A stretch of DNA of 64,000 nucleotides from an uncultured Archangium sp. (GTDB taxonomy: Bacteria; Myxococcota; Myxococcia; Myxococcales; Myxococcaceae). Under the pieces are notes generated by a model. The model saw only the letters and a list, made by a program, of their open reading frames with translations. It did no database searches and was not told the DNA's origin. The position numbers were made by a program, and so were the translations under genes. The stretch spans positions 1 to 64,000 of the forward strand of contig CAIVGN010000134.1 of NCBI GenBank assembly GCA_903905455.1. Direction: 5' to 3'. Below are positions 1-64,000 of the stretch, in pieces. How positions within the stretch are numbered: the first letter of the stretch is position 1; every line of letters starts with the position of its first letter.

Positions 1-1
1 C

Positions 2-343
2 GGTGAGTCGTGTCGCCCCGTGGGCACCTTCGGTTGGGACAACAACCAGGGAACCCTCTGCGTGGCGGACGCGGACGGCGGCGCGGGGGCTCCCTGCACC
101 TCGGTGTTTCAGTGCGGTGCAGGCCTGGGTTGCAACCTGAACGACGCCGGCGTGGGCATGTGCCTCCAGTACTGCGTGCCCGGCAGCGTGGGCCCGTTGT
201 CCTGCGATGGCGTCAGGCGAAGCCTGCCGGACGGCGGCTTCGGTGGCCCGGCCTCCTGCGTCGACATCTTCCAGGCTCGCAACGGCGGGGCGATCTATGG
301 AGCGAGCGCCATCAACTCCATCGCCGCCGGTTACTGCGACTGA
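2..343 (+). CDS. Cys-rich exported protein, 3' end only
   Basis: This open frame enters from the left edge and stops with TGA at 341-343, so only the last 113 residues are visible and the true start lies outside the window. The fragment has about ten cysteines, many Gly, Asp and Asn residues, and a DADGGAGAPC stretch typical of the low-complexity Cys-rich surface proteins or lipoproteins that myxobacteria encode in large numbers. No enzyme motif is visible. An extracytoplasmic disulfide-rich fold is inferred from composition alone. The next gene lies 177 bases downstream on the same strand. Confidence 0.6.
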   Translation, partial: GESCRPVGTFGWDNNQGTLCVADADGGAGAPCTSVFQCGAGLGCNLNDAGVGMCLQYCVPGSVGPLSCDGVRRSLPDGGFGGPASCVDIFQARNGGAIYGASAINSIAAGYCD

Positions 344-520
344 AGCGACGGTTCGCAGGGACTTGGCAGGTTCGCGTTCTCCGCAATGCCCCCCACGACG
401 AGTCCCGTCGCCAGGAACTCGAGGCGATCGTCGGCAGACCGCTCCGCGCATCGACCGGCAGCTCTGACGCTCGGCCTGCCCGTGCCCCCGGTGCGGCGCT
501 ATGGTGCCGCGAGGTCCTCA

Positions 521-2065
521 ATGCGCGCGCTCGCTGGGTGGTGGATGGTGGTGGTGCTCGGCGCCTGCGGCGTCGACTCAGTCGATACAGGCCCCGTCGA
601 CGCGCCGTTGACCTGGTCGACCTCGCGGCTCGACTTCGGAGCCGTGGCGCCCGCGAGCACGGCGCGCAGGACCGTCACGCTCCGCAACCGCAATCGCATC
701 CCCCGCGAGGTGACGAGCGTCGCGCCGACCGACGCCCGCTTCGTCGTCCTCACGCCGCTGCCCCTCGTCGTGCCGGCCCGGGGTGAGGCAGAAGTCGAGT
801 TCGACGCGCAGCCCACCACGAGCGGGCCCGTGGAGGCCTCGCTGAGCATCGACGGCGCCCTGCTGGCGCTGGTGATGAACCGCACCGCGCCATGCCTGGA
901 AGCCCAGCCGCTGGTGGTGCCGCCCCTCGAGCGAGGCTGCCGCTCTGCCGATCAGCGCGTGCGGTTGACCAACACGTGCGCCCACCCGGTCTCGGTACGC
1001 GACGTGTCGGTGTCTGGCTCGGAGTTCGCGCTGGTGTCCTCGCCCCGCGACGCCGTGCTCGGGGGTGGCAGCTCGCTCGAGCTGCGCGTCGCGCTCCGCC
1101 CCCAGCGCGTCGGCAGCGTGCGCGCCGGCCTCCAGGTGACGCTCGACCTCGGAGATCGGCTCGAGCAGACGACCCTCGACCTGACGGGGGAAGGGACGAA
1201 CGAGCAACGGTGGCAGCAGACGCTGCGAATACCGCCGTTCCTGCCGTCGGTGGACCTGCTCCTCGTGCTCGACGACACCGCCGGCATGGAGCGCCACCGC
1301 GCCTCCGTGGAGTACAACCTCGAGACCGTGCGACGCCAACTCATCGCGAACGGCGTCGAACTCCGCGTCGGGATGCTCACCACGTCACCGGAAAGCACGC
1401 TGCGCGCGTTGCCCTCGGGTGCACTCTGGACGGACGGTCGCAGCGAGACAGCGTTCCGCGCGCTGGCCTCGTGGACCGGCACGCAGCCCGGGCCCTCGTC
1501 GTGCCTCGAGTCGCTCACCCACTTCGCGAATGGACCGCTCGCGAGCTTCCACCGCCCCGAGGCCTCGCTCTTCGTGGTGTGCGTGACGAACCAACCCGAC
1601 GCAGCCCCAGGACCCGCCCTGGCCGCCTTCACCACGCTGCGCTCGTTGCTGCCGCCCGGTACGCAGATGAACGTGGTCGCGCGTCAGGTCGACTCGCCGT
1701 GGCTGCCCGCGTCGTGCGGCGGCACGCTCGACACCGGAACCCTCTCGTCACTCGCTACCTTCTTTCAGGGCAGGGAAGCGGAGCTCTGCGAGCCTGATTG
1801 GTCCAGCTCCATCGCGCAGCTCCAGTTCCCAGTCGAGTCCGGGTACCGCACCCGCTTCAGCCTGCTGGAGGTCCCAGATCTCTTGCGCGGCCCGCTGCGT
1901 GTCGAGCTCGATGGCGTGATGCTGCCCGAGGTGGATCCCAACCCCAACCTCGCGACCCGCATCTGGAAATGGGACGGCACGCGCAACGAGCTGCTCTTCG
2001 ATCCCCTGTACTCCCCGGAGCCCGGCTCCACGGTGAGGGTCGAAGGCATCCGAGCCTGCCCCTGA
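521..2065 (+). CDS. Putative lipoprotein with Ig-like and degenerate vWA-like domains
   Basis: The protein has 514 residues. I chose the ATG at 521 because it gives a clean lipoprotein signal peptide (MRALAGWWMVVVLGAC, lipobox LGAC) and has GAGG seven bases upstream; an open frame continues upstream but does not look like a signal sequence. After the lipidated Cys come two beta-rich segments of the type seen in SPD-2/Hydin or choice-of-anchor repeats (about residues 35-130 and 135-230, e.g. RLDFGAVAPAS and RTVTLRNRN). From about residue 245 there is a von Willebrand A-like start (VDLLLVLDDTAGM). Its MIDAS motif is degenerate (DDTAGM instead of DxSxS), so metal-dependent ligand binding is doubtful. 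It is probably anchored in the outer membrane. Its role is unknown. Confidence 0.7.
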   Translation: MRALAGWWMVVVLGACGVDSVDTGPVDAPLTWSTSRLDFGAVAPASTARRTVTLRNRNRIPREVTSVAPTDARFVVLTPLPLVVPARGEAEVEFDAQPTTSGPVEASLSIDGALLALVMNRTAPCLEAQPLVVPPLERGCRSADQRVRLTNTCAHPVSVRDVSVSGSEFALVSSPRDAVLGGGSSLELRVALRPQRVGSVRAGLQVTLDLGDRLEQTTLDLTGEGTNEQRWQQTLRIPPFLPSVDLLLVLDDTAGMERHRASVEYNLETVRRQLIANGVELRVGMLTTSPESTLRALPSGALWTDGRSETAFRALASWTGTQPGPSSCLESLTHFANGPLASFHRPEASLFVVCVTNQPDAAPGPALAAFTTLRSLLPPGTQMNVVARQVDSPWLPASCGGTLDTGTLSSLATFFQGREAELCEPDWSSSIAQLQFPVESGYRTRFSLLEVPDLLRGPLRVELDGVMLPEVDPNPNLATRIWKWDGTRNELLFDPLYSPEPGSTVRVEGIRACP

Positions 2066-2160
2066 CCAACGCCGCGTGAGGTTGGTGGCTCCACGCCGCC
2101 ACGCAAGACACCGGCAGGAGCGAAGGGCCCCCGCCGGCGTCCAGCCAGCACCGCGAGGAC

Positions 2161-2637
2161 TCAGGCCTTCACGGCGGCCGACTTCACGGCGATCTTCTTC
2201 GTCGGCGCGGCAGCCAGGCGCGGCACCGTGACGGTGAGAATCCCCTGCTTGAGCTCGGCGTTGACATGGTCGATGTCGACGCCCTGGGGCAGCGTGAACG
2301 TGCGGGCGAAGCTGCCGTAGCGCCGCTCGCACACGTAATAGGTGTCTGTCTTGTCCTCGCGCTCATTGCGCCGGTTGCCCGAGATCGTCAGCCGATCTCC
2401 GACCGCGCTGATGTCCAGGTCCTTCTCGACGAAGCCCGGGACATCCGCATTGAAGATGTACGCGTTCGCCGTCTCCTTCACGTCGAACGACGCCACGATG
2501 CCTTCCGTGGGCATGGCGCCGAGCAGCGGAGCCATCTCGCTGAAGGGGTCCCACTTCATCAGGTCGCGCAGCGTGGGGATCCGCGGCACGCCCTGGAGGT
2601 TGCCGCCGTTGCCTTTTCGAATCGCAAGTTCAGCCAT
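2161..2637 (-). CDS. Small heat-shock protein, Hsp20/alpha-crystallin family
   Basis: The protein has 158 residues. The alpha-crystallin domain spans roughly residues 45-140, with typical strand motifs (DVPGFVEKDLDI, DRLTISGNRR, YGSFARTFTLP) and ends in an Lys/Ala-rich tail. Hsp20 proteins are ATP-independent holdases that form oligomers around unfolding proteins in the cytoplasm. The expected V-P-R-type C-terminal anchor is present as TVTVPRL. It is the second gene of a two-gene set: the other Hsp20 (2677-3168) lies 39 bases upstream on the same strand and shares the N-terminal pattern, suggesting duplication. GGAG lies eight bases upstream of the ATG. The sigma-54-type promoter at 3225-3240 probably serves both genes. 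Confidence 0.92.
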   Translation of the reverse strand: MAELAIRKGNGGNLQGVPRIPTLRDLMKWDPFSEMAPLLGAMPTEGIVASFDVKETANAYIFNADVPGFVEKDLDISAVGDRLTISGNRRNEREDKTDTYYVCERRYGSFARTFTLPQGVDIDHVNAELKQGILTVTVPRLAAAPTKKIAVKSAAVKA

Positions 2638-2676
2638 GGTGTGTGTCTCCGGTGTGAGGATGGAATTCGAGCGGGG

Positions 2677-3168
2677 TCACTTCTTGTCGGCGTGGACGGG
2701 GATGTGCTTGGCCACCGACTCGCCGGTCTTGGGGATCTGGACGAAGAGCACGCCGTTCTTCAGCTCGGCAGTGACCTTGTTGGCGTCGACGTCCGTGGGC
2801 AGGTTGAAGGTGCGGGAGAACGAGCCCCAGGTGCGCTCGGCACGGTAGGAGGTCTCGCCCTTCACTTCGGAGTCGGTCTCGCGCTTGCCGCTGACGACGA
2901 GGCGGTTGTTGGTCAACGAGACGTCGAGATCCTTCTCGACCACGCCGGGCATGTCGGCCTGCAAGATGAACGCGTCGTGCGTCTCGCTCAGGTCGAACAT
3001 CGGGTTGAAGGTGATGCCCACGCGCTCGGTCGGAAAGCCCCGGTACATGTCGGAGATCGGATCCCAGCGGAGCATTTCGCGCATCGCCTGGAACGGATCG
3101 AACTGGTACCCGAGATCGGGGAGGAGGGAGCTGAGGGAGGGTTCGTTACGGAGGCTGAGGTTGGCCAC
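2677..3168 (-). CDS. Small heat-shock protein, Hsp20/alpha-crystallin family
   Basis: The protein has 163 residues from the GTG at 3168. I chose this start over a longer open frame because AAGGA lies about ten bases upstream and because it aligns MANLSLRN with the MAELAIRK start of the neighbouring Hsp20. A longer start would also overrun the promoter. The alpha-crystallin domain covers about residues 50-150 (DMPGVVEKDLDVS, NRLVVSGKRE, GSFSRTFNLP). The C-terminus carries FVQIPKT, an I-x-I/V-like anchor for oligomer assembly. It is a cytoplasmic holdase chaperone, related to SP21/HspA-type myxobacterial proteins by family. It is first in the pair with 2161-2637. Confidence 0.92.
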   Translation of the reverse strand: MANLSLRNEPSLSSLLPDLGYQFDPFQAMREMLRWDPISDMYRGFPTERVGITFNPMFDLSETHDAFILQADMPGVVEKDLDVSLTNNRLVVSGKRETDSEVKGETSYRAERTWGSFSRTFNLPTDVDANKVTAELKNGVLFVQIPKTGESVAKHIPVHADKK

Positions 3169-3485
3169 GGGACTGTGTCCTTGTTGGAATGGGGACGACG
3201 ACTCGATGGAGTCGCGACCGAGTGAGCAATCCACGTGCCCACTCGCACTCACCCCGGAACACGTTCACGCAGGCCGAACTTCTTGCGGCCGATTTTCCCT
3301 GCGGCGCCTCCAGAGCCCGCGAAAACACCGCGGTACGGAGCGTTCGTCACGACGCAAAGACTGACTGCGTGTGAGCAACACGGAGCCGCCCTACCGAGGC
3401 CTCCCCATTTTCCGGGTGATCCTCCGTGTGACCCCTGGTGACGGCTGGTACCGAAAGCCCGGCCCCCCGTCGTCGTCATGACTGC
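3169..3485. other. Divergent intergenic region between hsp20 and the HDAC-like gene
   Basis: This stretch of about 317 bases separates divergent genes. The left part carries the minus-strand sigma-54 element (3225-3240) and the hsp20 leader. In the right part (3250-3485) I see short GC-rich inverted segments but no convincing plus-strand promoter and no clear Shine-Dalgarno sequence before the ATG at 3486. No conserved small ORF is evident. Confidence 0.5.
3225..3240 (-). promoter_or_regulatory. Sigma-54 (-24/-12) promoter candidate for the hsp20 pair
   Basis: Read on the minus strand, the element is GGGCACGTGGATTGCT. It matches the consensus TGGCACG-N4-TTGCT at every fixed position except the first base. 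The GG and GC dinucleotides have the required spacing. The predicted start point is near 3214, giving a leader of about 46 bases that contains the AAGGA ribosome site of the GTG at 3168. Sigma-54 control would require an NtrC-type activator, and none is encoded beside these genes. Confidence 0.65.
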
Positions 3486-4373
3486 ATGAACATCCCCATC
3501 TTTTATGACGCAGCGCAGAACGCGACCGAGGCCCTCCCCTCCCCTTCGGCGGCCAAGCCCCGGCACGTGGTCGAGTCGTGGTCCCGGCTCGGCCTGCCGC
3601 TCGACGTGCGGAGCTTCAAGCCGGTCACCGCGAGCGACCTCAGCCGGGTTCACTCTCCGCAGTACGTGCACGACGTGCTCACCCTGGTCGAAGAGAACGG
3701 CTTCGGCACCCGCAGCGAAGACGTCGCCCGGTCTCTGCTGTGGACCAGCGGGAGCTTCGTGGCCGCCGCCGAGCATGCCCTCGCGACGGGACTGGTGGCG
3801 TGTTCGCCGACCAGCGGCTTCCACCACGCCGAGTACTCGAGCGGCGGGGGCTACTGCACCTTCAACGGGCTGATGGTCGCGGCCGATCGCCTGCTGAGCG
3901 CCGGCGTGCGCTCCGTGGGCATCCTCGACTGCGACGCCCACTACGGCAACGGCACGGTCGACATCCTCAAGCGCGTGCGTCGGTTCTCCGGCCACGTGGA
4001 GCACTTCACCCGCAGTCACCCGGACTATGGGCTCGATGCCAAACGCTTTCTCAGGTCGCTCGAGGGGCTGCTCGGTGACTGGGCCGAGGCCGGCGTGGGG
4101 GTCGTGCTCTACCAGGCCGGCGCCGACCCGCATGTCGATGACCCGCTGGGCGGCATCCTGACCACCAAGCAAATGCGGGAACGCGACCGCATCGTGTTCA
4201 GCACGTGTGCCCGGCTCGAGTTGCCCATCGCCTGGAACCTCGCCGGCGGCTACCAGGAGCGCCCCGCCGCCACCTTCGCGGAGCGCATCCGCCCGGTCCT
4301 CGAACTCCATGACAACACCATGCGGGAGTGCGTCAGCGCGTTTTCCCCGCACAATCGAGCCCCGGGCCATTGA
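3486..4373 (+). CDS. Histone deacetylase-family (acetoin utilisation/AphA-like) deacetylase
   Basis: The protein has 295 residues. The ATG at 3486 gives MNIPIFYD, the usual first strand of the arginase/deacetylase fold; the upstream in-frame start adds unconserved residues. Class II-type motifs are visible: the twin His GFHHAEY (about 113-114), the metal site DCDAHYGNGT (D148, D150, H152), AGADPHVDDPLGG (about 218-230) with the third metal Asp, and a late AGGY segment. Bacterial members are Zn hydrolases acting on acetyl-lysine, acetylpolyamines or related amides. The substrate cannot be told from sequence. The usual catalytic Tyr probably lies in AGGYQE. The gene stands alone, and its stop codon overlaps the promoter at 4370-4398. 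Confidence 0.85.
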   Translation: MNIPIFYDAAQNATEALPSPSAAKPRHVVESWSRLGLPLDVRSFKPVTASDLSRVHSPQYVHDVLTLVEENGFGTRSEDVARSLLWTSGSFVAAAEHALATGLVACSPTSGFHHAEYSSGGGYCTFNGLMVAADRLLSAGVRSVGILDCDAHYGNGTVDILKRVRRFSGHVEHFTRSHPDYGLDAKRFLRSLEGLLGDWAEAGVGVVLYQAGADPHVDDPLGGILTTKQMRERDRIVFSTCARLELPIAWNLAGGYQERPAATFAERIRPVLELHDNTMRECVSAFSPHNRAPGH

Positions 4374-4398
4374 AACGACGCTGATTGTCGTGTATACG
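4370..4398 (+). promoter_or_regulatory. Sigma-70-type promoter for the sigma-like/metK operon
   Basis: TTGAAA at 4370-4375 and TATACG at 4393-4398 are separated by exactly 17 bases, close to the housekeeping consensus and unusual in this GC-rich sequence. The -35 box overlaps the stop codon of the upstream deacetylase gene. A start near 4405 would give a leader of about 215 bases before the ATG at 4620. Confidence 0.55.
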
Positions 4399-4433
4399 TT
4401 TGAGGCACTACGCAGTCGCAGTCAGCACCAGTA

Positions 4434-4482
4434 GAGGGGCCAGCCCCTCGGCGCCGGGATTTCTGGATCTTGAGCGGGCGCC
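4434..4482 (+). promoter_or_regulatory. Inverted repeats in the leader of the sigma-like/metK operon
   Basis: A perfect inverted repeat GAGGGGC-CA-GCCCCTC occupies 4434-4449. A second pair of GGCGCC arms lies at 4450-4455 and 4477-4482. Both sit in the predicted 5' leader downstream of the promoter at 4370-4398. They could form RNA stems that affect mRNA stability or attenuation, or they could bind a regulator. I could not match the region to a known riboswitch. Confidence 0.35.
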
Positions 4483-4619
4483 CCAATGCAGCCTCTAAGA
4501 ATCCGGCCTCCACACGGACCGGGACGACGTGACGCGCTGCCTCTGCGCGCGTGACGACCCGTCTCGCCGTCTCCGCCGGCCAGCATCCGTGTCTCATCAA
4601 CCCCAAACCTCGAGGTGTC

Positions 4620-5459
4620 ATGTCTGCGTCAGCGGAGAAGGTGAAGTCGTGTCTGGTTTGTCTCGTGCGCGGGGAGTTGGCGGCTGACGTCGAGCCGGCG
4701 CGCGCGTTGAAGCGCCTCGCCGCCCGGGCACTGCGCAATGCCCGCGGGGGCCGCGTGGTGACGAGGGAGGAGACCGAGGACCTGGTGCAGGAGTTCCTGC
4801 TCAAGGTGCTCGCGCTCCGCGGCCAGCGCGGCGCGAAGGAGCTCGCGGCCCAGTGGGAGGCGATGTCGCTGCCGCTCTTCAGTGGCTACGTGCGGTCGAT
4901 GATGAAGAACCTCGCGGTCGACGACAACCCGATGTGGGACGTGCAGCGGGCGCTGCGCGAGGTGGTGAAGGCGGCGCTCGCCGATGGCCTGCCGCCGGCG
5001 CAGGGGCTGCCCTCCGCGCTCGAGAAGTCGGGGCGCTTCGTTCGCGGCTTCGTCGCCGCGGCGTGCGCCGAGCTGGTGAACCGTGACCTGGCCCCCGACG
5101 CGGCGGCCCTCACCTCGGCCCTGATGGCCGAGTACGCGCTGGGGTTGAGCGTCGCCGAGGGCGCCGACACGGCCCTCGTCGAGTCGTCGGCCGAGCGCGC
5201 GGATGAAGCGCTCAGTGCCAGCGCCACCAGCGTCGCCGTCGTCGCGCGCTTCCTCGCGGAGGTGGGGCCGGAGGGCGGCCAGATGCTCGCCCTGCGGAAG
5301 CACGGCTTCGCGGAGATGGCCCGGCGCCTGGGCCTCGCGCTGTCCACCGCGCACGGTCGCTACGGCCAGGCCGAGGCGACCTTGGCGAAGGTCGCGCGGC
5401 GGCTGGGCGCAGATCGCCAGGCGCTCGAGCGGGCCCTCGCGACGTTGAGCGTGGCCTGA
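4620..5459 (+). CDS. Sigma-70-like (ECF-type) regulatory protein, divergent
   Basis: The protein has 279 residues from the ATG at 4620, preceded by CGAGGT; an earlier in-frame GTG/ATG would lack this site. Near residues 45-60 the sequence TREETEDLVQEFLLKVL resembles sigma region 2 (the DLVQEvF-like helix). Near the C-terminus GFAEMARRLGLALSTAHGRYGQA resembles the region 4 helix-turn-helix. The middle is Ala-rich with no recognised domain. I infer a divergent sigma-like transcription factor with a long linker; it could also be only a DNA-binding relative. Seven bases separate it from the next small gene, and metK follows, so the three are probably co-transcribed. Confidence 0.55.
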   Translation: MSASAEKVKSCLVCLVRGELAADVEPARALKRLAARALRNARGGRVVTREETEDLVQEFLLKVLALRGQRGAKELAAQWEAMSLPLFSGYVRSMMKNLAVDDNPMWDVQRALREVVKAALADGLPPAQGLPSALEKSGRFVRGFVAAACAELVNRDLAPDAAALTSALMAEYALGLSVAEGADTALVESSAERADEALSASATSVAVVARFLAEVGPEGGQMLALRKHGFAEMARRLGLALSTAHGRYGQAEATLAKVARRLGADRQALERALATLSVA

Positions 5460-5466
5460 GGCGACC

Positions 5467-5736
5467 GTGCGTGACGAGCGCTCGACTGAGCCGCGCGTCG
5501 GCCTGCACCTCGATGTGCTCTTGCACCGTTTCGACCAGCTCGAGCCGTGGCTGCTCAAGCGCAGCTGGCCGCCGATGACGTACCTGTTGATGCCCGGCGT
5601 GCGTGCGGCTGCCCAGCGGCTCGCCCTCGAGTTCGACGCGCTCGCGCCCAGCGACCCGCTCGCCGCCGAAAAGGCCGCGACGCTCCGTCGTCTGTTGGCT
5701 GCGTTTCATCGCCTTCCCTCCAAGGAGCCCCCATGA
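5467..5736 (+). CDS. Small protein of unknown function, coupled to metK
   Basis: The protein has 89 residues and a GTG start. It is predicted to be mostly helical (VLLHRFDQLEPWLLKRSWPP, then a long Ala/Leu-rich helix) with no signal peptide or cysteines. It begins seven bases after the sigma-like gene stops, and its TGA overlaps the metK start (ATGA at 5733-5736), a strong sign of translational coupling. I do not recognise a family. The placement suggests a partner or regulator of one of its neighbours, but that is inference. Confidence 0.6.
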   Translation: MRDERSTEPRVGLHLDVLLHRFDQLEPWLLKRSWPPMTYLLMPGVRAAAQRLALEFDALAPSDPLAAEKAATLRRLLAAFHRLPSKEPP

Positions 5737-6860
5737 GCCTGTTCCAAGATGGTCTGTTCACCAGCGAGGCCGTTTCAGAAGGTCACCCGGACAAGGTCGC
5801 CGACCTCATCAGCGACACGGTGCTCGACGCCTGTCTCGCGCAGAACCCCAGGGCGCGCGCCGCGGTCGAGACGCTCGTCACCACCAACCGGGTCATCGTC
5901 TCGGGCGAGCTCGGCGGCGTGCGGGACCTCGACGTCGAGGCGCTGGTGCGCGCGGCGATTCGGAGCGTCGGCTACGACGGCCCCGACTTCAGCCCGGAGA
6001 CGGTGCGCATCGAGGACCTGCTGCACACCCAGTCGGAGGAGATCGCCAGCGCGGTCGGCGGCGAGGGGACGGGGGCGGGCGACCAGGGCCTGATGTTCGG
6101 CTACGCGACCCACGAGACGCAGGAGCGCATGCCGCTGCCCCACGTGCTCTCGCACGCGCTGCTCTCGTGGCTCACCCGGCGAAGGAAGGCCGGCGGGACC
6201 GGGCTGGGCCCCGATGCCAAGAGCCAGGTGACGGTGCGCTACGCGGGGGGCAAGCCCCACAGCCTCGACACCATCGTGGTCTCCCACCAGCACCGCCCGG
6301 GCGCCCAGGCCGAGGTCGAGGCGCTGGTGCGGGAGGCCATCGAGGCCTGCGTGCCGCCCGGGCTGCGGTCGTCGGCGACGAAGGTGCTGGTGAACCCCTC
6401 GGGGTCCTTCGTGGTGGGTGGGCCGGCGGCGGACACGGGGCTCACGGGCCGGAAGATCATCGTGGACACCTATGGCGGTGCGGCGCCGCACGGCGGGGGC
6501 GCCTTCTCGGGCAAGGACCCCACGAAGGTCGACCGGTCGGGGGCCTACGCCGCGCGGTGGGTGGCGAAGAACGTCGTCGCTGCGGGGCTGGCAGAGCGCT
6601 GCCTGGTGCAGGTCGCCTACGTCATCGGCGTGGCCCGCCCCGTGTCGTTCGCCGTGGAGACCTTCGGGACTGGCGCGGTGAGCGCGGAGCAACTCGCGGC
6701 CTGCGTCGACCTCACGCCGCGCGGCCTCCGGGAGCGGCTGCAGCTCGAGCGCCCCATCTACGCGGTCACCGCGTCGGGTGGCCACTTCGGGCGGACGCCG
6801 GGGGCCGACGGGTCGTTCTCCTGGGAGCGCGAGGACCTCGAGCTGGCCGGGCCGGGGTGA
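5733..6860 (+). CDS. metK: S-adenosylmethionine synthetase
   Basis: The protein has 375 residues, slightly shorter than the usual 380-390. It makes S-adenosylmethionine from methionine and ATP in the cytoplasm. Characteristic motifs are the N-terminal LFTSEAVSEGHPDKVAD, the GAGDQGLMFGYAT signature (about 110-122), DAKSQVTVRY, and the P-loop-like GGGAFSGKDPTKVDRS (about 253-268). The ATG at 5733 has AAGGAG six bases upstream and overlaps the stop of the small gene before it. The QSPDI-type segment is altered (QSEEIASAV), as in some divergent MetK proteins. Co-transcription with a sigma-like factor is unusual and may mean this is a second, conditionally used copy; one window cannot show that. 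Confidence 0.93.
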   Translation: MSLFQDGLFTSEAVSEGHPDKVADLISDTVLDACLAQNPRARAAVETLVTTNRVIVSGELGGVRDLDVEALVRAAIRSVGYDGPDFSPETVRIEDLLHTQSEEIASAVGGEGTGAGDQGLMFGYATHETQERMPLPHVLSHALLSWLTRRRKAGGTGLGPDAKSQVTVRYAGGKPHSLDTIVVSHQHRPGAQAEVEALVREAIEACVPPGLRSSATKVLVNPSGSFVVGGPAADTGLTGRKIIVDTYGGAAPHGGGAFSGKDPTKVDRSGAYAARWVAKNVVAAGLAERCLVQVAYVIGVARPVSFAVETFGTGAVSAEQLAACVDLTPRGLRERLQLERPIYAVTASGGHFGRTPGADGSFSWEREDLELAGPG

Positions 6861-6896
6861 GCCCCGGCGGCGTCGAAGACCACGCGGTCGACGCCG
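6851..6896 (+). terminator. Tandem hairpins at the end of metK
   Basis: GCCGGGG-TGAG-CCCCGGC (6851-6868) forms a seven-base stem across the metK stop. Just after it CGGCGTCGA (6868-6876) pairs with TCGACGCCG (6888-6896), a nine-base stem with an 11-base loop. The two stems share one base, so they are alternatives or form in sequence. There is no U-run, so intrinsic termination is uncertain. The position between convergent genes supports a transcription-ending role. Confidence 0.45.
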
Positions 6897-6968
6897 GTGC
6901 CCTCGAGCGCCACGCCCGGGCCTACCGACGCGTCGGCGCTCCCTGAACGGCCTGGGGGGCGGGCCCGC

Positions 6969-7961
6969 TCACCGCGCCCGCTTCTGCAGCCGGGCGAACA
7001 GGGTCTCGAGCTGCCCCGCCACGATGCCCCGGCCAATCGATCGCTTGATCCCCCCGGCGAAGCCCTCGACCTTGTCGGTGGAGGTGTGGTTCGAGAAGAC
7101 CACCACGGTGCCGCCGTCGGCCGGCAACAGCGCCACGATGGCCTGCTCGCAGTTGAAGCCCTCGCTCACGTAGAACTGCCTTTGCAGCACCACGAACGCA
7201 TCGCCGCTGGCCATGGAGAGCCCGTGGGTCAGGGCGATGGTCGGTACGCCGCTGACCTTGAACTGCTCCCAGCGGAACACCTCGTGGCTGCCAGGCACCT
7301 TCGAGGCCGGGTAGTTGAGCATCGCCGCCCACGCCCGCGGCGCGTACTCCTGGAGCGGGATGGTGTTCATCACCGCCGTGAGCTCGTCTCCGGGCGAGCG
7401 CACCTTCCCGTCACCCCGGTCGTAGTCGACGATGCCCCAGAGGCCCTTGGCCCGGTAGGCGCGGTACCGGGCGAGCAGGGCCAGGCGCAGCTGGTGCTCG
7501 ATGGCCGGGGTGGTCGCGGGCAGCTCGTTGAACTCGGCGAGCTCGGCGCTGGAGAGGTTGAGATCGGCGCCGGGGCTGGCGGACTGGTAGCGCTTGACCC
7601 GCGACGAGGTGTCGGGCTGCAGCTTGAGCTTGGCGAAGGCCCCCACGGAGCTCTCGCCCGAGAGGGTGGCGGTGGCCAGCGCGTTGGGGTCGATGGCCTG
7701 GAGCACGCCCTCGCTGAGCTGCTTGTTCAGGGCGGCCGGCGTGGCCTTGACGAAGAAGGCGTAGCCAATGGTGAGATCGCGGTCACCCGCCCCCGGGGTC
7801 TCCCGGCGGACGATGGAGCCGGCCTCGATGGTGGCGATCTCCTCTGGCGAGTAGCCCACCGCGGCGAGCAGCGCGTCGGCGGCGGGCAGCGTGGCCCAGG
7901 CGGAAGCCGAGAGCAGGACCAGGCACGACGAAGCAAGACCAGCCAGCGGAGCGCGTCGCAT
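6969..7961 (-). CDS. Exported protein of unknown function
   Basis: The protein has 330 residues from the ATG at 7961, which gives a Sec signal peptide ([17 protein letters not shown] then SASAWA, cleavage likely after AWA). An ATG at 7991 would only lengthen the n-region. No ribosome site is strong for either. The mature part has no cysteine pattern or catalytic motif I recognise. It is mixed alpha/beta, with a segment [19 protein letters not shown] and a C-terminal [16 protein letters not shown]. It is probably periplasmic or outer-membrane associated. It is divergent from the cyclic glucan synthase and convergent with metK. Confidence 0.7.
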
Positions 7962-8181
7962 GGGGCGGCCCCAGAGCAGCGATCGCGCCATGGCCGAGAC
8001 CCGTGGAGTTGCCGTCCCTTGCACCAAAGGCCCTCGGCGAACCTCCAGACGACTCCTTCATCCTGAGCGCGGACCCCATCATTCCGACGGAGCCCGCCGG
8101 GAGCGCTCGTCTCCACCGACCTCGCTCCGAGGGCGCGCGCGCGTGGTCCCGGAACTGCACACACGCTCTCACCGGCCCGCC

Positions 8182-11100
8182 ATGAACTTCCTCTTCCGAC
8201 CCCGACCTCCCGCCGAGTCGCTTCCCTTGCGTGGGGAGTTGCTCAGCCTCGAGAGCCTGGAGGAGCGCGCCCGGACGCTGGCGGGCATCTTCACCATCTC
8301 GAGCGAGCCCGGCGTGGTGCGCCACGATGTGCTCTCGCGGCTCGAGGACAACCTCGAGGTGCTGCGCGGCGCCTACCGGGTGCTCGCCAACGACGCGCAC
8401 CGCGCCGAACTGGTCGACCCGGCGGTGGACTGGTTGCTCGACAACTTTCCGCTGATCGAAGCGCAGGCCCGCGCCCTGCGGCACGATCTCCCCGCGCGCT
8501 ACTACCGCAAGCTCCCCAAGCTGGCGCCCCGGGAGCTGGGGGGCAAGGCGCGCGTCTACGCCATGGCGGTGGAGCTGATCAGGCACGGCGATGGCCGCCT
8601 GGACCCCGAGCGGCTGACCCGCTTCGTCTTCGCCTACCAGACGGTGGCGCCGCTGGCGCTCGGCGAGCTGTGGGCGTGGCCGATCATGCTCAAGCTCGCC
8701 TTGATCGAGAACCTGAGGATCCTCACCGAGAACGTGCTGCGCGCGCGCTCGGCCCGGTTGCTCGCCAACGCGGCGCTGGCACGGCTCGAGGCGGGCGCGT
8801 CTCCGATCCCCCTTCCGGTGCCCCTGCACAGCGCCTTCGTGGCCCAGGTGCACCAGCGCATGCGGGAGTTCGACCCGCGCATCGCCCCGCTGCACGCGCA
8901 GCTCGACGAGGCGCTGCTCGGCGCCGGCTCCACCTCGGAGGACGCGCTCCGCGCCGAATACCAGCGGCAGGCGACAGACCAGGCCTCGACGGGGAACTCG
9001 ATCACCAGCCTGCGGCTGTGCTCCACGCTCGACTGGAGCGCCTTCGTCGAGCAGGTGAGCCTGGTCGACCAGGTCCTGCGCCGCGACCCCACGGGCGACT
9101 ACGGCCGCATGGACTTCCAGAGCCGCGACCGCTACCGGCACGTGGTCGAGGAGCTGGCCGAGCCGAGCGGGGAGGCCCAGGTGAGGGTCGCCCTGCGCGC
9201 CGTGGCCAGCGCCCGTGATGCGTCGTCACGAGACCCTGGGAGCGTCGCCGCCCACGTGGGAGAGCACCTCATCGGCAAGGGACTGCCGGGGCTGGAGGCA
9301 GACGTCGCCTACCGGCCGCCCCGCCTCGAGGCGCTGCGGCGGTTCCTGTTCCGCAACGCGACGTTCACCTACCTGACGGGCATCGGCCTGCTGACCGCCC
9401 TGGGTGCGGTGGCCGCGTGGCGCTACGCCCTGTCGACCGGTGGCCACCCGGCGGTCGTAGCCGCGGTGCTGCTGGCGCTCATCCCCGCCAGCGAGCTGGC
9501 GGTGCTGGTGGTGCAGCGCCTGGTCGCCGCGCTGGTGCACCCGCGCCTGCTGCCGCGCATCGAGTTCAAGGCCGGCGTGCCCGACGACGCCCGCACCATG
9601 GTGATCGTCCCCACGCTGCTGGGCAGCCTCGCCGCGGTGGACCGCCAGCTGGAGCACCTCGAGGTCCAGTCCCTGGGCAACCTCGACCCCAACATCCACT
9701 TCGCGCTGCTCAGCGATTTCTGCGACGCGGCGACCGCCACCGTCGAGGGCGACGAGGCCATCCTCGCGGCGGCCAGGGCCGGCATCGCGGCGCTCAACGC
9801 CAAGCACGCGACCGATCGTTTCTATCTCTTTCACCGCGACCGCCAGTGGAACGCCAAGGAAGGCGTGTTCATGGGCTGGGAGCGCAAGCGCGGGAAGATC
9901 GAAGAGTTCAACCGCCTGCTGCGCGGCGCGAAGGACACCCACTTCACGGTGCAGCAAGGCAACCTCGAGCGGCTGCCCTCGATCCGCTACGCGCTCACGC
10001 TGGACTCGGACTCGCGGCTCCCGCGCACCGCCGCGCGCACGCTGATCGGCATCATCAGCCACCCGCTCAACCGGCCGGTCTTCGACCCCGTGTCGGGCCG
10101 GGTGACCGAAGGCTTCGGCATTCTCCAGCCGCGCATCAGCGTCACGCTCTCCAGCTCCGTCGGTTCGCTCTTCGCCCGCGTGTACGCCGGCCACACCGGC
10201 GTCGACCCGTACACCACCGCCGTCTCCGACACGTACCAGGACCTCTTCGGCGAGGGCGTCTTCACCGGCAAGGGCCTCTACGACGTCGACGCCTTCAACT
10301 CCGCGGTCGACGGGCGCGTGCCCGAGAACGCGCTGCTCTCGCACGATCTCTTCGAGGGGCTCTACGCCCGCGTCGCGCTGGTGTCCGACGTGGAGCTGGT
10401 CGACGACTACCCCTCCAACCTCCTGGCCCACGCCCGGCGGCAACACCGCTGGGTGCGCGGAGACTGGCAGATCCTCCTGTGGCTGCTCCCGGTGGTGCCC
10501 ACCCGCGAGGGCTTCACCCGGAACACGCTGCCGCTGATCAGCAAGTGGAAGATCCTCGACAACCTGCGACGCAGCCTGGTCGCCCCTGCCCTGCTCACGC
10601 TCTTCGCCGCGGCGTGGACGGTGCTACCGGGAAACCCGCTCGCCTGGACTGCCGCCGCCCTGTGCGTGGTGGCCTTCCCCCTGGCGACCTCGCTGGCCCA
10701 CCTGGCGCTGCAGGCCCCCGCGGCGGGGCCGGTGCGGGTGTACGTGCGCGGGGTGGTCGAGGAGCTGAGCACCGCGTCAGCCCAGGCCTTGCTCACCCTC
10801 GTCTTCCTGCCGTACCACGCGTGGGAAATGGTGGACGCCATCGCCCGCACCCTGGTGCGCGTGGTCTTCACGCAGCGCCGGCTGCTCGACTGGGAGACGG
10901 CGGCGTCCCAGTCAGCCCGGGCGCTGTTGCGCGATGGCGTGGGCGCGTTCTTCCGCACCATGGCCTCGAGCGTGGTGGCGGCGGTGGCCCTGGGCGCCCT
11001 GGTGGCGGTGTCCAGGCCCGGGGCGCTGCTGCTCGCCTCGCCGTTCCTGCTGCTGTGGGCCGGGGCGCCGTGGCTGGCCTGGCGCTTGAGCAAGCCCGTG

Positions 11101-14100
11101 GGGCAGGCCCGGGCCGCGCTGACGGCCCACGACCGCGACTTCTTGACCGAGCTGGCGCGGAAGAACTGGCGCTACTTCGAGACCCTCGCGGGCGACGACG
11201 ATCACGGGCTGCCCCCGGACAACTTCCAGGAGAGCCCTCCGCGGGTGGCCCACCGCACCTCGCCCACCAACATCGGCATGGGGCTGCTCTCGACGCTCGC
11301 GGCCAGCGACCTGGGCTTCATCACCGTGGACGCCGCGGTCGAACGCCTGGAGCAGACGCTGGGGACGGTGGAGTCGCTCGAGCGCCACGAAGGCCACCTG
11401 CTCAACTGGTACGACACCCAGAACCTCGCGCCGCTCACCCCGCGCTACGTCTCGACGGTCGACAGCGGAAACCTCGCCGGGGCGCTGGTGGCGCTGGCCC
11501 AAGGCTGTCGGGGGTTGATCCCCGGCCACCCGGAGTGGGCCGACCGCCTCGCCTCGCTGGGCCAGCGCGCCGACGCCCTGGCCGAGGGCATGCGGTTTGG
11601 CTTTCTCTACGACCCCGTGCGGGGCCTGTTCTCCATCGGGTACCGGCTGGCCGACGCCAACGGCCCGGGCCAGCTCGACGGCTACTTCTACGATCTGCTC
11701 GCCTCCGAGGCGCGCCTGGCCAGCTTCTTCGCCATCGCCAAGGGCGACGTGCCGCAGAGCCACTGGTTTCACCTCGGGCGGCTGGTGGTGAGCGTCGACG
11801 GCGTGCCCACGCTGCTGTCGTGGAGCGCCACCATGTTCGAGTACCTGATGCCGCAGCTGCTGCTGCGCAGCTACCCGGGCACGTTGCTCGACCAGGCCTG
11901 CCGCATGGCCGTCTGGCGCCAGCGCGACTACGGCAAGGACCGCGGGGTGCCCTGGGGCGTCTCGGAGTCGGCATACAACCTCGTCGATCTGCAGGGTCAC
12001 TATCAATACAAGGCCTTCGGCGTGCCCGGCCTGGGCCTCAAGCGCGGCCTCGAGGAAGAGCTGGTGGTCGCGCCCTACGCGACGGCCCTGGCGGCGATGA
12101 TCGAACCGCGGGAAGCCATCAAGAACTTCGAGGCGCTCACCGCCGTCGGGGCCCTGGGGCCGCTGGGGTACTACGACGCCATCGACTACACGGTGCGCAA
12201 GCCCGCGGAGAGCGACGTGCCCACCTCCGCCGTCGGCGGCCACGGGCCCGGGGTGATCATCAAGACCTGGCTGGCGCACCACCAGGGCATGAGCCTCCTG
12301 GCCCTCACCAACGTGCTGAAGAACGACGTCATGGTCGAGCGGTTCCACCACGACCGTCGCATGCAGGCGACCGAGCTGCTGCTGCAGGAGCGCATCCCCC
12401 GCCGGGCGCCGCTGATCGAGCCCCGCCCCGAAGAACTGGCCCGCGCCACCACCGGCGTGCCGCACCGCGCCCCGAGGCGGATCCGCTCGCCGCACACGCC
12501 ACACCCGCGCGCGCAGCTCCTCTCGAACGGCGCCTACGTGACGATCATCACCAGCGCCGGAGGCGGCTCGAGCCTGTGCCGAGACCAGGCCGTCACCCGC
12601 TGGCGCGAAGACCGCACCCGGGACCCGGGCAGCCAGTTCGTCTACCTGCGCGACGTGCACGAGGGCCAGGTCTGGTCGGCGGCGCACCAGCCCATCGGCA
12701 AGCTCGCCGACAGCTACCTCGTGGAGTTCCTGAGCGAGAAGGTGGTGTTCGAGCGGCGCGATCACGACATCGAGACCCGCATGGAGATCGCCGTCTCGCC
12801 CGAGGACGACGCCGAGGTGCGGCGCGTGTCGCTCACCAACCGCAGCAACCGGCCGCGCGAGATCGAGCTCACCAGCTTCGTGGAGCTGTCCCTCTCGGAC
12901 CTGCCCTCCGACGTCGCCCACCCCGCCTTCGGGAAGCTGTTCATCGAAACGCAGTGGGTGCCCGAGAACGCGGCGTTGATCGCAAGGCGGCGGCCCCGTG
13001 CGTCCACCGACGCCTCGAAGTTCGCGTTCCACGTGCTGTCCATCGACGGGCGCGCGCAGGGCCAGGTGGAATGGGAGACCGACCGCATGCTCTTCCTGGG
13101 TCGCGGCCGGGGCCCCGACGATCCCCAGGCCCTCGACGGGCGGCCGCTGTCGGGGACCACCGGCGCGGTGCTCGACCCCAGCTTCAGCCTGCGCACCCGC
13201 ATCCGCCTGGCGCCTGGCGCCTTCGCGCGGCTCTCGTTCACCACGGGCGTGGCCAGGGACGAGAACGCGGCGCGGGCGTTGACGCGCAAGTACCACGAGG
13301 GGGGTGTCGCGGCCCGGACCTTCGCGCTGGCGTACACCCACCTGCAGGTGTCGTTGCGGCACCAGGGCATCTCCGGGGAAGAGGCGCAGCTCTTCGAGCG
13401 GCTCGGCTCGCGCGTCTTCTTCACCGATGGCTCCCTGCGCGCACCGTCGCGGGACATCGCCGGGGGCACCCTCGGGCAGTCGGGCCTGTGGCGCCACAGC
13501 ATCTCGGGAGACCTGCCCATCGTGCTGCTGCGGGTGTCCTCGATGGAGAGCATGCCCCTGGTGCGCCAGGTGCTCACCGCCCAGGAGCGTTGGCGGCTCG
13601 AGGGCCTGAAGGCCGACGTGGTCATCGTCAACGAGCACCCGGTGACCTACCGCGACGAACTCCACGAGCAGCTCACCCAGGTGATCGCCGGCGGCCCCTG
13701 GGGGGGCTGGAAGGGGAAGCCCGGCGGCATCTACCTGCTGCGCGGCGACGGCTTGCCCGGGGAGGAGCGGCGGCTGCTCAACGGGGTCGCGCGCGCCGTG
13801 TTGTCGAGCGAGGCGGGATCCCTGGCCGAACAGCTCGACCGCGACCAGGAGCAGGTGCCCGCGGCGCTGGAGTTCCCCTTCACCGACGAGCCCGGCGAGG
13901 GTGCGGGCCTGGAAGCGCCAGCGCGGGTGATGGAGAACGGACTGGGGGGCTTCAGCCCGGATGGCCGCGAGTACGTGGTGGTGCTCGACGGCGAGCGCGA
14001 GACGCCGCTGCCGTGGAGCAACGTCATCGCCAACCCGCACTTCGGCACGTTGATCACCGCCAGTGGGGCGGCCTCGACGTGGTCCGAGAACAGCCGCGAG

Positions 14101-16365
14101 AACCGGCTCACGCCCTTCGCCAACGATCCCGTGAGCGACCCGACGTCCGAGGCCCTCTTCCTTCGCGACGAGGAGAGCCACCGGGTGTGGGGCGCCACGC
14201 CTGCGCCGCTGCGCCGCGTCTCCCGGTCTCCGCGGTGGGTGATCCGCCACGGCGCCGGGGTGAGCCGCTTCCTGCGCCAGGCCGACGGGCTCGGGCAGGA
14301 GCTGACGGTCTTCGTGGCCAAGGACGACCCGGTGAAGCTGTCGCTCTTGAGCATCACCAACCACTCGAAGCGGCCGCGGCGCCTGAGCCTCTTCGCCTAC
14401 AACGACTGGGCCCTGGCCCCCCCGCGGCCCGGCCTGCCTCCGCACGTGGAGACCGAGCAGCACGAGAGCACTGGCGCGGTGCTGGCGCGCAGCGGCTCCA
14501 GCGAGCAGTACCGAGACCGGGTCGCCTTCGCGTCCTCGAGCGCCCCGCTCCACTCGGCCACCGGAGATCGCACGGAGTTCCTGGGCACGAACGGTTCGCT
14601 GCAGCGCGCCGTCGGCCTCACGGCGACGCGTCTTTCCCAGCGCTTCGGCGCCGGCCTCGACCCCTGCGCGGCGCTGCAGGCGGTGATCGAGTTGGCCCCG
14701 GGCGAGACGCACGAGGTGGTCTTCCTCCTGGGCCAGGGGCGCGACCGGGCGCAGGCACTGGAGCTGGTGCAGCGCTACGACAACGTGGCGGCGGCCCGGG
14801 CCGAGCTGGCGGCGGTGGAGTCGTTCTGGGACGACACCCTCGACGCGGTGCACGTCTCGACGCCTGATGACTCGTTCGATCTGCTGACCAACCGCTGGCT
14901 GCTGTACCAGTCGCTGGCCTGCCGCGTGTGGGCGCGCTCGGGCTACTACCAGTCGAGCGGCGCCTACGGCTTTCGCGACCAACTGCAGGACGTGCTCTCG
15001 CTCACCCTGGTGCGGCCCGACCTGGCCCGGGAACACATCCTGCGCGCCGCCGGGCGTCAGTTCGTCGAGGGAGACGTGCAGCACTGGTGGGATCCGGCCA
15101 CCGGCCGCGGCATCCGCACCCGCAACTCCGACGACGTGCTGTGGCTGGCCTCGTCGGTGGCCCAGTACGTCCAGGCGACCGGAGACCACGCGGTGCTCGA
15201 CGAGGTCATTCCCTTCCTCGAGGCGCCGTTGCTCGGACCTGGAGAGGCCGAGGCCTTCGGGCAGCCGACGGTCTCGACCCAGAGCGGCACGCTCTTCGAG
15301 CACGCCCTGCGCGCCATCGATCGCGGCACGACCACCGGGGCACACGGGCTCCCGCTGATCGGCAGCGGCGACTGGAACGACGGCTACAACCGGGTGGGCC
15401 ATGAGGGCCGCGGGGAGAGCGTCTTCGTCGGCTGGTTCCTCCACTCGGTGCTTGGGACCTGGGCGGCGTTGTGTGACGCGCGCGCCGAACCGTTGCGCGC
15501 GAGCCGATACCGGGCCGAACGGGAGCGCCTGGGCCGCTCGCTCGAGCAGAGCTGGGATGGGGCCTGGTACCGGCGCGGCTACTACGACGACGGCGCCCCG
15601 CTGGGCTCGGCCCAGAGTGAGGAAGGGCAGATCGACTCGGTGGCCCAGACCTGGGCGGTGCTCTCGGGCGCGGCGCCGCTGGCGCGGGCCGAGCAGGCCA
15701 TGGACTCGGTGCGGGAGCGCCTGGTGCGGCGCGCCTCGCGGGTCGTGTTGCTGTTGACGCCCCCCTTCAACCTCACCGAGAAAGACCCCGGCTACATCAA
15801 GGGCTACGTGCCCGGCATCCGCGAGAACGGCGGGCAGTACACGCACGCGGCGCAGTGGGTGGCGCTGGCGCTCGCCCGGCTCGGTGACGGCGACGAGGCC
15901 GTCGAGCTGTTCCACATGCTCAACCCCATCAACCACTCGCGCACGCTCGCCGAGGTGCACAAGTACAAGACCGAGCCCTACGTGATGGCCGCCGACGTCT
16001 ACGAGCACCCCGCGCATCGGGGCCGCGGCGGGTGGACCTGGTACACGGGCTCCGCCGGGTGGATGTACCGGGTCGCGATCGAGGGAATCCTCGGGCTGCG
16101 GCGCCAGGGAGAGACCTTCAGCGTCAACCCGTGCATCCCCTCCTCGTGGCCGACCTTCACCATCGCGTGGCGGGTGGGGCGAACGCGCTATGCCATCGTG
16201 GTCGAGAACCCCGAGGGCCGTTGCCGCGACGTGGCCAGCGCCACGCTCGATGGTCAGCCCATCGACCCCGCCGCCATTCCCCTGGTCGATGACGGGGGCG
16301 TGCATCGGGTGCACGTGGTGCTGGGCGCCGCGCTGCCTGCGCTCGGGCCCGGCCTCGTGGGGTAG
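8182..16365 (+). CDS. ndvB: Cyclic beta-1,2-glucan synthase, NdvB/Cgs type
   Basis: The protein has 2727 residues, close to Brucella Cgs and rhizobial NdvB (about 2800). By family it uses UDP-glucose to initiate, elongate and cyclise beta-1,2-glucan at the inner membrane for the periplasm. Domains in order: a helical N-terminal region; membrane segments at about 390-450; a family 84 glycosyltransferase core with the DSDSRLPR aspartates near 608 and a [12 protein letters not shown] motif near 752-763; further membrane segments at about 790-970; a glucoamylase-like region; two beta-sandwich regions; and a C-terminal GH94 (phosphorylase-like) module with [12 protein letters not shown] near 2395 that sets ring size in the family. 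I chose the ATG at 8182 because the family N-terminus begins there. The reading frame is intact throughout. Confidence 0.9.
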
Positions 16366-16424
16366 ACCGGGGGGGTCACCACTGTCCGTGACGGAGGGGA
16401 CCCAGAGGTGATTGGCTCCCCGCG

Positions 16425-19109
16425 GTGACCTCCGTCCCCCCGCCGCTCCGGCTGCAGCTTCACCTGCGCCCCAGCGGGCACCTGCTGCTCCTGCCCGACG
16501 ACGATGCCCCCGCCTGCCCGGCAGCGGTCGCCACGGCCTTCACGTTGGATGAAGGCGAGGGCCTGCTCGCGCTGTGCCGCGCGGACGCGAGGGCCGCCCT
16601 GCCCCCGGTGCTGGCGTGGTGGCGCGAACTGGGCTCGCGGTACCTCACCACGCGCTGCCTGCGGCCCGACGTCGAGGGGGCGCTCGAGGCACTCAGCCCT
16701 GACGACTTCGCAGCGCTCGCCCGCGCGGCCCCGCCCATGCCAGGCGCGGAGTACCTCGACGCCGACGTGCTCCGTGGCGCCTGGGAGAAGCTCGACGCCG
16801 CATTCCGCGCGCGGCTTGGTGGAAGCACCGTCGTCGAGGTGCTCCACGCCCTCGACCCGGCGTGGAACGTCGTGGGCCGGGTGCACTTCAACCTCGCAGA
16901 GAACCGCAAGGACGAGGAAGCCCCGTTCGCCTTCCTCGCTACGTGGACACACCGGCTCTCGGACCAGGGAAAGGCCCAGCACCTCCCGCTCGGCGCCGCG
17001 CTGAAGACGTACGCCGGGGCGAAGCAGAAGGAGCAACTCCTGGCGCTGCTGATGCCCGTGCAGCGCGCAGCCGAGAGCTGCGCGTGGCTCAAGCAGATGG
17101 TCGACGCCGGCGAGCTCTTTCACCCGTTGCGCTGGACTCCGGCAGAGGCGTTCCGGTTCTTGAGCGACGTGCCCGCGCTCGAGCAGGCCGGCATCGTGGT
17201 GCGCATGCCCTCGAGCTGGAAGCTGCGCCGGCCCGCGCGGCCCCAGGTCAAGGCCACCGTCGGCGGCAATGCGCCGTCAGGGCTCGGCACCGCGGCGCTG
17301 CTCGATTTCAAGGTGGCGCTGACGCTCGACGGCGTGGAGCTGACCGCGAAGGAAGCGAAGGCCTTGCTGGAGTCGGCGCAGGGACTGGCGATGGTGCGGG
17401 GCCAGTGGGTCGAGGTCGATGGCGAGCGCCTGCGACGCACGATGGAGCAACTGCAGCACGCCGAGCGCCTCGCGGCAGAGGGAGGCATCGCCTTTGCGGA
17501 AGCCATGCGCCTGGTCTCCGGCGCGACCGTCAGCGACGACGCCAGCGCACCCGACGTCGATCGACAATGGGCGCAGATCACCGCGGGCCCGTGGCTGGAG
17601 AAGACGCTCGAGGGCCTGCGTTCGCCCCAGGGCCTTGCGCGCGTCGACCCCGGCCCGGCGCTCCACGGCACGCTGCGGCCGTATCAACGCTCAGGGCTCC
17701 AGTGGCTGCACCTCGTGACCAGCCTCGGGCTCGGAGCGTGCCTGGCCGACGACATGGGGCTGGGCAAGACCATCCAGCTCCTGTCGCTGCTGCTGGTGCA
17801 CAAGGCGAAGGCGTCGAGCGGGGGGCGCCCCAGCATCCTCGTGGCGCCCTCTTCGTTGCTGGGCAACTGGGCCGCCGAGCTCGCCCGCTTCGCGCCGGGC
17901 CTCGTGGCGATCACCGCGCACCCCTCGGTGCTGTCGAAGAAGGACCTCGAAGCCCTCGACGAGCACAAGCTCCGCGGGGCCGACCTGGTGATCACCAGCT
18001 ACGGTTCGCTCTCGCGCTACCCGTGGCTCACGCAGACGAAGTGGCACCTCGCGGTGCTCGACGAAGCGCAGGCCATCAAGAACCCCGGCGCCAAGCAGAC
18101 CCGGGCGGTGAAGACGTTGAAGGCCCACGCGCGGGTAGCGCTCACCGGGACCCCCGTCGAGAACCGCCCCGGCGATCTCTGGTCGCTCTTCGACTTCGTG
18201 AACCCGGGGCTGCTGGGTACGGCGAAGGCCTTCACCTCGTACGTGCGCTCGCTCGAGTCGGGGCAACACGCGAACTGGGCGCCGTTGCGCGAGCTCATTC
18301 GACCGTACGTGCTGCGCCGACTGAAGACCGACAAGACGATCATCGACGACCTGCCCGAGAAGGTCGAAGTGAAGGCGTACTGCGGCCTGGCCCCGGTGCA
18401 GGTGGCCCTGTACCAACAGGCCGTCGGCGAGTTGGCCGAAGCGGTGAAGGTGAAGGAAGGCATCGCGCGACGCGGGGTCGTACTGGCGGCGTTGGTGCGC
18501 TTCAAGCAACTGTGCAACCACCCCTCGCAGTGGCTGGGTGACGGGGCGTGGGCCGCAGACCAGAGCGGCAAGTTCCTGCGCCTGCGCGAGCTCGTCGAGG
18601 TCATCGCTTCGCGGCAAGAGAAGGTGCTCGTCTTCACCCAGTTCAAGGAGATGGTCGAGCCGCTGGTGGCCTTCCTCGGGCGGCTCTTCGGCCGCCCGGG
18701 CCTCGCCATCCACGGAGGCACCGCGGTGAAGACCCGGCAGTCCCTGGTGAAGCGGTTCCAGGAAGACGAAGCGATCCCCTTCTTCGTGCTCTCGCTCAAG
18801 GCGGGCGGCACGGGGTTGAACCTCACGGCGGCCTCCCACGTGGTGCACTTCGATCGTTGGTGGAACCCCGCCGTCGAGAACCAGGCGACGGACCGCGCCT
18901 TCCGCATCGGCCAGAAGCGCAACGTGATGGTGCACAAGCTGGTGTGCCAGGGCACCGTCGAAGAGCGCATCGACGCGTTGATCGAATCGAAGCAGTCGTT
19001 GGCGAAGGGGTTGCTCGAGGGCGGCGCCGAGCTGGATCTCACCGGGCTCGGGAACGAAGACCTTCTCAAACTCGTCGCCCTCGACCTGGGCGCCGCGAGT
19101 AAGGGATAG
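16425..19109 (+). CDS. SNF2-family helicase/ATPase
   Basis: The protein has 894 residues, starting at a GTG without a strong ribosome site, so the start is uncertain by some codons. The N-terminal half (about 1-400) is the poorly characterised region that precedes the motor in bacterial SWI2/SNF2 proteins. The motor has LADDMGLGKTIQLL (Walker A, near 444), LDEAQAIKNP (Walker B, near 546), LTGTPVENRPGDLWSLFDF, and helicase C motifs (SLKAGGTGLNLTAASHV and ATDRAFRIGQ, near 790-830). Such enzymes translocate on double-stranded DNA and remodel protein-DNA complexes or act in repair. The gene ends three bases before the SWIM-domain gene, a pairing conserved across bacteria. Confidence 0.9.
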   Translation: MTSVPPPLRLQLHLRPSGHLLLLPDDDAPACPAAVATAFTLDEGEGLLALCRADARAALPPVLAWWRELGSRYLTTRCLRPDVEGALEALSPDDFAALARAAPPMPGAEYLDADVLRGAWEKLDAAFRARLGGSTVVEVLHALDPAWNVVGRVHFNLAENRKDEEAPFAFLATWTHRLSDQGKAQHLPLGAALKTYAGAKQKEQLLALLMPVQRAAESCAWLKQMVDAGELFHPLRWTPAEAFRFLSDVPALEQAGIVVRMPSSWKLRRPARPQVKATVGGNAPSGLGTAALLDFKVALTLDGVELTAKEAKALLESAQGLAMVRGQWVEVDGERLRRTMEQLQHAERLAAEGGIAFAEAMRLVSGATVSDDASAPDVDRQWAQITAGPWLEKTLEGLRSPQGLARVDPGPALHGTLRPYQRSGLQWLHLVTSLGLGACLADDMGLGKTIQLLSLLLVHKAKASSGGRPSILVAPSSLLGNWAAELARFAPGLVAITAHPSVLSKKDLEALDEHKLRGADLVITSYGSLSRYPWLTQTKWHLAVLDEAQAIKNPGAKQTRAVKTLKAHARVALTGTPVENRPGDLWSLFDFVNPGLLGTAKAFTSYVRSLESGQHANWAPLRELIRPYVLRRLKTDKTIIDDLPEKVEVKAYCGLAPVQVALYQQAVGELAEAVKVKEGIARRGVVLAALVRFKQLCNHPSQWLGDGAWAADQSGKFLRLRELVEVIASRQEKVLVFTQFKEMVEPLVAFLGRLFGRPGLAIHGGTAVKTRQSLVKRFQEDEAIPFFVLSLKAGGTGLNLTAASHVVHFDRWWNPAVENQATDRAFRIGQKRNVMVHKLVCQGTVEERIDALIESKQSLAKGLLEGGAELDLTGLGNEDLLKLVALDLGAASKG

Positions 19110-19112
19110 CCC

Positions 19113-20009
19113 ATGTACGGTGATTGGCCGGCCTATGTGCCGGTTGCGGAACGACGACGGAAGGCCCAGCAGGAAGCGCAGCGCATGGCGAAGAAGGGCA
19201 CCCCGCTCGCCCCCGTGACGCTCGAGGGCAAGACCATCGCCCGGACGTTCTGGGGCAAGGCGTGGTGCGACAACCTCGAGCGCTACAGTGACTTCTCCAA
19301 CCGCCTGCCGCGCGGGCGCACCTACGTCCGCAACGGCTCGGTGGTCGACCTGCAGGTCGAGAAGGGCCAGGCGCGGGCGAAGGTGATGGGCTCGCAACTC
19401 TACCAGGTGAAGGTCTCGGTCAAGGCCGTCGCCCCCAGCCAATGGTCGACGCTCTGCACCGAATGCGCTGAGGGCATCGACTCGCTCGTCGAGCTGTTGC
19501 AGGGCCGGTTCTCGAAGGGCGTCATGGAGCGTATCTGCGCGCCAGAAAAGGGGCTCTTTCCGTCGCCCGAGGAGCTGTCGTTCTCGTGTAGCTGCCCCGA
19601 CTACGCCGACATGTGCAAACACGTCGCAGCGACTTTGTACGGCGTGGGCGCGCGGCTCGATGAACGACCTGAGCTGCTCTTCACGTTGCGCGACGCGGAC
19701 CACCTCGAGCTGATCGCCTCGGCGGGCAGCCAGGCCAGCAAGGAGACGCCGAAGCCGGCGAAGAGCAAGGTGCTCGATGCGAGCGACTTGAGCGCGGTGT
19801 TCGGCCTCGACCTCGAGGAGGTCGACGCGGTGCCCACGCCTGCGAAGCGACAGCCTGCGAAGAAGAAGCCCTCCATGAAGAAGACCTTGAAGAAGCCAGT
19901 GGCGAAGGCCGCTCGGCCAAAGCTGCGCGGGGACGACGCGGTCGCGGCCGTGGTCAGGGCCATCAAGAGCCTCACTGTCGGAGCCGGCGGCAAGAAGCCG
20001 CGCCGGTGA
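19113..20009 (+). CDS. SWIM zinc-finger protein partnered with SNF2 helicase
   Basis: The protein has 298 residues. The SWIM motif CxCxnCxH is visible as SCSCPDYADMCKHVAA (about 154-169), a zinc site linked to DNA or protein binding. The N-terminus (TFWGKAWCDNLERYSDFSNRLPRGRTYVRNGSV) is the conserved block of SNF2-associated SWIM proteins. The last 80 residues are Lys/Pro/Ala-rich (KRQPAKKKPSMKK), a likely disordered DNA-binding tail. It starts three bases after the helicase stop, with AAGGGA as ribosome site, so the two are surely co-expressed and probably act as one complex. Confidence 0.88.
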   Translation: MYGDWPAYVPVAERRRKAQQEAQRMAKKGTPLAPVTLEGKTIARTFWGKAWCDNLERYSDFSNRLPRGRTYVRNGSVVDLQVEKGQARAKVMGSQLYQVKVSVKAVAPSQWSTLCTECAEGIDSLVELLQGRFSKGVMERICAPEKGLFPSPEELSFSCSCPDYADMCKHVAATLYGVGARLDERPELLFTLRDADHLELIASAGSQASKETPKPAKSKVLDASDLSAVFGLDLEEVDAVPTPAKRQPAKKKPSMKKTLKKPVAKAARPKLRGDDAVAAVVRAIKSLTVGAGGKKPRR

Positions 20010-20021
20010 ACGGATCGCGGC

Positions 20022-20037
20022 CGTCAGGAAGCTGACG
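20022..20037 (+). terminator. Hairpin after the SWIM gene
   Basis: CGTCAG and CTGACG form a perfect six-base stem with a four-base loop (GAAG), 13 bases after the SWIM gene stop. It has no following T-run. It may stabilise or end the helicase-SWIM transcript. Confidence 0.35.
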
Positions 20038-20152
20038 TGCGCGGGGCGAAATGCGCTGGCGTTTTGAGTGATCGATCTTCGCGCCGTCAAGACACGTGGG
20101 GGGCAGGACGACGCTGCGGCGAGGGGTCGCGGCCGGTTCCCCGGAGTACGTG

Positions 20153-20791
20153 ATGAACATCACCAGCGTAGCCAGGCAGGCGCAGACGGCTTCCATCTCG
20201 GGGCTGCAGGCCCAGCGTCCCAGCGCCACCCAGGACGCGCAGTCGGTCACCGACGATTCCTCGCTCTCGGAGCCCGCGTCGCTCTTCAAGAAGCTCGAGG
20301 CGCTGGCGAAGAGTGACCCCGCGAAGTTCAAGGAAGCCGCGACGGAGATCTCCGCCAAGTTGAAGGAAGCGGCCGACGCCGCGAACGACCCGCGCGAGAA
20401 GGCCATGCTGACCAGTATCTCGGACAAGTTCTCCAGCGCGGCCGAGAGCGGCGATGTCTCCGGCCTGAAGCCTCCGCAGGGGCCGCCCCCGGGCGGCGGT
20501 CGTCCCCCGCCTCCTCCGGGTGGTGGTGGCGGAGGCGGTGGCTCGAAGACCACGGAGCCGGCCGACACCAACAAGGACGGCACGGTCACGCTCCTCGAGC
20601 AGGCTGCCTACGATGCGAAGAGCAAGCAGTCGTCCGAGTCGACGGCGCTCAGCGCGTACAAGCAGGTGCTGCACGCGTCGGCCGAGGAAAAGGCGAACTC
20701 GCTCTTCTCGAGTCTCAACTCGATCGTCGACGCGGTGAGCGCGCAGGCCTTAGCTGAAGCCCACGGCCTGCTGAGCACGCCAGACCTGTGA
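20153..20791 (+). CDS. Protein with EF-hand loop and Pro/Gly linker
   Basis: The protein has 212 residues from the ATG at 20153 (CGGAG seven bases upstream). It has an N-terminal helical region (about 40-105, rich in Lys, Ala and Ser), a low-complexity Pro/Gly hinge (about 108-132), and one canonical EF-hand loop DTNKDGTVTLLE (about 138-149) with Asp, Asn, Asp and Glu at the calcium-coordinating positions. A helical C-terminus follows. There is no signal peptide and no transmembrane segment. A calcium-responsive or secreted structural role is possible, but the function is unknown. It lies just upstream of another uncharacterised gene on the same strand. Confidence 0.65.
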   Translation: MNITSVARQAQTASISGLQAQRPSATQDAQSVTDDSSLSEPASLFKKLEALAKSDPAKFKEAATEISAKLKEAADAANDPREKAMLTSISDKFSSAAESGDVSGLKPPQGPPPGGGRPPPPPGGGGGGGGSKTTEPADTNKDGTVTLLEQAAYDAKSKQSSESTALSAYKQVLHASAEEKANSLFSSLNSIVDAVSAQALAEAHGLLSTPDL

Positions 20792-20804
20792 GAAGCTCGG
20801 CCTC

Positions 20805-21962
20805 ATGCCGATTCGACCCGCAGGGCCCGTCGTCAGCAGGCCGGTGACAGCCACCGAAAGCAGCCCCCGGCCAGCGCCTGTGAGCGCGCCCATGACTGGA
20901 TCGACGGACGGCTTCCTGATGCCGGTAGTGACGCCGAGTCCGGTGGCGACCGCGGGGCTCTTCCATGGCACCCGCGACGCGTATTTCGCCGCCCTCGATC
21001 ATGACCCCACCCTGCGCGCGAAGGCGAAGGGCGACGCCATCGGCGCGCTCCTCGACGTGCTGTCGCGGCCCGACGTGCCGGCGGTGCTCGACCACGAGTA
21101 CGCGGCGAAGGCCGGCTCGGTCGGCGGCGGGCGCATGCTGATGGCCCTCGACTACACGCGCGGCGTGCCGTCGGAGGAGACCGCGGCCGAGGCGCTCAAG
21201 CACGGCGCGATGCACTTCCTGGCCGCGAAGATCATCTCGCCGATGCTGACCCACTTCCGCTCGGTCGATGGAGCGTCGCTCTTCCCGGGCGATGCCACGA
21301 TGACGCCGGCATTTCGCGACAGCCCGCTGTGGGGGGCCCAGACCAACCAGGTGGGGCACATGCTCTGCGCGCTGGAGACGGGCACGCGCATGGGCCGCTA
21401 CGCGAAGCACGGCGTCGAGCGCGCGGCGTTCGAACTGGGGCTCAAGGTCGCGGACAAGGTCGCCGGGTTCCAGAACATCGAAGGCACCGTGGCCGACTGG
21501 TCGCGCGCGGGCATCCTCGGGCACGAGATGGTGGGCGACAACGACGGCTCGGGATTCCTCGGCCAGATGAAGGCCTACGACCGGCTCGTGGGCAACGGAG
21601 ACCCGGACCACGTTCGCCAACACTGGGACCTGGCGGTCGCCGCGGTCATTCGCGGCGATCACGCCGAGGCCTTCGTACACATCGACGCGCTGGCCCGGGC
21701 GATCGAGGCGCCCACCACCACGGCGGAGGTCGAGGCGAACCTGAAGAACGATCACCCCCGCTTCGCCCCGGCCCACGTCGCGCGCGAAGGCAACAGCCGG
21801 GAAGACATCGCCTTGAGCCTGTACGGGTTCGCGATGGGCTACGCCGGCATGACCCGGGGCTTCGCGTCGCCCGTCGAAGCGCGCGCGGCGTTCGAGGCAC
21901 AGTTCACGGCGAATGGTGCGAGCGCGGGGCAGATCGATCGCGCAGCGGGCCTGACCCTCTAG
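20805..21962 (+). CDS. Conserved-looking protein of unknown function
   Basis: The protein has 385 residues. The first 50 are Pro/Ser/Thr-rich and probably disordered. The rest is a mostly helical globular domain with several His residues (ALKHGAMHFLAAK, NQVGHMLCALETGTRMG, GHEMVGDNDGSGF). The His/Asp/Glu distribution and the DNDGSGF turn could bind metal, but no known motif fits. It begins 13 bases after the EF-hand-protein gene and likely shares its transcript. I do not recognise the family. Confidence 0.6.
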   Translation: MPIRPAGPVVSRPVTATESSPRPAPVSAPMTGSTDGFLMPVVTPSPVATAGLFHGTRDAYFAALDHDPTLRAKAKGDAIGALLDVLSRPDVPAVLDHEYAAKAGSVGGGRMLMALDYTRGVPSEETAAEALKHGAMHFLAAKIISPMLTHFRSVDGASLFPGDATMTPAFRDSPLWGAQTNQVGHMLCALETGTRMGRYAKHGVERAAFELGLKVADKVAGFQNIEGTVADWSRAGILGHEMVGDNDGSGFLGQMKAYDRLVGNGDPDHVRQHWDLAVAAVIRGDHAEAFVHIDALARAIEAPTTTAEVEANLKNDHPRFAPAHVAREGNSREDIALSLYGFAMGYAGMTRGFASPVEARAAFEAQFTANGASAGQIDRAAGLTL

Positions 21963-22015
21963 CGTCGGAGGCCTGAGACCTGTGGTGTCATTGCCCGCGG
22001 CTACGACCCGCCGCC

Positions 22016-22612
22016 ATGAACACATCCAGGCTTCTCATCTTCGCCCTCGTCGTCTCGACCTCCGGCTGCGCTCGCCTCGTCCCGGGGGTGAGCATGAGCC
22101 TCGTGGGCATCGCCGACCCCGAGCAGGAGCGCCGCTACGAGTCGCTCATGCGCGACGCCATCAAGGCAGACGTGCCCGGGCACAAAGAGGTCGTGGTCCT
22201 CGTCAACTCGGTGCCCCAGGGCGTTCACCTCGACGCGGGGAACGTGGTCGTCGAACCGGGGTTCCAGCACCAGGTGATCGGCAAGGTCGCGATCGAGGCC
22301 CGCTCGGGGAACTTCTATTTCATCGCGCGCTTCCTCGACTACCGCGAGCTGTGGCGGAAGATCCTCTGCTACTGGCAGGTGCCGTTGGAGTGGGTGACCC
22401 TCGGGTTCTGGTCAATCTCCCCCACCACCTACGCCTGCTTCGCCGGGGCTCCGTTGCTCACGCGTGAGGACGCCATCGACGACCTGAAGAACGCCGCCGT
22501 GGCCGTGGGCGCGGACATGGTGATCATGACCTACGGCAAGGACGTCAAAGAGAAGATGCGCAACGCCGAGGCATGGCTCATCAAGCGCGATCCGAACGCC
22601 CTGACGCACTGA
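22016..22612 (+). CDS. Putative lipoprotein of unknown function
   Basis: The protein has 198 residues. The N-terminus MNTSRLLIFALVVSTSGC is a type II signal peptide with lipobox TSGC, so Cys18 should be lipidated. Position +2 is Ala, which would favour outer-membrane sorting under Lol rules. The mature domain is mixed alpha/beta with an aromatic central stretch (YWQVPLEWVTLGFWSISP) and a C-terminal segment (AAVAVGADMVIMTYGKDV) typical of small periplasmic folds. No enzymatic motif is seen. It ends convergently against the ArsA-like gene, ten bases apart. Confidence 0.7.
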   Translation: MNTSRLLIFALVVSTSGCARLVPGVSMSLVGIADPEQERRYESLMRDAIKADVPGHKEVVVLVNSVPQGVHLDAGNVVVEPGFQHQVIGKVAIEARSGNFYFIARFLDYRELWRKILCYWQVPLEWVTLGFWSISPTTYACFAGAPLLTREDAIDDLKNAAVAVGADMVIMTYGKDVKEKMRNAEAWLIKRDPNALTH

Positions 22613-22622
22613 GGTTCGACGG

Positions 22623-23732
22623 TCACGATGCCGCGAGGCGATCGGCAACGGCCACCAGCGTGGCGATGTCGTCGGCCCCTTGCGGCAGCTCAGGCAGCGA
22701 GATCGCAGTGGCGGTGTCGCCGGCCCGCTTCTTCAGCTCGTCGAGCAACGCCCGGTCACGCAGCGCCGCGTGCTGCTCGAGCTCCGCCAGCGCGTGCAGC
22801 TTCCCGAGCCCCGCGGAGAGCACGGCATCACCCGGTACCTCCAGCGGAGGCATGCTGCGCTCGGCGCTCGCGGCCCGGCTGCGGTTGAGCACGAACCCGC
22901 GGAACGGCAGGTCGAGCTCCTTGGTCTTGTCCTGGAAGAAGTACGCCTCGGCGAGCGTCGCCAGCGCCGGGGAGGACACCAGGAGGAACGCCACGTCGGG
23001 GCCCGAGAGGAAGCGCCGCATCTCGCCCACGTCCACGTTCAGCGAGCGGAAGATGCTGGTGAAGGTGGTGAGGAACGAGACGAACTCCTCGGCGAAGTCG
23101 GAGCCGAAGACCGCGCTCAGGATCGCCTGGATCACCCGGCTCGCCGCGCGGCCCACGAGGCTGTCCGCCCTCGGCAAGAACGCGGAGATGGCCCGGGAGT
23201 CGACGAGCCCCGACAAGCGGTGCGGAGCTTCGAGGAAGTCGAGCGCGTGACGCGAAGGCGGCGTGTCGAGCACCACCAGGTCGTAGCGGCCCTCGTGCAC
23301 CAGGCGGAACAGCGCCTCCATCGCGGTGTACTCGTGCATGCCCGCGACCATGGTGCTGACCTGCTGGTAGATGCGGTTGCTCAAGATGCGCTCGGCATCT
23401 TCCGGTGACTTGGTGAGCCGTCGCACCGCGCCGTCGGCCACCAGCTTCGGGTCGAGCATCCACGCGTCGAGCGAACCGGGGGCCTTGATGCCGGCCGCGC
23501 GCTGGCGATCTTCCGGCACGCGCACCGGCTCGGGCGGGTTGCGGCTGACGCCCAGGGTCTCGGCCAGGCGGCGCGAGGGGTCGATGGTCAGCACCAGCAC
23601 CTTGCGACCTGCACGGGCCGCCGCCAGGGACATCGCCGCCGCGGTGGTGGTCTTGCCCACGCCACCCGCGCCACAGCACACGATGATGCGGCGATCGCGG
23701 ATCAACTCTCCGATGCGTACCGGGCTCGTCAT
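22623..23732 (-). CDS. ArsA/Get3-family ATPase (second of pair)
   Basis: The protein has 369 residues from the ATG at 23732. It has a complete deviant Walker A (CGAGGVGKTTTAAAMS, about 20-35), a switch I-like DPSRRLAETLG, and LDTPPSRHALDFL as Walker B/switch II, all typical of ArsA/Get3 ATPases. The Cys pairs that bind arsenite in ArsA are absent, so an arsenite pump role is unlikely. Family roles include tail-anchored protein targeting or unknown dimeric ATPase functions. It starts one base after the stop of its paralogue (TGACATG), so the pair is translationally coupled and may form a heterodimer. Confidence 0.82.
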   Translation of the reverse strand: MTSPVRIGELIRDRRIIVCCGAGGVGKTTTAAAMSLAAARAGRKVLVLTIDPSRRLAETLGVSRNPPEPVRVPEDRQRAAGIKAPGSLDAWMLDPKLVADGAVRRLTKSPEDAERILSNRIYQQVSTMVAGMHEYTAMEALFRLVHEGRYDLVVLDTPPSRHALDFLEAPHRLSGLVDSRAISAFLPRADSLVGRAASRVIQAILSAVFGSDFAEEFVSFLTTFTSIFRSLNVDVGEMRRFLSGPDVAFLLVSSPALATLAEAYFFQDKTKELDLPFRGFVLNRSRAASAERSMPPLEVPGDAVLSAGLGKLHALAELEQHAALRDRALLDELKKRAGDTATAISLPELPQGADDIATLVAVADRLAAS

Positions 23733-23733
23733 G

Positions 23734-24660
23734 TCACGCACCTCCGACGGGGAGCGGCATCGGCTTCGCCACGTCGAGCACGCGCACCAGCTCGTCGACC
23801 AGGCCCTCGTGGGGCAGCTCGGGCGTGGTGAAGATCGGCAACGCGGTGTTGGCCCGCAGCCGCGCGATCTCCCGGCGCGAGAGCAGCGGCTTCTGGAACT
23901 GCTCCGCCCCCAGCCACGCGTTCTGCTCGATCAACGGCAACAGCGCGGCGCGCTCGGCCTCGGTGAAGGGGTCGGCTGGCACACGGTTCACCAGCACACC
24001 GCCGACCGGCATCTTCGTCTTGGTCAGGCCTTCGATCAGCTCGAGGCACTCGCTGACCGGCAGCGTCTCGGGCAGCGTCACCACCCAAGCCGCCGCGAGC
24101 TTCGGGTCGTTGAGGTAGCCCTGCCCTTCACGCAGCGAGTCGGCGATGGGACCCTTGGGGACCAACCGCAGCAGCAGCTCAGGCAACCCGGTCAGGGACA
24201 GCGCGTGACCGGTGGCCGGCATGTCGACGAGGATCGTCTCGTAGGCGGACCCGGCCCCGCGCTTCTCGCGCAGGTACGTCAGCAACTGGAAGAAGACGCC
24301 CATCTCGCGGAACGAGGGGCCCGCCGAGAGCAGCCGCCGCAAGGCATCGGAGCTGAGCGCCGCGCGCGCGATGGTGCCGGAACGGAGCACGGACTTGAGG
24401 AACATCTCCTGGCCGGTGCGCGCGAGCAGGACCGCGCCTTCGATGTTCGGCTCCATCGGCTCGGGCTGCTTCGGGAGCCGCGCCCGCGCAAAGTGCCGTG
24501 CCAGGGGCGAGTAGTCGTCGCTCTCGTCGCCGATCTCGGTGACCAGCACCCGCCGACCGCGCTTCGCCGCGATCTTCGCCAACGCAGCCGTCACCACAGA
24601 GCGGCCGACGCCGCCCTTGCCGGTGATCAGCACGATCCGCTTGTTGACCAGCTCGTCCAG
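23734..24660 (-). CDS. ArsA/Get3-family ATPase (first of pair), Arg in P-loop
   Basis: The safest start is the GTG at 24633, but that begins almost inside the P-loop. Conserved-looking residues LDELVNKRI lie upstream, and the only plausible initiator there is a CTG at 24660, with AAGG nine bases before it. I give the longer form. The P-loop reads GKGGVGRS: the signature first Lys is kept but the usual GK(S/T) Lys is Arg, as in some actinobacterial and myxobacterial ArsA relatives. DMPATGHALSLTGLPE is the switch II region. The protein is about 308 residues. The Arg substitution suggests altered ATP hydrolysis, perhaps making this the regulatory half of a heterodimer with 22623-23732. Confidence 0.75.
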   Translation of the reverse strand: MDELVNKRIVLITGKGGVGRSVVTAALAKIAAKRGRRVLVTEIGDESDDYSPLARHFARARLPKQPEPMEPNIEGAVLLARTGQEMFLKSVLRSGTIARAALSSDALRRLLSAGPSFREMGVFFQLLTYLREKRGAGSAYETILVDMPATGHALSLTGLPELLLRLVPKGPIADSLREGQGYLNDPKLAAAWVVTLPETLPVSECLELIEGLTKTKMPVGGVLVNRVPADPFTEAERAALLPLIEQNAWLGAEQFQKPLLSRREIARLRANTALPIFTTPELPHEGLVDELVRVLDVAKPMPLPVGGA

Positions 24661-24777
24661 AGGAAGCCCTTCGAAACGCCAGACCCGTGATGAACGGCGG
24701 CGGGCGAAAGTTACCGCGCATCACCGCACTTGTACGCAGCAATGTCGCAACGCCCGGGCAGGTGTCACGATGGTGAC

Positions 24778-25473
24778 GTGGCAAGCCCCTTTGACGTTGC
24801 GTGGGTGCGGACGGTGCGGTTCGGCGTACTGGCTGCGATCCCCCTCCCCGCTGGAATGGAACCCGTGCCGGAAGCAGTCCTGGCGCGCCTCACCCCCGAG
24901 GAGCGTGCGTTCGCCACCGGGGAACGCGGACGTCGGCAGATCGAGTACGCCGGAGGGAGACTCGCCGCACGGGCGGCGGCGCAGGCGCTGGGCGTCGACT
25001 GGGGCCCGCTGATGACGGGCGAGGAGCGCGAGCCGCTGGGGCCCGTGGGCTTCACCGTGTCCATTACCCACAAGAACGACCTCGCGATCGCGTTGGTCGC
25101 GCGCGACGCCGAGGGCTGCGTGGGGATCGATCTCGAGGGCGACGGGCGGGCGCGCCTTTCAATCGCCTCGAAGGTCTGCCGTCCCGAGGAACTGCTCGAG
25201 GTCGAAGCGCTGCCTGAACAGGAGAAGTGGCCGTCGGTGATGGTTCGCTTCGCCGTGAAGGAGGCCGTCTACAAGGCGGTGTTTCCCTTTGTGCGGCACT
25301 TCTTCGGCTTCCAGGCCGCATCAGTCGACGTGCACGACGGCGCGCGCGTCACGCTGTACCTGCCCGCGGAAGATCCGGTGATGGTCGTCGAGTCAGAGCT
25401 CGAGTGGATCAACCCCGAGCGCGTACTGGCGATGGTCCGTGCGAAGAAGAAGCGGGTCTTTCCCTCACCCTGA
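24778..25473 (+). CDS. 4'-phosphopantetheinyl transferase (Sfp/EntD type), PfaE-like role
   Basis: The protein has 231 residues from the GTG at 24778 (MASPFDVAW...); an ATG at 24742 would add 12 residues and cannot be excluded. The transferase signature is clear: VSITHKNDLAIAL, GIDLEGD (Mg-binding Asp/Glu, about 112-118) and RFAVKEAVYKAVF (the (W/F)xxKEAxxK motif, about 156-168). It moves phosphopantetheine from CoA to the Ser of carrier domains. The gene faces the PUFA-synthase/ole operon and overlaps the end of oleD by nine bases. I therefore infer that its main job is arming the four ACPs of the 36551-44770 protein, the role PfaE plays in marine PUFA producers. Confidence 0.9.
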   Translation: MASPFDVAWVRTVRFGVLAAIPLPAGMEPVPEAVLARLTPEERAFATGERGRRQIEYAGGRLAARAAAQALGVDWGPLMTGEEREPLGPVGFTVSITHKNDLAIALVARDAEGCVGIDLEGDGRARLSIASKVCRPEELLEVEALPEQEKWPSVMVRFAVKEAVYKAVFPFVRHFFGFQAASVDVHDGARVTLYLPAEDPVMVVESELEWINPERVLAMVRAKKKRVFPSP

Positions 25474-26457
25474 GGCATGGAGCGACTGGGCGAGGCGACG
25501 CAGGCCTTCCTCGACCGTCACCAGGGGCGCGTAGCCGAGGTCCTTCTTGGCCGCGCTGATGTTGAACCACTGCGCGTGGCTCAGCTCGCTGGCAGCGAAG
25601 CGGGTGATCAGCGGCTCGGCGTCGAGGCGCAGCAGCCAGTGCAACGCCTCGAGGGTCGCGCCCGCCGCGTACGCCACGCCCGCGGGAATCGACTTCGTCA
25701 CCGGCCCGACGCCGGCGCAGGCGATCATGCGATCGGCCATCGTCCACACGCCGATCGGCTGGTCGTCGCTCACGAAGTACGTCTTGCCACCCAGTGGAGC
25801 GCCAGCCCGCAGTCGATCCGCGGCGAGCAGGTGAGCGTGGACGCAGTTGTCGATGTAGATGGTGTCGCTCTTCGGATCTCGCGAGCCGATGCGACGCAGC
25901 CGGCCCGTCTTGGCGCGCGCCAGCAACCGAGGGAGCAGGTGTCGATCTCCGGGCCCCCAGATGAAGTGCGGTCGCAGCGCCACCACCTGGAGTCGCGCAT
26001 CGGACGCCGCGCGGGCGAGCTGCTCTGAGAGCGCCTTGGTGCGCGGGTAATGCGCGGTGAAGTGCGTCGCGTAGGGGATCGACTCGTCGGCGCCTTCGAT
26101 GTCGCCATCGGAGTGCACCACGCTCGGTGAACTGGTGTGCACCAGCACCGGGACGCCGGCCTGCTTGCAGCCGTCGACGACGTGCTGGGTGCCGGTGACG
26201 TTGATCGCCTCGTATTCCTTCGGGTCACCCCACCCGCCCGCCTTGGCCGCGGTGTGGAAGACCACGTCCATGCCGACGCAGGCCTGCGCAGTCGCCGCCG
26301 TATCAGTGATGTCACCGCGCACCGTCTCCACGCCGAGCACACGCAACTCCGGGTAGTCCCCGCGCGCGAGCACCCGCACTTCGTCGCCCCGCGCACGCAA
26401 CGCACGCACGAGGTTGCTGCCGAGGAAGCCACCACCACCCGTGACCAGCGCCTTCAT
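25465..26457 (-). CDS. oleD: OleD, NADPH-dependent 2-alkyl-3-ketoacid reductase
   Basis: The protein has 330 residues. It is a short-chain dehydrogenase of the extended 3-beta-hydroxysteroid type: Rossmann motif TGGGGFLGSN (6-15), Asp pair DITD, and catalytic Tyr137/Lys141 in AHYPRTK. OleD reduces the 2-alkyl-3-keto acid made by OleA to the 2-alkyl-3-hydroxy acid. Its ATG at 26457 overlaps the oleC stop as ATGA. The ORF end overlaps the convergent transferase gene. Taken alone it could be any sterol-type dehydrogenase; the oleABCD order fixes the assignment. Confidence 0.9.
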   Translation of the reverse strand: MKALVTGGGGFLGSNLVRALRARGDEVRVLARGDYPELRVLGVETVRGDITDTAATAQACVGMDVVFHTAAKAGGWGDPKEYEAINVTGTQHVVDGCKQAGVPVLVHTSSPSVVHSDGDIEGADESIPYATHFTAHYPRTKALSEQLARAASDARLQVVALRPHFIWGPGDRHLLPRLLARAKTGRLRRIGSRDPKSDTIYIDNCVHAHLLAADRLRAGAPLGGKTYFVSDDQPIGVWTMADRMIACAGVGPVTKSIPAGVAYAAGATLEALHWLLRLDAEPLITRFAASELSHAQWFNISAAKKDLGYAPLVTVEEGLRRLAQSLHASG

Positions 26458-28082
26458 CGACCGAGCCCCTGCTCCGTGGCCCACACCGACAACTTCTCGC
26501 GTTCGATCTTCGCGTTGTGCCGCGCGTCGACCGGGAACGAACCGGGGAAGACGTGGAACTGCGTGAGGTCCTTCGTCACTTCGAACTTCGCGGCCAGCGC
26601 ACGGATCTCCGTGAGCAATGTGTCGGCCGGCATGGTGTTGCCCGGTTCGCGCTCGAGCAGCACCACCGGCTGCTTCGCCACCCCGACCAGCGCCGAACGA
26701 CGCACCCCGGCGTGCTGGTTGAGGATCTCCTCGACGGGCACGCTGAAGAACGTGCGCTCACCGGTGTCCACGCGGTGGCCCTTGCGACCACACATCCACA
26801 GCCGGCCCTGTTCATCGAGGAACCCAACGTCACCCATGCGGTGCACGACCTGGTCGCCGTCCTGGATCTTCGCGGCGGCGGTCTGCAGCGGGCGCGCCCA
26901 GTACTCGCGGGTCACCACGGGCCCCTTCACGGTGATCTCTCCGATGGTGCCTGGCGCCGCGAGCAGCGCGTCCGACCACGTCGCGATGGGCTCGTCAGAG
27001 ATGCGGATGATGCGCACCGTCATGCCCGCGACCGGGCGCCCCACGCACACGCCCCGACCGGTGCTCGCGGCCTGGGCCGTTTCCCCGAGGACCTCGCGGC
27101 TGCCGATGCTCGCGACAGGCAGCGACTCGGTGGCGCCGAAGGGGGTGAACACCTGCGCATCACCCGTCAGCAGCTTCGCCATGCGCTCCAGCACGTCCAC
27201 CCGCACCGGCGCGCCCGCGGAGAGCACCCGCTTGAGCGAAGGCAGCGTCACCGCATTCGCCACACCGTAGCGACCGAGGTTGTCGAGCAACGCGGGGCTG
27301 CCGAACATCATGGTGCAGTGGTGGGTATTGATCGCCTCGATCAACTTCGCCGGGTCGGCCTTGGCGGGGAACTGGAAGTTCATCTCCGGCAGCACCGACG
27401 TCATGCCCAGCGCGGGGTCGAAGAGCGCGAACAACGGGAAGGTGGGGAGATCGATCTCCCCGGGCTTGATGTCGTAGGTGTCGCGGATCATCCGCACCTG
27501 CGCGTCGAAGATCTCGTGCGTGTAGACCGCGCCCTTGGGGATGCCCGTCGAGCCCGAGGTGAAGAGGATCGCCGCCGTCTCGCCCGGCTTCGGTTCGCTC
27601 ATCTGGAAGGGCTCGGTGCCCCCCAGGCGCTGCAGGTCTTCGAGCGTGTGACCGCCCCAGAACCAGCGCTTGCCGATGGTGACGACGGCCTTCACCTTCC
27701 GAAACGGTTTGCGGAACAGCAGTCGCGCGAGGTGGGCCTTCGGCACGCCGATGAACGCCTCGGGCTGCACTTCTTCGAGGCACTCGAGCAGCGCCTTGCG
27801 ACCGATGCCCGGGTCGATGAGCACCATCACCGCGCCCGCCTTGAAGAGCGCGAACACCAGGGGGAAGAACTCGAGGCTCGGCGGCGCGAGCAGCACCGTG
27901 CGCATGCCGCGGGTGATGCCGATCTGCTGCAGGCCCCGCGCGTAGGCGTCGCTCAACGCGTCGAGCTCGCCGAAGCTCATCGACTTCCACTGGCCGTTGC
28001 CCGACGGCGCGATGATCGCCGGCCGCTTCGGGTCCAGCTTCGCCATCGCGGGGAGATGCGAGGCGATGTTGGTGCTGGTCAT
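26454..28082 (-). CDS. oleC: OleC, beta-lactone synthetase (AMP-ligase superfamily)
   Basis: The protein has 542 residues. It is an ANL-superfamily adenylating enzyme: the P-loop-like LFTSGSTGIPKG (173-184), FGATES (A5 region), the hinge motif MGDVGFLDEQGRLWMCGRKGHRV, and a C-terminal subdomain ending in HNAKIERE with the late Lys. In ole clusters this protein uses ATP to convert the 2-alkyl-3-hydroxy acid to a cis-beta-lactone instead of making an acyl-CoA. The gene starts at 28082, overlapping oleB (ATGA), and ends overlapping oleD. No fusion to OleB is present; the fused OleBC form occurs in some actinobacteria. Confidence 0.92.
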   Translation of the reverse strand: MTSTNIASHLPAMAKLDPKRPAIIAPSGNGQWKSMSFGELDALSDAYARGLQQIGITRGMRTVLLAPPSLEFFPLVFALFKAGAVMVLIDPGIGRKALLECLEEVQPEAFIGVPKAHLARLLFRKPFRKVKAVVTIGKRWFWGGHTLEDLQRLGGTEPFQMSEPKPGETAAILFTSGSTGIPKGAVYTHEIFDAQVRMIRDTYDIKPGEIDLPTFPLFALFDPALGMTSVLPEMNFQFPAKADPAKLIEAINTHHCTMMFGSPALLDNLGRYGVANAVTLPSLKRVLSAGAPVRVDVLERMAKLLTGDAQVFTPFGATESLPVASIGSREVLGETAQAASTGRGVCVGRPVAGMTVRIIRISDEPIATWSDALLAAPGTIGEITVKGPVVTREYWARPLQTAAAKIQDGDQVVHRMGDVGFLDEQGRLWMCGRKGHRVDTGERTFFSVPVEEILNQHAGVRRSALVGVAKQPVVLLEREPGNTMPADTLLTEIRALAAKFEVTKDLTQFHVFPGSFPVDARHNAKIEREKLSVWATEQGLGR

Positions 28083-28999
28083 GCGTCTTTCCCGGCGAGC
28101 GGGTGCTTCGCGAGGAAGGTGCGCATCAGGGCGATGATCTCCTCGTGCGCGTCTTCCAGCACGTAGTGACCTGCGTCCTCGAAGACGTGCACGTCCGCCT
28201 CGGGCAAGCGGCGGCGCCACTCGGCGAGGAACGCGTCGTCGAACACGAAGTCCTTGCGGCCCCAGCAGATCAACATCGGCACCTTGCGGAACTGCTCGAG
28301 CTTCTCGGACACCTCGGCGACGACCGGCCAGCTGCGATCACCGGGCGCGAGCGGAATGTCCTCCACGAAGCGCTGCACGGCGATGCGGTGCTCCCACGAG
28401 TCGTAGGGCGCGAGGTACGCCTCCTTGATGAGCGGGCTCATTCGACCGGGGCGCGTGCTGCACCACAGGTTGGCGCCGCGGGAGAACGCGTTGAAGCCGC
28501 GCACCGGGAGCGGGAAGAACGGCGCGTAGCGCACCATGCCCACCTGCCACGGCAGCTTGCGCCCCGGGGGCAGCCCGAAGCCGGCGGTGTTGAGCACCAC
28601 GAAGCGCTTCACGCGGCCCGGGTTCTTCGTGGCCCACGCCAGGCCGATCATCCCGCCCCAGTCGTGCACCACGAGCGTGATGTTGTCCTTGAGCCCGAGC
28701 GAGTTGATGAGCTTGTCGAGGTCGGCCACGCGGCGCTCGAGCACGTACTCGTAGCGATCGTCACCCGGCTTGTCCGACAGCCCGCAGCCCACGTGATCGG
28801 GGACGATCACCCGGTACTCCGAGGAGAACGCGGTGACGAGGTTGCGCCAGTAGAAGCTCCACGTCGGGTTGCCGTGGACCATCACCATCGGCTCGCCCTT
28901 GCCCTCGTCCAGGTAGTGCAGGCGCACGCCCTGCCCCACGTCGAGGAAGTGGCCCTGCCAGGGGTACAGCGACTTGTACGGCGTCACGTCGAAGGTCAT
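28079..28999 (-). CDS. oleB: OleB, beta-lactone decarboxylase (alpha/beta hydrolase)
   Basis: The protein has 306 residues from the ATG at 28999, which has GAGGG about six bases upstream. It is a haloalkane-dehalogenase-like alpha/beta hydrolase: oxyanion motif HGNPTW (42-47), nucleophile Asp113 in VVHDWGG, and base His278 in EDAGHYV. The Asp nucleophile, instead of Ser, is what OleB uses to open the beta-lactone, releasing CO2 and the cis-olefin. It sits eight bases after oleA and overlaps oleC. OleB and OleC are known to assemble with OleD in large complexes. Confidence 0.92.
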   Translation of the reverse strand: MTFDVTPYKSLYPWQGHFLDVGQGVRLHYLDEGKGEPMVMVHGNPTWSFYWRNLVTAFSSEYRVIVPDHVGCGLSDKPGDDRYEYVLERRVADLDKLINSLGLKDNITLVVHDWGGMIGLAWATKNPGRVKRFVVLNTAGFGLPPGRKLPWQVGMVRYAPFFPLPVRGFNAFSRGANLWCSTRPGRMSPLIKEAYLAPYDSWEHRIAVQRFVEDIPLAPGDRSWPVVAEVSEKLEQFRKVPMLICWGRKDFVFDDAFLAEWRRRLPEADVHVFEDAGHYVLEDAHEEIIALMRTFLAKHPLAGKDA

Positions 29000-29007
29000 C
29001 ACGTCCC

Positions 29008-30048
29008 TCACCAATGAAGTCCGAGCATGAGGCAGTTGAGTCCGCTCCCGATACCGAGGAAGCCGACCCGTTGCCCTGCCTGGAGAAAGCCTGACTCTGC
29101 TGCGTACGCCGCGGTGATCGGTACCGACACCGTGCCCATGTTCCCGAGCGTCTCGAAGGTCGAATGATCTCGCGTGGGCTCGATGCCCAGCGTCGAGAGC
29201 ACCTCGCGGCGATGCCCTGCGCCCACCTGGTGCGCGATGACGCGATCGACGTCCTCGCTGCGCCAGCCGCTGTTGCTCAAGAAGCGGTCCCACGTGTTGC
29301 GACCCAGCGCCACGCCGTGCTCGAGCACCCCGGAGGCGTCGGTATCCATGATGTTCGGGGTCTCGCCGAGCAGCCCATTCGTCGGGCCCCAGCGACAGAG
29401 CCGGTGGTGCTGCGGGGCGGACAGCGCGGCGCCGGACACGAGGCGGTGCTCGGTGCCCGAATAGTCGGCAGCGGTCAGCAACACGGCCGCGGCGCCCGAG
29501 CCTCCGGTCATCGTCGCCAGCCCCAGCCGGTACCGCTCGAGCGTCGGCTCGCCGTTGAGGCGATCGATGCTGCGATCGACGATCTCCCGCGAACTCTCGG
29601 CCGAGACCACCAGGCCCGCGCGCATCTGGCCCAGCTCGATGCGGTTCGCGACCTCCACCATCGCGTTCAACATGCCGAGGCACGCGTTGCTGATGTCGAA
29701 GATCAGCGCGTCGGGACCCGTGCCCAACTCGGCGGCGACGGCACACGCGGTGGCGGGCTCGAGATCATCCCGGCACACGCCGGCGTAGACCACCGCACCG
29801 AGTTCGTCCGCGGGGACGCCGCTCGCCGCGAGCGCCTTGCGGCCCGCCTGCGCCGCGGCCTGAGACATGCGCGTGCCCTTCGGCCACCGACGCCGCTCGC
29901 GAATGCCCGTGAGCGACTCGAGCTGCCCGGGCGCGAGGTGGAGCGTGCGGTACATCGGCTCCAGCCGCGCCTCGAGTTCAGCCGAGGTGACGACTTCGTC
30001 CGGCACCACCGCGGCGATCGCCTCGACGTGCACGTTCTTCCAACGCAT
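29008..30048 (-). CDS. oleA: OleA, head-to-head acyl condensing enzyme (thiolase fold)
   Basis: The protein has 346 residues from the ATG at 30048. It is a KAS III-like thiolase with catalytic Cys123 (SNACLGM), His273 (IAHQVG) and Asn303 (LGNMG). The RDDLEPAT segment (93-100) supplies Glu97, the residue that sets OleA apart from FabH by acting as the base in the non-decarboxylative Claisen condensation of two acyl thioesters. The start overlaps the pfaC stop (TGATG at 30046-30050), so OleA is made right after the PUFA synthase subunit. I infer that its acyl donors are the polyunsaturated products of the two upstream megasynthases. Confidence 0.92.
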   Translation of the reverse strand: MRWKNVHVEAIAAVVPDEVVTSAELEARLEPMYRTLHLAPGQLESLTGIRERRRWPKGTRMSQAAAQAGRKALAASGVPADELGAVVYAGVCRDDLEPATACAVAAELGTGPDALIFDISNACLGMLNAMVEVANRIELGQMRAGLVVSAESSREIVDRSIDRLNGEPTLERYRLGLATMTGGSGAAAVLLTAADYSGTEHRLVSGAALSAPQHHRLCRWGPTNGLLGETPNIMDTDASGVLEHGVALGRNTWDRFLSNSGWRSEDVDRVIAHQVGAGHRREVLSTLGIEPTRDHSTFETLGNMGTVSVPITAAYAAESGFLQAGQRVGFLGIGSGLNCLMLGLHW

Positions 30049-33000
30049 CAGGCGTCCTCCCGGACCAACCGCAGCGGGAAGTCCTTCATCGCGTAGATGA
30101 TCTTCCCGTCCACCAGGAGCTGCCCCTCGGCGACGATCAACGGCTCGGGGCCATCGACCACCCGCGTGATGTTCGCCTGCACCAGCACCGTCGCGTTGGT
30201 GGGGATCACCTGGCCTCGGTACTGCCACGTGTGCGGCGCGCCCACCGCGAGCGACTGGAAGCGGTGCGTGTGCTGGAGAGCCGGGAACCGCTCGCGCGCC
30301 CACACCCCGAGCAACTGGACCATCGCCTCGAGCCCCAGCGAGCCCGGCATCACCGGGTCCTGGAAGAAGTGCGCCTGGAAGAACCACTCCTTTGTGTCCA
30401 CCTGCTTGCTACCGCTGACGAAGCCGAGGCCCTGCGAGCCACCGTCCATCGAAAGCGACTCGACGTGGTCGACCATCGCGAAGGCCTTCGCTGGCGCCAT
30501 GAGCCCGCGCGAGAGGAAAGGAGTCACCTCGTCCGGCGTGAACGGCGCGTCGAGGGGCAACGCGAAGGCCCGCGCGTTGGGCGGCGTGAAGGCCGCGGCG
30601 CCACGGATGCCCACCTGCTGCTCGAGCGCTGCCTTGGGGAAGAAGCCGAACCCCGTGGAGCCCGTGTAGATGGGCTCACCCTCCGCGAGCACCTCGAAGT
30701 CGAACGACTCGAGGATCATGCCGCCCGCCTTCGACACCTTCGTCATGCGCGACTTGAGGGTCAGCGTGCCGATGTCGGGGTGCACCTCGCGGTGAATGGT
30801 CGCGGTGCCGTCGAGGTTGCGGAACTTGAGATCGTCGCTGCTCTCGAGCGCCGAGCCCGCGTACGCCGCGAGGAAACCGCAAGGTTGCAGGGCGGCCTCG
30901 AGCAACACCGCGAAGGGCATGGTGCGCTGCCGGTTCGCCGCGAAGTACCAGGCGTCCGGAGGCACGTCGTACTCGCAGGTGATCCACCCGCCGGCCTTGA
31001 GCTCGAACGGCTTCGGCTCGCAGTGCAGCACGCGATCCATGAAGAGGTACGGCGGCCGCGGCAAGCGCGCGAGCTTCCGCTCGGCGTCGAACATCGTGTA
31101 GCGATCCCCGAAGCACTTCGAGGGAGCGCCTTCGCAGTACTCGAGGATCTGCTCGCGGGTGAAGCGCACCGAGGGCACCGCGGGCCGGGCACTGAAGAGC
31201 CGGTCGAGGCGCTCCTTCGTCAGGCCGCGAATGCGCACCGACATGCCTTCCATCTGCACCACGTGCTTGCCGTCGGCGTACATCGAGGCCGTGGCGACGA
31301 CGAAGGGCTCCGGGTCGTAGCCGATCTCATCGATCTCCACGCGGTACTGGACCTTCTTCGTGGAGGGCAGCACCTGGCCGCGGCACTTGAGCTGGCTGGC
31401 CACGCCTTCGATCGGCGCGTAGTGCAGATCGACGTCGCTCGCGTCATCGACCCAGCCCTGCCGCAGCAAGAGCACGCGAAGGGTGTGCAGGCAGCACTCG
31501 TACATCAGGGTCCCCGGCATCACCGGGTCTTCCTTGAAGTGCGAGGTCAGGTACCAGGCGTCCGGGGTGACGTCGTGCTCGCCGATGACCAGGCCATGGC
31601 GTGCGACGCCGCCAGCGGTGTCCAGCTCGAGGATGCGATCCACCAACCGCATGCGTCCATCGGGCAGCCGCAGCGCAGGCGCGAGCGTGGAGATCGGGAA
31701 GTCGATGCCGAAGGCCGCGCGCACATCGCCCGTCCGCAGCGCGTCGACCTGGGCCTCGTTGAGCGTCGCCGTGCCTGAGGGGAGCAGCGGCGTGAAGGGG
31801 TGCGTCATCGCCCTCGGCGTGCGCGCCTTCGGCCGGCCTTCGAGCACGATGCCCTTGCCGGCCTCGAGCTGCTCACTGCTGAAGAAGCCCGCGCACCCAT
31901 CGAACATGGTGATGAACGGCTGCCCGTCGATCGTGCCGTCGAAGCGGAAGAAGAACAGCCACGTGTCGCCCTGCTTGATGAAGCGATCGATGCGGATGTC
32001 GTAACGGATGACCTCGCCCACGCGTGGGAGATCGCGGTGGAACTCGATCTTCGCGTCGAGCAGCCGGTAGACCCGCTGGCCCTTGGTCTGGAGATCGATG
32101 CCCAGGTACGCCGAGAGGAAGAGATCGGCCTGCCCTGCTTCCACGCTGATGCACACCGGGACGCGACCGCCATCGAGGTACCAGGCCCCCGCGTGCACGT
32201 CGTGCTCGGTGATCACCCGGCCAGAGGTCAGGCTGCCCATCTCGCCTTCGACCTCGACGATGCGATCCACCAACATCAACGGCTCGTCGGGGAGCCGCAC
32301 GCGCGTCGGGTAGGTGTCCACCTCGGCGAACATCGGCCCGAGCATCTTCGGCAGCGAGCCGATGGCGAACTCGAGGCACATCGCGCGATCGAAGCGGGCC
32401 TTCGGGGCGGCGGCCACTCGCGTCACCACCGGCGCCGGGGCCGCGGGACGGTGCCCCTGCAGCAGCGCGTGTTGCGCCTGGAGGATCTGGGTCTGCAGCT
32501 GCGCGGACTGCGCGGACATCTGCAGGAAGACTTCGTGGGCTTCGGACGTCGCGCGCATCGAGGCGGTGAGGGCCGCGAACCTGTCCGGTGAGGCTGAGAT
32601 CGTCATGGGCGGCGGCGGGGGAATTCCCCTCTCCGTGACCCTCACCGCCGGCGGGGGCGAGGGAATGAGTGATGCGCTTCCGAGCTGGAGGGTGACGTTT
32701 CGAACCGCCGGGGCCTTCGGGAAGGTCACCCCCGCGGCCGGGGCATAGAGCGCGTCCAGGGACACCGGCGCACCCGCTTCGGCGACGCGGGCCATGCACT
32801 GCAGCAGCGTGAGGTAGCCGTCTTGCCCGCGCTGGCAGGCCGAGACCGCGAGATGCGGACGCCCCTCGAGAATGCGCCCGATCATCCGCGTGCACGAAGC
32901 CTGGGGGCCGGCTTCAACGAAAATGCGAACCCCGTCGGCCCACGCGCGCTCGATGACCTTCGTGTAGTCGAACCCGTGCAGCGCATCGTCCGTCACCGAG

Positions 33001-36000
33001 TCGGCGGCCACGTCGGTCGTCACCTCGTAGGGGCGGGCCCAGGCGGCGCTGTAGAACCGCACACCCGCGGGCGGGGTCGCCGCAAGCACGTGCAGCGCCC
33101 GGTACTCGGCCTTCACCGCTTCGACGATGGGCAGGTGCACCGCGGGCACGCCTTCGAGGAACACCGCCTCGCCGCCGAGCTTGGCAATCGTCGCGCGCAC
33201 GTCTTCGCGGTTGCCGCCCACCACGCACTCGCGGGGCGCGTTGACGATCAGCAGCGCCGCCGTCCCTTCGAGCGCCGCGCGCACTTCCGCCTGGGGCCGC
33301 ATCACCAGCGCGACCGTCCACTGGGCGTCAGCCCCCCAGGCATCCTTCACCACCGTGCACGGCCCGCCGAGCTGTGTGCGGAAGAGCGGTGACTCCAGCG
33401 TGCGGCGGAACATCACGTCGCGATCGCGCCAGGCCCGCGAAGAGAAGAGGCCGGCCGATTCACCCAGCGAGTAGCCGATGAAGGCCTTGGGCACGAGGCC
33501 CAGCAGCGCGAGCCCTTCGGCCACCGACAGCCCGTGCGTCACGTGGCGCACGATGATGTCGGACAGCCCATCCTTCGTGGGCGGCGCGAGGTGCATCGCC
33601 AGGGACTGCGAGTCGCGGTCGAGCCGCGCGAGGGTCTCCGGCAGCGCGAGGTGCAGCGCGCGACCCATGCCGTCGAAGTGCGTGCCCGAGCCGGGGAAGA
33701 CGAAGGCCACGTCGCCCGCGAGGCGCATCGGCGCGGGCTTCTCGAACTCGAGCTGGCGGAGCAACTCGTCGACCGAGGTCGCCACCATGGCCCAGGTCGC
33801 GACCGTGCTCGGGTGGCTGCGATGCCAACGCGCCGCGAGGCGATCGATGGACTCCCCGCGGAGGGACTCGACGAGCGTCCGCAGCGCCGCGCGATCGGCC
33901 GGCGAAGCGAGGAGGAAGAGACCCGCGCTGCGATGACCCGCTTGCGCCGAGGTGACCGCGCGACCTTCGGGCGCCTGCTCGAGCACCACGTGCACGGCCG
34001 AGCCATCGAGCCCCAGCGACGTCACGCCCGCGCGTCGAGGACCCTCGGATCGATTGCGCGCCCACGGTCGAGCCGCGGCGCCGTTCAACGACGGCAGCAC
34101 CTCGTGGTGCAGGCTCAGCGTCGCCTTGACGAGCGAGGTCAGGCCAGAGGCCGCGCCCAGCGTTCCGGCCATCGCCGCCATCGAACCAAACACCGCGTCG
34201 GGGCCCGCGATCGAACGCATCGTGGCCAACTCCCGCGCGTCTTCCTGCGCTGCGCCCGTGGCGTGCGCCTCGAAGAGCCGCGCCGAAGTCGCGAGGACAC
34301 CCGAGTCCGTCCACGCCCGGGACACCGCCTGCTCGAGCCGCGTCGCACCCGACGCCGCGCCGACGCCGCGCACCACCGCGTAGATCCGGTCTCCGTCGCG
34401 GACCGCGTCGTCGAGCCGCTTGAGCACCACCGCCGAAGCACCCTCGCCCGGCACCGCGCCCGGCGACTTCGGCTCGAAGGCCCGCGGCGCGCCGTTGCGC
34501 GAGAACCGCGAGAGGCCATCGGCCGCGAAGACCCTCCGCACGTCGCCTGCGAGATCGACCGCGCCCACCACCATGCGATCGACTTCGTGCCGCTGCAGCA
34601 GTCGCGTCGCGATCTCCAGCGCCCGGAGACCGCCGGCCTCTTCCGCCTGCACGCCGAAGCTGGGCCCGCCCAGCGAGAGCTCGCGCGCCAGCCGGCTGGC
34701 GACGATGCCACCGAGCGCCCCGAGGGTTCGCTGCGCGTCCAGGGGCGCAGACACCGAATCACACAGCCGCTGCAGCGCCGCTTCGTCGAGCTCGAGGCCC
34801 CAGCGGCGCGCGCGCTCACGCATCACCCAGCGCAGCTGGAACGACGTGGTCTCCAGGTCGAGCCCGAGGCCGACGATCGCCCCGGTGCGCGCGTGTGGAC
34901 CGGCGCCCAGGCCGCCGGCGTCTTCCACGGCGGCGCTCGCGACCTGCAACATCAACAACTGCTGCGGCAACACCGAGGGAATCTCCAGCGGCGGCAGCTT
35001 GAAGCGCCCCACGGGGATCTCCAAGGACTCGATCCACCCGCCGAGCGACACCTCGGCGACGTCACCAATCGTCCCCTCGAGCCCACGCCAACGGCCCGCG
35101 GGGCGCGTCGACAGGCCGCCTTCACCGCGCAGCATCGCCTGGCAGAACGCATCCACGGTCGAGAGCGAGCCCACGTGCAGGCCGAGCCCAACGATGGCCA
35201 CCGCCTCATTGGGCGCTGAGACCTCGACGCGCAAACCGGGGCCCACGTACTCCTCGAGCAACACGTGCGCGTTGATGCCGCCAAAGCCAAATCCGGACAC
35301 GGCCGCGCGGCGGGGCTCGCCGGCCTTCGTCGCCCACGCCTTCGGGCGCTCGAGCACGTCGAAGGGCCCGGTGCGCAGCGACGGCGTCAGCGTGGCCGAG
35401 GTGACGTTCGCGCTCGGAGGCAACTGCTGGTGCGCCATCGCCTGCAGCACCTTGCCCAGGCCGGCCATGCCCGCGGCCGTGAGCAGGTGGCCCACGTTGC
35501 TCTTCACCGAGCCGATGACGCAGCGCTCGCTCGAGTCGCCCCACATCGTTGCCAGGGTCTTCAGCTCGACCTGGTCTCCGCGCGGGGTGCCGGTGCCGTG
35601 GCACTCGACCAACTGCACCGCCCCGGGCTGCCACTCGGCCTGGGCGTAGGCCGCGCGCATCGCCCGCAACTGCCCTTCGGATTCCGGCGACAACAGGCTG
35701 CCACCGACGTCGTTGGAGACGCCGACGCCGCGGATCACCCCGAGGATGCGGTCTCCGTCCCGCGCTGCGTCGTCGAGGCGCTTGAGCACGACCATGCCCG
35801 CGCCTTCACCGACCACCAACCCGTCAGCATGCACCCCGAACGGCGCGCAGATGCCGCTGGGCGAGAGCGCCTGCAACTGGGTGAAGCCGACCTGCGTGTA
35901 GAGCGACTGCGGCAGTGACACGCCACCGGCCAACACCGCGTCGAGACGACCGGCCTCGAGCTCGATGCAGCCCAGGTGCAGCGCATACAGCGACGAGGCA

Positions 36001-36554
36001 CAGGCCGCGTCGAGCGTGTAGCTGCCACCTCCCAACCCCAGCACCTGCGCGAGGAGCCCAACCGGCAACGCGCTCGGGAACGCGTCCATCGGCTCGACAT
36101 GCGGCACCGCCGGCTTCCCGAGGAGCTCGGCTTCGAGCGCCCCGAGGACGAGCTGTTCAGAGAGGGCCGAAGCGCCGTCGGTGGGCAACGCGATGTTGGC
36201 GACGATCGCCGCCGTGCGCGCGCGGTTCACCTTCACCTGACCCAGCGCCTCGACGCCGACCTGCAACGTCAACTTCGCCAGCGCGCTGAGTCGACCGACG
36301 AGGTTCGGCGGGAGCACCACCTCGCCCAGCTCCAACTCGAAGGGCTCGAGCACGCACGCGATGCGCGACTTCGCGGTGTCGGGCGTGCCCTTCGCCGAGA
36401 TGACGTCGGCCGCGGGCGCCGGCCACCGCGAGGCAGGCACCTCGCGCGCCGCGGAGCGTCCCTCGGACACGAGCGTCCACAGCGCCTCGACCGAGGCGGC
36501 ACCGGGGAAACGCCCCGCCATGCCCACGATGGCAATCGCGCGACGAGCCGTCAT
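30048..36554 (-). CDS. pfaC: PUFA synthase subunit PfaC-like: KS-CLF-AT-DH-DH
   Basis: The protein has 2168 residues from the ATG at 36554, overlapping the upstream stop as ATGA. Domains in order: KS (about 8-435) with Cys185 in DAACASS, CHGTGT and SNVGH; chain-length factor (about 445-860) whose active Cys is lost (VQAEEAGG) and whose HGTGT motif is HATGA; acyltransferase (about 945-1235) with Ser1029 in GYSLGE; a Gln-rich helical linker (about 1321-1369); then four hot-dog folds (about 1385-2168) forming two FabA-type dehydratases. The catalytic His motif is SHFKEDPVMPG near 1671 and AHFFQDPVMPG near 2061. These FabA-like domains introduce and isomerise the cis double bonds. Unlike some myxobacterial Pfa3 proteins there is no C-terminal acyltransferase (AGPAT) domain. 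Confidence 0.92.
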   Translation of the reverse strand: MTARRAIAIVGMAGRFPGAASVEALWTLVSEGRSAAREVPASRWPAPAADVISAKGTPDTAKSRIACVLEPFELELGEVVLPPNLVGRLSALAKLTLQVGVEALGQVKVNRARTAAIVANIALPTDGASALSEQLVLGALEAELLGKPAVPHVEPMDAFPSALPVGLLAQVLGLGGGSYTLDAACASSLYALHLGCIELEAGRLDAVLAGGVSLPQSLYTQVGFTQLQALSPSGICAPFGVHADGLVVGEGAGMVVLKRLDDAARDGDRILGVIRGVGVSNDVGGSLLSPESEGQLRAMRAAYAQAEWQPGAVQLVECHGTGTPRGDQVELKTLATMWGDSSERCVIGSVKSNVGHLLTAAGMAGLGKVLQAMAHQQLPPSANVTSATLTPSLRTGPFDVLERPKAWATKAGEPRRAAVSGFGFGGINAHVLLEEYVGPGLRVEVSAPNEAVAIVGLGLHVGSLSTVDAFCQAMLRGEGGLSTRPAGRWRGLEGTIGDVAEVSLGGWIESLEIPVGRFKLPPLEIPSVLPQQLLMLQVASAAVEDAGGLGAGPHARTGAIVGLGLDLETTSFQLRWVMRERARRWGLELDEAALQRLCDSVSAPLDAQRTLGALGGIVASRLARELSLGGPSFGVQAEEAGGLRALEIATRLLQRHEVDRMVVGAVDLAGDVRRVFAADGLSRFSRNGAPRAFEPKSPGAVPGEGASAVVLKRLDDAVRDGDRIYAVVRGVGAASGATRLEQAVSRAWTDSGVLATSARLFEAHATGAAQEDARELATMRSIAGPDAVFGSMAAMAGTLGAASGLTSLVKATLSLHHEVLPSLNGAAARPWARNRSEGPRRAGVTSLGLDGSAVHVVLEQAPEGRAVTSAQAGHRSAGLFLLASPADRAALRTLVESLRGESIDRLAARWHRSHPSTVATWAMVATSVDELLRQLEFEKPAPMRLAGDVAFVFPGSGTHFDGMGRALHLALPETLARLDRDSQSLAMHLAPPTKDGLSDIIVRHVTHGLSVAEGLALLGLVPKAFIGYSLGESAGLFSSRAWRDRDVMFRRTLESPLFRTQLGGPCTVVKDAWGADAQWTVALVMRPQAEVRAALEGTAALLIVNAPRECVVGGNREDVRATIAKLGGEAVFLEGVPAVHLPIVEAVKAEYRALHVLAATPPAGVRFYSAAWARPYEVTTDVAADSVTDDALHGFDYTKVIERAWADGVRIFVEAGPQASCTRMIGRILEGRPHLAVSACQRGQDGYLTLLQCMARVAEAGAPVSLDALYAPAAGVTFPKAPAVRNVTLQLGSASLIPSPPPAVRVTERGIPPPPPMTISASPDRFAALTASMRATSEAHEVFLQMSAQSAQLQTQILQAQHALLQGHRPAAPAPVVTRVAAAPKARFDRAMCLEFAIGSLPKMLGPMFAEVDTYPTRVRLPDEPLMLVDRIVEVEGEMGSLTSGRVITEHDVHAGAWYLDGGRVPVCISVEAGQADLFLSAYLGIDLQTKGQRVYRLLDAKIEFHRDLPRVGEVIRYDIRIDRFIKQGDTWLFFFRFDGTIDGQPFITMFDGCAGFFSSEQLEAGKGIVLEGRPKARTPRAMTHPFTPLLPSGTATLNEAQVDALRTGDVRAAFGIDFPISTLAPALRLPDGRMRLVDRILELDTAGGVARHGLVIGEHDVTPDAWYLTSHFKEDPVMPGTLMYECCLHTLRVLLLRQGWVDDASDVDLHYAPIEGVASQLKCRGQVLPSTKKVQYRVEIDEIGYDPEPFVVATASMYADGKHVVQMEGMSVRIRGLTKERLDRLFSARPAVPSVRFTREQILEYCEGAPSKCFGDRYTMFDAERKLARLPRPPYLFMDRVLHCEPKPFELKAGGWITCEYDVPPDAWYFAANRQRTMPFAVLLEAALQPCGFLAAYAGSALESSDDLKFRNLDGTATIHREVHPDIGTLTLKSRMTKVSKAGGMILESFDFEVLAEGEPIYTGSTGFGFFPKAALEQQVGIRGAAAFTPPNARAFALPLDAPFTPDEVTPFLSRGLMAPAKAFAMVDHVESLSMDGGSQGLGFVSGSKQVDTKEWFFQAHFFQDPVMPGSLGLEAMVQLLGVWARERFPALQHTHRFQSLAVGAPHTWQYRGQVIPTNATVLVQANITRVVDGPEPLIVAEGQLLVDGKIIYAMKDFPLRLVREDA

Positions 36555-39500
36555 GCGCTGGGAGTGGACCGAATCGACGACGACTCGCTCTCGAAGGCCC
36601 GCGCCAGGGTGCTGCTCACGGTGCACTGGTAGCCCGAGAGCTTGCCGACGAGCGCGCCGGTCGCGTCCACCAACTCGATGTCCGAGACCACCGACGCCCC
36701 TTCGACGGAGCGCACCTTCACCACCGCGCGCACCGAGGCGCCGACGATGGGCCGCAGCCAGCGCAGCGAATCGACCCGCGAGGGCAACGACGGTGCGCCG
36801 AGCCGCGCGCGCGTCCAGACGATCAACGCCTGGAAGATGCCGTCAACCACCAATGGATCGGAGGACCAGGCGCGCGCCGGGCCGGGCACGAGCTGCTCGG
36901 TGGTCGGGTGCGCCCGCAAGGTGAGCGTCATGCCCTCTTCACCCAGGCCTTCGATGGCGGTGATCGCCTCGAGGCTCGGGCCGTGGAAGAGCTGCTCGCG
37001 GTACACCGTCTCCACCGAGGTGGTGAAGGGAGCCAGCCCCGCCGGCGCGAGCGTCGGGGAGGTGGTTGCGCCAGGAGGCCCAAAGCGAGCCACGGCGCGC
37101 ACGTGCACCTGGTCGCGCAGGTTGCGCAGCTCCAGGGGCATCGTCGCCTCCAGGCCCTGCACCTCCACCGGCCCCGTCCACACCGAGAGCGACTCCGGGC
37201 CGCCCTGCAGCGTGACGCCCTTGAGCACCCGAACGTCGTCGAGGCCCAGCAACACGTGGCCATTCACCGAGGCCCGGGCCGCGCCCGTGAACCAGTCGAG
37301 CACCATCGCCAGGGGCAGCACTTCGCGCCCCGAGAGCCGATGCGCCGCCAGCACCGGCCAGGTCGCGTCGATGCGCTCGGTGTGCGCCAGCGTCCAGCCG
37401 GCCTCGAGCTCCTCACCGAAGCCGGCGCCCAGCACGATCTCCGAGCCGCTGCCCGCAGCCGCCAGGGACTCGGCGACGAACGCGCGCGCCCCACCGTCGA
37501 GCGGAATGAGGGAGACGCCCTCGGCGCGGAACGTGGCTTCGAGGGCCGGGGTCACCATGCCACCCGCCCACGGTCCCCAATCCAGCGCCACGACGCGCGC
37601 ATGCGGCCGACGAGCGCCTTCCGCCTGGGCGATGGACACCAGCGCCTGGTTGGCGACCGCGTAGTCCGACTGCCCGCGGCGGCCGAAACGACCGGTCACC
37701 GAGGCGAAGAGCGCGATCACCGTCAGGTCGTCTTCACGCGTGGCCTCGAGCACCGCGTGCAGACCGCCGAGCTTTGGGTCGAGCACCTGGTCGAAGTCGT
37801 CGTCGCGCTTGTCTTCGATGCGCTTGTCACGCAGCACCCCGGCGCCATGCACCACGCCGCGAATGGGGCCCAGGCTTCGCGCCTCGGCCATCACCGCCGC
37901 CACCGCCGCCGCGTCCCGAACGTCGACCTGCCGGTACTCGGCGCGCACGTGCAGCGACGCCAGGCCCTCGAGCGTCGCGCGGATGTCGCGACCGGCCATC
38001 ACCAGCTTGAAGGCTTCCCCGAGCTGCTTGGGGCTGGGCCGCTGACCCGCGGGCGCGTGATCGAGCAGCGCCTTCTTGATCGCCGTTTCATCCTTCGCCG
38101 CGGCCAGCCACTCGGCCTCGGCGATCGGCGCAGGAGACCGGCCGAGCAACACCAGCGTCGCCCCCGTCGCCTTCGCCAACTCGCGAGCGCAATCAGCCGT
38201 CACGCCACGCGCGCCACCGGTGACGATCACCACGTCGCCTGACTTCAGGCGATCCGTCGCGACCACCGCGTCCGACGTGCGCAACCCCAGGGTGACGCGA
38301 CCCGACGGCCCGATACCCAACTCCGCCGGGCCCTCGTTCGTGAGTTCTTCCACGAACGCCGCGGCCGCCTCGTCGGGCGTCCACAGGGAAGAGACGTCGA
38401 AGGCGCGGCACCGAACCTCGGGCCACTCGTGCGAGAGGCTCTTGGGGAGCCCCGCGAAACCACCGACGAGCGCATGCCCCGCCGTCACGAAGCCGAAGGC
38501 CCCGTCACGGTGGGTCAGCGTCGCGAAGAACGCGTGGGGCGTCGAACGCAGCGACGAAGAGGCCTCGCGTGCGAGCTTGAGGGCCTGCTTGAGGTGCAGG
38601 TCCGTGGTCTGCGCCGGCGCCACCACCACCACGCCACCGATGAGCGCGGGCAGCGGATGCCCCAGGTCCTGCACGACGCACGGGTGACCTGCGCGCTCGA
38701 ACGCGCGGGCGAGGGCCTCGGAGAGCCCCGTCCCGTCGCGGGTGACCACGATGGTCGCGCTGGGCAACCGCACGCCCACGCCCGAAGGCGCCGCGGCACG
38801 AATCGGCATCACCGCCCGGCGCACGACCAACTGCTTGGGCACCAGGGGCTTCTTCGCCACCACCACCGCGACCGGAGCCGCGGCGGAAGGCGCACCCTGC
38901 GCGATGAAGTCACGCACCTGCGCGAGGGTCTTGAGCCCGGAGAGCTTCTCGGGGTTCACCGACGGCGCGCCCGGAATGCGCCGCGAGAGCATCGAGAGGA
39001 TCTCCACCCGCTTGATCGAGTCGATGCCGAGGTCCGCCTCGAGATCCATCTCCATCGAGAGCGTGTCCACCGGGTAGCCGGTGAGCTCGGAGACCGTGCT
39101 CAACAACGTCGCGTCCACCGAGACCACGGGGGCCGAGACGACGGCGGCCACCACGGAGGGCAGGCCCTGCGCGATGAAGTCACGCACCTGGGCGAGGGTC
39201 TTGAGGCCCGACAATTTCTCGGGATTCACCGACGGCGCGCCCGGAATGCGCCGCGAGAGCATGGAGAGGATCTCCACCCGCTTGATCGAGTCGATGCCGA
39301 GGTCTGCCTCGAGATCCATCTCCATCGAGAGCGTGTCCACCGGGTAGCCGGTGAGCTCACAGACCGTGCTCAACAACGTCGCGTCCACCGGGACGCTCGG
39401 CGCGGCCACGACAACCTCGGCCGGCGCGCTCGGCACCGCAGCGCTGATGAAGGCGTGCACCTGCGCGAGGGTCTTGAGCCCGGAGAGCTTCTCGGGGTTC

Positions 39501-42500
39501 ACCGACGGCGCCCCCGGAATGCGCCGCGAGAGCATCGAGAGGATCTCCACCCGCTTGATCGAGTCGATGCCGAGGTCGGCCTCGAGATCCATCTCCAGCG
39601 AGAGCGTGTCCACCGGGTAGCCGGTGAGCTCACAGACCGTGCTCAGCAACGTGGCCTTCACGTCGACCGACGGAACCGCGGACGCCACGGCCACCGGGGC
39701 AGCCACCTTCGCCACGCCATTGCGGCCGACGAACTCGGCGACCTGCTGCAGCGTACGCAGCCCGCTCAATTGCTCGGGGTTCACCGAGGGCGCACCGGGA
39801 ATGCGGCGCGACACCATCGAGAGGATCTCCACGCGCTTGATGGAGTCGATGCCGAGGTCGGCCTCGAGATCCATCTTCAGCTCGAGGGTCTCGCGCGGGT
39901 ACCCGGTGGCCTCGGCCACGGCGCTCAGGAGGATCGCCACGGAGTCCACCGGCGCCTCCAGGGCGTGCGCGACCTTGCCGTTCGACTTCGGCGGCAGTGC
40001 AGCCACGACGACCACCGGCGCAGGCAACGGCGCGGGGACTTGCGCGACCAGGGCCGGCGCGGAAACAGGGGAGAAGACCGGCATCGGCCTCGGGGCCTGC
40101 CCCGTCATCATCGACGCGAGCGTCTGCTGCGTCGCCATCTGCCCTTCGAGGAAGCGCTGGTGCACGCGGGCGGTCTGTTCCTGCAACGACTGCAACGCGC
40201 CCAGGCTCGCCTGGTGCTGGCGCAGGAGATCGCTCATGCCCGCATCGAGGTTCACCGGCGCCGCGAGCTCTTGACGCTGCACGACAGGCTTCGCGGCGCG
40301 CGGGGGGATCGCCTTGGTCGGCGAGCGGTAGTTCGCGCCCGTCAACGGCACGACCATCTTCGGCACGCGAGGCGCCTTGTTCGTCCACCGGGGGGGATTC
40401 ACGGCCCGGTTCCACTCGGCCAACCGAACCGGGTGTCCCTGCGCGGCCAACTGCGCCAGCGCGAGGGCGAAGTCGAACACCCCACCCCGACGCCCCTGGG
40501 CATCGAGGGCCACGGCGGTGAAGCTGCGCTGCCCGAGGATCGCCTTCACCATGCTGGTGAGCGCCGACTTCGGTCCCACCTCGAGGAAGGTGCGCGCGCC
40601 GGCGGCGTAGAGCGCCTCGACCACCTCGTCGAACCGGACCGGCTTCGCCAGCTGGTGCGCGAGCAGGGCCCGCGCCCCCGCTTCGTCCGCGGGGTACGGC
40701 TTGGCGGTGGTGTTGGCGATCACCGGCACGCGGGGCGACGAGAACTCGACCTCCGTCAGCGCCTGCTGAAACGACGTCGCCGCGTCGGCCACCAGCGGGC
40801 TGTGGAAGGCCGCGCCCACGTTGAGCCGGGTCGCGCGCATCGAGCGCGCCTTGCAGGCCACCTCGGCCTTCGCGATCTCCTCGCGCGAGCCCGAGAGCAC
40901 GCCCTGCGACGGGCCGTTGCGGTTCGCGAGCACCAGCGAGAGCTTCTCTTCCGCGAGCAGCTTCTCGATGTCGGCCAGCGGCGCGAGCACCGCGAGCATG
41001 GTGCCGCGGTCAGAGCCGTCACCGGCCATCAACTGGCCACGCTGGCGGGACGCCCGGGCCAGGCCTTCGGCGCTCAGCACCCCCGCCGCGTGCAGCGCGA
41101 CGAGCTCACCGTAGCTGTGACCTGCGAGCAGCTTCGCGTCGACCCCGAAGCGGGCCAGCACGCCCAACAACCCACGCTCCACCGCGCCCAGCGACGGCTG
41201 CGCGATGTCGGTGCGCGTGAGGTACGCCTCGCGCGTCGCCTGCTTCTCGGCGTCGAAGGTCGGCAGCGGGTACACCGCGCCGGCCAGCGCCGGGTCTGCG
41301 TCGACGGCCTCGAGCACCTCGGGGAAGAGGCAGGCCAGCTCGCGGAGCATGTCCACGTGCTGCGCGCCCTGGCCGGGGAACAACAGGGCCAGCGAGCCGG
41401 TCGCCGGGCCCACGCCGTAGACCGCGCCCTCGGGGAGCGTGAAGCCCTGCGAGGGATCCTTGGCGATGCGGGTGCGCAGCGTCGCGACGAGATCTTCCCG
41501 CTTGGTCGAAGCGGAGATCAGCACCACGAGGCGGTGCGCGTCGCTCACGCGGAAGGACTCCCGCGTCGACTGCGCGAAGGAGGCCAGGGTCTCGGTCTTC
41601 GCCAACTCGGTGAGCTTGCCCTGCACGCTCGCCACGTCGGCCCCGGAGATGGACACCAGCTCCACCGAGCCATCCCACGCGGGGGCGGAGCGGCGATCGC
41701 CGTACTCCTCGAGCACCGTGTGGAAGTTGCTGCCACCGAACCCGAAGGCGCTGACCGCCGCACGACGGGGGCCCCGAGCGCTCGACATCCACGGGCGGGC
41801 GACGGTGGGGATGGAGAACGGGCTCTGTTCCAGCTTGAGCACCGCGTTGGGCTTGTCGATCTTGATGGTCGGCGGCAGCACCCGGTGGTGCAGCGCCAGC
41901 GCGGCCTTGATCAACCCCGCGGCTCCGGCGGCCGCCTTGGTATGGCCAATCTGCGACTTCACGGCCCCCAGCGCGCACCACGCCGGGTCCTGCGAGTCGG
42001 CGCCGTAGACCTTCTGCAGCGCCTCGAACTCCGCGGCGTCACCCGCCTTGGTGCCCGTGCCGTGGGCCTCGACGAGGGTGATGTCGCGGGGGGTGACGCC
42101 GGCGTCGCGGTAGGCCGCCTCGAGCGCGCGCGCCTGCCCGGAGGCCAGCGGGGCGTAGATGCTCTTGGCCCGGCCGTCGCTCGAGGTGCCGATGCCGCGG
42201 ATCACCGCGTAGACGCGATCGCCGTCGCGCTCGGCGTCGGAGAGGCGCTTGAGCACCACCATGCCGATGCCTTCGCCCAACAGCGTGCCGTCGGCCTGGT
42301 CGGAGAAGGGCCGCGCATCACCAGACGCCGACAACGCGGGCGTCTTGCTGAAGCACATGTGCATGAAGATGTCGTTGAGGGTGTCGACGCCGCCGGTGAG
42401 CACGAGATCGGTGCGACCCGACTCCAGCTCCGCGATGCCCAGGTGCAGCGCGCCCAGCGAGCTCGCGCAGGCCGCGTCGACGACGCAGTTGGTGCCACCG

Positions 42501-44770
42501 AGATCGAAGCGGTTGGCGATGCGCCCGGCGACCACGTTGCCCAGCAACCCGGGGAACGAGTTCTCCTGCCAGCCCACGTACGAGGCGCTGATGCGCGCCA
42601 CCACGTCTTGCGCCGTCTCCGCGTCCACGCCCGCCTCGGCGAGCGCCTTCTTCCAGTGCGGGTGACCCAGCCGGGCCCCCAGCGAGATGACCAACTCCTG
42701 CGTGCCAGTCACCCCGAGCAGCACGCTGGCGCGCGCCCGGTTCCACGCCACGTCTTCGCCGTAGCCCGCGTCTTCCAGCGCCATGCGCGCGACCACCAGC
42801 GCCAGCAACTGCGAGGTATCGGTGGCCTCGAGGATCGACGGCGGAATGCCGAACTCGGTGGGATCGAACTTCGTGGTGGGGAGGAACCCGCCGCGCTTGG
42901 CGTAGGTCCGATCCGGCGACTTCGGGTCGGCGTCGTAGAAGTCCTCGAGCGACCAGTGCGTGTTGGGGATCTCCCCCGTGGCGTCATCGCCGGTGCGGAT
43001 CAGCTTCCAGAACTCCTGCAGCGTCGCCGACTTCGGGAAGAGCGCGCCCATGCCGACGATGGCGATGGGATCCTTCGTCCGCGCGGGGCTCTTCGGCGCG
43101 CCGGTGACCGGGGCCGGCTTCACCTCGGCGCCCACCAGCAGCGCGTCGAGTTCCAGGTGCGTCCGCGGCGCGAAGTGTTCGACCTCCGGGGGCAGCACCA
43201 CGCCCTGGCTGCGCAGCGCGGTGGCGCGGCTGAGCACGCAGGCGCCGACCAGCAGGTTCCGGGCGATGAGCACCGCCTCGCGCGCGTTCCACGGCTCGAG
43301 CACGCTGCCCTGCGCCCACGCGTTGAAGGCGCCCATCGAGGGGCCACACCACACCTGGTAGTCGAGCTTGCGCTCCACCACGCCCGCGTTCGCCCAGCGC
43401 GAGGCCTGGCCGAGGTACGCGCGGAACACGAGCGCCATGCGGTGCTTCGGGTCGCTCGCGGCCTTCTCCAGCTGCGCCGGGTCGCGCTTCCCGAAGAAGT
43501 CCACGCAGCCCTGCCACGCCTGCTCCAGCGTGGACTTGAAGTACTTCGCCTCCAGCTCGTCGCGCACCGCGGCCGGCAAGGCTTCGAGGCTCGCGTGGGC
43601 GCGGTACAGCTCGAGCAGCCGCTGCGCGCGCACCGCGAACAACGTGCCGCGCGTGAGCACCTGCACCTTCACGCCCATCTCGAACATGTCCGCGGCCGGG
43701 GCCATGGCCACGTCGGTGGTGGCGGCCTTCGCGAGCATCTCGCGCACCGCGTCGGACGTGCCCGCCTCGCGCGTCGCCTGGTTGATGCTGCCGGTCACCA
43801 CGTAGGCCGCGCCCATGGAGAACGCGGTGGCCACGCTGGCCGGGGTCGCCAGCCCACCGGCGGCGCCGATGCGCGGACGCAGGGCGTAGCGGTGCTGGGC
43901 ACAGACCTCGTCACGCAGCGCCTGCAGCGCGGGCAGCAGCAGCACCAGCGGCCGGTTGTCCGTGTGCCCGCCCGAGTCGGCCTCGGCGGTGACGTCGTCG
44001 GCCATCGGGACCAGGGCGGCGAGCTCGGCCTCGGCGGCCGTGAGCTGTCCCTTGCTCACCAGCTCGGCCAGCAGCTTCGCGGGTGCGGGCTCGAGGAACT
44101 TCCGGGCCACCTCCACGCGCGAGACCTTGGCCATCACCCGGTGGGGCACCACGATGGCGCCGCTCGCGTCACGGTGCAGGCCGGCCGCGCGGTACCGCAC
44201 CACGGGCAGGGTCAGGTCGAGGTACGCCGACGCGCTGACGAAGCGCACGCCGCGCGCGAGGAACAGCTCGACCAGCGCCGCCTCGAGCCTCTGATCGTCC
44301 GGCGAGTGGATGAGGTTGATGCCCCAGGTCTTTCCCGCCAGCGACGCCGAGAGGCGATCGAGGGCCTCGGTGACGCGCTCCAGCGACAGCCCCGCCGCGC
44401 CGAACACGCCCAGGTAACCCGCACGGGTCACGGCCTCGACCAGCGCCTCCGAGGCGATGCCGTTGGCCATCTCGCCGGCGACGTAGGCCGCCTGCACCCC
44501 GTAGGCGCGCAGGAAGGTCGCGTCGCCGAGCCGGTCCGGGGTCAACGCCGGGGCGTGGCCCAGCAGCCGGAGCTCACCCTCCGCCTGGGTCCCGCCGAGC
44601 TTCGCCACCCCGCCCTCGCCCACCGCCGGAACCCCGTCTCCTTCCACGAGGTTGAGGGGCCTTGCCACCTGCGCGAGGCCTTCGCGAAACGCGAGGGGTC
44701 CCGTCTTCGGTCGGGAGGTGCCAGGCACCCAGGAGCCGAGGGCATGAGAAGCGAGATCGGGACGGTTCAC
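36551..44770 (-). CDS. pfaA: PUFA synthase PfaD-PfaA fusion: ER-KS-AT-4xACP-KR-DH
   Basis: The protein has 2739 residues from a GTG at 44770 with GGAG six bases upstream. The first 540 residues are a complete PfaD-type FMN enoyl reductase (VEADSGGHTDNRPL, RIGAAGGLATPASVA, VTGSINQATREAG), normally a separate protein. Then come KS (about 565-1010; Cys768 in DAACASS), malonyl acyltransferase (about 1120-1430; Ser1219 in GHSYGE), a Gln-rich helix (about 1510-1552), four ACPs with LGIDSIKR serines at about 1643, 1737, 1828 and 1918, KR (about 2000-2450; VTGGARG near 2180, Tyr2370) and a C-terminal DH (His2477 in HRLSGREVLP). It extends and processes the growing polyunsaturated chain with the PfaC-like subunit. 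The ER-first fusion is unusual. Confidence 0.92.
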   Translation of the reverse strand: MNRPDLASHALGSWVPGTSRPKTGPLAFREGLAQVARPLNLVEGDGVPAVGEGGVAKLGGTQAEGELRLLGHAPALTPDRLGDATFLRAYGVQAAYVAGEMANGIASEALVEAVTRAGYLGVFGAAGLSLERVTEALDRLSASLAGKTWGINLIHSPDDQRLEAALVELFLARGVRFVSASAYLDLTLPVVRYRAAGLHRDASGAIVVPHRVMAKVSRVEVARKFLEPAPAKLLAELVSKGQLTAAEAELAALVPMADDVTAEADSGGHTDNRPLVLLLPALQALRDEVCAQHRYALRPRIGAAGGLATPASVATAFSMGAAYVVTGSINQATREAGTSDAVREMLAKAATTDVAMAPAADMFEMGVKVQVLTRGTLFAVRAQRLLELYRAHASLEALPAAVRDELEAKYFKSTLEQAWQGCVDFFGKRDPAQLEKAASDPKHRMALVFRAYLGQASRWANAGVVERKLDYQVWCGPSMGAFNAWAQGSVLEPWNAREAVLIARNLLVGACVLSRATALRSQGVVLPPEVEHFAPRTHLELDALLVGAEVKPAPVTGAPKSPARTKDPIAIVGMGALFPKSATLQEFWKLIRTGDDATGEIPNTHWSLEDFYDADPKSPDRTYAKRGGFLPTTKFDPTEFGIPPSILEATDTSQLLALVVARMALEDAGYGEDVAWNRARASVLLGVTGTQELVISLGARLGHPHWKKALAEAGVDAETAQDVVARISASYVGWQENSFPGLLGNVVAGRIANRFDLGGTNCVVDAACASSLGALHLGIAELESGRTDLVLTGGVDTLNDIFMHMCFSKTPALSASGDARPFSDQADGTLLGEGIGMVVLKRLSDAERDGDRVYAVIRGIGTSSDGRAKSIYAPLASGQARALEAAYRDAGVTPRDITLVEAHGTGTKAGDAAEFEALQKVYGADSQDPAWCALGAVKSQIGHTKAAAGAAGLIKAALALHHRVLPPTIKIDKPNAVLKLEQSPFSIPTVARPWMSSARGPRRAAVSAFGFGGSNFHTVLEEYGDRRSAPAWDGSVELVSISGADVASVQGKLTELAKTETLASFAQSTRESFRVSDAHRLVVLISASTKREDLVATLRTRIAKDPSQGFTLPEGAVYGVGPATGSLALLFPGQGAQHVDMLRELACLFPEVLEAVDADPALAGAVYPLPTFDAEKQATREAYLTRTDIAQPSLGAVERGLLGVLARFGVDAKLLAGHSYGELVALHAAGVLSAEGLARASRQRGQLMAGDGSDRGTMLAVLAPLADIEKLLAEEKLSLVLANRNGPSQGVLSGSREEIAKAEVACKARSMRATRLNVGAAFHSPLVADAATSFQQALTEVEFSSPRVPVIANTTAKPYPADEAGARALLAHQLAKPVRFDEVVEALYAAGARTFLEVGPKSALTSMVKAILGQRSFTAVALDAQGRRGGVFDFALALAQLAAQGHPVRLAEWNRAVNPPRWTNKAPRVPKMVVPLTGANYRSPTKAIPPRAAKPVVQRQELAAPVNLDAGMSDLLRQHQASLGALQSLQEQTARVHQRFLEGQMATQQTLASMMTGQAPRPMPVFSPVSAPALVAQVPAPLPAPVVVVAALPPKSNGKVAHALEAPVDSVAILLSAVAEATGYPRETLELKMDLEADLGIDSIKRVEILSMVSRRIPGAPSVNPEQLSGLRTLQQVAEFVGRNGVAKVAAPVAVASAVPSVDVKATLLSTVCELTGYPVDTLSLEMDLEADLGIDSIKRVEILSMLSRRIPGAPSVNPEKLSGLKTLAQVHAFISAAVPSAPAEVVVAAPSVPVDATLLSTVCELTGYPVDTLSMEMDLEADLGIDSIKRVEILSMLSRRIPGAPSVNPEKLSGLKTLAQVRDFIAQGLPSVVAAVVSAPVVSVDATLLSTVSELTGYPVDTLSMEMDLEADLGIDSIKRVEILSMLSRRIPGAPSVNPEKLSGLKTLAQVRDFIAQGAPSAAAPVAVVVAKKPLVPKQLVVRRAVMPIRAAAPSGVGVRLPSATIVVTRDGTGLSEALARAFERAGHPCVVQDLGHPLPALIGGVVVVAPAQTTDLHLKQALKLAREASSSLRSTPHAFFATLTHRDGAFGFVTAGHALVGGFAGLPKSLSHEWPEVRCRAFDVSSLWTPDEAAAAFVEELTNEGPAELGIGPSGRVTLGLRTSDAVVATDRLKSGDVVIVTGGARGVTADCARELAKATGATLVLLGRSPAPIAEAEWLAAAKDETAIKKALLDHAPAGQRPSPKQLGEAFKLVMAGRDIRATLEGLASLHVRAEYRQVDVRDAAAVAAVMAEARSLGPIRGVVHGAGVLRDKRIEDKRDDDFDQVLDPKLGGLHAVLEATREDDLTVIALFASVTGRFGRRGQSDYAVANQALVSIAQAEGARRPHARVVALDWGPWAGGMVTPALEATFRAEGVSLIPLDGGARAFVAESLAAAGSGSEIVLGAGFGEELEAGWTLAHTERIDATWPVLAAHRLSGREVLPLAMVLDWFTGAARASVNGHVLLGLDDVRVLKGVTLQGGPESLSVWTGPVEVQGLEATMPLELRNLRDQVHVRAVARFGPPGATTSPTLAPAGLAPFTTSVETVYREQLFHGPSLEAITAIEGLGEEGMTLTLRAHPTTEQLVPGPARAWSSDPLVVDGIFQALIVWTRARLGAPSLPSRVDSLRWLRPIVGASVRAVVKVRSVEGASVVSDIELVDATGALVGKLSGYQCTVSSTLARAFESESSSIRSTPSA
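38893..39945 (-). repeat. Four tandem ACP-coding repeats
   Basis: Inside the PfaD-PfaA gene four carrier-protein units repeat with spacings of 270, 273 and 282 bases, measured between the LGIDSIKR codons (Ser codons at 39842-39844, 39560-39562, 39287-39289, 39017-39019). The three downstream units are nearly identical in DNA over long stretches, while the first is more diverged. This suggests recent unequal recombination or gene conversion. Multiple ACPs in PUFA synthases act in parallel and raise product titre. Confidence 0.9.
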
Positions 44771-44776
44771 GGCACA

Positions 44777-44780
44777 CTCC
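44777..44780 (-). promoter_or_regulatory. Ribosome binding site of the PfaD-PfaA gene
   Basis: GGAG on the minus strand, six bases before the GTG at 44770, supports that GTG as the start and keeps the full enoyl reductase domain in the fusion protein. Confidence 0.55.
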
Positions 44781-44792
44781 AGGGAGGAATGA

Positions 44793-44804
44793 AGCCGCGC
44801 GGCT
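44793..44804. promoter_or_regulatory. Perfect 12-base palindrome upstream of the pfa-ole operon
   Basis: AGCCGCGCGGCT is its own reverse complement. It lies between the possible -10 box and the ribosome site of the PfaD-PfaA gene, the classic place for a repressor operator. It could also be an RNA hairpin that follows the kup transcript. It is short and GC-rich, so chance occurrence is possible. Confidence 0.35.
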
Positions 44805-44830
44805 CTAACAGGGGGAACCGAGGGTCACAA
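44802..44830 (-). promoter_or_regulatory. Weak sigma-70-like promoter candidate for the pfa-ole operon
   Basis: On the minus strand TTGTGA (44825-44830) and TAGAGC (44802-44807) are 17 bases apart. Each matches only 4 and 3 of 6 consensus bases. It is the best candidate in the 77-base gap after kup. The alternative is read-through from kup. Confidence 0.25.
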
Positions 44831-44847
44831 CGACCGCCGCAACGAGC

Positions 44848-46740
44848 CTACAGCTCGACCTGCATGCCCAGTTCGACCACCCGTCCGGGGGGGATGGCGA
44901 AGTAGTTGGTCGCGGGCAACGCGTTCCTCGAAATGAAGGCGAAGAACATCTTGCGCCACACCGACATCTTCGCCGTGCCGTTGGTCAGGAGCGTCTCGCG
45001 TCCGAGGTAGTAACTGGTCGTCGAGGGCTCGCAGACCAGGCCCAGCTCGCGCGCGCGCAAGAGGATCTTCGGGACGTTGGGCGTCTCCATGAAGCCGTTG
45101 TGCCAGATCACCCGGAAGAAGCCCTGGTCCTCGTCCTGCACCACGAGCGCCTCGGCCTTCGGGACCAGGGGCACGTTCTCCTGGACGATCGACAGCAGCA
45201 CCACCTGCCGGTGCAGCACCTGGTTGTGCTTGAGGTGGTGCAGCAACACCGGCGGCGTGCCCTCGGGGTTGCCCGACATGAAGACCGCCGTGCCGCGCAC
45301 CCGGTGGGGCGTGGTGTTGCGCACGTCTTCGAGCAGCGCCTTGAGCGGCATCAGCGTCTGGAGAAACCGCACCGCCAGCGCCTCGCGCCCGCGCTTCCAG
45401 GTGGTCATCAGGGTGTACATGCAGAAGGCCACGGCCACCGGCACCCAGCCGCCCTCGAAGAACTTGAGCGCGTTGGAGAGGAAGAACGGGAGATCGAAGG
45501 CGAGGAAGAGCAGCAGCAGCGGCAAGGCCTTCCACACGCGCCACTTCCAGGCCCGCACCACCACCACGAAGTACACCACCGAGGTGATGCCCATGGTGCC
45601 GGTCACCGCGAGGCCATAGGCGGCGGCGAGGGCCGACGACTCGCGGAACATCAGCACCAGCGCCAGGCACGCCACCATCAGCGCGTCGTTGACCTCGGGG
45701 ATGTAGATCTGCCCCTCGTTCTCGCTCGAGGTGTGGACGATGGTCACGCGCGGGAGGTAGCCCAGCTGCACCGCCTGCCGCGTCAGCGAGAAGGCCCCGG
45801 AGATCAACGCCTGCGAGGCGATCACCGTGGCCGCCGTGGCCAGGCCCACCATCGGGTAGAGCAGCGCCTCGGGGACGATGGCCCAGAACGGCTTCTCCAC
45901 CCAGCCGTGGCCCAGCAGGTACGCGCCCTGGCCGAAGTAGTTGAGGAGCAACGAGGGCAGCACGATGGCGTACCAGCCGGTGCGGATCGGCTTGAGCCCG
46001 AAGTGGCCCATGTCGGCGTAGAGCGCCTCGCCACCGGTGATGCACAACACCACGCTGCCGAGCACCTTGAAGGCCCGCGCGGGGTCGTGCTGGAACAGGC
46101 GCACCGCCTCCAGCGGGTTGAGAGCGTGGAGCACCGCCGGGTGCTCGAGCAGCGAGCGCAGGCCCAGCACCGCCAACACCAGGAACCACACCAGCATCAC
46201 CGGCCCGAAGGCCTTGCCGATGCGATCGGTGCCGGTCTTCTGCACCATGAAGAGCCCCGCGAGGATCACCAGCGTCAGGGGGACGACGTAGGACTCCATG
46301 GAATGGGTCGCGACCCCCAGGCCCTCGACCGCCGAGAGCACCGAGATGGCCGGGGTGATCACCCCGTCGCCGTAGAGCAGCGCCGCGCCGAAGAGGGCCG
46401 CCAACACCAGCACTCCCTTGAAGCGGAACTCCGCGTTCTTCGGCACCAACGCCAGCAAGGCGAAGATGCCGCCCTCGCCCCGGTTGTTCGCCCGCATGAT
46501 GAACGCGAGGTACTTCACCGTGACCACCATCATCAGGGACCAGAACACCAGGGACAACAGGCCCAGCACGCTCTGGGTCGAGACCTCGAGGGAGTGGCTC
46601 TTCACCGCCCCGTCGGCGGTCTTCGAGAAGCACTCGGCGACCGCGTAGAGCGGGCTCGTGCCGATGTCCCCGAAGACGATGCCCAGCGCCCCCAGCGAGA
46701 GCGGCAGCAGTTTCTTTGAAGCCCCGTGTGCGGCGTCCAT
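44848..46740 (-). CDS. kup: Kup-type potassium uptake transporter
   Basis: The protein has 630 residues from the ATG at 46740, close to the 622 of E. coli Kup; a GTG at 46782 would add 14 unconserved residues. The N-terminus GALGIVFGDIGTSPLYA is the Kup signature. About 12 membrane segments follow, with GGEALYADMGHFG in the conserved core, and a C-terminal cytoplasmic domain of about 180 residues. It is an inner-membrane K+/H+ symporter active at low pH or low potassium. It lies 81 bases after a lipoprotein gene and 77 bases before the PUFA synthase on the same strand. Confidence 0.93.
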   Translation of the reverse strand: MDAAHGASKKLLPLSLGALGIVFGDIGTSPLYAVAECFSKTADGAVKSHSLEVSTQSVLGLLSLVFWSLMMVVTVKYLAFIMRANNRGEGGIFALLALVPKNAEFRFKGVLVLAALFGAALLYGDGVITPAISVLSAVEGLGVATHSMESYVVPLTLVILAGLFMVQKTGTDRIGKAFGPVMLVWFLVLAVLGLRSLLEHPAVLHALNPLEAVRLFQHDPARAFKVLGSVVLCITGGEALYADMGHFGLKPIRTGWYAIVLPSLLLNYFGQGAYLLGHGWVEKPFWAIVPEALLYPMVGLATAATVIASQALISGAFSLTRQAVQLGYLPRVTIVHTSSENEGQIYIPEVNDALMVACLALVLMFRESSALAAAYGLAVTGTMGITSVVYFVVVVRAWKWRVWKALPLLLLFLAFDLPFFLSNALKFFEGGWVPVAVAFCMYTLMTTWKRGREALAVRFLQTLMPLKALLEDVRNTTPHRVRGTAVFMSGNPEGTPPVLLHHLKHNQVLHRQVVLLSIVQENVPLVPKAEALVVQDEDQGFFRVIWHNGFMETPNVPKILLRARELGLVCEPSTTSYYLGRETLLTNGTAKMSVWRKMFFAFISRNALPATNYFAIPPGRVVELGMQVEL

Positions 46741-46821
46741 CGGGCCGCCGTAGCGCAAAGCGTCAGCGCTGGCGTGGCCCACCCCAAGTCGGGGCAGGAC
46801 GCCTCACGCAAGGACCTGTAA

Positions 46822-48030
46822 TTACTGGAGGGTGAAGGTGGTGATCACCACGCCGGCGCCCTGGTTGCCGCCGTTGGCCGAGCCCGGCTGGAACACGCCG
46901 CAGAACCAGCGGGTGGTGCCGTTGGCGCGAACCTCGACCTCGTAGGGGATGGGCGTGTTGACCGAGCAGCTACTCCAGTTGTTGGCGCGCACGGTGTACG
47001 TGCCACGGGTCGGCACGAGGCCCGGCGGGTAGATGATGTTCTCCACCGGGGTGCTGGTCAGGCCCGACGGGGGATCGGTGTTCGTCCCGCAGGCACGGTT
47101 GGCGTCGAGATCGAGCCAGCCCTTGGCGCCGCAGCGGCTGGGCACGTACGGGATGGGGAACGGGAGCGGGATCGGGGGCGGCGGCGGGTTCGGGTCGCTG
47201 CCCGGGTCGCCGTAGTAGATCTCGCAGGTGCCGCCGTTGGGCAGCGGCTCGACGACGTAGAGATCGAGGTCGCACTGCTGGCCCCAGCGCAGCGTGGCCT
47301 GCACCGGGCCGGAACGGCCGCGCAGCTCGCACAGCCCGCTGAGGCACTCGTAGCCCTTGGGGCACTCGTTGGTGCAGGCGCGCGTGCCGGCGTCGATGGG
47401 AATGCACCGCGCGGTCTGGCCGGCGTCGTTGAAGAAGATGGGCGGGTTGGTGCTGCCGGTGCCACCACCGGTGCCGCCCGAGCCGCCACCAGAGCCTGAA
47501 CCGCCGCCCGTCCCCGGCGCGACGCAGGTGTGGGTGTTGAGATCGCACAGGCTGCCGCTCACCGGGCAGTCGTCGGGCTGCATGCACTGCACGCAGGCAC
47601 CCGCCGGTGGCACCGTCAGGTCGCAGGCTGGCGTCGCTCCGCCGCAGCCCTTGCTCAGGGTGCACACCATGCACCGGGCTTGGCCACCGTTGGTGACCGG
47701 TAGGAGACAGACTGGCAACGCGCCGCTGCAGCCCAGCGTCTCCGTGCAAGCCGTGCAGGTGTTGGTGACCGGGTCGCAGATCGGCGTCACACCGCTGCAG
47801 CCCGGGGTGCACGCGCCCATCACCGCGCCCGCGTCGCTGCCCGCGTCCGTCGCCGAGCTGCTGCCGCCACCCGAGCCACCGGAGCCGGTCGACGCGCACT
47901 TACCCGTCGTGGGGTCGCACGCGAGGTCCGGGCCGCACTTCACCTCGGCACAGAGGTCGCTGGTCGGCCCGCACTGGCAACCAAACCAGGCAGAGAGAAT
48001 GAAGGAGACGGCGAAGGCGCGGAGCTTCAT
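46822..48030 (-). CDS. Cys-rich repeat lipoprotein
   Basis: The protein has 402 residues. The signal MKLRAFAVSFILSAWFGC has lipobox WFGC, with lipidation expected at Cys18. Residues about 40-175 contain Gly/Ser linkers and about four Cys-rich modules of 30-40 residues (for example TPICDPVTNTCTAC, TPACDLTVPPAGACVQC, GSLCDLNTHTC). Then comes a second Gly/Ser linker, one more Cys module, and a C-terminal beta domain with a Pro-rich loop (about 270-285) and DLDLYVVEP-like motifs seen in myxobacterial exported proteins. It is probably on the outer membrane or cell surface. Its role is unknown; it may share transcription with the ATPase gene 33 bases upstream. Confidence 0.8.
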   Translation of the reverse strand: MKLRAFAVSFILSAWFGCQCGPTSDLCAEVKCGPDLACDPTTGKCASTGSGGSGGGSSSATDAGSDAGAVMGACTPGCSGVTPICDPVTNTCTACTETLGCSGALPVCLLPVTNGGQARCMVCTLSKGCGGATPACDLTVPPAGACVQCMQPDDCPVSGSLCDLNTHTCVAPGTGGGSGSGGGSGGTGGGTGSTNPPIFFNDAGQTARCIPIDAGTRACTNECPKGYECLSGLCELRGRSGPVQATLRWGQQCDLDLYVVEPLPNGGTCEIYYGDPGSDPNPPPPPIPLPFPIPYVPSRCGAKGWLDLDANRACGTNTDPPSGLTSTPVENIIYPPGLVPTRGTYTVRANNWSSCSVNTPIPYEVEVRANGTTRWFCGVFQPGSANGGNQGAGVVITTFTLQ

Positions 48031-48063
48031 GACCCCGCGCTTTACACGGCCTCGGCCGCGCCG

Positions 48064-51000
48064 TCAGCCCCGCCCCTTCGGCTTGCGCCCCCTCGAGGGA
48101 AGCGCCTTGAGCAGCTCCAGGGCTTCCTTGGTCTGCTGCCAGACCGTCATCGCCTTCACGCTGCCCTCGGAATCGAGCTGCAGGGCGGTGCGCGCGGCCA
48201 GGGCCAGCTCACTGAGCCGCTCCTGGATGAGCAGCAGCTGCATGGCCATCTCCTCGCGGAAGGAGCCCTCGTTCTCGGAGGTCTGGGCCTGCAACTGGGC
48301 ATTCTGCGCGAGCTGTTGGAGCACCGGCCCCAGGTCGATCGGGGGCGCGGCCGCCACCGGCGCGGGCCGCTGGGCCACCGCCTGGGACAGCTTCTCGAGC
48401 ACGGGCCCGAGATCGACCGCGGGGGCAGCCGCCACCGGCGCGGGGCGCTGCGCCACCGCCTCGGCCAGCTTCTCGAGCACCGGCCCCAGGTCGAGCTGCG
48501 GCACGGCGACCGGGGTCGGGGCCTTCAAGGCCACGCCCAGCTTCGCCACCGCGTCCTTGAGCGCGTCGAGCCGGGGCCCCACGTCGCTGGGGGACTTCGG
48601 CTTCTGCATCAGCGCGAGCAGCGCGTCGAGGCGCGGCCCGAGATCGCTCTGCGGCCGCTTCCCCACCGCCGCGGTCAGCGCGTCGAGGTGCGGGGCGAGC
48701 GCTTCCCCACCTTGCTGCTGTTGCGCGGCGTCGAGCATCACCTGCTTGAGCTGCCCCAGCTCTTCACCCAGCGAGGCGATGCTCCCGGTGACGCGCACCA
48801 CGGGGTCGTCTTCCGCGCCGCCCTGCACCTGCACGCGCTTGAAGCCCCGCTTGATCTCGTCCCAGCGGGTCTTCTGCTCGGGCGACTGCCGGTGGCGCAT
48901 CTCGGCCAGCTTGAGGAGGTTCTGCTCGGCCGCGGCGGTGAGCGTCTGCGACTCGCTGGCGTAGTGCCCGTCGAGCAACGACTCCAGCTCGGGCTCGGTC
49001 ATCGCCGCGACGATCTTCTCGGCGAGCTTGCCCATGTTCCGGTAGCTGCCCTGGAGCTTGAAGGGCGGCTCGGTGCGGAACCGGTCGTCCTGGGAGGCGC
49101 TGCGGATGTACTCCTGGTTCACCTGCAGCAGCGTCTTCTGCACGTAGGAGAAGCGCCGGGTGACCTCGACGATCTCGTTCAACTCGGCGGCGCTGTAGCC
49201 GTGCTCCATCTCGTTGACCGAGATGGCCCCGCCCTGCGCCATGGCCAGCACGCGGTGGAGATCGGCCGTGGAGCGCGTGAGCAACGGCGCGGTGACGCTG
49301 TTCGCCGAGAGCGCGTTCTCGAGGTAGCTGAGCGCGAAGAGGTCCTGCTTGCCCCCGAGGATGTCGCCCAGGTTGTAGGTGTCGGCGCGGTTGGCGAGCA
49401 TGTCGGGGATGCGGAAGCGCTCGCCCGACTCGGTGTACGGGTTGCCGGCCATCACCACGCAGAACTTCTTGCCCCGCAGATCGTAGGTGCGCGTGCGGCC
49501 ATTCCACACGCCCTCGACCTTGCGGGTCGCGTCACACAGCGAGATGAACTTCTGCAGCAGCTCGGGGTTCGTGTGCTGGATGTCGTCCAGGTACAGCATC
49601 ACGTTGTTGCCCAGCTCGAAGCTGAAGTTGATCCGGTCGACCTCCTGCCGCGCGGTGGCGTTGGGCGCCTCGGTCGGGTCGACGCTGGTCACCTCGTGGC
49701 CCAGCGACGGGCCGTTGACCTTCACGAAGGTGAGGCCCAGGCGGCTGGCCACGTACTCCATGAGCGTCGTCTTGCCGTAACCGGGGGGCGAGACCAGCAA
49801 CAGCAGGCCCATGCGATCGGTGCGCTTGTTCTCGCCGGCCACGCCGAGCTGCTTGGCGAGGTTCGCGCCGATGAGCGGCAGGTACACCTCGTCGATGAGG
49901 CGATTGCGCACGAAGCTCGAGAGCACCTTGGGCTTGAGCTCCTCGAGGCGCAGCTTGTGGCGCGCCTCGTCGAGCAACTGCCGCACCTTGGCGCGGTACT
50001 TCTGCCAGGCAGGGGTGCGCTCTTCGCCGAACCACGTCATGCGCTGCTCGAGCTCGTCGAGGCGCACGCTCAATACCTGGCTCACCACCCGCGGGTGCTG
50101 GCCCAGCAGGCCCTTGACCTCGAACGACAGGAGGGCCGACGAGATGTCCCGCGAGAGCAGGTGCTCGTCGGCGGCGATCAGCGCGGCCGCCTCGGGCACC
50201 ATGGTCAGCCAGGTCGCCGCCTGGGGCCCGGCCTGCTTCGCGTGCGCCTCGAGCCACTCCCGCGCGAGGCGGAAGCGGCCGGGGAGATCGCCATCGAGCG
50301 CGCGGAGATCCTCTTCGAACACCAGGCGCTGACCGACGAGATCCAGCGCGGCGTAGAGGTCGTCACGCAAGGCCACGGCCTCGCCGGCCACCACGAAGCG
50401 CAGCGGCTCCTGGGCCAGCTCCTCGGACAGGTAGCGCGCCACGGTCGCCAGCTCGGGAGCCGAGAGGGTCAGCCGCGCGCTCTGTACGAAGCTCGTCAGG
50501 TGCGGCAGCAGTTCGTCAGCGAGCGTCTCCAGCGCCGGGGAGCCCGGGTAGCGGTGCCGGAGCCGACCGAGGCTCGACCCGCGCCGGTCGAACGCGCCCT
50601 TGAGCGCGTCCTCCCTCCACGACGCCCAGAAGAGCGTCGCCACCGCGCGCGGCCAGGCCGGGAAGCGCAGCAGGTCGGCCCCGTCGTACACGCTCAGGAG
50701 CTGCTCGAGGATCAACGCCGCGTCGGCGTCGTGCACCCCGCGCTCGTAGCCGTCGTCGAGGCGCGCCTGCGCAAACTCGCGCATGACGCTCAACAACCCG
50801 GGCCCGCGCACCGCGTCTCGCAGGGCCTGCAACGAGAGGCCCTTCTCGCCCCGCTCGGCCGCCCGCAGCACCGTGTGGGCGAGGTACTCGCCGCGGTACA
50901 CCTCCGGCGACTCCGAGGGCAGGTTTTGATCCCAATAGGCGCGCGCGGCGTCGATGTCGGGGTCGCTCAGGCGCTGCAGGTAGTCCGAGCCCGAGAGCTG

Positions 51001-53649
51001 CAGGTACAGCCCGTCATCGCGGGGGATGACGGTCGCCTCGAGGGGCTGGGTGTTGACGTTGAAGCGGTAGGGCCCGAGCTTGACCACCGCCGTGCCACCC
51101 TCGAAGAGGTCCTTTTTGTCGCGCAGCTGGCGCAGCGCGTCCTGCTTGGCGGTCTTGAGCCGCGAGTCGAGTTCGTCGGCCTTCACCGAGTCCTTGAGCT
51201 CCAGCAACTGCGCGGTCAGCGAGCGCAGCTTCTGCAACATCGGGTCGGCGGCGAAGTAGGTGTTGAGCTCGTCGTCGGTGGTGAAGGTGTTCGCGCGGCG
51301 GGTCACCGACTGCAAGATGCGATCGGCGGCGTCGAAGAGGTTCTGCCCGCGGCGGTTGCGCTCGTCGACCAGCACCTGCTTGCGCTTGCCGAAGGCCTCC
51401 AGCAGCTCCTCGCGGCGGGTGGTGAGCTCGGCGGCGAACTCGTCGAAGTCCGAGAAGCGGCCCTCGAGTTCCTCGAGTTGCAGCGTGAGCTTCGAGAGCT
51501 GCTCGTCACACTTCTCGGGGTTGTCGGCCAGCGACAGCGCCGAGTCGATGCTCTGGGCGAAGAGCTTGAACTGGCTGCCGAACTCGGCGCGCTTCTCCGA
51601 GCCGACCAGCTGCTTCTTCTTCGCCTGCACCGTGGCGCGGACGCGGTTGAGCTGCGCGAACACCTCGGAGATGTCCTCGAGGATCTTCGCCTTCTGCGTG
51701 GGGTCGCCGGCGTTGAGCCCACCCACCACTTCGCCCAGCAACGAGAGGCCGGTGCCCAGGCGCTCGACCTCGGTGACCAGGGGCGCCAGCTCGATGGTCT
51801 TGGTGACCTTCTCGGCCTGGGCCGACACCGTCTTGACGCCCGCGTGCAGCGGCTCGAAGGCCTTCGGCGTCAGCAGGAAGTCGACGCAGCGCTTCGAGAC
51901 GTCGTCGAAGGCCTGCTTCACCTCCGCTTCCATCGCCTCGATCTTCGGCAGCTCGATGTAGCGGACTTCGCGGATGGTGATCAGCTTGCCGAGCTGCGAC
52001 CGCAGCCCGCCCAGCGTGTCCATGAAGGCGTCGGTGGTGGTGAACTCGTCGGAGAGGATCTTCCCCAGCAACGCCTGCTGCGCGTCACTGGCCTGCGCGA
52101 GCGCCTCGGCGGCGCGGCGCTGCATCGAGAGCACCTTCTCGAACTCGTCGATGATCAGCTCGGCGTTCTTCTTGAGCTCCTGGATGATCGCCAGCAGCCC
52201 GATCTCGCCATGGCCCAGCCAGTGGAACTGGTCCGTCACCCGGGTACACGAGGTGACCAGCGCGTCGTAGCTGCGGCGGGTGACCTGCTGCGACTCGGCG
52301 AGGCGCTGCAGCGTGAGCACCTCCGAGATCCCGCGCACCAGCTCGGCGTTGCCCAGCTTGCCCAGGGCGCTCTGCGGCGTGGGGGCCGAGGCCGCGAACT
52401 CCGCCGAGACGAAGGGCGTCTGCCACACCTGCACCGGGTGCACGCGCGTGGGTTCCTCCGACATGGTGCGGAAGACCACCATCTGCCCGTCGGGGAAGAT
52501 CGAATACCCGTGGCAGGTGATCGGCGCGGCGATCTCCTTGCGCACCAGGTTGTACGGGAAGAGCACGTACTTCCCCAGGGCTCGCTCGAAGAACACGAAG
52601 AGCACGTCTTCGCCGTTGGGGCTGACCACCTTGCGCTGGAAGACGAGGCCGCCGACGTCCTGCTCGAAGACCTTGGCTTCCCCGGTCTGCAGCACGAAGC
52701 CGCCGGGGAAGATGATGCCCTGCTCTTCGGGCAGCGAGACGCACGACTGGCCGATGGCGTCGGCCCGGGTCACCTGGCGGGTGCGGGTGTTGAAGACCAG
52801 GTAGCGGTACTTGTCCTCGCGGAAGGGCAGCACCTTCATGAGGATCAACGCGCCGATGCGCACGTAGTGGAACTCGGCGTCGTCCAGCGACTGGATCGCC
52901 TCGTCCACGGGCTCGGCGTAGATGCCCTGCCCCGTCTCGGTGTTGTTCTCGACCTTGATGGTGAGATCGCCGCCCACGGTCTCGATGAACAGCTCGTCGA
53001 GGATGTTGACGTGCGGGTGCCGCCCCGAGACGAAGTGCTCGCGCGTCGCCCGCTCGTAGGTGAAGTCGTGGGTGGGCGGCACCACCACGTCGGCGTCGCC
53101 GCGGTTGTCGAGGTAGGTCAGCCGCCCCGAGGTATCGACCCCGAAGCGCAGCACCTTCACGTCGCGCAGCGTGTGCCCGGTGCGGAACGTGGCCAGCAAC
53201 CGCGCCTCGGTCTTCTCGAGGTGGTTGAGCCGCGCGTCCTTGTAGAAGCGGAACAGCTCCTCGAAGTCCTTCACGAAGCGACGATCTTCGAGGAACCCGC
53301 CGGCCTCGCTCTTGGGAAGCTCGGCGAAGTCGAAGGCGCCGTCAGCCGCGCGCGCGAACTTGTGCAGCGAGAACACGTCGCTCACGGAGCGCTCTTGCTT
53401 GAGCCCCATGAAGACGTTGAACCCCAGCAGGAGGTGCGGCCCCACGGGAACGATGTCCCGGGCGACGCAGTTGTGCTCGGTGCGCACGCGCTCGGTCCCG
53501 AGCACGGTGAGCTCCTGCCCACCGAACTCGGTGCGACGGCGCGTGTTGAGCGCCACGGTCTTCTCGCCCAGCGACTTCGCGGTCGACAGCAGCCGGGTCC
53601 GGATGACCTCGTAGCTGCCGCCGACGAGCGACGGATTTTCTTCGGCCAT
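48064..53649 (-). CDS. Large AAA 'DNA repair ATPase' (DUF3686-type)
   Basis: The protein has 1861 residues. The N-terminal 450 residues are the DUF3686-like beta-rich region (ETVGGDLTIKVENNTETGQG, DDAEFHYVRIG). A long helical, coiled-coil-prone middle (about 470-900) follows. An AAA module has Walker A PPGYGKTT near 1290 and Walker B VMLYLDDIQHTNPELL near 1350. A C-terminal region about 1650-1790 has imperfect repeats around LGPVLEKLxxAVAQRPAPVAAA. The family is named DNA repair ATPase in databases, but its biochemistry is poorly known. It starts six bases after the flotillin stop, so it surely works with the flotillin/OB-fold membrane proteins, perhaps as a membrane-linked remodelling ATPase. 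Confidence 0.8.
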   Translation of the reverse strand: MAEENPSLVGGSYEVIRTRLLSTAKSLGEKTVALNTRRRTEFGGQELTVLGTERVRTEHNCVARDIVPVGPHLLLGFNVFMGLKQERSVSDVFSLHKFARAADGAFDFAELPKSEAGGFLEDRRFVKDFEELFRFYKDARLNHLEKTEARLLATFRTGHTLRDVKVLRFGVDTSGRLTYLDNRGDADVVVPPTHDFTYERATREHFVSGRHPHVNILDELFIETVGGDLTIKVENNTETGQGIYAEPVDEAIQSLDDAEFHYVRIGALILMKVLPFREDKYRYLVFNTRTRQVTRADAIGQSCVSLPEEQGIIFPGGFVLQTGEAKVFEQDVGGLVFQRKVVSPNGEDVLFVFFERALGKYVLFPYNLVRKEIAAPITCHGYSIFPDGQMVVFRTMSEEPTRVHPVQVWQTPFVSAEFAASAPTPQSALGKLGNAELVRGISEVLTLQRLAESQQVTRRSYDALVTSCTRVTDQFHWLGHGEIGLLAIIQELKKNAELIIDEFEKVLSMQRRAAEALAQASDAQQALLGKILSDEFTTTDAFMDTLGGLRSQLGKLITIREVRYIELPKIEAMEAEVKQAFDDVSKRCVDFLLTPKAFEPLHAGVKTVSAQAEKVTKTIELAPLVTEVERLGTGLSLLGEVVGGLNAGDPTQKAKILEDISEVFAQLNRVRATVQAKKKQLVGSEKRAEFGSQFKLFAQSIDSALSLADNPEKCDEQLSKLTLQLEELEGRFSDFDEFAAELTTRREELLEAFGKRKQVLVDERNRRGQNLFDAADRILQSVTRRANTFTTDDELNTYFAADPMLQKLRSLTAQLLELKDSVKADELDSRLKTAKQDALRQLRDKKDLFEGGTAVVKLGPYRFNVNTQPLEATVIPRDDGLYLQLSGSDYLQRLSDPDIDAARAYWDQNLPSESPEVYRGEYLAHTVLRAAERGEKGLSLQALRDAVRGPGLLSVMREFAQARLDDGYERGVHDADAALILEQLLSVYDGADLLRFPAWPRAVATLFWASWREDALKGAFDRRGSSLGRLRHRYPGSPALETLADELLPHLTSFVQSARLTLSAPELATVARYLSEELAQEPLRFVVAGEAVALRDDLYAALDLVGQRLVFEEDLRALDGDLPGRFRLAREWLEAHAKQAGPQAATWLTMVPEAAALIAADEHLLSRDISSALLSFEVKGLLGQHPRVVSQVLSVRLDELEQRMTWFGEERTPAWQKYRAKVRQLLDEARHKLRLEELKPKVLSSFVRNRLIDEVYLPLIGANLAKQLGVAGENKRTDRMGLLLLVSPPGYGKTTLMEYVASRLGLTFVKVNGPSLGHEVTSVDPTEAPNATARQEVDRINFSFELGNNVMLYLDDIQHTNPELLQKFISLCDATRKVEGVWNGRTRTYDLRGKKFCVVMAGNPYTESGERFRIPDMLANRADTYNLGDILGGKQDLFALSYLENALSANSVTAPLLTRSTADLHRVLAMAQGGAISVNEMEHGYSAAELNEIVEVTRRFSYVQKTLLQVNQEYIRSASQDDRFRTEPPFKLQGSYRNMGKLAEKIVAAMTEPELESLLDGHYASESQTLTAAAEQNLLKLAEMRHRQSPEQKTRWDEIKRGFKRVQVQGGAEDDPVVRVTGSIASLGEELGQLKQVMLDAAQQQQGGEALAPHLDALTAAVGKRPQSDLGPRLDALLALMQKPKSPSDVGPRLDALKDAVAKLGVALKAPTPVAVPQLDLGPVLEKLAEAVAQRPAPVAAAPAVDLGPVLEKLSQAVAQRPAPVAAAPPIDLGPVLQQLAQNAQLQAQTSENEGSFREEMAMQLLLIQERLSELALAARTALQLDSEGSVKAMTVWQQTKEALELLKALPSRGRKPKGRG
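48300..48690 (-). repeat. C-terminal tandem repeats of the large ATPase
   Basis: Two units matching DLGPVLEKLxxAVAQRPAPV are followed by a third, shorter DLGPVLQQLAQ. Upstream are two looser LGPRLDALxxxM/V units. Each is about 26-34 residues and helical, with Ala/Pro linkers. DNA identity between the two best copies is high, pointing to recent duplication. The likely role is oligomerisation or partner binding. Confidence 0.7.
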
Positions 53650-53655
53650 GAGCGC

Positions 53656-55752
53656 TTACTTCGAAGGCGTGGCGAGCTTGGACATGAGGGCCGCGGCCGC
53701 GAGGTTCTGCGCGTCCTGCGTCACGCCGGGCTTCGAGAGGATGTCCTTGAGATCCTGCGGCAGCTCCCGCTCGCCCGACAGGTAGGGCTTGAGGAAGGTC
53801 TTCATGGTGTCGGTGCTCGTCGCGGTCGCCTCCACGGCGTGCGAGAGCGAGACCGCGCGGACGAACTGGTCGAAGAAGGCGCCGTCGCCGCCCACGATGT
53901 TGATCTTCGCGCTCGCCATGGCCGTGGCCATGACCTGCGCCTGGCTGGCCGCGATGTCGCGCCGCACGTGCAGGGTCTCCATCTCGACCTGCTTCTCCTT
54001 GTCGAGGCGCAGGCGGAACTCCTCGTGGTCCTTGGTCGCGCCCTGCAGCAGGGCCATGGCCTTGGCCTTCTCCGAGAGGCCGCGGGCCTCGGCCAGCAGC
54101 TTCTCCTGCACGCCCACCGACTCGGCGAGCGCCATCAAGCGCACCGCCTCGGCCTGGGCGTTGCCCTTCTTCTGCAGCGCCTCGGCTTCCGCCTCGAGCA
54201 CCTTGGCGTGCGCCAGGCCCTTCTGCTGATCGCCCTCGGCCTCGGCCAGCAGCTTCTGGCGCAGCACGTTGGCATTGGCCTGGCCCTGCTTCTCGGTGGC
54301 CACGGCGTCGGCTTCACGCACGCGCACCTGGGCGAGCCCCTGCTTCTCCTGCGCGAGCGCCTGGGCCTCGAGCACGCGCGCCTGGGCCAGGCCCTCGGCG
54401 GCCGCTTCGGCCTGGTGACCTTCGGACTGGCGGATCTTCGCGCGGGCTTCCTTGTCCGCCGACTCCAGCATCGCCTCGGCGGTGATCAGCCGCTGGCGGG
54501 CCTCGTGCTTCGAGACCTCCTCGTTGGCCTCGGCGGCCTTCACGCGCTCCACGGAGAGCTCGCCGGCGCGGGCCTCGGCGTCGATGATCGCCGCTTCCTT
54601 CTTGCGGTTGGCCTCGGCCACCAGGCGCAGCTGCTTGATGTTCTCCTCTTCGAAGGCGACCTTCTTGTCGACGGCGATGCGGGTGCTGATCACGTCGGCG
54701 ATGGCCTTGCGCTCGGTCTCCAGCGCCTTCTCCTTGCCGATGCGCTGCAGCTCGACCTCGCGCTCACGCGAGATGGCCTCCAGGGCCCGGTCCTTGGCGA
54801 CGCGCTCGGTCTCGATGCCCACCACGCGCTCGCGGTTCTTCTCGGCGACCTGCACCTGGCGGGTCTTGTTCTGCTCGTTGATCTGCAGCTCTTCCTCGGC
54901 GCGCACCCGGGCCAGCTCGGCCTTCAGGTGCTCTTCCTGCTGCACGCGCTGGGTCTCGGCCTGCTCGCGCGCCTGGATGGTGTCGATCTCGCGCTTCTGC
55001 TTGGCCTGGGCCTCGGCGCGCTGGCGCTCGAGCGCGAACACGGCCTCGTCGGCCTCGACGTTCTGCTTGGTGATCTTCTTGCGCTCGTCCTGGCGGAAGT
55101 CGTTGGTGAGCACGTTCTGGATGGTGGTCAGCTCGGTGATCTTCCGGATGCCCTGGGCGTCCAGGATGTTCTCCTTGTCGAGCATCTCGAGGGGCGTCTG
55201 CTCGAGGTAGTCGATGGCCACGTCTTCGAGCATGTACCCGTTGAGGTCCTTGCCGATGACCGAGACGATCTGGTCCTTGAAGACCTCGCGCTCCTTGTAG
55301 AGGTCCTCGAAGTTGAGGCGCTTGCCGACGGTCTTCAGGCCTTCCGAGAACTTGGCCTCGAAGAGCTCCTGCAGGGTCGCGAGGTCAGAGGCGCGCACGC
55401 AGCCGACGGCGCCGGCCACCTTGAGCACGTCTTCCACCGTCTTGTTCACGCGCACGAAGAAGCTGACCTTGATGTCGGCGCGGATGTTGTCGGCGCAGAT
55501 CAGGCCCTGCTTCCCGCGGCGGTCGATCTCGATCGACTTGAGCGAGATGTCCATCACCTCAGCGCGATGGATGATGGGGATCACCACTGCCCCGGTGAAC
55601 GACACCTTGGGCTCGGGCTTCATGGTGTTGACGATGAGCACCTGGCCCTGCGCGACCTGTCGGTAGAACCGCGCGATCAGCATCGCGAAGCCCACGAGGA
55701 GCAGCAGGCCGATGCCAATGGCGGAGAGGATGGCGGTGATTGTCGGAGACAT
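53656..55752 (-). CDS. Flotillin/SPFH-domain protein (YqiK-like)
   Basis: The protein has 698 residues. One N-terminal membrane segment (about 5-28) is followed by the SPFH domain (about 35-215: SLKSIEIDRRGKQGLICADNIR, GYMLEDVAIDYLEQTPL) and a very long coiled coil (about 220-600) rich in Glu, Ala and Lys repeats. A globular tail ends in LAAAALMSKLATPSK. Flotillins form inner-membrane cages that organise microdomains. It lies 48 bases after the OB-fold membrane protein and six bases before the large ATPase, a three-gene set. Similar YqiJ-YqiK pairs exist in enterics, but the added ATPase points to a distinct machine. Confidence 0.88.
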   Translation of the reverse strand: MSPTITAILSAIGIGLLLLVGFAMLIARFYRQVAQGQVLIVNTMKPEPKVSFTGAVVIPIIHRAEVMDISLKSIEIDRRGKQGLICADNIRADIKVSFFVRVNKTVEDVLKVAGAVGCVRASDLATLQELFEAKFSEGLKTVGKRLNFEDLYKEREVFKDQIVSVIGKDLNGYMLEDVAIDYLEQTPLEMLDKENILDAQGIRKITELTTIQNVLTNDFRQDERKKITKQNVEADEAVFALERQRAEAQAKQKREIDTIQAREQAETQRVQQEEHLKAELARVRAEEELQINEQNKTRQVQVAEKNRERVVGIETERVAKDRALEAISREREVELQRIGKEKALETERKAIADVISTRIAVDKKVAFEEENIKQLRLVAEANRKKEAAIIDAEARAGELSVERVKAAEANEEVSKHEARQRLITAEAMLESADKEARAKIRQSEGHQAEAAAEGLAQARVLEAQALAQEKQGLAQVRVREADAVATEKQGQANANVLRQKLLAEAEGDQQKGLAHAKVLEAEAEALQKKGNAQAEAVRLMALAESVGVQEKLLAEARGLSEKAKAMALLQGATKDHEEFRLRLDKEKQVEMETLHVRRDIAASQAQVMATAMASAKINIVGGDGAFFDQFVRAVSLSHAVEATATSTDTMKTFLKPYLSGERELPQDLKDILSKPGVTQDAQNLAAAALMSKLATPSK

Positions 55753-55800
55753 CGTGTGTGTTCCCCCTTGCGTGAAAAGAAGAGCGGGCGAGCTGACGTG

Positions 55801-56547
55801 TCAGCGGCGCCGCACCCGACCAGAGATGATCTGCGCCGCCCGGGTCGGGTCGTTCAGCGCTTCGATTTCTTGTGGCAGGAGCCAGTCGACGGGCTCGATC
55901 TCGTAGATGCCCTTGGCGGCGTCGAAGTCGATGAGGATCGCCCGGTCACCCTTCTTGAGCGTGTTGGGCTTGGCGCAGACCACGTGCACGTTGAGCCCGG
56001 CGCCACCGTCGGCCACCAGCGCGGTGCCGAAGCCCGCGTCGACCTTGCCGCTGGTGATGCTGCAGATCTGGCCGAGGCAGTCGCGGCTGCGCGCCGGGTT
56101 GCTCTGGTTGAGGGCCTTGCCCAGCGGCTGCAGCAGGAAGGCGGCGCCGAACAAGCCGACCACCAGCGAGCCGACGAGCACCAGGGCCTGCAGCACCACG
56201 GCTTCGGGGCCGATCCACAGCGTGGCCAGCACGCAGGTCAGCCACGAGACGAGCAACGCGGTGCTGCCGGTGATGGTGACCGGCACCCGGGCGAGGCCCA
56301 GCACCGACAACACGCCGCTCTCGGCCAGCTCGTGGTGATCGTGCCCATGCCCCGCGACCTCGGCGCTACCCTTGAGCGCCCCGAGCACCGCTTCACTGGC
56401 GCCCTTCACCCCACCCGTCGCCGCGTCGGCCGCGTCGAAGGCCGCACCGGTGACCAGGGCGAAGACCCAGTACCCGATGACCACGCCAAGCAGCACCGTG
56501 AGGGGAACGGTGGGGAACGTGGTGATGGCGGTGAGGAACGGCTCCAT
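55801..56547 (-). CDS. Membrane protein with OB-fold domain (YqiJ-like, NfeD-type)
   Basis: The protein has 248 residues from the ATG at 56547; a GTG at 56568 would add seven residues. The N-terminal half has about three to four membrane segments (FPTVPLTVLLGVVIGYWVF, ALLVSWLTCVLATLWI, ALVLVGSLVVGLFGAAFLL), with a short His-rich loop (GHGHDHHE) between the first two. The C-terminal part (about 160-248) is the small OB-like beta barrel of NfeD/YqiJ proteins (ICSITSGKVDAGFGTALVADGG). Such proteins partner flotillins. It is first in the operon with the flotillin and the large ATPase. The His-rich loop could bind metal, which is speculative. Confidence 0.82.
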   Translation of the reverse strand: MEPFLTAITTFPTVPLTVLLGVVIGYWVFALVTGAAFDAADAATGGVKGASEAVLGALKGSAEVAGHGHDHHELAESGVLSVLGLARVPVTITGSTALLVSWLTCVLATLWIGPEAVVLQALVLVGSLVVGLFGAAFLLQPLGKALNQSNPARSRDCLGQICSITSGKVDAGFGTALVADGGAGLNVHVVCAKPNTLKKGDRAILIDFDAAKGIYEIEPVDWLLPQEIEALNDPTRAAQIISGRVRRR

Positions 56548-56692
56548 GAATGCGCGGCACTCGACCACGCGAAGGCGTCAGGTACCAACGCAAAACCGGG
56601 CCCCCCCCTGCCCGCAAGATTTCCGCATTTTCTCGACGGAGAACGACAGGCAAGGCCGCTTTGGGCTCAAGCCTGAACCGCGGCGTCCAGCA

Positions 56693-57250
56693 CTACTGCG
56701 CGTCGTCGCGGCCCAACGACACGCGCACCGAATCACCGTCGCGCACCAGCTCGACCTGCCACGGGCGGCAACACACCGGGCAGTCTTCGACGTAGCTCGC
56801 CCCGCCCGCCTCTTCCGGCGCGCAGCTCACCACCACCGCCTCGCCGCAATAGGGGCAGCGCGAGGCGTGCTCGAGCTGCGCGTCCATCGAGGCCACCAGC
56901 GAAGGGGGCCAGGCCGGGCGGGCCGAGGGGACCCACGGGTGGCGGGCGTGCTCCAGGCTGGTCACCAGCCCTTCCCGCAGGCCCTCGAGATCGAGGCCGT
57001 CCAGGGTCTCGTCCAGCTGACCCAGCTTCTCCATGGCGCGCAGCAGCAGCCGGTTCGCCCCCGTCAGGTTGCCGCGCTCGTGGTGGTGCAACCCCGCGGT
57101 CCACAACACGAGCACTTGCAGCACTTGGCGCTCCGAGCCCCGGGTGCGCCGCCAGCCTGATTCCCAGGCCTCGTGGGCCACGTGAAAGGCGCCCTTCTCG
57201 AACAGCTCACGACCCGCCTCGAGAGAGGCGCTGAAAGTAGGGGAAGCCAT
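56693..57250 (-). CDS. DUF309 protein fused to a Cys-rich CPxCG zinc module
   Basis: The protein has 185 residues. The N-terminal half (about 1-110) is a DUF309 helical bundle with the signature HVAHEAWESGWRR. The C-terminal part (about 125-185) has CPYCGEAV and CPVCCRPW, the zinc-ribbon-like pairs of stand-alone CPxCG-motif proteins. These two families usually occur separately, so this looks like a fusion. Both are of unknown biochemical function. It lies 17 bases downstream of the BKACE gene on the same strand and may be co-transcribed with it. Confidence 0.75.
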   Translation of the reverse strand: MASPTFSASLEAGRELFEKGAFHVAHEAWESGWRRTRGSERQVLQVLVLWTAGLHHHERGNLTGANRLLLRAMEKLGQLDETLDGLDLEGLREGLVTSLEHARHPWVPSARPAWPPSLVASMDAQLEHASRCPYCGEAVVVSCAPEEAGGASYVEDCPVCCRPWQVELVRDGDSVRVSLGRDDAQ

Positions 57251-57267
57251 GCCTGAAGATCTAACGC

Positions 57268-58140
57268 TCAGCGCGCCCGCAGCCCGAGGATCTGTCGGGC
57301 TTCGTCCGGGCTCGCCACCTCGCGGCCCGCCGCCACCGCCACCTTCGCCATGGCGTCGATCAGCTGCCCGTTGCTCGAGGCCTTGCTGCCATCGGGCAGG
57401 TAGAAGGTGTCCTCGAGGCCGGTGCGCAGGTCACCGCCCAGCTCGGCGCAGCGCCGGTGCAGCGCCCACACCTCCTGCCGGCCGATGCCCACCACCTGCC
57501 AGTGCGTGCCCGGCAACATCTCGTCGATGAGCAGCGGCAGCCACGACGCCTTGTTGGGCATGCCCGACTCCACCCCCATCACCAGCGAGAGGTGTGGCGG
57601 GTTGGGCACCATGCCCCGCTTGGCGAACATGGCCACGCTGCGCACGATGCCGGTGTCGAAGCACTCGCACTCCGGGACGATGCCGTGGGCCTTCATCACC
57701 TTCTCGAAGGCCTCGATCTTCGCCACCGGGTTGTCGAAGAGCATCGGGGGCCACGCCCAGTCGTGGTTCGAGCGCAGCTTGAGGTAGTTGAGCGAGCCCG
57801 CGTTGAGCGCGGCCAACTCGGGCTTGACCGCCTCGAGGCAGGCCACCGGGCCGCTGATGTCGTCGCCCACCACCCCGGTCGAGAGGTTCAAGAGCAGGTC
57901 GGGCACCTCGGCGCGAATCGCGTCGCAGATGGCCTTGGCCACCTTCGGGTCCCACGAGGGCATGCGGCCGTTGCCCGGCTCCTGGTCGCGAAAGTGGACG
58001 TGCACGATCGACGCCCCGGCATCGCGGGCCCGGCGCGCTTCCTTCGCCATCTGCTCGGGCGTCACCGGCACGTGGTGCACTTCGGGGTCGGTCAGCACGC
58101 CGGTCAGCGCGCAGGAAATCACTGCCTTCTTCGAGCCCAT
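57268..58140 (-). CDS. BKACE-family (3-keto-5-aminohexanoate cleavage type) aldolase
   Basis: The protein has 290 residues from the ATG at 58140, with GGAGG eight bases upstream. It is a TIM-barrel, zinc-dependent beta-keto acid cleavage enzyme: N-terminal ISCALTGV, metal-binding HVHFRDQEPGNGRMPS (His at about 47 and 49), and the substrate loop NLSTG. Family members cleave 3-keto acids with acetyl-CoA. The natural substrate varies (3-keto-5-aminohexanoate, dehydrocarnitine and others) and cannot be read here. No lysine-fermentation neighbours are present, so the generic family name is safer. It is divergent from rarA. Confidence 0.88.
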   Translation of the reverse strand: MGSKKAVISCALTGVLTDPEVHHVPVTPEQMAKEARRARDAGASIVHVHFRDQEPGNGRMPSWDPKVAKAICDAIRAEVPDLLLNLSTGVVGDDISGPVACLEAVKPELAALNAGSLNYLKLRSNHDWAWPPMLFDNPVAKIEAFEKVMKAHGIVPECECFDTGIVRSVAMFAKRGMVPNPPHLSLVMGVESGMPNKASWLPLLIDEMLPGTHWQVVGIGRQEVWALHRRCAELGGDLRTGLEDTFYLPDGSKASSNGQLIDAMAKVAVAAGREVASPDEARQILGLRAR

Positions 58141-58164
58141 GGGAAGCCTCCGGAGGAACGCGGC

Positions 58165-58194
58165 ATTGACCGCGAAATTGATTCTCAAGTCAAT
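58165..58194. promoter_or_regulatory. Spaced ATTGAC half-sites in the rarA/BKACE divergent region
   Basis: ATTGAC at 58165-58170, ATTGAT at 58177-58182 and the inverted GTCAAT at 58189-58194 are spaced exactly 12 bases apart in an AT-rich patch between divergent genes. A helical-turn-like spacing suggests operator half-sites. The patch also contains a TTGACT-type -35 box for the BKACE gene. Confidence 0.35.
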
Positions 58195-58221
58195 CTTGGC
58201 CGCTGCTAGAGCCGGGAGCCG

Positions 58222-59543
58222 ATGGATCTCTTCGATCGCGCAGCATCCGTCGACGCCGAGGCCCGGGCGCCGCTCGCCGAGCGCATGCGGCCGCGCACGC
58301 TCGACGAGTACCTGGGCCAGGAGCACCTCACCGCCGCCGGCCGGCTGCTGCGCAAGGCCATCGAGCTCGACCAGGTGCCCTCGATGATCTTCTGGGGCCC
58401 CCCGGGCACCGGGAAGACGACCCTGGCGCGCATCATCGCCCACGCCACCGGCGCGCACTTCGACTCGGTGTCCGCGGTGCTCAGCGGCGTGAAGGACCTG
58501 CGCGAGGCCGTGGCCGCCGCCGACCAGCGGTGGAAGATGAACCGCAAGCGGTCGATCCTCTTCGTCGACGAGATCCACCGCTTCAACAAGTCGCAACAGG
58601 ACGCCCTGCTGCCCCACGTCGAGAAGGGCACCATCACCCTGCTGGGGGCCACCACCGAGAACCCCTCGTTCGAGGTCAACGCGGCGCTGCTCTCGCGCAT
58701 GCGGGTGATGACCCTGCGCGGGCTCGAGGAGGAAGAGCTGCGCACCCTGCTGCGCCGGGCCGTGGCCGACCCGCGGGGCCTCGACGGCAAGGTGACCATC
58801 GACGACGACGCCATCGCCTTCATCGCGATGATCGCCGCCGGCGACGCGCGCAAGGCCCTGACCGCCCTCGAGGTGGCCGCGAAGTACGGCGGCACGCACG
58901 TCACCCGCGAGGGCGCCGAGGAGGCCGTGCAGCAGCGGACCCTGCTCTACGACAAGGGCGGCGAAGAGCACTTCAACGTCATCTCGGCCTTCATCAAGTC
59001 CATGCGCGGCTCCGACCCCGACGGCGCGGTGTACTGGCTGGCGCGCATGGTGGAGGCCGGTGAAGACCCGCGCTTCATCGTGCGCCGCATGGTGATCTTC
59101 GCCAGCGAAGACGTGGGCAACGCCGACCCCCAGGCCCTGCAGGTGGCGATCAACGCGCTCCAGGCCGTGGAGCTGATGGGCTTCCCCGAAGGCACCCTGC
59201 CCCTGACGCAGGCCGTGACCTACCTGGCGATGGCGCCCAAATCGAACACCGCGCTGACCACCTACGCCAAGGCCCGCGAGGCGGTGCAGAAGCACGGGCC
59301 GCTGCCGGTGCCGATGCACCTGCGCAACGCGCCGACGAAGTTGATGAAGTCCCTGGGCTACGGCGGCGGCTACCAGTACCCCCACGACTTCGAGGGGCAC
59401 TACGTGCACGAGAACTACCTGCCCGAGGGCCTGCGCGCCGAGAAGTTCTACGAGCCGTCAGGCAACGGCGCCGAGCAGAAACACAAAGAGCGGATCGAAC
59501 AGATCCGCTCCTCGAGAGCACCGAAGGAACCGGGCGAAGACGG

Positions 59544-59547
<4 letters not shown>
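58222..59547 (+). CDS. rarA: Replication-associated recombination protein A (RarA/MgsA)
   Basis: The protein has 441 residues. It is an AAA+ clamp-loader-like ATPase: Walker A GPPGTGKTTLA (59-69), Walker B ILFVDEIHRFNKSQQDALLP, sensor LLGATTENPSFEVN, and the C-terminal tetramerisation region (GFPEGTLPLTQAVTYLAMAPKSN). RarA acts at stalled replication forks with SSB. The ATG at 58222 has GGGAG four bases upstream. Its stop overlaps the convergent NtrC-type gene by three or four bases. Confidence 0.95.
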
Positions 59548-61021
<1,474 letters not shown>

Positions 61022-61025
<4 letters not shown>

Positions 61026-62578
61026 GGGTTTGCTCCCCCGGGTTGAACGGGAATCATCACGGTGAAGGCGCTGCCCTCGTCGATCTTCGAGTCGACGGCG
61101 AAGTGCCCGCCGTGGTCCTCGACGATCCGATAAGCAATGGACAAGCCCAGCCCGGTGCCTTCACCCGGCGGCTTGGTAGTGAAATGCGGCTCGAAGATGC
61201 GCGGCAGGTTCTCGGCAGGAATGCCGCAGCCCGTGTCGGTCACCTTGAAATAGCAGTGGGCGTCCCGCAGCCCGGTCTCGACCTTCAGCGTGCCCTCTCC
61301 GTCGGGCAGCGCCTGCAGGCCGTTGTGCAGGAGGTTGAGCACCACCTGGCCCAGCTGCGAGGGGTCGCCGTACACCGGCGGGTGGCCGGGGGTGAGGTTC
61401 AGCTCGAGCTTGGCCCGGGGGTACTTCTTGATCTGCGCGCGGAAGAGCACCGCCGCGTCTTCGACGCACTTCGAGAGATCGAACGCGCGGCGGTCTTCGA
61501 CCTTCGAGCGGCGGCTGAACTTGAGCAGGCTCTCGACGATGCGCTTGCAGCGCATGGCGCTCTCTTCGATGAGGTCGAGGGCCTCGAGATCGGCCGGGGT
61601 GCGGCCCGCGTCCCGCTTCATCAACTGCGAGAAGGCGAGGATGCCGCCCAGGGGGTTGTTGATCTCGTGCGCCACGCCGCCGGCGAGGTTGCCGATGGCG
61701 ATCATCTTCTCGCTCTCGATGAGCCGCTTGGTGAGCGCCCGCTCGTCGGTGACGTCGCGGTAGTGGCACACGGCGATGGGCTCGTCGTCCATCGGGTAGA
61801 CGTGGGCCACGAAGGTGCGCGGCCCGTGCACGATCTCCAGGCTGGCCACGGTCTTGAGGTTCGGCCCCACCGGACAGCCGGCGCACTGCGTGGGCTGCCC
61901 GAAGAGGTACTCGTGGCACTTCACGCCCTGGTTGAGTTCCACCACGTCGCGGTTCGAGACCTTCGCGGTCGCCCGGTTCGCCCGGCGAATGACGAGATCG
62001 TCGGTGTTCACCACGGCCAGCGGGCTGTCGATGGTGTCGAACGAGAGTTCCCACTCGCGCTTGGCCCGCGAGAGCATCTGGGTGCGCTGCTGCACGCGCA
62101 GCTCGAGGTCGGCGTTGAGCTGCCGCAGCTCGATGTTCTGTTCCTGCGTGAGGTCGTGGAGCCGGCTGTTGTCGTTGACCAGCTCGTGCTGCTCGAAGGC
62201 GCTCTTGACCGTCAGCAGCAGCTGCGCGTCGTTCCACGGCTTGCTGATGAAGCGGAAGACCTCGGACCGGTTGATCGCCTCTTCGATGGCGTGCTGGTCG
62301 GCCTGGCCGGTGAGCATGATGCGCTGGGTCTTGGGGTCGAGCTCCTTGACCTTGGCGAGGAAGTCGACGCCGTTCATGCCCGGCATGCGGAAGTCGCTGA
62401 TCACCACCGCCGGCCGAAACCGCTCGAAGGCCTTGAGGGCCGCCTCGGCGTCGAGCGCGGTCTCGATGACCCAATCGCCCCGGCGCAGCACACGCCGCAA
62501 CGAGCGGAGGATGTTCTCCTCGTCATCGACCAGGAGCAGTCTGCCCTGGGCAACTTCCGGCTTGAGGTTGGTGGCCAT
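61022..62578 (-). CDS. Hybrid sensor histidine kinase with N-terminal receiver and Cys-containing PAS
   Basis: The protein has 518 residues from the ATG at 62578 (GGAG five bases upstream; a GTG at 62587 is in frame). Receiver domain (about 15-130, Asp in VISDFRMPG), a coiled coil (about 130-180), a PAS domain (about 185-285) with a conserved-looking Cys set CHEYLFGQPTQCAGCP, HisKA with His near 303 (GGVAHEINNPLGG), and HATPase (GCGIPAENLPRIF, GEGTGLGLSIAYR). There is no membrane segment, so it is a cytoplasmic sensor. The Cys cluster could sense redox state or bind metal. It is coupled to the NtrC-type regulator, its probable target. Confidence 0.93.
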
Positions 62579-62601
62579 GTTCTCCACGGGTCATGCTGCT
62601 G

Positions 62602-62617
62602 AGCAATCTCGCGGCCA
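62602..62617 (-). promoter_or_regulatory. Sigma-54 promoter candidate for the kinase/NtrC operon
   Basis: On the minus strand TGGCCGC-GAGA-TTGCT has the -24 GG and -12 GC at the exact sigma-54 spacing. Three of the outer bases deviate from TGGCACG. The predicted start near 62591 leaves about 13 bases before the ATG at 62578, with GGAG between. This would let the NtrC-type protein control its own operon. Confidence 0.5.
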
Positions 62618-62731
62618 ACCCATGAGTCGGCGTAACCTCATGATCGATGTGGGCTTTGTCTGACTGGGTGCCGCTGCCGCCGGGGTTAAGTTGAACCCAC
62701 CCCCATCATAACGGGGTCGGTCTGACCCGGC

Positions 62732-63661
62732 CTAGATCGTGGTCACGACGGTGCTGGCCTGAAACAGGCTGATCTTGTTCCGGCCTTCGCGCTTGGCCCG
62801 GTACAGGGCCTCGTCGGCGGTGCGCACCAGCTGCTCCGATGTATTCACCGAGCGCCCCGGGAAGCCGGAGACCCCGAAGGAGCCGGTGACCTTGAGGCCC
62901 GCCGACCCCACGACGAGCTGCTTCACGTCGGCGGCGGTGCGCTCGGCCACGGTCAGGGCGCCGGCGAGGTGCGTCTTGGGCAGCAACACCGCGAACTCTT
63001 CGCCCCCGTAGCGGGCGACGAAGTCGGTCTCGCGGACGGCAGCCTTGATGGCCGCGGCCACGGCGACCAACACCTCGTCACCGGCCTGGTGCCCGAAGTT
63101 GTCGTTCACCGTCTTGAAGTGATCGAGGTCGATGAGGATGAGCGCCAGGGGGTCGTCGTAGCGCTGGGCGCGGCGGAACTCCTCGCGCAGGCGGTCCTGG
63201 AAATGTCGGTGGTTGGCCACCTGGGTGAGCCCGTCGGTGACGGCCAGCTCGTGCAGCCGGGTCGCCTCGGTGCGGGAGACCAGCAACGCGCGGTGCAGCG
63301 CACGGCGGCGATCGACGCGGGCGAGCAGCTCAGGCACCGAGAACGGCTTGACGAGGAAATCGTCGGCCCCGCGGCGGAAGGCCTCGGCCCGGGTGGCGAC
63401 GTCGTCGGCCAGCGAGACCATCAGCACCGGGGTCTGGCCCCCGTCCACGCGCAGGTGCTGGAGCACCGCCAACCCGCTCTCGCCCGGCAGCTCCAGGTCG
63501 ACGATGGCCACGTCGCAGGGCTCGTCCATCAGCAGGGAAATGCCCTCCGAGGCGCTGGTGGCGGTGCGCACCACGGCCCCCGCGTCGTGGAGCGCGTGCT
63601 GCAACGCCGTCGTGGCCGACAGGGCGTCGTCGACCAGCAGGACTGTCCAGCGATCCCCCAT
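62732..63661 (-). CDS. Response regulator with GGDEF diguanylate cyclase domain
   Basis: The protein has 309 residues from the ATG at 63661; a long upstream open frame is not receiver-like. Receiver domain (about 5-120, phospho-Asp in IVDLELPGESG, Lys in DDFLVKPF) followed by GGDEF (about 145-300) with active-site GGEEF near 217 (ARYGGEEFAVLL). The catalytic loop is intact, so it should make cyclic-di-GMP. The inhibitory site RxxD five residues before GGEEF is not evident. No cognate kinase is adjacent on the same transcript. Confidence 0.92.
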   Translation of the reverse strand: MGDRWTVLLVDDALSATTALQHALHDAGAVVRTATSASEGISLLMDEPCDVAIVDLELPGESGLAVLQHLRVDGGQTPVLMVSLADDVATRAEAFRRGADDFLVKPFSVPELLARVDRRRALHRALLVSRTEATRLHELAVTDGLTQVANHRHFQDRLREEFRRAQRYDDPLALILIDLDHFKTVNDNFGHQAGDEVLVAVAAAIKAAVRETDFVARYGGEEFAVLLPKTHLAGALTVAERTAADVKQLVVGSAGLKVTGSFGVSGFPGRSVNTSEQLVRTADEALYRAKREGRNKISLFQASTVVTTI

Positions 63662-63770
63662 ACCCCTGAGTACATACGTTCCTCCGGGGCAGAACGCGGC
63701 ACTTTTTTCGAGGGCCGTCACCCCGCCCGCCGCTTGGACTCGCGCCGTCGGTGTGGGATGACCGGCGCCC

Positions 63771-64000
63771 ATGTCACGACCGAGCTTGAGCCTGTTCTTC
63801 CCTGCCTGGAACGAAGAGGAATACGTCGAGCGCACCGTGAGCCGCGCGAAGGTGGTCCTCGAGCGCCTCGCCGACGATTGGGAGATCATCATCGTCAACG
63901 ACGCCTCGACCGATCGCACCCGGGAGATCGCCGAGGGGCTCTCGAAGCGCGACCCCCGCATTCGCTGCGTGTCGCACGAGGTGAACCAGAAGCTCGGCGG
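63771..64000 (+). CDS. Family 2 glycosyltransferase, 5' part (dolichol-phosphate mannosyltransferase-like)
   Basis: The ATG at 63771 opens a frame that runs off the right edge after about 76 residues. LSLFFPAWNEEEYVERTV and EIIIVNDASTDRTREIAEG are the classic GT2 nucleotide-sugar-binding N-terminus, and the final ...NQKLGG segment matches the start of the next conserved block. Polyprenyl-phosphate sugar transferases or cell-wall sugar transferases share this start. The acceptor cannot be known. The gene is divergent from the GGDEF regulator, 109 bases apart. Confidence 0.88.
   Translation, partial: MSRPSLSLFFPAWNEEEYVERTVSRAKVVLERLADDWEIIIVNDASTDRTREIAEGLSKRDPRIRCVSHEVNQKLG

Follow-up and report, generated by a model that had tools for sequence, protein, structure and literature searches.

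A pfa-ole operon in an uncultured Archangium: a well-conserved example of a known gene layout and a candidate route to long-chain polyunsaturated olefins

Introduction

Does the close association of PUFA synthase genes with the oleABCD genes in a myxobacterial genome represent a self-contained pathway to a long-chain polyunsaturated olefin, and is such an arrangement new? The question is raised by a locus in the genome of an uncultured Archangium species (8.6 Mb in 251 contigs), which we analyzed within a stretch of 64,000 nucleotides, hereinafter the window. Several elements of the answer have precedents: ole genes were reported in 2011 to be 'often linked' to pfa clusters (PMC3098273), and expression of Shewanella genes in E. 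coli has shown that OleA links the Pfa and Ole pathways in vivo (PMC6463001).

Organization of the locus

The locus is a six-gene operon on the minus strand that consists of pfaDA, pfaBC, oleA, oleB, oleC, and oleD, all of them intact (Table 1). The genes are tightly packed, neighboring frames overlapping by 1 or 4 nt at all but one of the five junctions: a 4-nt ATGA overlap between pfaDA and pfaBC, a 1-nt TGATG overlap between pfaBC and oleA, and 4-nt overlaps at both the oleB/oleC and oleC/oleD junctions; oleA and oleB are separated by an 8-nt gap. The PPTase gene converges on oleD, with a tail-to-tail overlap of 9 nt, and this convergent placement is conserved in the loci of relatives. A sequence-only reading of the window had proposed a PUFA synthase pair and oleABCD in a single minus-strand operon closed by a convergent PPTase, and the gene structure bears this out. 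That reading did not mention the fusion of the PfaD enoyl reductase to the N-terminus of PfaA; the start of pfaDA is a GTG codon at 44770, where the stretch delimited in that reading ends, and the start of the PPTase gene is refined to 24742, the previously given position 24778 being an alternative GTG start.

Table 1. Features of the pfa-ole locus, its neighbors, and related gene pairs (window coordinates unless a locus is named)
Feature	Coordinates	Strand	Length, matches or remarks
pfaDA, fused PfaD enoyl reductase and PfaA	36551..44770	-	2739 aa
pfaBC	30048..36554	-	2168 aa
oleA, head-to-head condensing thiolase	29008..30048	-	346 aa
oleB, alpha/beta-hydrolase (haloalkane-dehalogenase-like), candidate beta-lactone decarboxylase	28079..28999	-	306 aa
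oleC, olefin beta-lactone synthetase, AMP-binding family	26454..28082	-	542 aa
oleD, 2-alkyl-3-oxoalkanoate reductase, SDR	25465..26457	-	330 aa
Sfp-type 4'-phosphopantetheinyl transferase (PPTase)	24742..25473	+	PF17837 and PF01648
ArsA-like ATPase pair	22623..24633	-	PF02374 matches; syntenic neighbor outside the locus
Kup-type K+ transporter	44848..46782	-	PF02705, 605 bits; upstream neighbor
Extra OleA-like and OleD-like pairs	L140:1298-3228, L141:13397-15327, L142:7098-9031		g26 relatives G135, G130, G136

Domain architecture and catalytic motifs

Judged by the profile bit scores relative to the respective cut-offs, the gene assignments are far beyond chance. The domain order of PfaDA, according to Pfam and NCBIfam, is ER-KS-MAT-4xACP-KR-DH, with a DH of the PKS type; the PfaA profile TIGR02813 scores 1582 bits (cut-off 1010) and the PfaD profile TIGR02814 scores 618 bits (cut-off 449). 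The ER domain aligns with the solved PfaD structures 6lkc/4yx6, the catalytic motifs are present, and there are four tandem ACP sites (DLGIDSIKR). In PfaBC, Pfam delineates KS-CLF-AT followed by four FabA-like hot-dog domains, two of which keep the HFxxDPVMPG active-site motif; the KS-CLF portion aligns with the solved 6riw, and the second KS-like domain has QAEEAGG at the position expected for the active-site Cys. Thus, all the elements of a PUFA synthase are in place, namely, PfaA with KS, MAT, tandem ACPs and KR, the PfaC-type KS-CLF with pairs of FabA-like DH domains, and the PfaD-type ER. An AGPAT domain (PF01553) was not detected in PfaBC with Pfam, and the operon includes no pfaT-like thioesterase gene. 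No second PUFA synthase was found in the genome: beyond the window, the identity of the other matches does not exceed 38%, and the top two lie in PKSs that carry AMP-binding or aminotransferase domains.

The Ole half is likewise complete, with oleA, oleB, oleC, and oleD all present together. OleA scores 457 bits (cut-off 285) against PRK09258, the family into which OleA falls, its best matches among solved structures being 3fk5 (E 3e-57) and 3row (E 4.5e-56), and alignment with 3fk5, a solved OleA-type chain, indicates that the catalytic residues are kept, namely, the Cys in NACLG (residue 123) and the Glu in RDDLEPAT. OleB has Pfam and NCBIfam matches and keeps the VHDWGG nucleophile motif; because oleB is present, an olefin rather than a free beta-lactone is expected (PMC7064751). 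OleC reaches 641 bits with NF045786 (olefin beta-lactone synthetase), which is below the strict equivalog cut-off, and 708 bits with NF006754, and keeps the FTSGSTGIPKG motif. For OleD, the highest scoring of all families is NF042422 (385 bits, again below the strict equivalog cut-off), with matches to 2-alkyl-3-oxoalkanoate reductase models and a conserved YPRTK motif. A search of the whole genome detected no second OleA, and there was no match to plasmid-borne OleA.

The whole genome contains only two PF01648 matches (C134:25120-25368 and C167:37094-37393), both in reading frames longer than 220 aa, and no short AcpS was found, so fatty-acid synthesis may rely on an Sfp-type PPTase as well.

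Distribution and co-inheritance of the pfa-ole unit

Among 195 Myxococcota genomes (thresholds: E <= 1e-50 for OleA and E <= 1e-160 for PfaA), OleA was found in 34 and PfaA in 35, and 23 encode both. In 12 of these 23 genomes, the two genes are linked, either on a single contig (G000, which is the genome of the window, G131, G132, G134, G136, G143, and G145) or, where the contig is broken, with PfaBC immediately preceding OleA (G089, G093, G130, G133, and G135). In six genomes where the flanks are readable, pfa and OleA are separate (G051, G052, G139, G182, G183, and G185), and five are undecidable (G049, G161, G170, G184, and G186), including G170, which has a fused pfaDA and in which the only OleA detected is of another type and is encoded on a different contig. 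PfaBC lies beside OleA in G088 as well, and the linkage is kept in 13 Myxococcota genomes from three families (f1, f9, and f10). Both arrangements occur in the genus of the window itself: the locus analyzed here is linked, whereas G051 and G052 are unlinked and have a distant OleA (about 40% identical). Hence, among environmental Myxococcota, the pfa-ole unit is both widely distributed and stable.

The linked loci cluster together in both the OleA tree and the KS tree, and the OleA and KS distances are correlated (Mantel r 0.86, n 16, 0 of 5000 permutations), although some agreement of this kind would follow from vertical descent. The unit is not confined to Myxococcota: ten pfa loci were read in genomes from the class of a Pseudoxanthomonas (Gammaproteobacteria), and one of them, in G440, has the full pfaD-A-BC-oleA-B-C-D order. 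In the OleA tree, G440 is the sister to the linked myxococcotal G145, and in the KS tree it groups with G145, G324, and G537; these positions suggest that the pfa-ole unit has moved between phyla. A scan of named genomes with patterns special to the OleA of the window returned almost only Opitutaceae and is uninformative on the overall distribution. These Opitutaceae relatives are 43-48% identical to the OleA of the window, and no PUFA synthase was detectable in ten such genomes; thus, the OleA sequence alone is no proof of a PUFA substrate. In many Opitutaceae loci (L017-L047), OleA adjoins OleB, with no OleC or OleD detected within the stretch examined, and a beta-ketoacyl-synthase gene is often located some 4-6 kb away.

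The presence of the AGPAT off-loading domain varies with the arrangement, albeit imperfectly. According to Pfam, PF01553 is absent from all five linked PfaBC proteins tested (the window, G132, G093, G143, and G145) and is found in PfaC of the unlinked G139 and G051. The PfaC proteins of the unlinked G182, G183, and G185 also lack AGPAT, so that its absence is not diagnostic, the contrast holds in part, and its use as a strict marker of linkage was rejected. The result is a natural comparison, even within one genus, between ole-linked synthases without AGPAT and unlinked ones with it, through which it becomes directly testable how Pfa products are channeled into hydrocarbon versus phospholipid, a long-standing question.

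A further elaboration is seen in three relatives (G135, G130, and G136), in which an extra pair of OleA-like and OleD-like proteins, 29-39% identical to those of the window, is encoded between oleD and the PPTase gene. The OleA-like copy in G135 keeps the NACLG and FEP motifs, and the pair might be responsible for a second condensation product.

Relationship to described systems

The closest described counterpart is the Type I locus of Geobacter bemidjiensis Bem (Shulse and Allen 2011), with pfaD-A-B-C-oleA-B-C-D-pfaE in tandem, which makes C31:9 (PMC4882568). Comparison with the published descriptions reveals the same genes in the same order, with the PPTase at the end and the fused pfaBC of Type I (PMC4882568, PMC3098273): in the window, too, fused pfaBC, oleABCD, and the PPTase stand in tandem with pfaD-A. 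The differences are that here pfaD and pfaA form one gene, the PPTase is convergent, and the host belongs to Myxococcota. In Photobacterium profundum SS9, the pfa and ole operons are also adjacent, but they are distinct operons that flank the gene for the pfaT thioesterase (PMC6463001); no pfaT was seen here. The proposed chemistry resembles the Pfa-OleA route to hentriacontanonaene (C31:9) in Shewanella (PMC6463001), where, unlike here, pfaA, B, C, and D are separate genes.

With the Type L synthases of the myxobacteria Aetherobacter, Sorangium, and Minicystis, the locus shares a 5' pfaD followed by pfaA and fused pfaBC. However, Pfa3 of Aetherobacter and Minicystis carries AGPAT and the PPTase of Aetherobacter is encoded elsewhere (PMC4882568, PMC6731297), whereas the PfaBC of the window is devoid of the C-terminal AGPAT (PF01553) expected of Type L, and its ole genes and PPTase are attached. 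In Plesiocystis, Shulse and Allen noted ole genes besides a Type L cluster (PMC3098273). The pfaD-pfaA fusion is shared with clusters of Ottowia, Aquimarina, and Flavobacterium, which have been likened to Renibacterium; those, however, are hybrid PKS-NRPS clusters for which no ole genes are mentioned (PMC13291983). The fusion was rejected as a novelty, given that it is described already (PMC13291983) and that pfaD and pfaA are unfused in some linked loci (G145a and, judging by frame length, G440).

The locus is therefore a real, well-conserved example of a known layout and not a new system; the possibility that the linked arrangement might be undescribed is not supported, in view of PMC3098273, P. 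profundum SS9 (PMC6463001), and G. bemidjiensis (PMC4882568). A literature search that covered few subscription papers found no paper on a pfa-ole locus in Myxococcota. What this analysis adds is the tally of linked and separate loci in Myxococcota, the clustering of linked loci in the OleA and KS trees, the AGPAT comparison, and the occurrence of both arrangements within one genus.

Predicted pathway and alternative explanations

The best explanation of these findings is that the locus is probably a self-contained operon that directs the synthesis of a long-chain polyunsaturated olefin, the product being predicted from the gene content. The PPTase would arm the four ACPs of PfaDA, and PfaDA together with PfaBC would assemble malonyl units, cycle by cycle, into a methylene-interrupted polyunsaturated acyl chain, through extension by KS and KS-CLF, KR and FabA-type DH/isomerase steps, and, in some cycles, ER. 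OleA would then condense two such chains head to head, OleD would reduce the resulting 2-alkyl-3-keto acid, OleC would close the beta-lactone, and OleB would decarboxylate it to the olefin. There is good support for the coupling itself, in which a PUFA synthase supplies OleABCD; the substrate, product, chain length, and hand-over from ACP to OleA are predicted. Of the original proposal, the functional route stands, in agreement with the overlapping operon, the co-inheritance, the absence of AGPAT, and the Pfa-OleA link shown with Shewanella genes.

The PUFA synthase could serve mainly membrane phospholipids, with OleABCD drawing a side stream as in Shewanella, where EPA and C31:9 both come from a single Pfa synthase (PMC6463001); there is no further PUFA synthase in the genome that could supply the membranes. 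Canonical PfaC proteins, as described, have no AGPAT and yet supply phospholipid EPA (PMC3098273), so that the suggestion of the sequence-only reading that no free PUFA is needed can be advanced only as a conjecture. Nevertheless, oleA overlaps pfaBC, the operon contains no thioesterase gene, and the linked PfaBC proteins lack the AGPAT found in the unlinked neighbors G139 and G051, which together make a side stream unlikely. Conversely, the linked AGPAT-less synthase might be a specialized lineage, inherited or transferred together with OleA as a unit across phyla, in which OleA would take chains directly from the ACPs of PfaDA and the cell would make polyene hydrocarbon without any membrane PUFA; this stronger version of the olefin pathway is a tentative proposal that we consider possible rather than probable.

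Two other explanations would sever the connection to a polyunsaturated olefin. The products of several pfa-like clusters are lipids other than PUFAs (PMC3098273, PMC13291983) and the sequence does not reveal the chain type, so the synthase could produce a reduced or otherwise modified chain that is not polyunsaturated, the product of the locus being a different neutral lipid; the complete complement of PUFA synthase domains, which includes KS-CLF, two FabA-type DH motifs, a PfaD-type ER, and four ACPs, renders this very unlikely. Still less credence can be given to the idea that the PUFA synthase and Ole enzymes are merely neighbors, with OleA condensing ordinary branched or saturated fatty acyl-CoAs: even though the OleA of Xanthomonas and Stenotrophomonas use products of the core fatty-acid synthase (PMC6463001) and the Opitutaceae relatives lack a detectable Pfa, the overlapping genes, the persistence of the linkage between distant relatives and in a second phylum, and the congruent trees all speak against it.

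Genomic neighborhood

The genes on either side do not appear to belong to the system. In most Myxococcaceae-like carriers, the locus is flanked by the ArsA-like ATPase pair, which was rejected as a component since it persists in congeners without the linked locus; for the same reason, the pair marks the chromosomal site of loss or insertion of the pfa-ole operon. The Kup transporter was rejected as well, none being seen beside orthologous loci. Elsewhere in the window (57268-59409), there is a gene for a 713-aa protein in which a C-terminal BKACE domain follows an N-terminal part of approximately 427 residues that matches no Pfam family.

Follow-up and report, generated by a model that had tools for sequence, protein, structure and literature searches.

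The window, by which we mean the whole stretch of 64,000 nucleotides that was analysed, carries on its minus strand three genes for an OB-domain membrane protein, a protein of the SPFH/flotillin family and a giant AAA+ ATPase. The genes and the regions of the ATPase are located as follows:

55801 to 56547, minus strand: OB-domain membrane protein, 248 aa (open reading frame; N-terminal helices and a C-terminal NfeD/YuaF-type OB domain)
53656 to 55752, minus strand: SPFH/flotillin-family protein, 698 aa (open reading frame; hhalign to E. coli YqiK)
48064 to 53649, minus strand: giant AAA+ ATPase, 1861 aa (open reading frame; Pfam)
52222 to 53571, minus strand: DUF3686 region of the ATPase, residues 27–476 (Pfam PF12458)
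51610 to 51864, minus strand: DUF7902 region of the ATPase, residues 596–680 (Pfam)
48889 to 49956, minus strand: AAA+ motor module of the ATPase, approximately residues 1232–1587 (conserved motifs; model and fold matches)
48067 to 48792, minus strand: Ala/Pro-rich variable C-terminal tail of the ATPase, residues 1620–1861

The earlier note had described three tightly packed genes here, and all three open reading frames were confirmed, with only 48 bp between the OB and flotillin genes and 6 bp between the flotillin and ATPase genes. The OB gene starts with an ATG at 56547, and an alternative GTG is open 21 bases further upstream. Homologous regions from other genomes of the phylum hold all three genes in unchanged order in 16 of 20 cases, with identities to the window proteins of 50–72% for the ATPase, 53–79% for the flotillin and 31–57% for the OB protein. 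Judged by this matching order, the three are genuine genes, and the overlapping plus-strand reading frames, such as one of 2786 aa at 48316–56676, look like shadows of the high GC content. Two irregularities concern the ATPase gene: a 78-bp tandem repeat at 48319–48494, within the tail, and the splitting of its reading frame across two frames in one phylum locus (L035). The trio adjoins a DUF309 gene upstream and, downstream (46822–48030), a gene whose 402-aa product matches no Pfam family. Both were rejected as further members, the downstream gene having no match above 45 bits in 20 phylum loci or at E ≤ 1e-20 in a set of 100, and the DUF309 gene reaching E ≤ 1e-20 only in L041, L053 and L088 of the 100. 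L041 and L053 are apparently one contig.

The OB-domain protein shows three hydrophobic stretches in a simple scan. Its AlphaFold2 model (mean pLDDT 78) aligns best with 3cp0 (Z 10.4), 3wwv (Z 10.2) and 2k5h (Z 10.1), the first and last of which we take to be NfeD-type; YuaF (2k14) follows at Z 9.2 and the NfeD homologue 2exd at Z 7.8. The best matches (Z 9.2–10.4) include a stomatin operon partner protein as well as YuaF, and the first unrelated fold appears at Z 6.8. A point against is that in Foldseek no match of the model reaches E 0.001, the best being YuaF (E 0.0011). According to the model, the domain folds as the NfeD/YuaF type, and the characters of that family occur together here: N-terminal hydrophobic helices, an NfeD-type OB domain and an adjoining SPFH gene. 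At the sequence level, Pfam gives the window protein no match at E ≤ 0.1, YqiJ_N scores 14.6 bits on the homologue of L131 (cut-off 23), and a PDB search with the OB profile returned just two matches, at E 1.1, to OXA1L. The label YqiJ-like, proposed previously, holds in a loose sense, as regards the type of OB domain, but direct comparison with E. coli YqiJ gives a weak match (hhalign probability 36.9, E 3.6e-4) and Pfam gives no such name.

The second protein has a single N-terminal hydrophobic anchor (stretch 1–31, simple scan) and an SPFH domain followed by a long Ala/Glu-rich segment that was judged by eye to be a coiled coil. The name flotillin is supported by profile comparison with E. 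coli YqiK (hhalign probability 99.8, E 1.2e-27, 395 columns, of which the coiled-coil portion would count for little by itself), though Pfam assigns the window protein no family at E ≤ 0.1, as is also the case for the Pseudomonas homologue of L070. Since a Streptomyces homologue (L086) passes Band_7 with 27.5 bits (cut-off 23.6) while these two fail, the Band_7 model appears to miss divergent members. NCBIfam FloT, which has a cut-off of 700 bits, scored 13.9, and a PDB sequence search with the flotillin profile returned zero matches. Profile-level homology across the SPFH domain and the coiled coil places the protein in the SPFH/flotillin family.

The ATPase matches DUF3686 (PF12458) over residues 27–476 with 653.8 bits (E 1.4e-196; curated cut-off 25 bits), and according to Pfam its P-loop AAA+ module begins near residue 1283. 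The motor contains a Walker A motif (SPPGYGKTT), a Walker B motif with DD, a sensor-1 GNP and R1421, a candidate arginine finger, a set of motifs by which the protein is assigned to the AAA+ ATPases. The Walker A residues, both Walker B aspartates, GNP and R1421 are invariant in 94 of 94 sequences. In all 94 the Walker B motif reads DD instead of the usual DE, which makes the rate of hydrolysis uncertain. A simple scan found no hydrophobic membrane segment in the ATPase, and Pfam no protease family. A PDB search with the ATPase profile returned weak P-loop matches (best Rix7, E 0.0021) and weakly matched the tail to apolipoprotein A-IV and, at E 0.00073, to a designed coiled coil.

A model of the motor region (residues 840–1640; pLDDT 89.9) was used to assess the type of motor. 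Among the best 50 structural alignments listed, CbbQ (Z 16.9) and NorQ (Z 16.4) come first, the chains of these two proteins covering Z 15.4–16.9, and dynein (Z 15.0), Rea1 (Z 13.8) and ClpA (Z 13.4) are also found; neither a Vps4-like classical AAA nor RuvB is among the 50. Judged by its secondary structure, helix 2 seems to be interrupted and a hairpin to lie ahead of sensor 1, and AAA_5 passes its Pfam cut-off (26.2 bits; cut-off 22). On this model, the motor may be of the MoxR/dynein (helix-2-insert) type. Two observations count against this assignment: by E-value, Foldseek puts RuvB at the top (E 6.1e-6; query-length TM-score 0.16), followed by CbbQ and then MCM, and in Pfam the classical AAA family (38.8 bits) scores above AAA_5. 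RuvB_N remained under its cut-off (23.6 bits; cut-off 27). The MoxR proteins CbbQ and NorQ have chains of about 230–270 residues, compared with 1861 aa here. NorQ, like CbbQ, works with a VWA protein, whereas no VWA gene was present among the few neighbour families of the trio that were scanned.

The trio is a conserved and widespread system. More than 3 kb of sequence is available upstream of the ATPase gene in 72 of 80 named loci, and in these a flotillin gene is found 71 times and an OB gene 70 times. The flotillin and ATPase genes lie within 200 bp of each other in 63 of the 77 loci with a flotillin match, and the OB and flotillin genes in 67 of 70, all gaps being lower bounds because the first possible start was taken for each gene. 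Where gaps were larger, reading frames of seven loci were listed and ten from five loci were scanned; these matched OmpA, CopD, NYN, HepT-like and zinc-ribbon families or, in several cases, no family, and none recurred among the ten. In L060, a caspase-domain gene sits between the OB and flotillin genes.

Across 195 genomes of the phylum, with a flotillin scored as present at a match of at least 200 bits, 92 have both ATPase and flotillin, one the ATPase only, two the flotillin only and 100 neither, counts that are not independent given that 84 of the 93 ATPase genomes belong to one family. Counted by genus (n = 90), the figures are 23, 1, 2 and 64. Presence or absence of the two genes hence agrees in 192 of the 195 genomes, and the three mismatches all lie at contig ends. 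The ATPase gene is normally single copy; in the family of the window it occurs in 84 of 96 genomes, and the genera that have it have it in all sampled members. Both genes are also kept where they have been separated: four genomes of a single family (f25) carry the OB-flotillin pair and the ATPase on different contigs, and in a Labilithrix genome the flotillin is likewise unlinked. Tree distances of ATPase and flotillin correlate with r = 0.93 over 70 loci, a value to which shared ancestry contributes. The earlier note would have been contradicted by a lack of ATPase-flotillin co-occurrence in other genomes and had called for an analysis of neighbourhood conservation; in the phylum, 92 of the 93 genomes with the ATPase also have the flotillin, and the two genes lie together in most of the 80 loci. 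From this co-occurrence and adjacency, a functional link between the predicted flotillin scaffold and the ATPase is well supported.

The neighbourhood itself has already been published. CesT/Tir-PspA operons with a band-7/flotillin protein, a YqiJ/YuaF protein and a beta-propeller/coiled-coil AAA+ ATPase, the same three gene kinds as in the window, were described by Ravi et al. (2024, mSystems; PMC11237479). The window has an abbreviated form, with neither DUF2170 nor PspA in the operon, and the ATPase of the published operons probably bears DUF3686, to judge from the common gene set. The operon description in that paper gives no motor clade for the ATPase and does not report co-retention after unlinking (PMC11237479). 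In Pseudomonas aeruginosa, the bac operon (bacABCDEF, PA3732-PA3729 and beyond) contains genes for a DUF2170 protein, PspA, the NfeD homologue PA14_16160 and the SPFH protein PA14_16180, or PaFlo3 (PMC2587700, PMC10948618, PMC13086221). PA3728 is listed as an ATPase (PMC8190622), and gene order suggests that it is bacE and bears DUF3686. In contrast to the bac operon, the window has neither of the DUF2170 and PspA genes next to the trio and so falls outside the PSP/bac type. The P. composti locus L070 has the order PspA, OB, flotillin, DUF3686 ATPase, plus a DUF2170-cluster gene, PspA and DUF2170 being assigned by clustering with Pfam-scanned representatives. Of the 80 loci, 25 have DUF2170 and PspA genes ahead of the trio, and the titles of these are proteobacterial.

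Functional data come from P. aeruginosa. PA3728-PA3732 are upregulated on phage infection (PMC12041424); deletion of paFlo3 has a marginal effect on biofilm (approximately 20% less), and paFlo deletions have no pronounced phenotypes (PMC13086221). A PA3728 insertion mutant appears as an unremarkable growth control (PMC12599236), and PA3729 is unenriched (1.28–1.30-fold) in one immunoprecipitation table (PMC8926400) and one of many putative PcrP partners in another (PMC12632274). E. coli YqiJ-YqiK resembles the window in having a flotillin and a small membrane partner in equal gene order, but no ATPase gene follows yqiK in the stretch of K-12 shown; DUF3686 was found in none of 14 control genomes. 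Among structurally described systems, QmcA-YbbJ (8z5g) combines an SPFH cage with a small OB partner, and HflK/C-FtsH an SPFH cage with an AAA+ machine (PMC12624060). FtsH is a membrane-anchored protease, whereas the window ATPase gave no sign of a membrane segment in the simple scan or of a protease family in Pfam.

What is directly supported is a set of three genes that is conserved and retained together, NfeD-type and AAA+ folds as predicted by the models, and conserved nucleotide-binding motifs. We propose that the three proteins form a single membrane-associated machine of envelope stress, in which an SPFH-NfeD scaffold would be served by a MoxR/dynein-type ATPase, and we give this reading about an even chance. 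The flotillin-family protein would oligomerise at the inner membrane, on its cytoplasmic side, with the NfeD-type protein as its membrane partner, by analogy with the SPFH-NfeD pair QmcA-YbbJ. The ATPase, a putative soluble (cytosolic) remodeller, may form a ring, dock on this scaffold and use ATP to build, dismantle or rearrange complexes of membrane proteins, or the scaffold itself, with envelope stress as the most likely setting. The stress role is suggested by the DUF2170 and PspA genes ahead of the trio in proteobacterial loci, by the presence of PspA in the bac operon and by the response of PA3728-PA3732 to phage. Points against this reading are the marginal effect of the paFlo3 deletion, the unremarkable PA3728 insertion mutant, the DD Walker B motif, the lack of DUF2170 throughout the phylum genomes and the loose tracking of the ATPase by PspA, which is found in 89 of 93 phylum genomes with the ATPase and 60 of 102 without. 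Of the membrane microdomain coupled to a large ATPase remodeller that was proposed earlier, the coupling stands as the functional link described above; remodelling of the microdomain by the ATPase is what we infer.

Alternatively, the ATPase could mainly serve to take apart PspA/ESCRT-like polymers, in the way that Vps4 acts on ESCRT-III, with the flotillin-NfeD pair only placing it at the membrane. Apart from the 25 loci with DUF2170-PspA, this is favoured by the suggestion of Ravi et al. that abbreviated operons may work with a PspA encoded elsewhere (PMC11237479), and the window genome does have one PspA homologue (66.3 bits) on another contig. This explanation is nevertheless unlikely: the best alignments of the motor are to MoxR/dynein-type proteins, with no Vps4-like classical AAA among the 50 listed, a search next to the trio gave no DUF2170-PspA pair in 55 of 80 loci (some of them truncated where a contig stops), and none of the 195 phylum genomes has DUF2170. 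Equally improbable is that the three genes belong to a co-regulated envelope-stress regulon whose products act separately and form no physical complex. Co-transcription alone could explain the tight spacing, and in P. aeruginosa, RT-PCR over every intergenic region demonstrated the operon, PspA included, for which a sigma-54 site has been proposed upstream (PMC10948618); yet the ATPase and flotillin are both kept in genomes that no longer have them side by side, and their presence or absence is concordant in nearly all genomes of the phylum.

An anti-phage defence system is very unlikely. The rise of PA3728-PA3732 on infection (PMC12041424) and weak PADLOC matches, mostly at the P-loop (best IetA, 19.2 bits), would fit such a role, but none of the three proteins matches PHROG at E ≤ 0.001, and an ATPase that is normally single copy and genus-wide in the family of the window differs from patchy defence islands. 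The DNA-repair function named in the Pfam description of DUF3686 is barely credible, despite the sub-threshold RuvB_N score, the first rank of RuvB in Foldseek and an MgsA-type gene at 58222–59547 of the same window, as the conserved partners are membrane proteins, CbbQ/NorQ lead the 50 structural alignments listed, in which RuvB does not appear, and none of the recurrent neighbours that Pfam could name in the 80 loci is of a DNA-repair family, most short recurring clusters, which look like shadow reading frames, lying outside that scan. The doubt already cast on this label was justified, and no support for it was found beyond the database name and a general AAA+ resemblance.

Returning to the scaffold-bound motor, a broader reading is conceivable, if rather doubtful: bacteria may widely possess an SPFH-NfeD scaffold with its own dedicated, protease-free MoxR/dynein AAA+ motor, a soluble equivalent of the HflK/C-associated FtsH that would rebuild membrane protein assemblies instead of degrading them, and mutual dependence would keep both after separation of the genes. 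For most bacterial flotillins the role is unclear, and an ATPase that in the phylum almost never occurs without one flotillin type provides a concrete partner. The family label, likely motor type and partners of the ATPase are now in testable form. For the SPFH proteins of P. aeruginosa, a study from 2026 describes a lack of conserved genomic context (PMC13086221); in contrast, the PaFlo3-like type of flotillin has a neighbourhood conserved across phyla.

The earlier note had claimed three tightly packed genes for this region, and minus-strand open reading frames (ORFs) for an OB membrane protein, a flotillin and an ATPase are indeed found there, with intergenic gaps of 48 bp (OB/flotillin) and 6 bp (flotillin/ATPase). 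The trio and its neighbours are:

55801-56547, minus strand: OB membrane protein gene (ORF)
53656-55752, minus strand: flotillin gene (ORF)
48064-53649, minus strand: ATPase gene (ORF)
46822-48030, minus strand: 402-aa Cys-rich protein, 33 bp past the ATPase gene, whose start looks lipoprotein-like by eye
56693-57250, minus strand: gene upstream of the trio, in the same orientation, that joins DUF309 to a CPXCG cysteine-rich domain
30048-36626 and 36551-44770, minus strand: two giant PKS-like genes (domain stretches)

Pfam places DUF3686 on ATPase residues 27-476 (653.8 bits), DUF7902 on residues 596-680 and the start of a P-loop module at about residue 1283; the window OB protein and flotillin match no Pfam family at E<=0.1. 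The flotillin profile, A2, aligns with E. coli YqiK with a probability of 99.8 over 395 columns, and a Streptomyces homologue of the flotillin exceeds the Band_7 cut-off. A model of the OB protein (17 sequences, mean pLDDT 78) aligned structurally best with 3cp0 (Z 10.4), 3wwv (10.2), 2k5h (10.1) and 2k14, which is YuaF (9.2), followed by the NfeD homologue 2exd (7.8), the first unrelated fold (6.8) and E. coli QmcA-YbbJ (8z5g, 6.7). Foldseek ranked YuaF at the top (E 0.0011), with nothing at 0.001 or better. The name YqiJ-like, under which the protein had been introduced, fits in that the OB domain is of the YuaF/NfeD type, but the match to YqiJ itself is weak.

The three genes are a genuine set, conserved and linked in function. 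A collection-wide genome scan returned at least 535 relatives, the best 80 of which were used as loci; from their titles and genus placement, we assign these to Myxococcota, Gamma- and Betaproteobacteria, Actinomycetota, Planctomycetota, Acidobacteriota and Lentisphaerae. Neighbourhood conservation, a check suggested in the earlier note, was borne out: among the 72 loci with more than 3 kb of sequence upstream of the ATPase, flotillin lies upstream in 71 and the OB gene in 70 (77 and 70, respectively, in all 80 loci). The flotillin profile is specific, since it matched 78 of the 7819 ORFs of these loci. The median flotillin-ATPase gap is 89 bp; 63 of 77 loci have a gap of 200 bp or less, and in 11 it is negative. 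All gap sizes are lower bounds, because each ORF was taken from its first possible start. Gaps of 2-6 kb occur in four loci (L094, L110, L058 and L061). Tree distances in 70 loci are correlated (r=0.93 for ATPase-flotillin, 0.875 for ATPase-OB and 0.80 for flotillin-OB), part of which is due to common descent.

Co-occurrence of the ATPase with flotillins in other genomes, on which the proposed link had been made to depend, was found in 92 of the 93 Myxococcota genomes that carry the ATPase. DUF3686 is present, normally as one copy, in these 93 of 195 sampled genomes and in 24 of 90 genera, the genome counts not being independent because 84 of the 93 share one family. At E<=0.001, profile A2 finds a match in 104 of the 195 genomes, and 94 of these matches reach 200 bits or more; the ten weak matches (22-97 bits) were scored as lacking this flotillin type, and all ten genomes lack the ATPase. 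At this threshold, both genes occur in 92 genomes, the ATPase alone in 1, flotillin alone in 2 and neither in 100 (by genus: 23, 1, 2 and 64 of 90). The discordant genomes (G146, G194 and G017) are drafts in which the gene present runs to the contig end where its partner would be expected next; they may not be real exceptions. Of the 93 DUF3686 neighbourhoods, 20 were selected by diversity, and in 16 of these the genes run OB, flotillin, ATPase. Among the remaining four, L038 has its ATPase start at a contig edge; L042, L043 and L049 belong to a single family (f25). In all four genomes of this family (G183-G186) the OB-flotillin pair is on a different contig from the ATPase. The 5-7 kb preceding the ATPase gene in L042, L043 and L049 contain no flotillin, and the 7-10 kb following the flotillin gene in loci L135-L138 contain no ATPase; in G184 the ATPase contig starts within the gene, which leaves the flotillin side as the only one that can be assessed. 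In a Labilithrix genome (L109) flotillin is absent from the 10 kb upstream of the ATPase, whose record is numbered 28, yet present on contig C104. Of all the results, the retention of both genes after unlinking, in this family and in the Labilithrix genome, points most strongly to a functional link independent of gene order.

Other genes accompany the trio in part of the loci. Two upstream clusters, with representatives matching DUF2170 (PF09938, 164.7 bits) and PspA (PF04012, 172.7 bits), occur in 25 of the 80 loci, all Gamma- or Betaproteobacteria by title. DUF2170 was found in none of the 195 Myxococcota genomes. PspA is present in 89 of the 93 genomes of this phylum with the ATPase versus 60 of the 102 without it, and the window genome has a single homologue on a different contig (Pfam, 65.6 bits). 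Rhomboid and phospholipase D-like clusters, named by their representatives, occur in 11 of the 80 loci each, mostly downstream, one rhomboid gene being on the opposite strand.

The motor of the ATPase is tentatively assigned to the MoxR/dynein type. A model of residues 840-1640 (87 sequences, mean pLDDT 89.9) aligned structurally best with CbbQ (Z 16.9) and NorQ (16.4), both of them MoxR proteins, then with dynein (15.0), Rea1 (13.8) and ClpA (13.4). Ranking by Foldseek E-value differs, with RuvB first (6.1e-6), CbbQ second (9.2e-6) and MCM third. Pfam, too, gives a mixed picture: it scores classical AAA (38.8 bits, 1283-1363) and AAA_5 (26.2 bits, 1283-1406) over the cut-off in the window motor, and the order is reversed in the ATPase of L070, a homologous locus. 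The Walker A residues, the Walker B aspartates 1355-1356, the sensor-1 GNP and R1421 are invariant in 94 of 94 ATPases, a set that includes near-duplicates; in all of them Walker B is DD (window 49582-49587) instead of the usual DE. A simple scan found no hydrophobic membrane segment in the ATPase. The tail (residue 1620 onward) contains an in-frame 78-bp tandem repeat in the window (48319-48494). It is shorter than 50 aa in loci that we take to be Actinomycetota, L090 excepted, and usually 100-375 aa in presumably Gram-negative ones, with 17-18 aa in Limnobaculum, Xenorhabdus and Gilliamella.

This type of trio is already in print. Sections of Ravi et al. (2024; PMC11237479) describe CesT/Tir-PspA operons with a band-7/flotillin, a novel AAA+ ATPase (coiled coil and beta-propeller) and a YqiJ/YuaF protein, as well as abbreviated operons without PspA; from the common gene set, we infer that these are DUF3686 loci. 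Beyond those sections, the present analysis adds the probable MoxR/dynein-type motor and the co-retention after unlinking. The SPFH-NfeD operon theme had been laid out in 2009, in a study of SPFH proteins from prokaryotes (PMC2636767). For P. aeruginosa, several papers report a six-gene bac operon demonstrated by RT-PCR (PMC10948618), PA14_16160 as NfeD and PA14_16180 as SPFH (PMC13086221), and PA3728, which a paper on cystic fibrosis adaptation tabulates as an ATPase (PMC8190622); in another paper a mutant of the ATPase was used as a control (PMC12599236). Apart from this control, the literature search turned up no functional test of the ATPase; among the papers searched, none has the term DUF3686 and none has both 'flotillin' and 'DNA repair ATPase'. 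The best reading of the trio is a scaffold-plus-motor machine; what has been shown of it is the linkage of the genes, their predicted folds and the sequence motifs. The SPFH-NfeD pair would form a membrane scaffold, and the ATPase would dock on its cytosolic side and reconfigure membrane assemblies during envelope stress. The docking, the formation of a ring, the substrate and the role in stress are inferences drawn from relatives, namely QmcA-YbbJ (8z5g) and HflK/C-FtsH (PMC12624060), and from the PspA context.

The 402-aa protein has no Pfam match and was not found beside the trio in the other loci examined; the DUF309 gene also adjoins it in L041/L053 and L088. One PKS-like gene has four FabA-like domain stretches and the other four acyl-carrier stretches, and together they look like a polyunsaturated fatty acid synthase. 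A distance of 3.3 kb separates the nearer gene from the trio, and among 100 loci (E<=1e-20) such genes beside the trio gave only partial matches, in L074 and L130. Genes inserted within the operon were seen in single loci, a caspase-domain gene in L060 (4111-5889) and NYN-domain and HepT-like genes in L110 (6859-9953). The window belongs to a myxobacterial genome (Myxococcota); the closest named relative found, L052, is also an uncultured Archangium (ATPase identity 77%). A plus-strand open frame of 2786 aa (48316-56676) runs antisense to most of the ATPase gene and both other genes. It is most likely a high-GC shadow; the G+C content of the window is 66-73% in 2-kb steps, and antisense frames are seen repeatedly in homologous loci.
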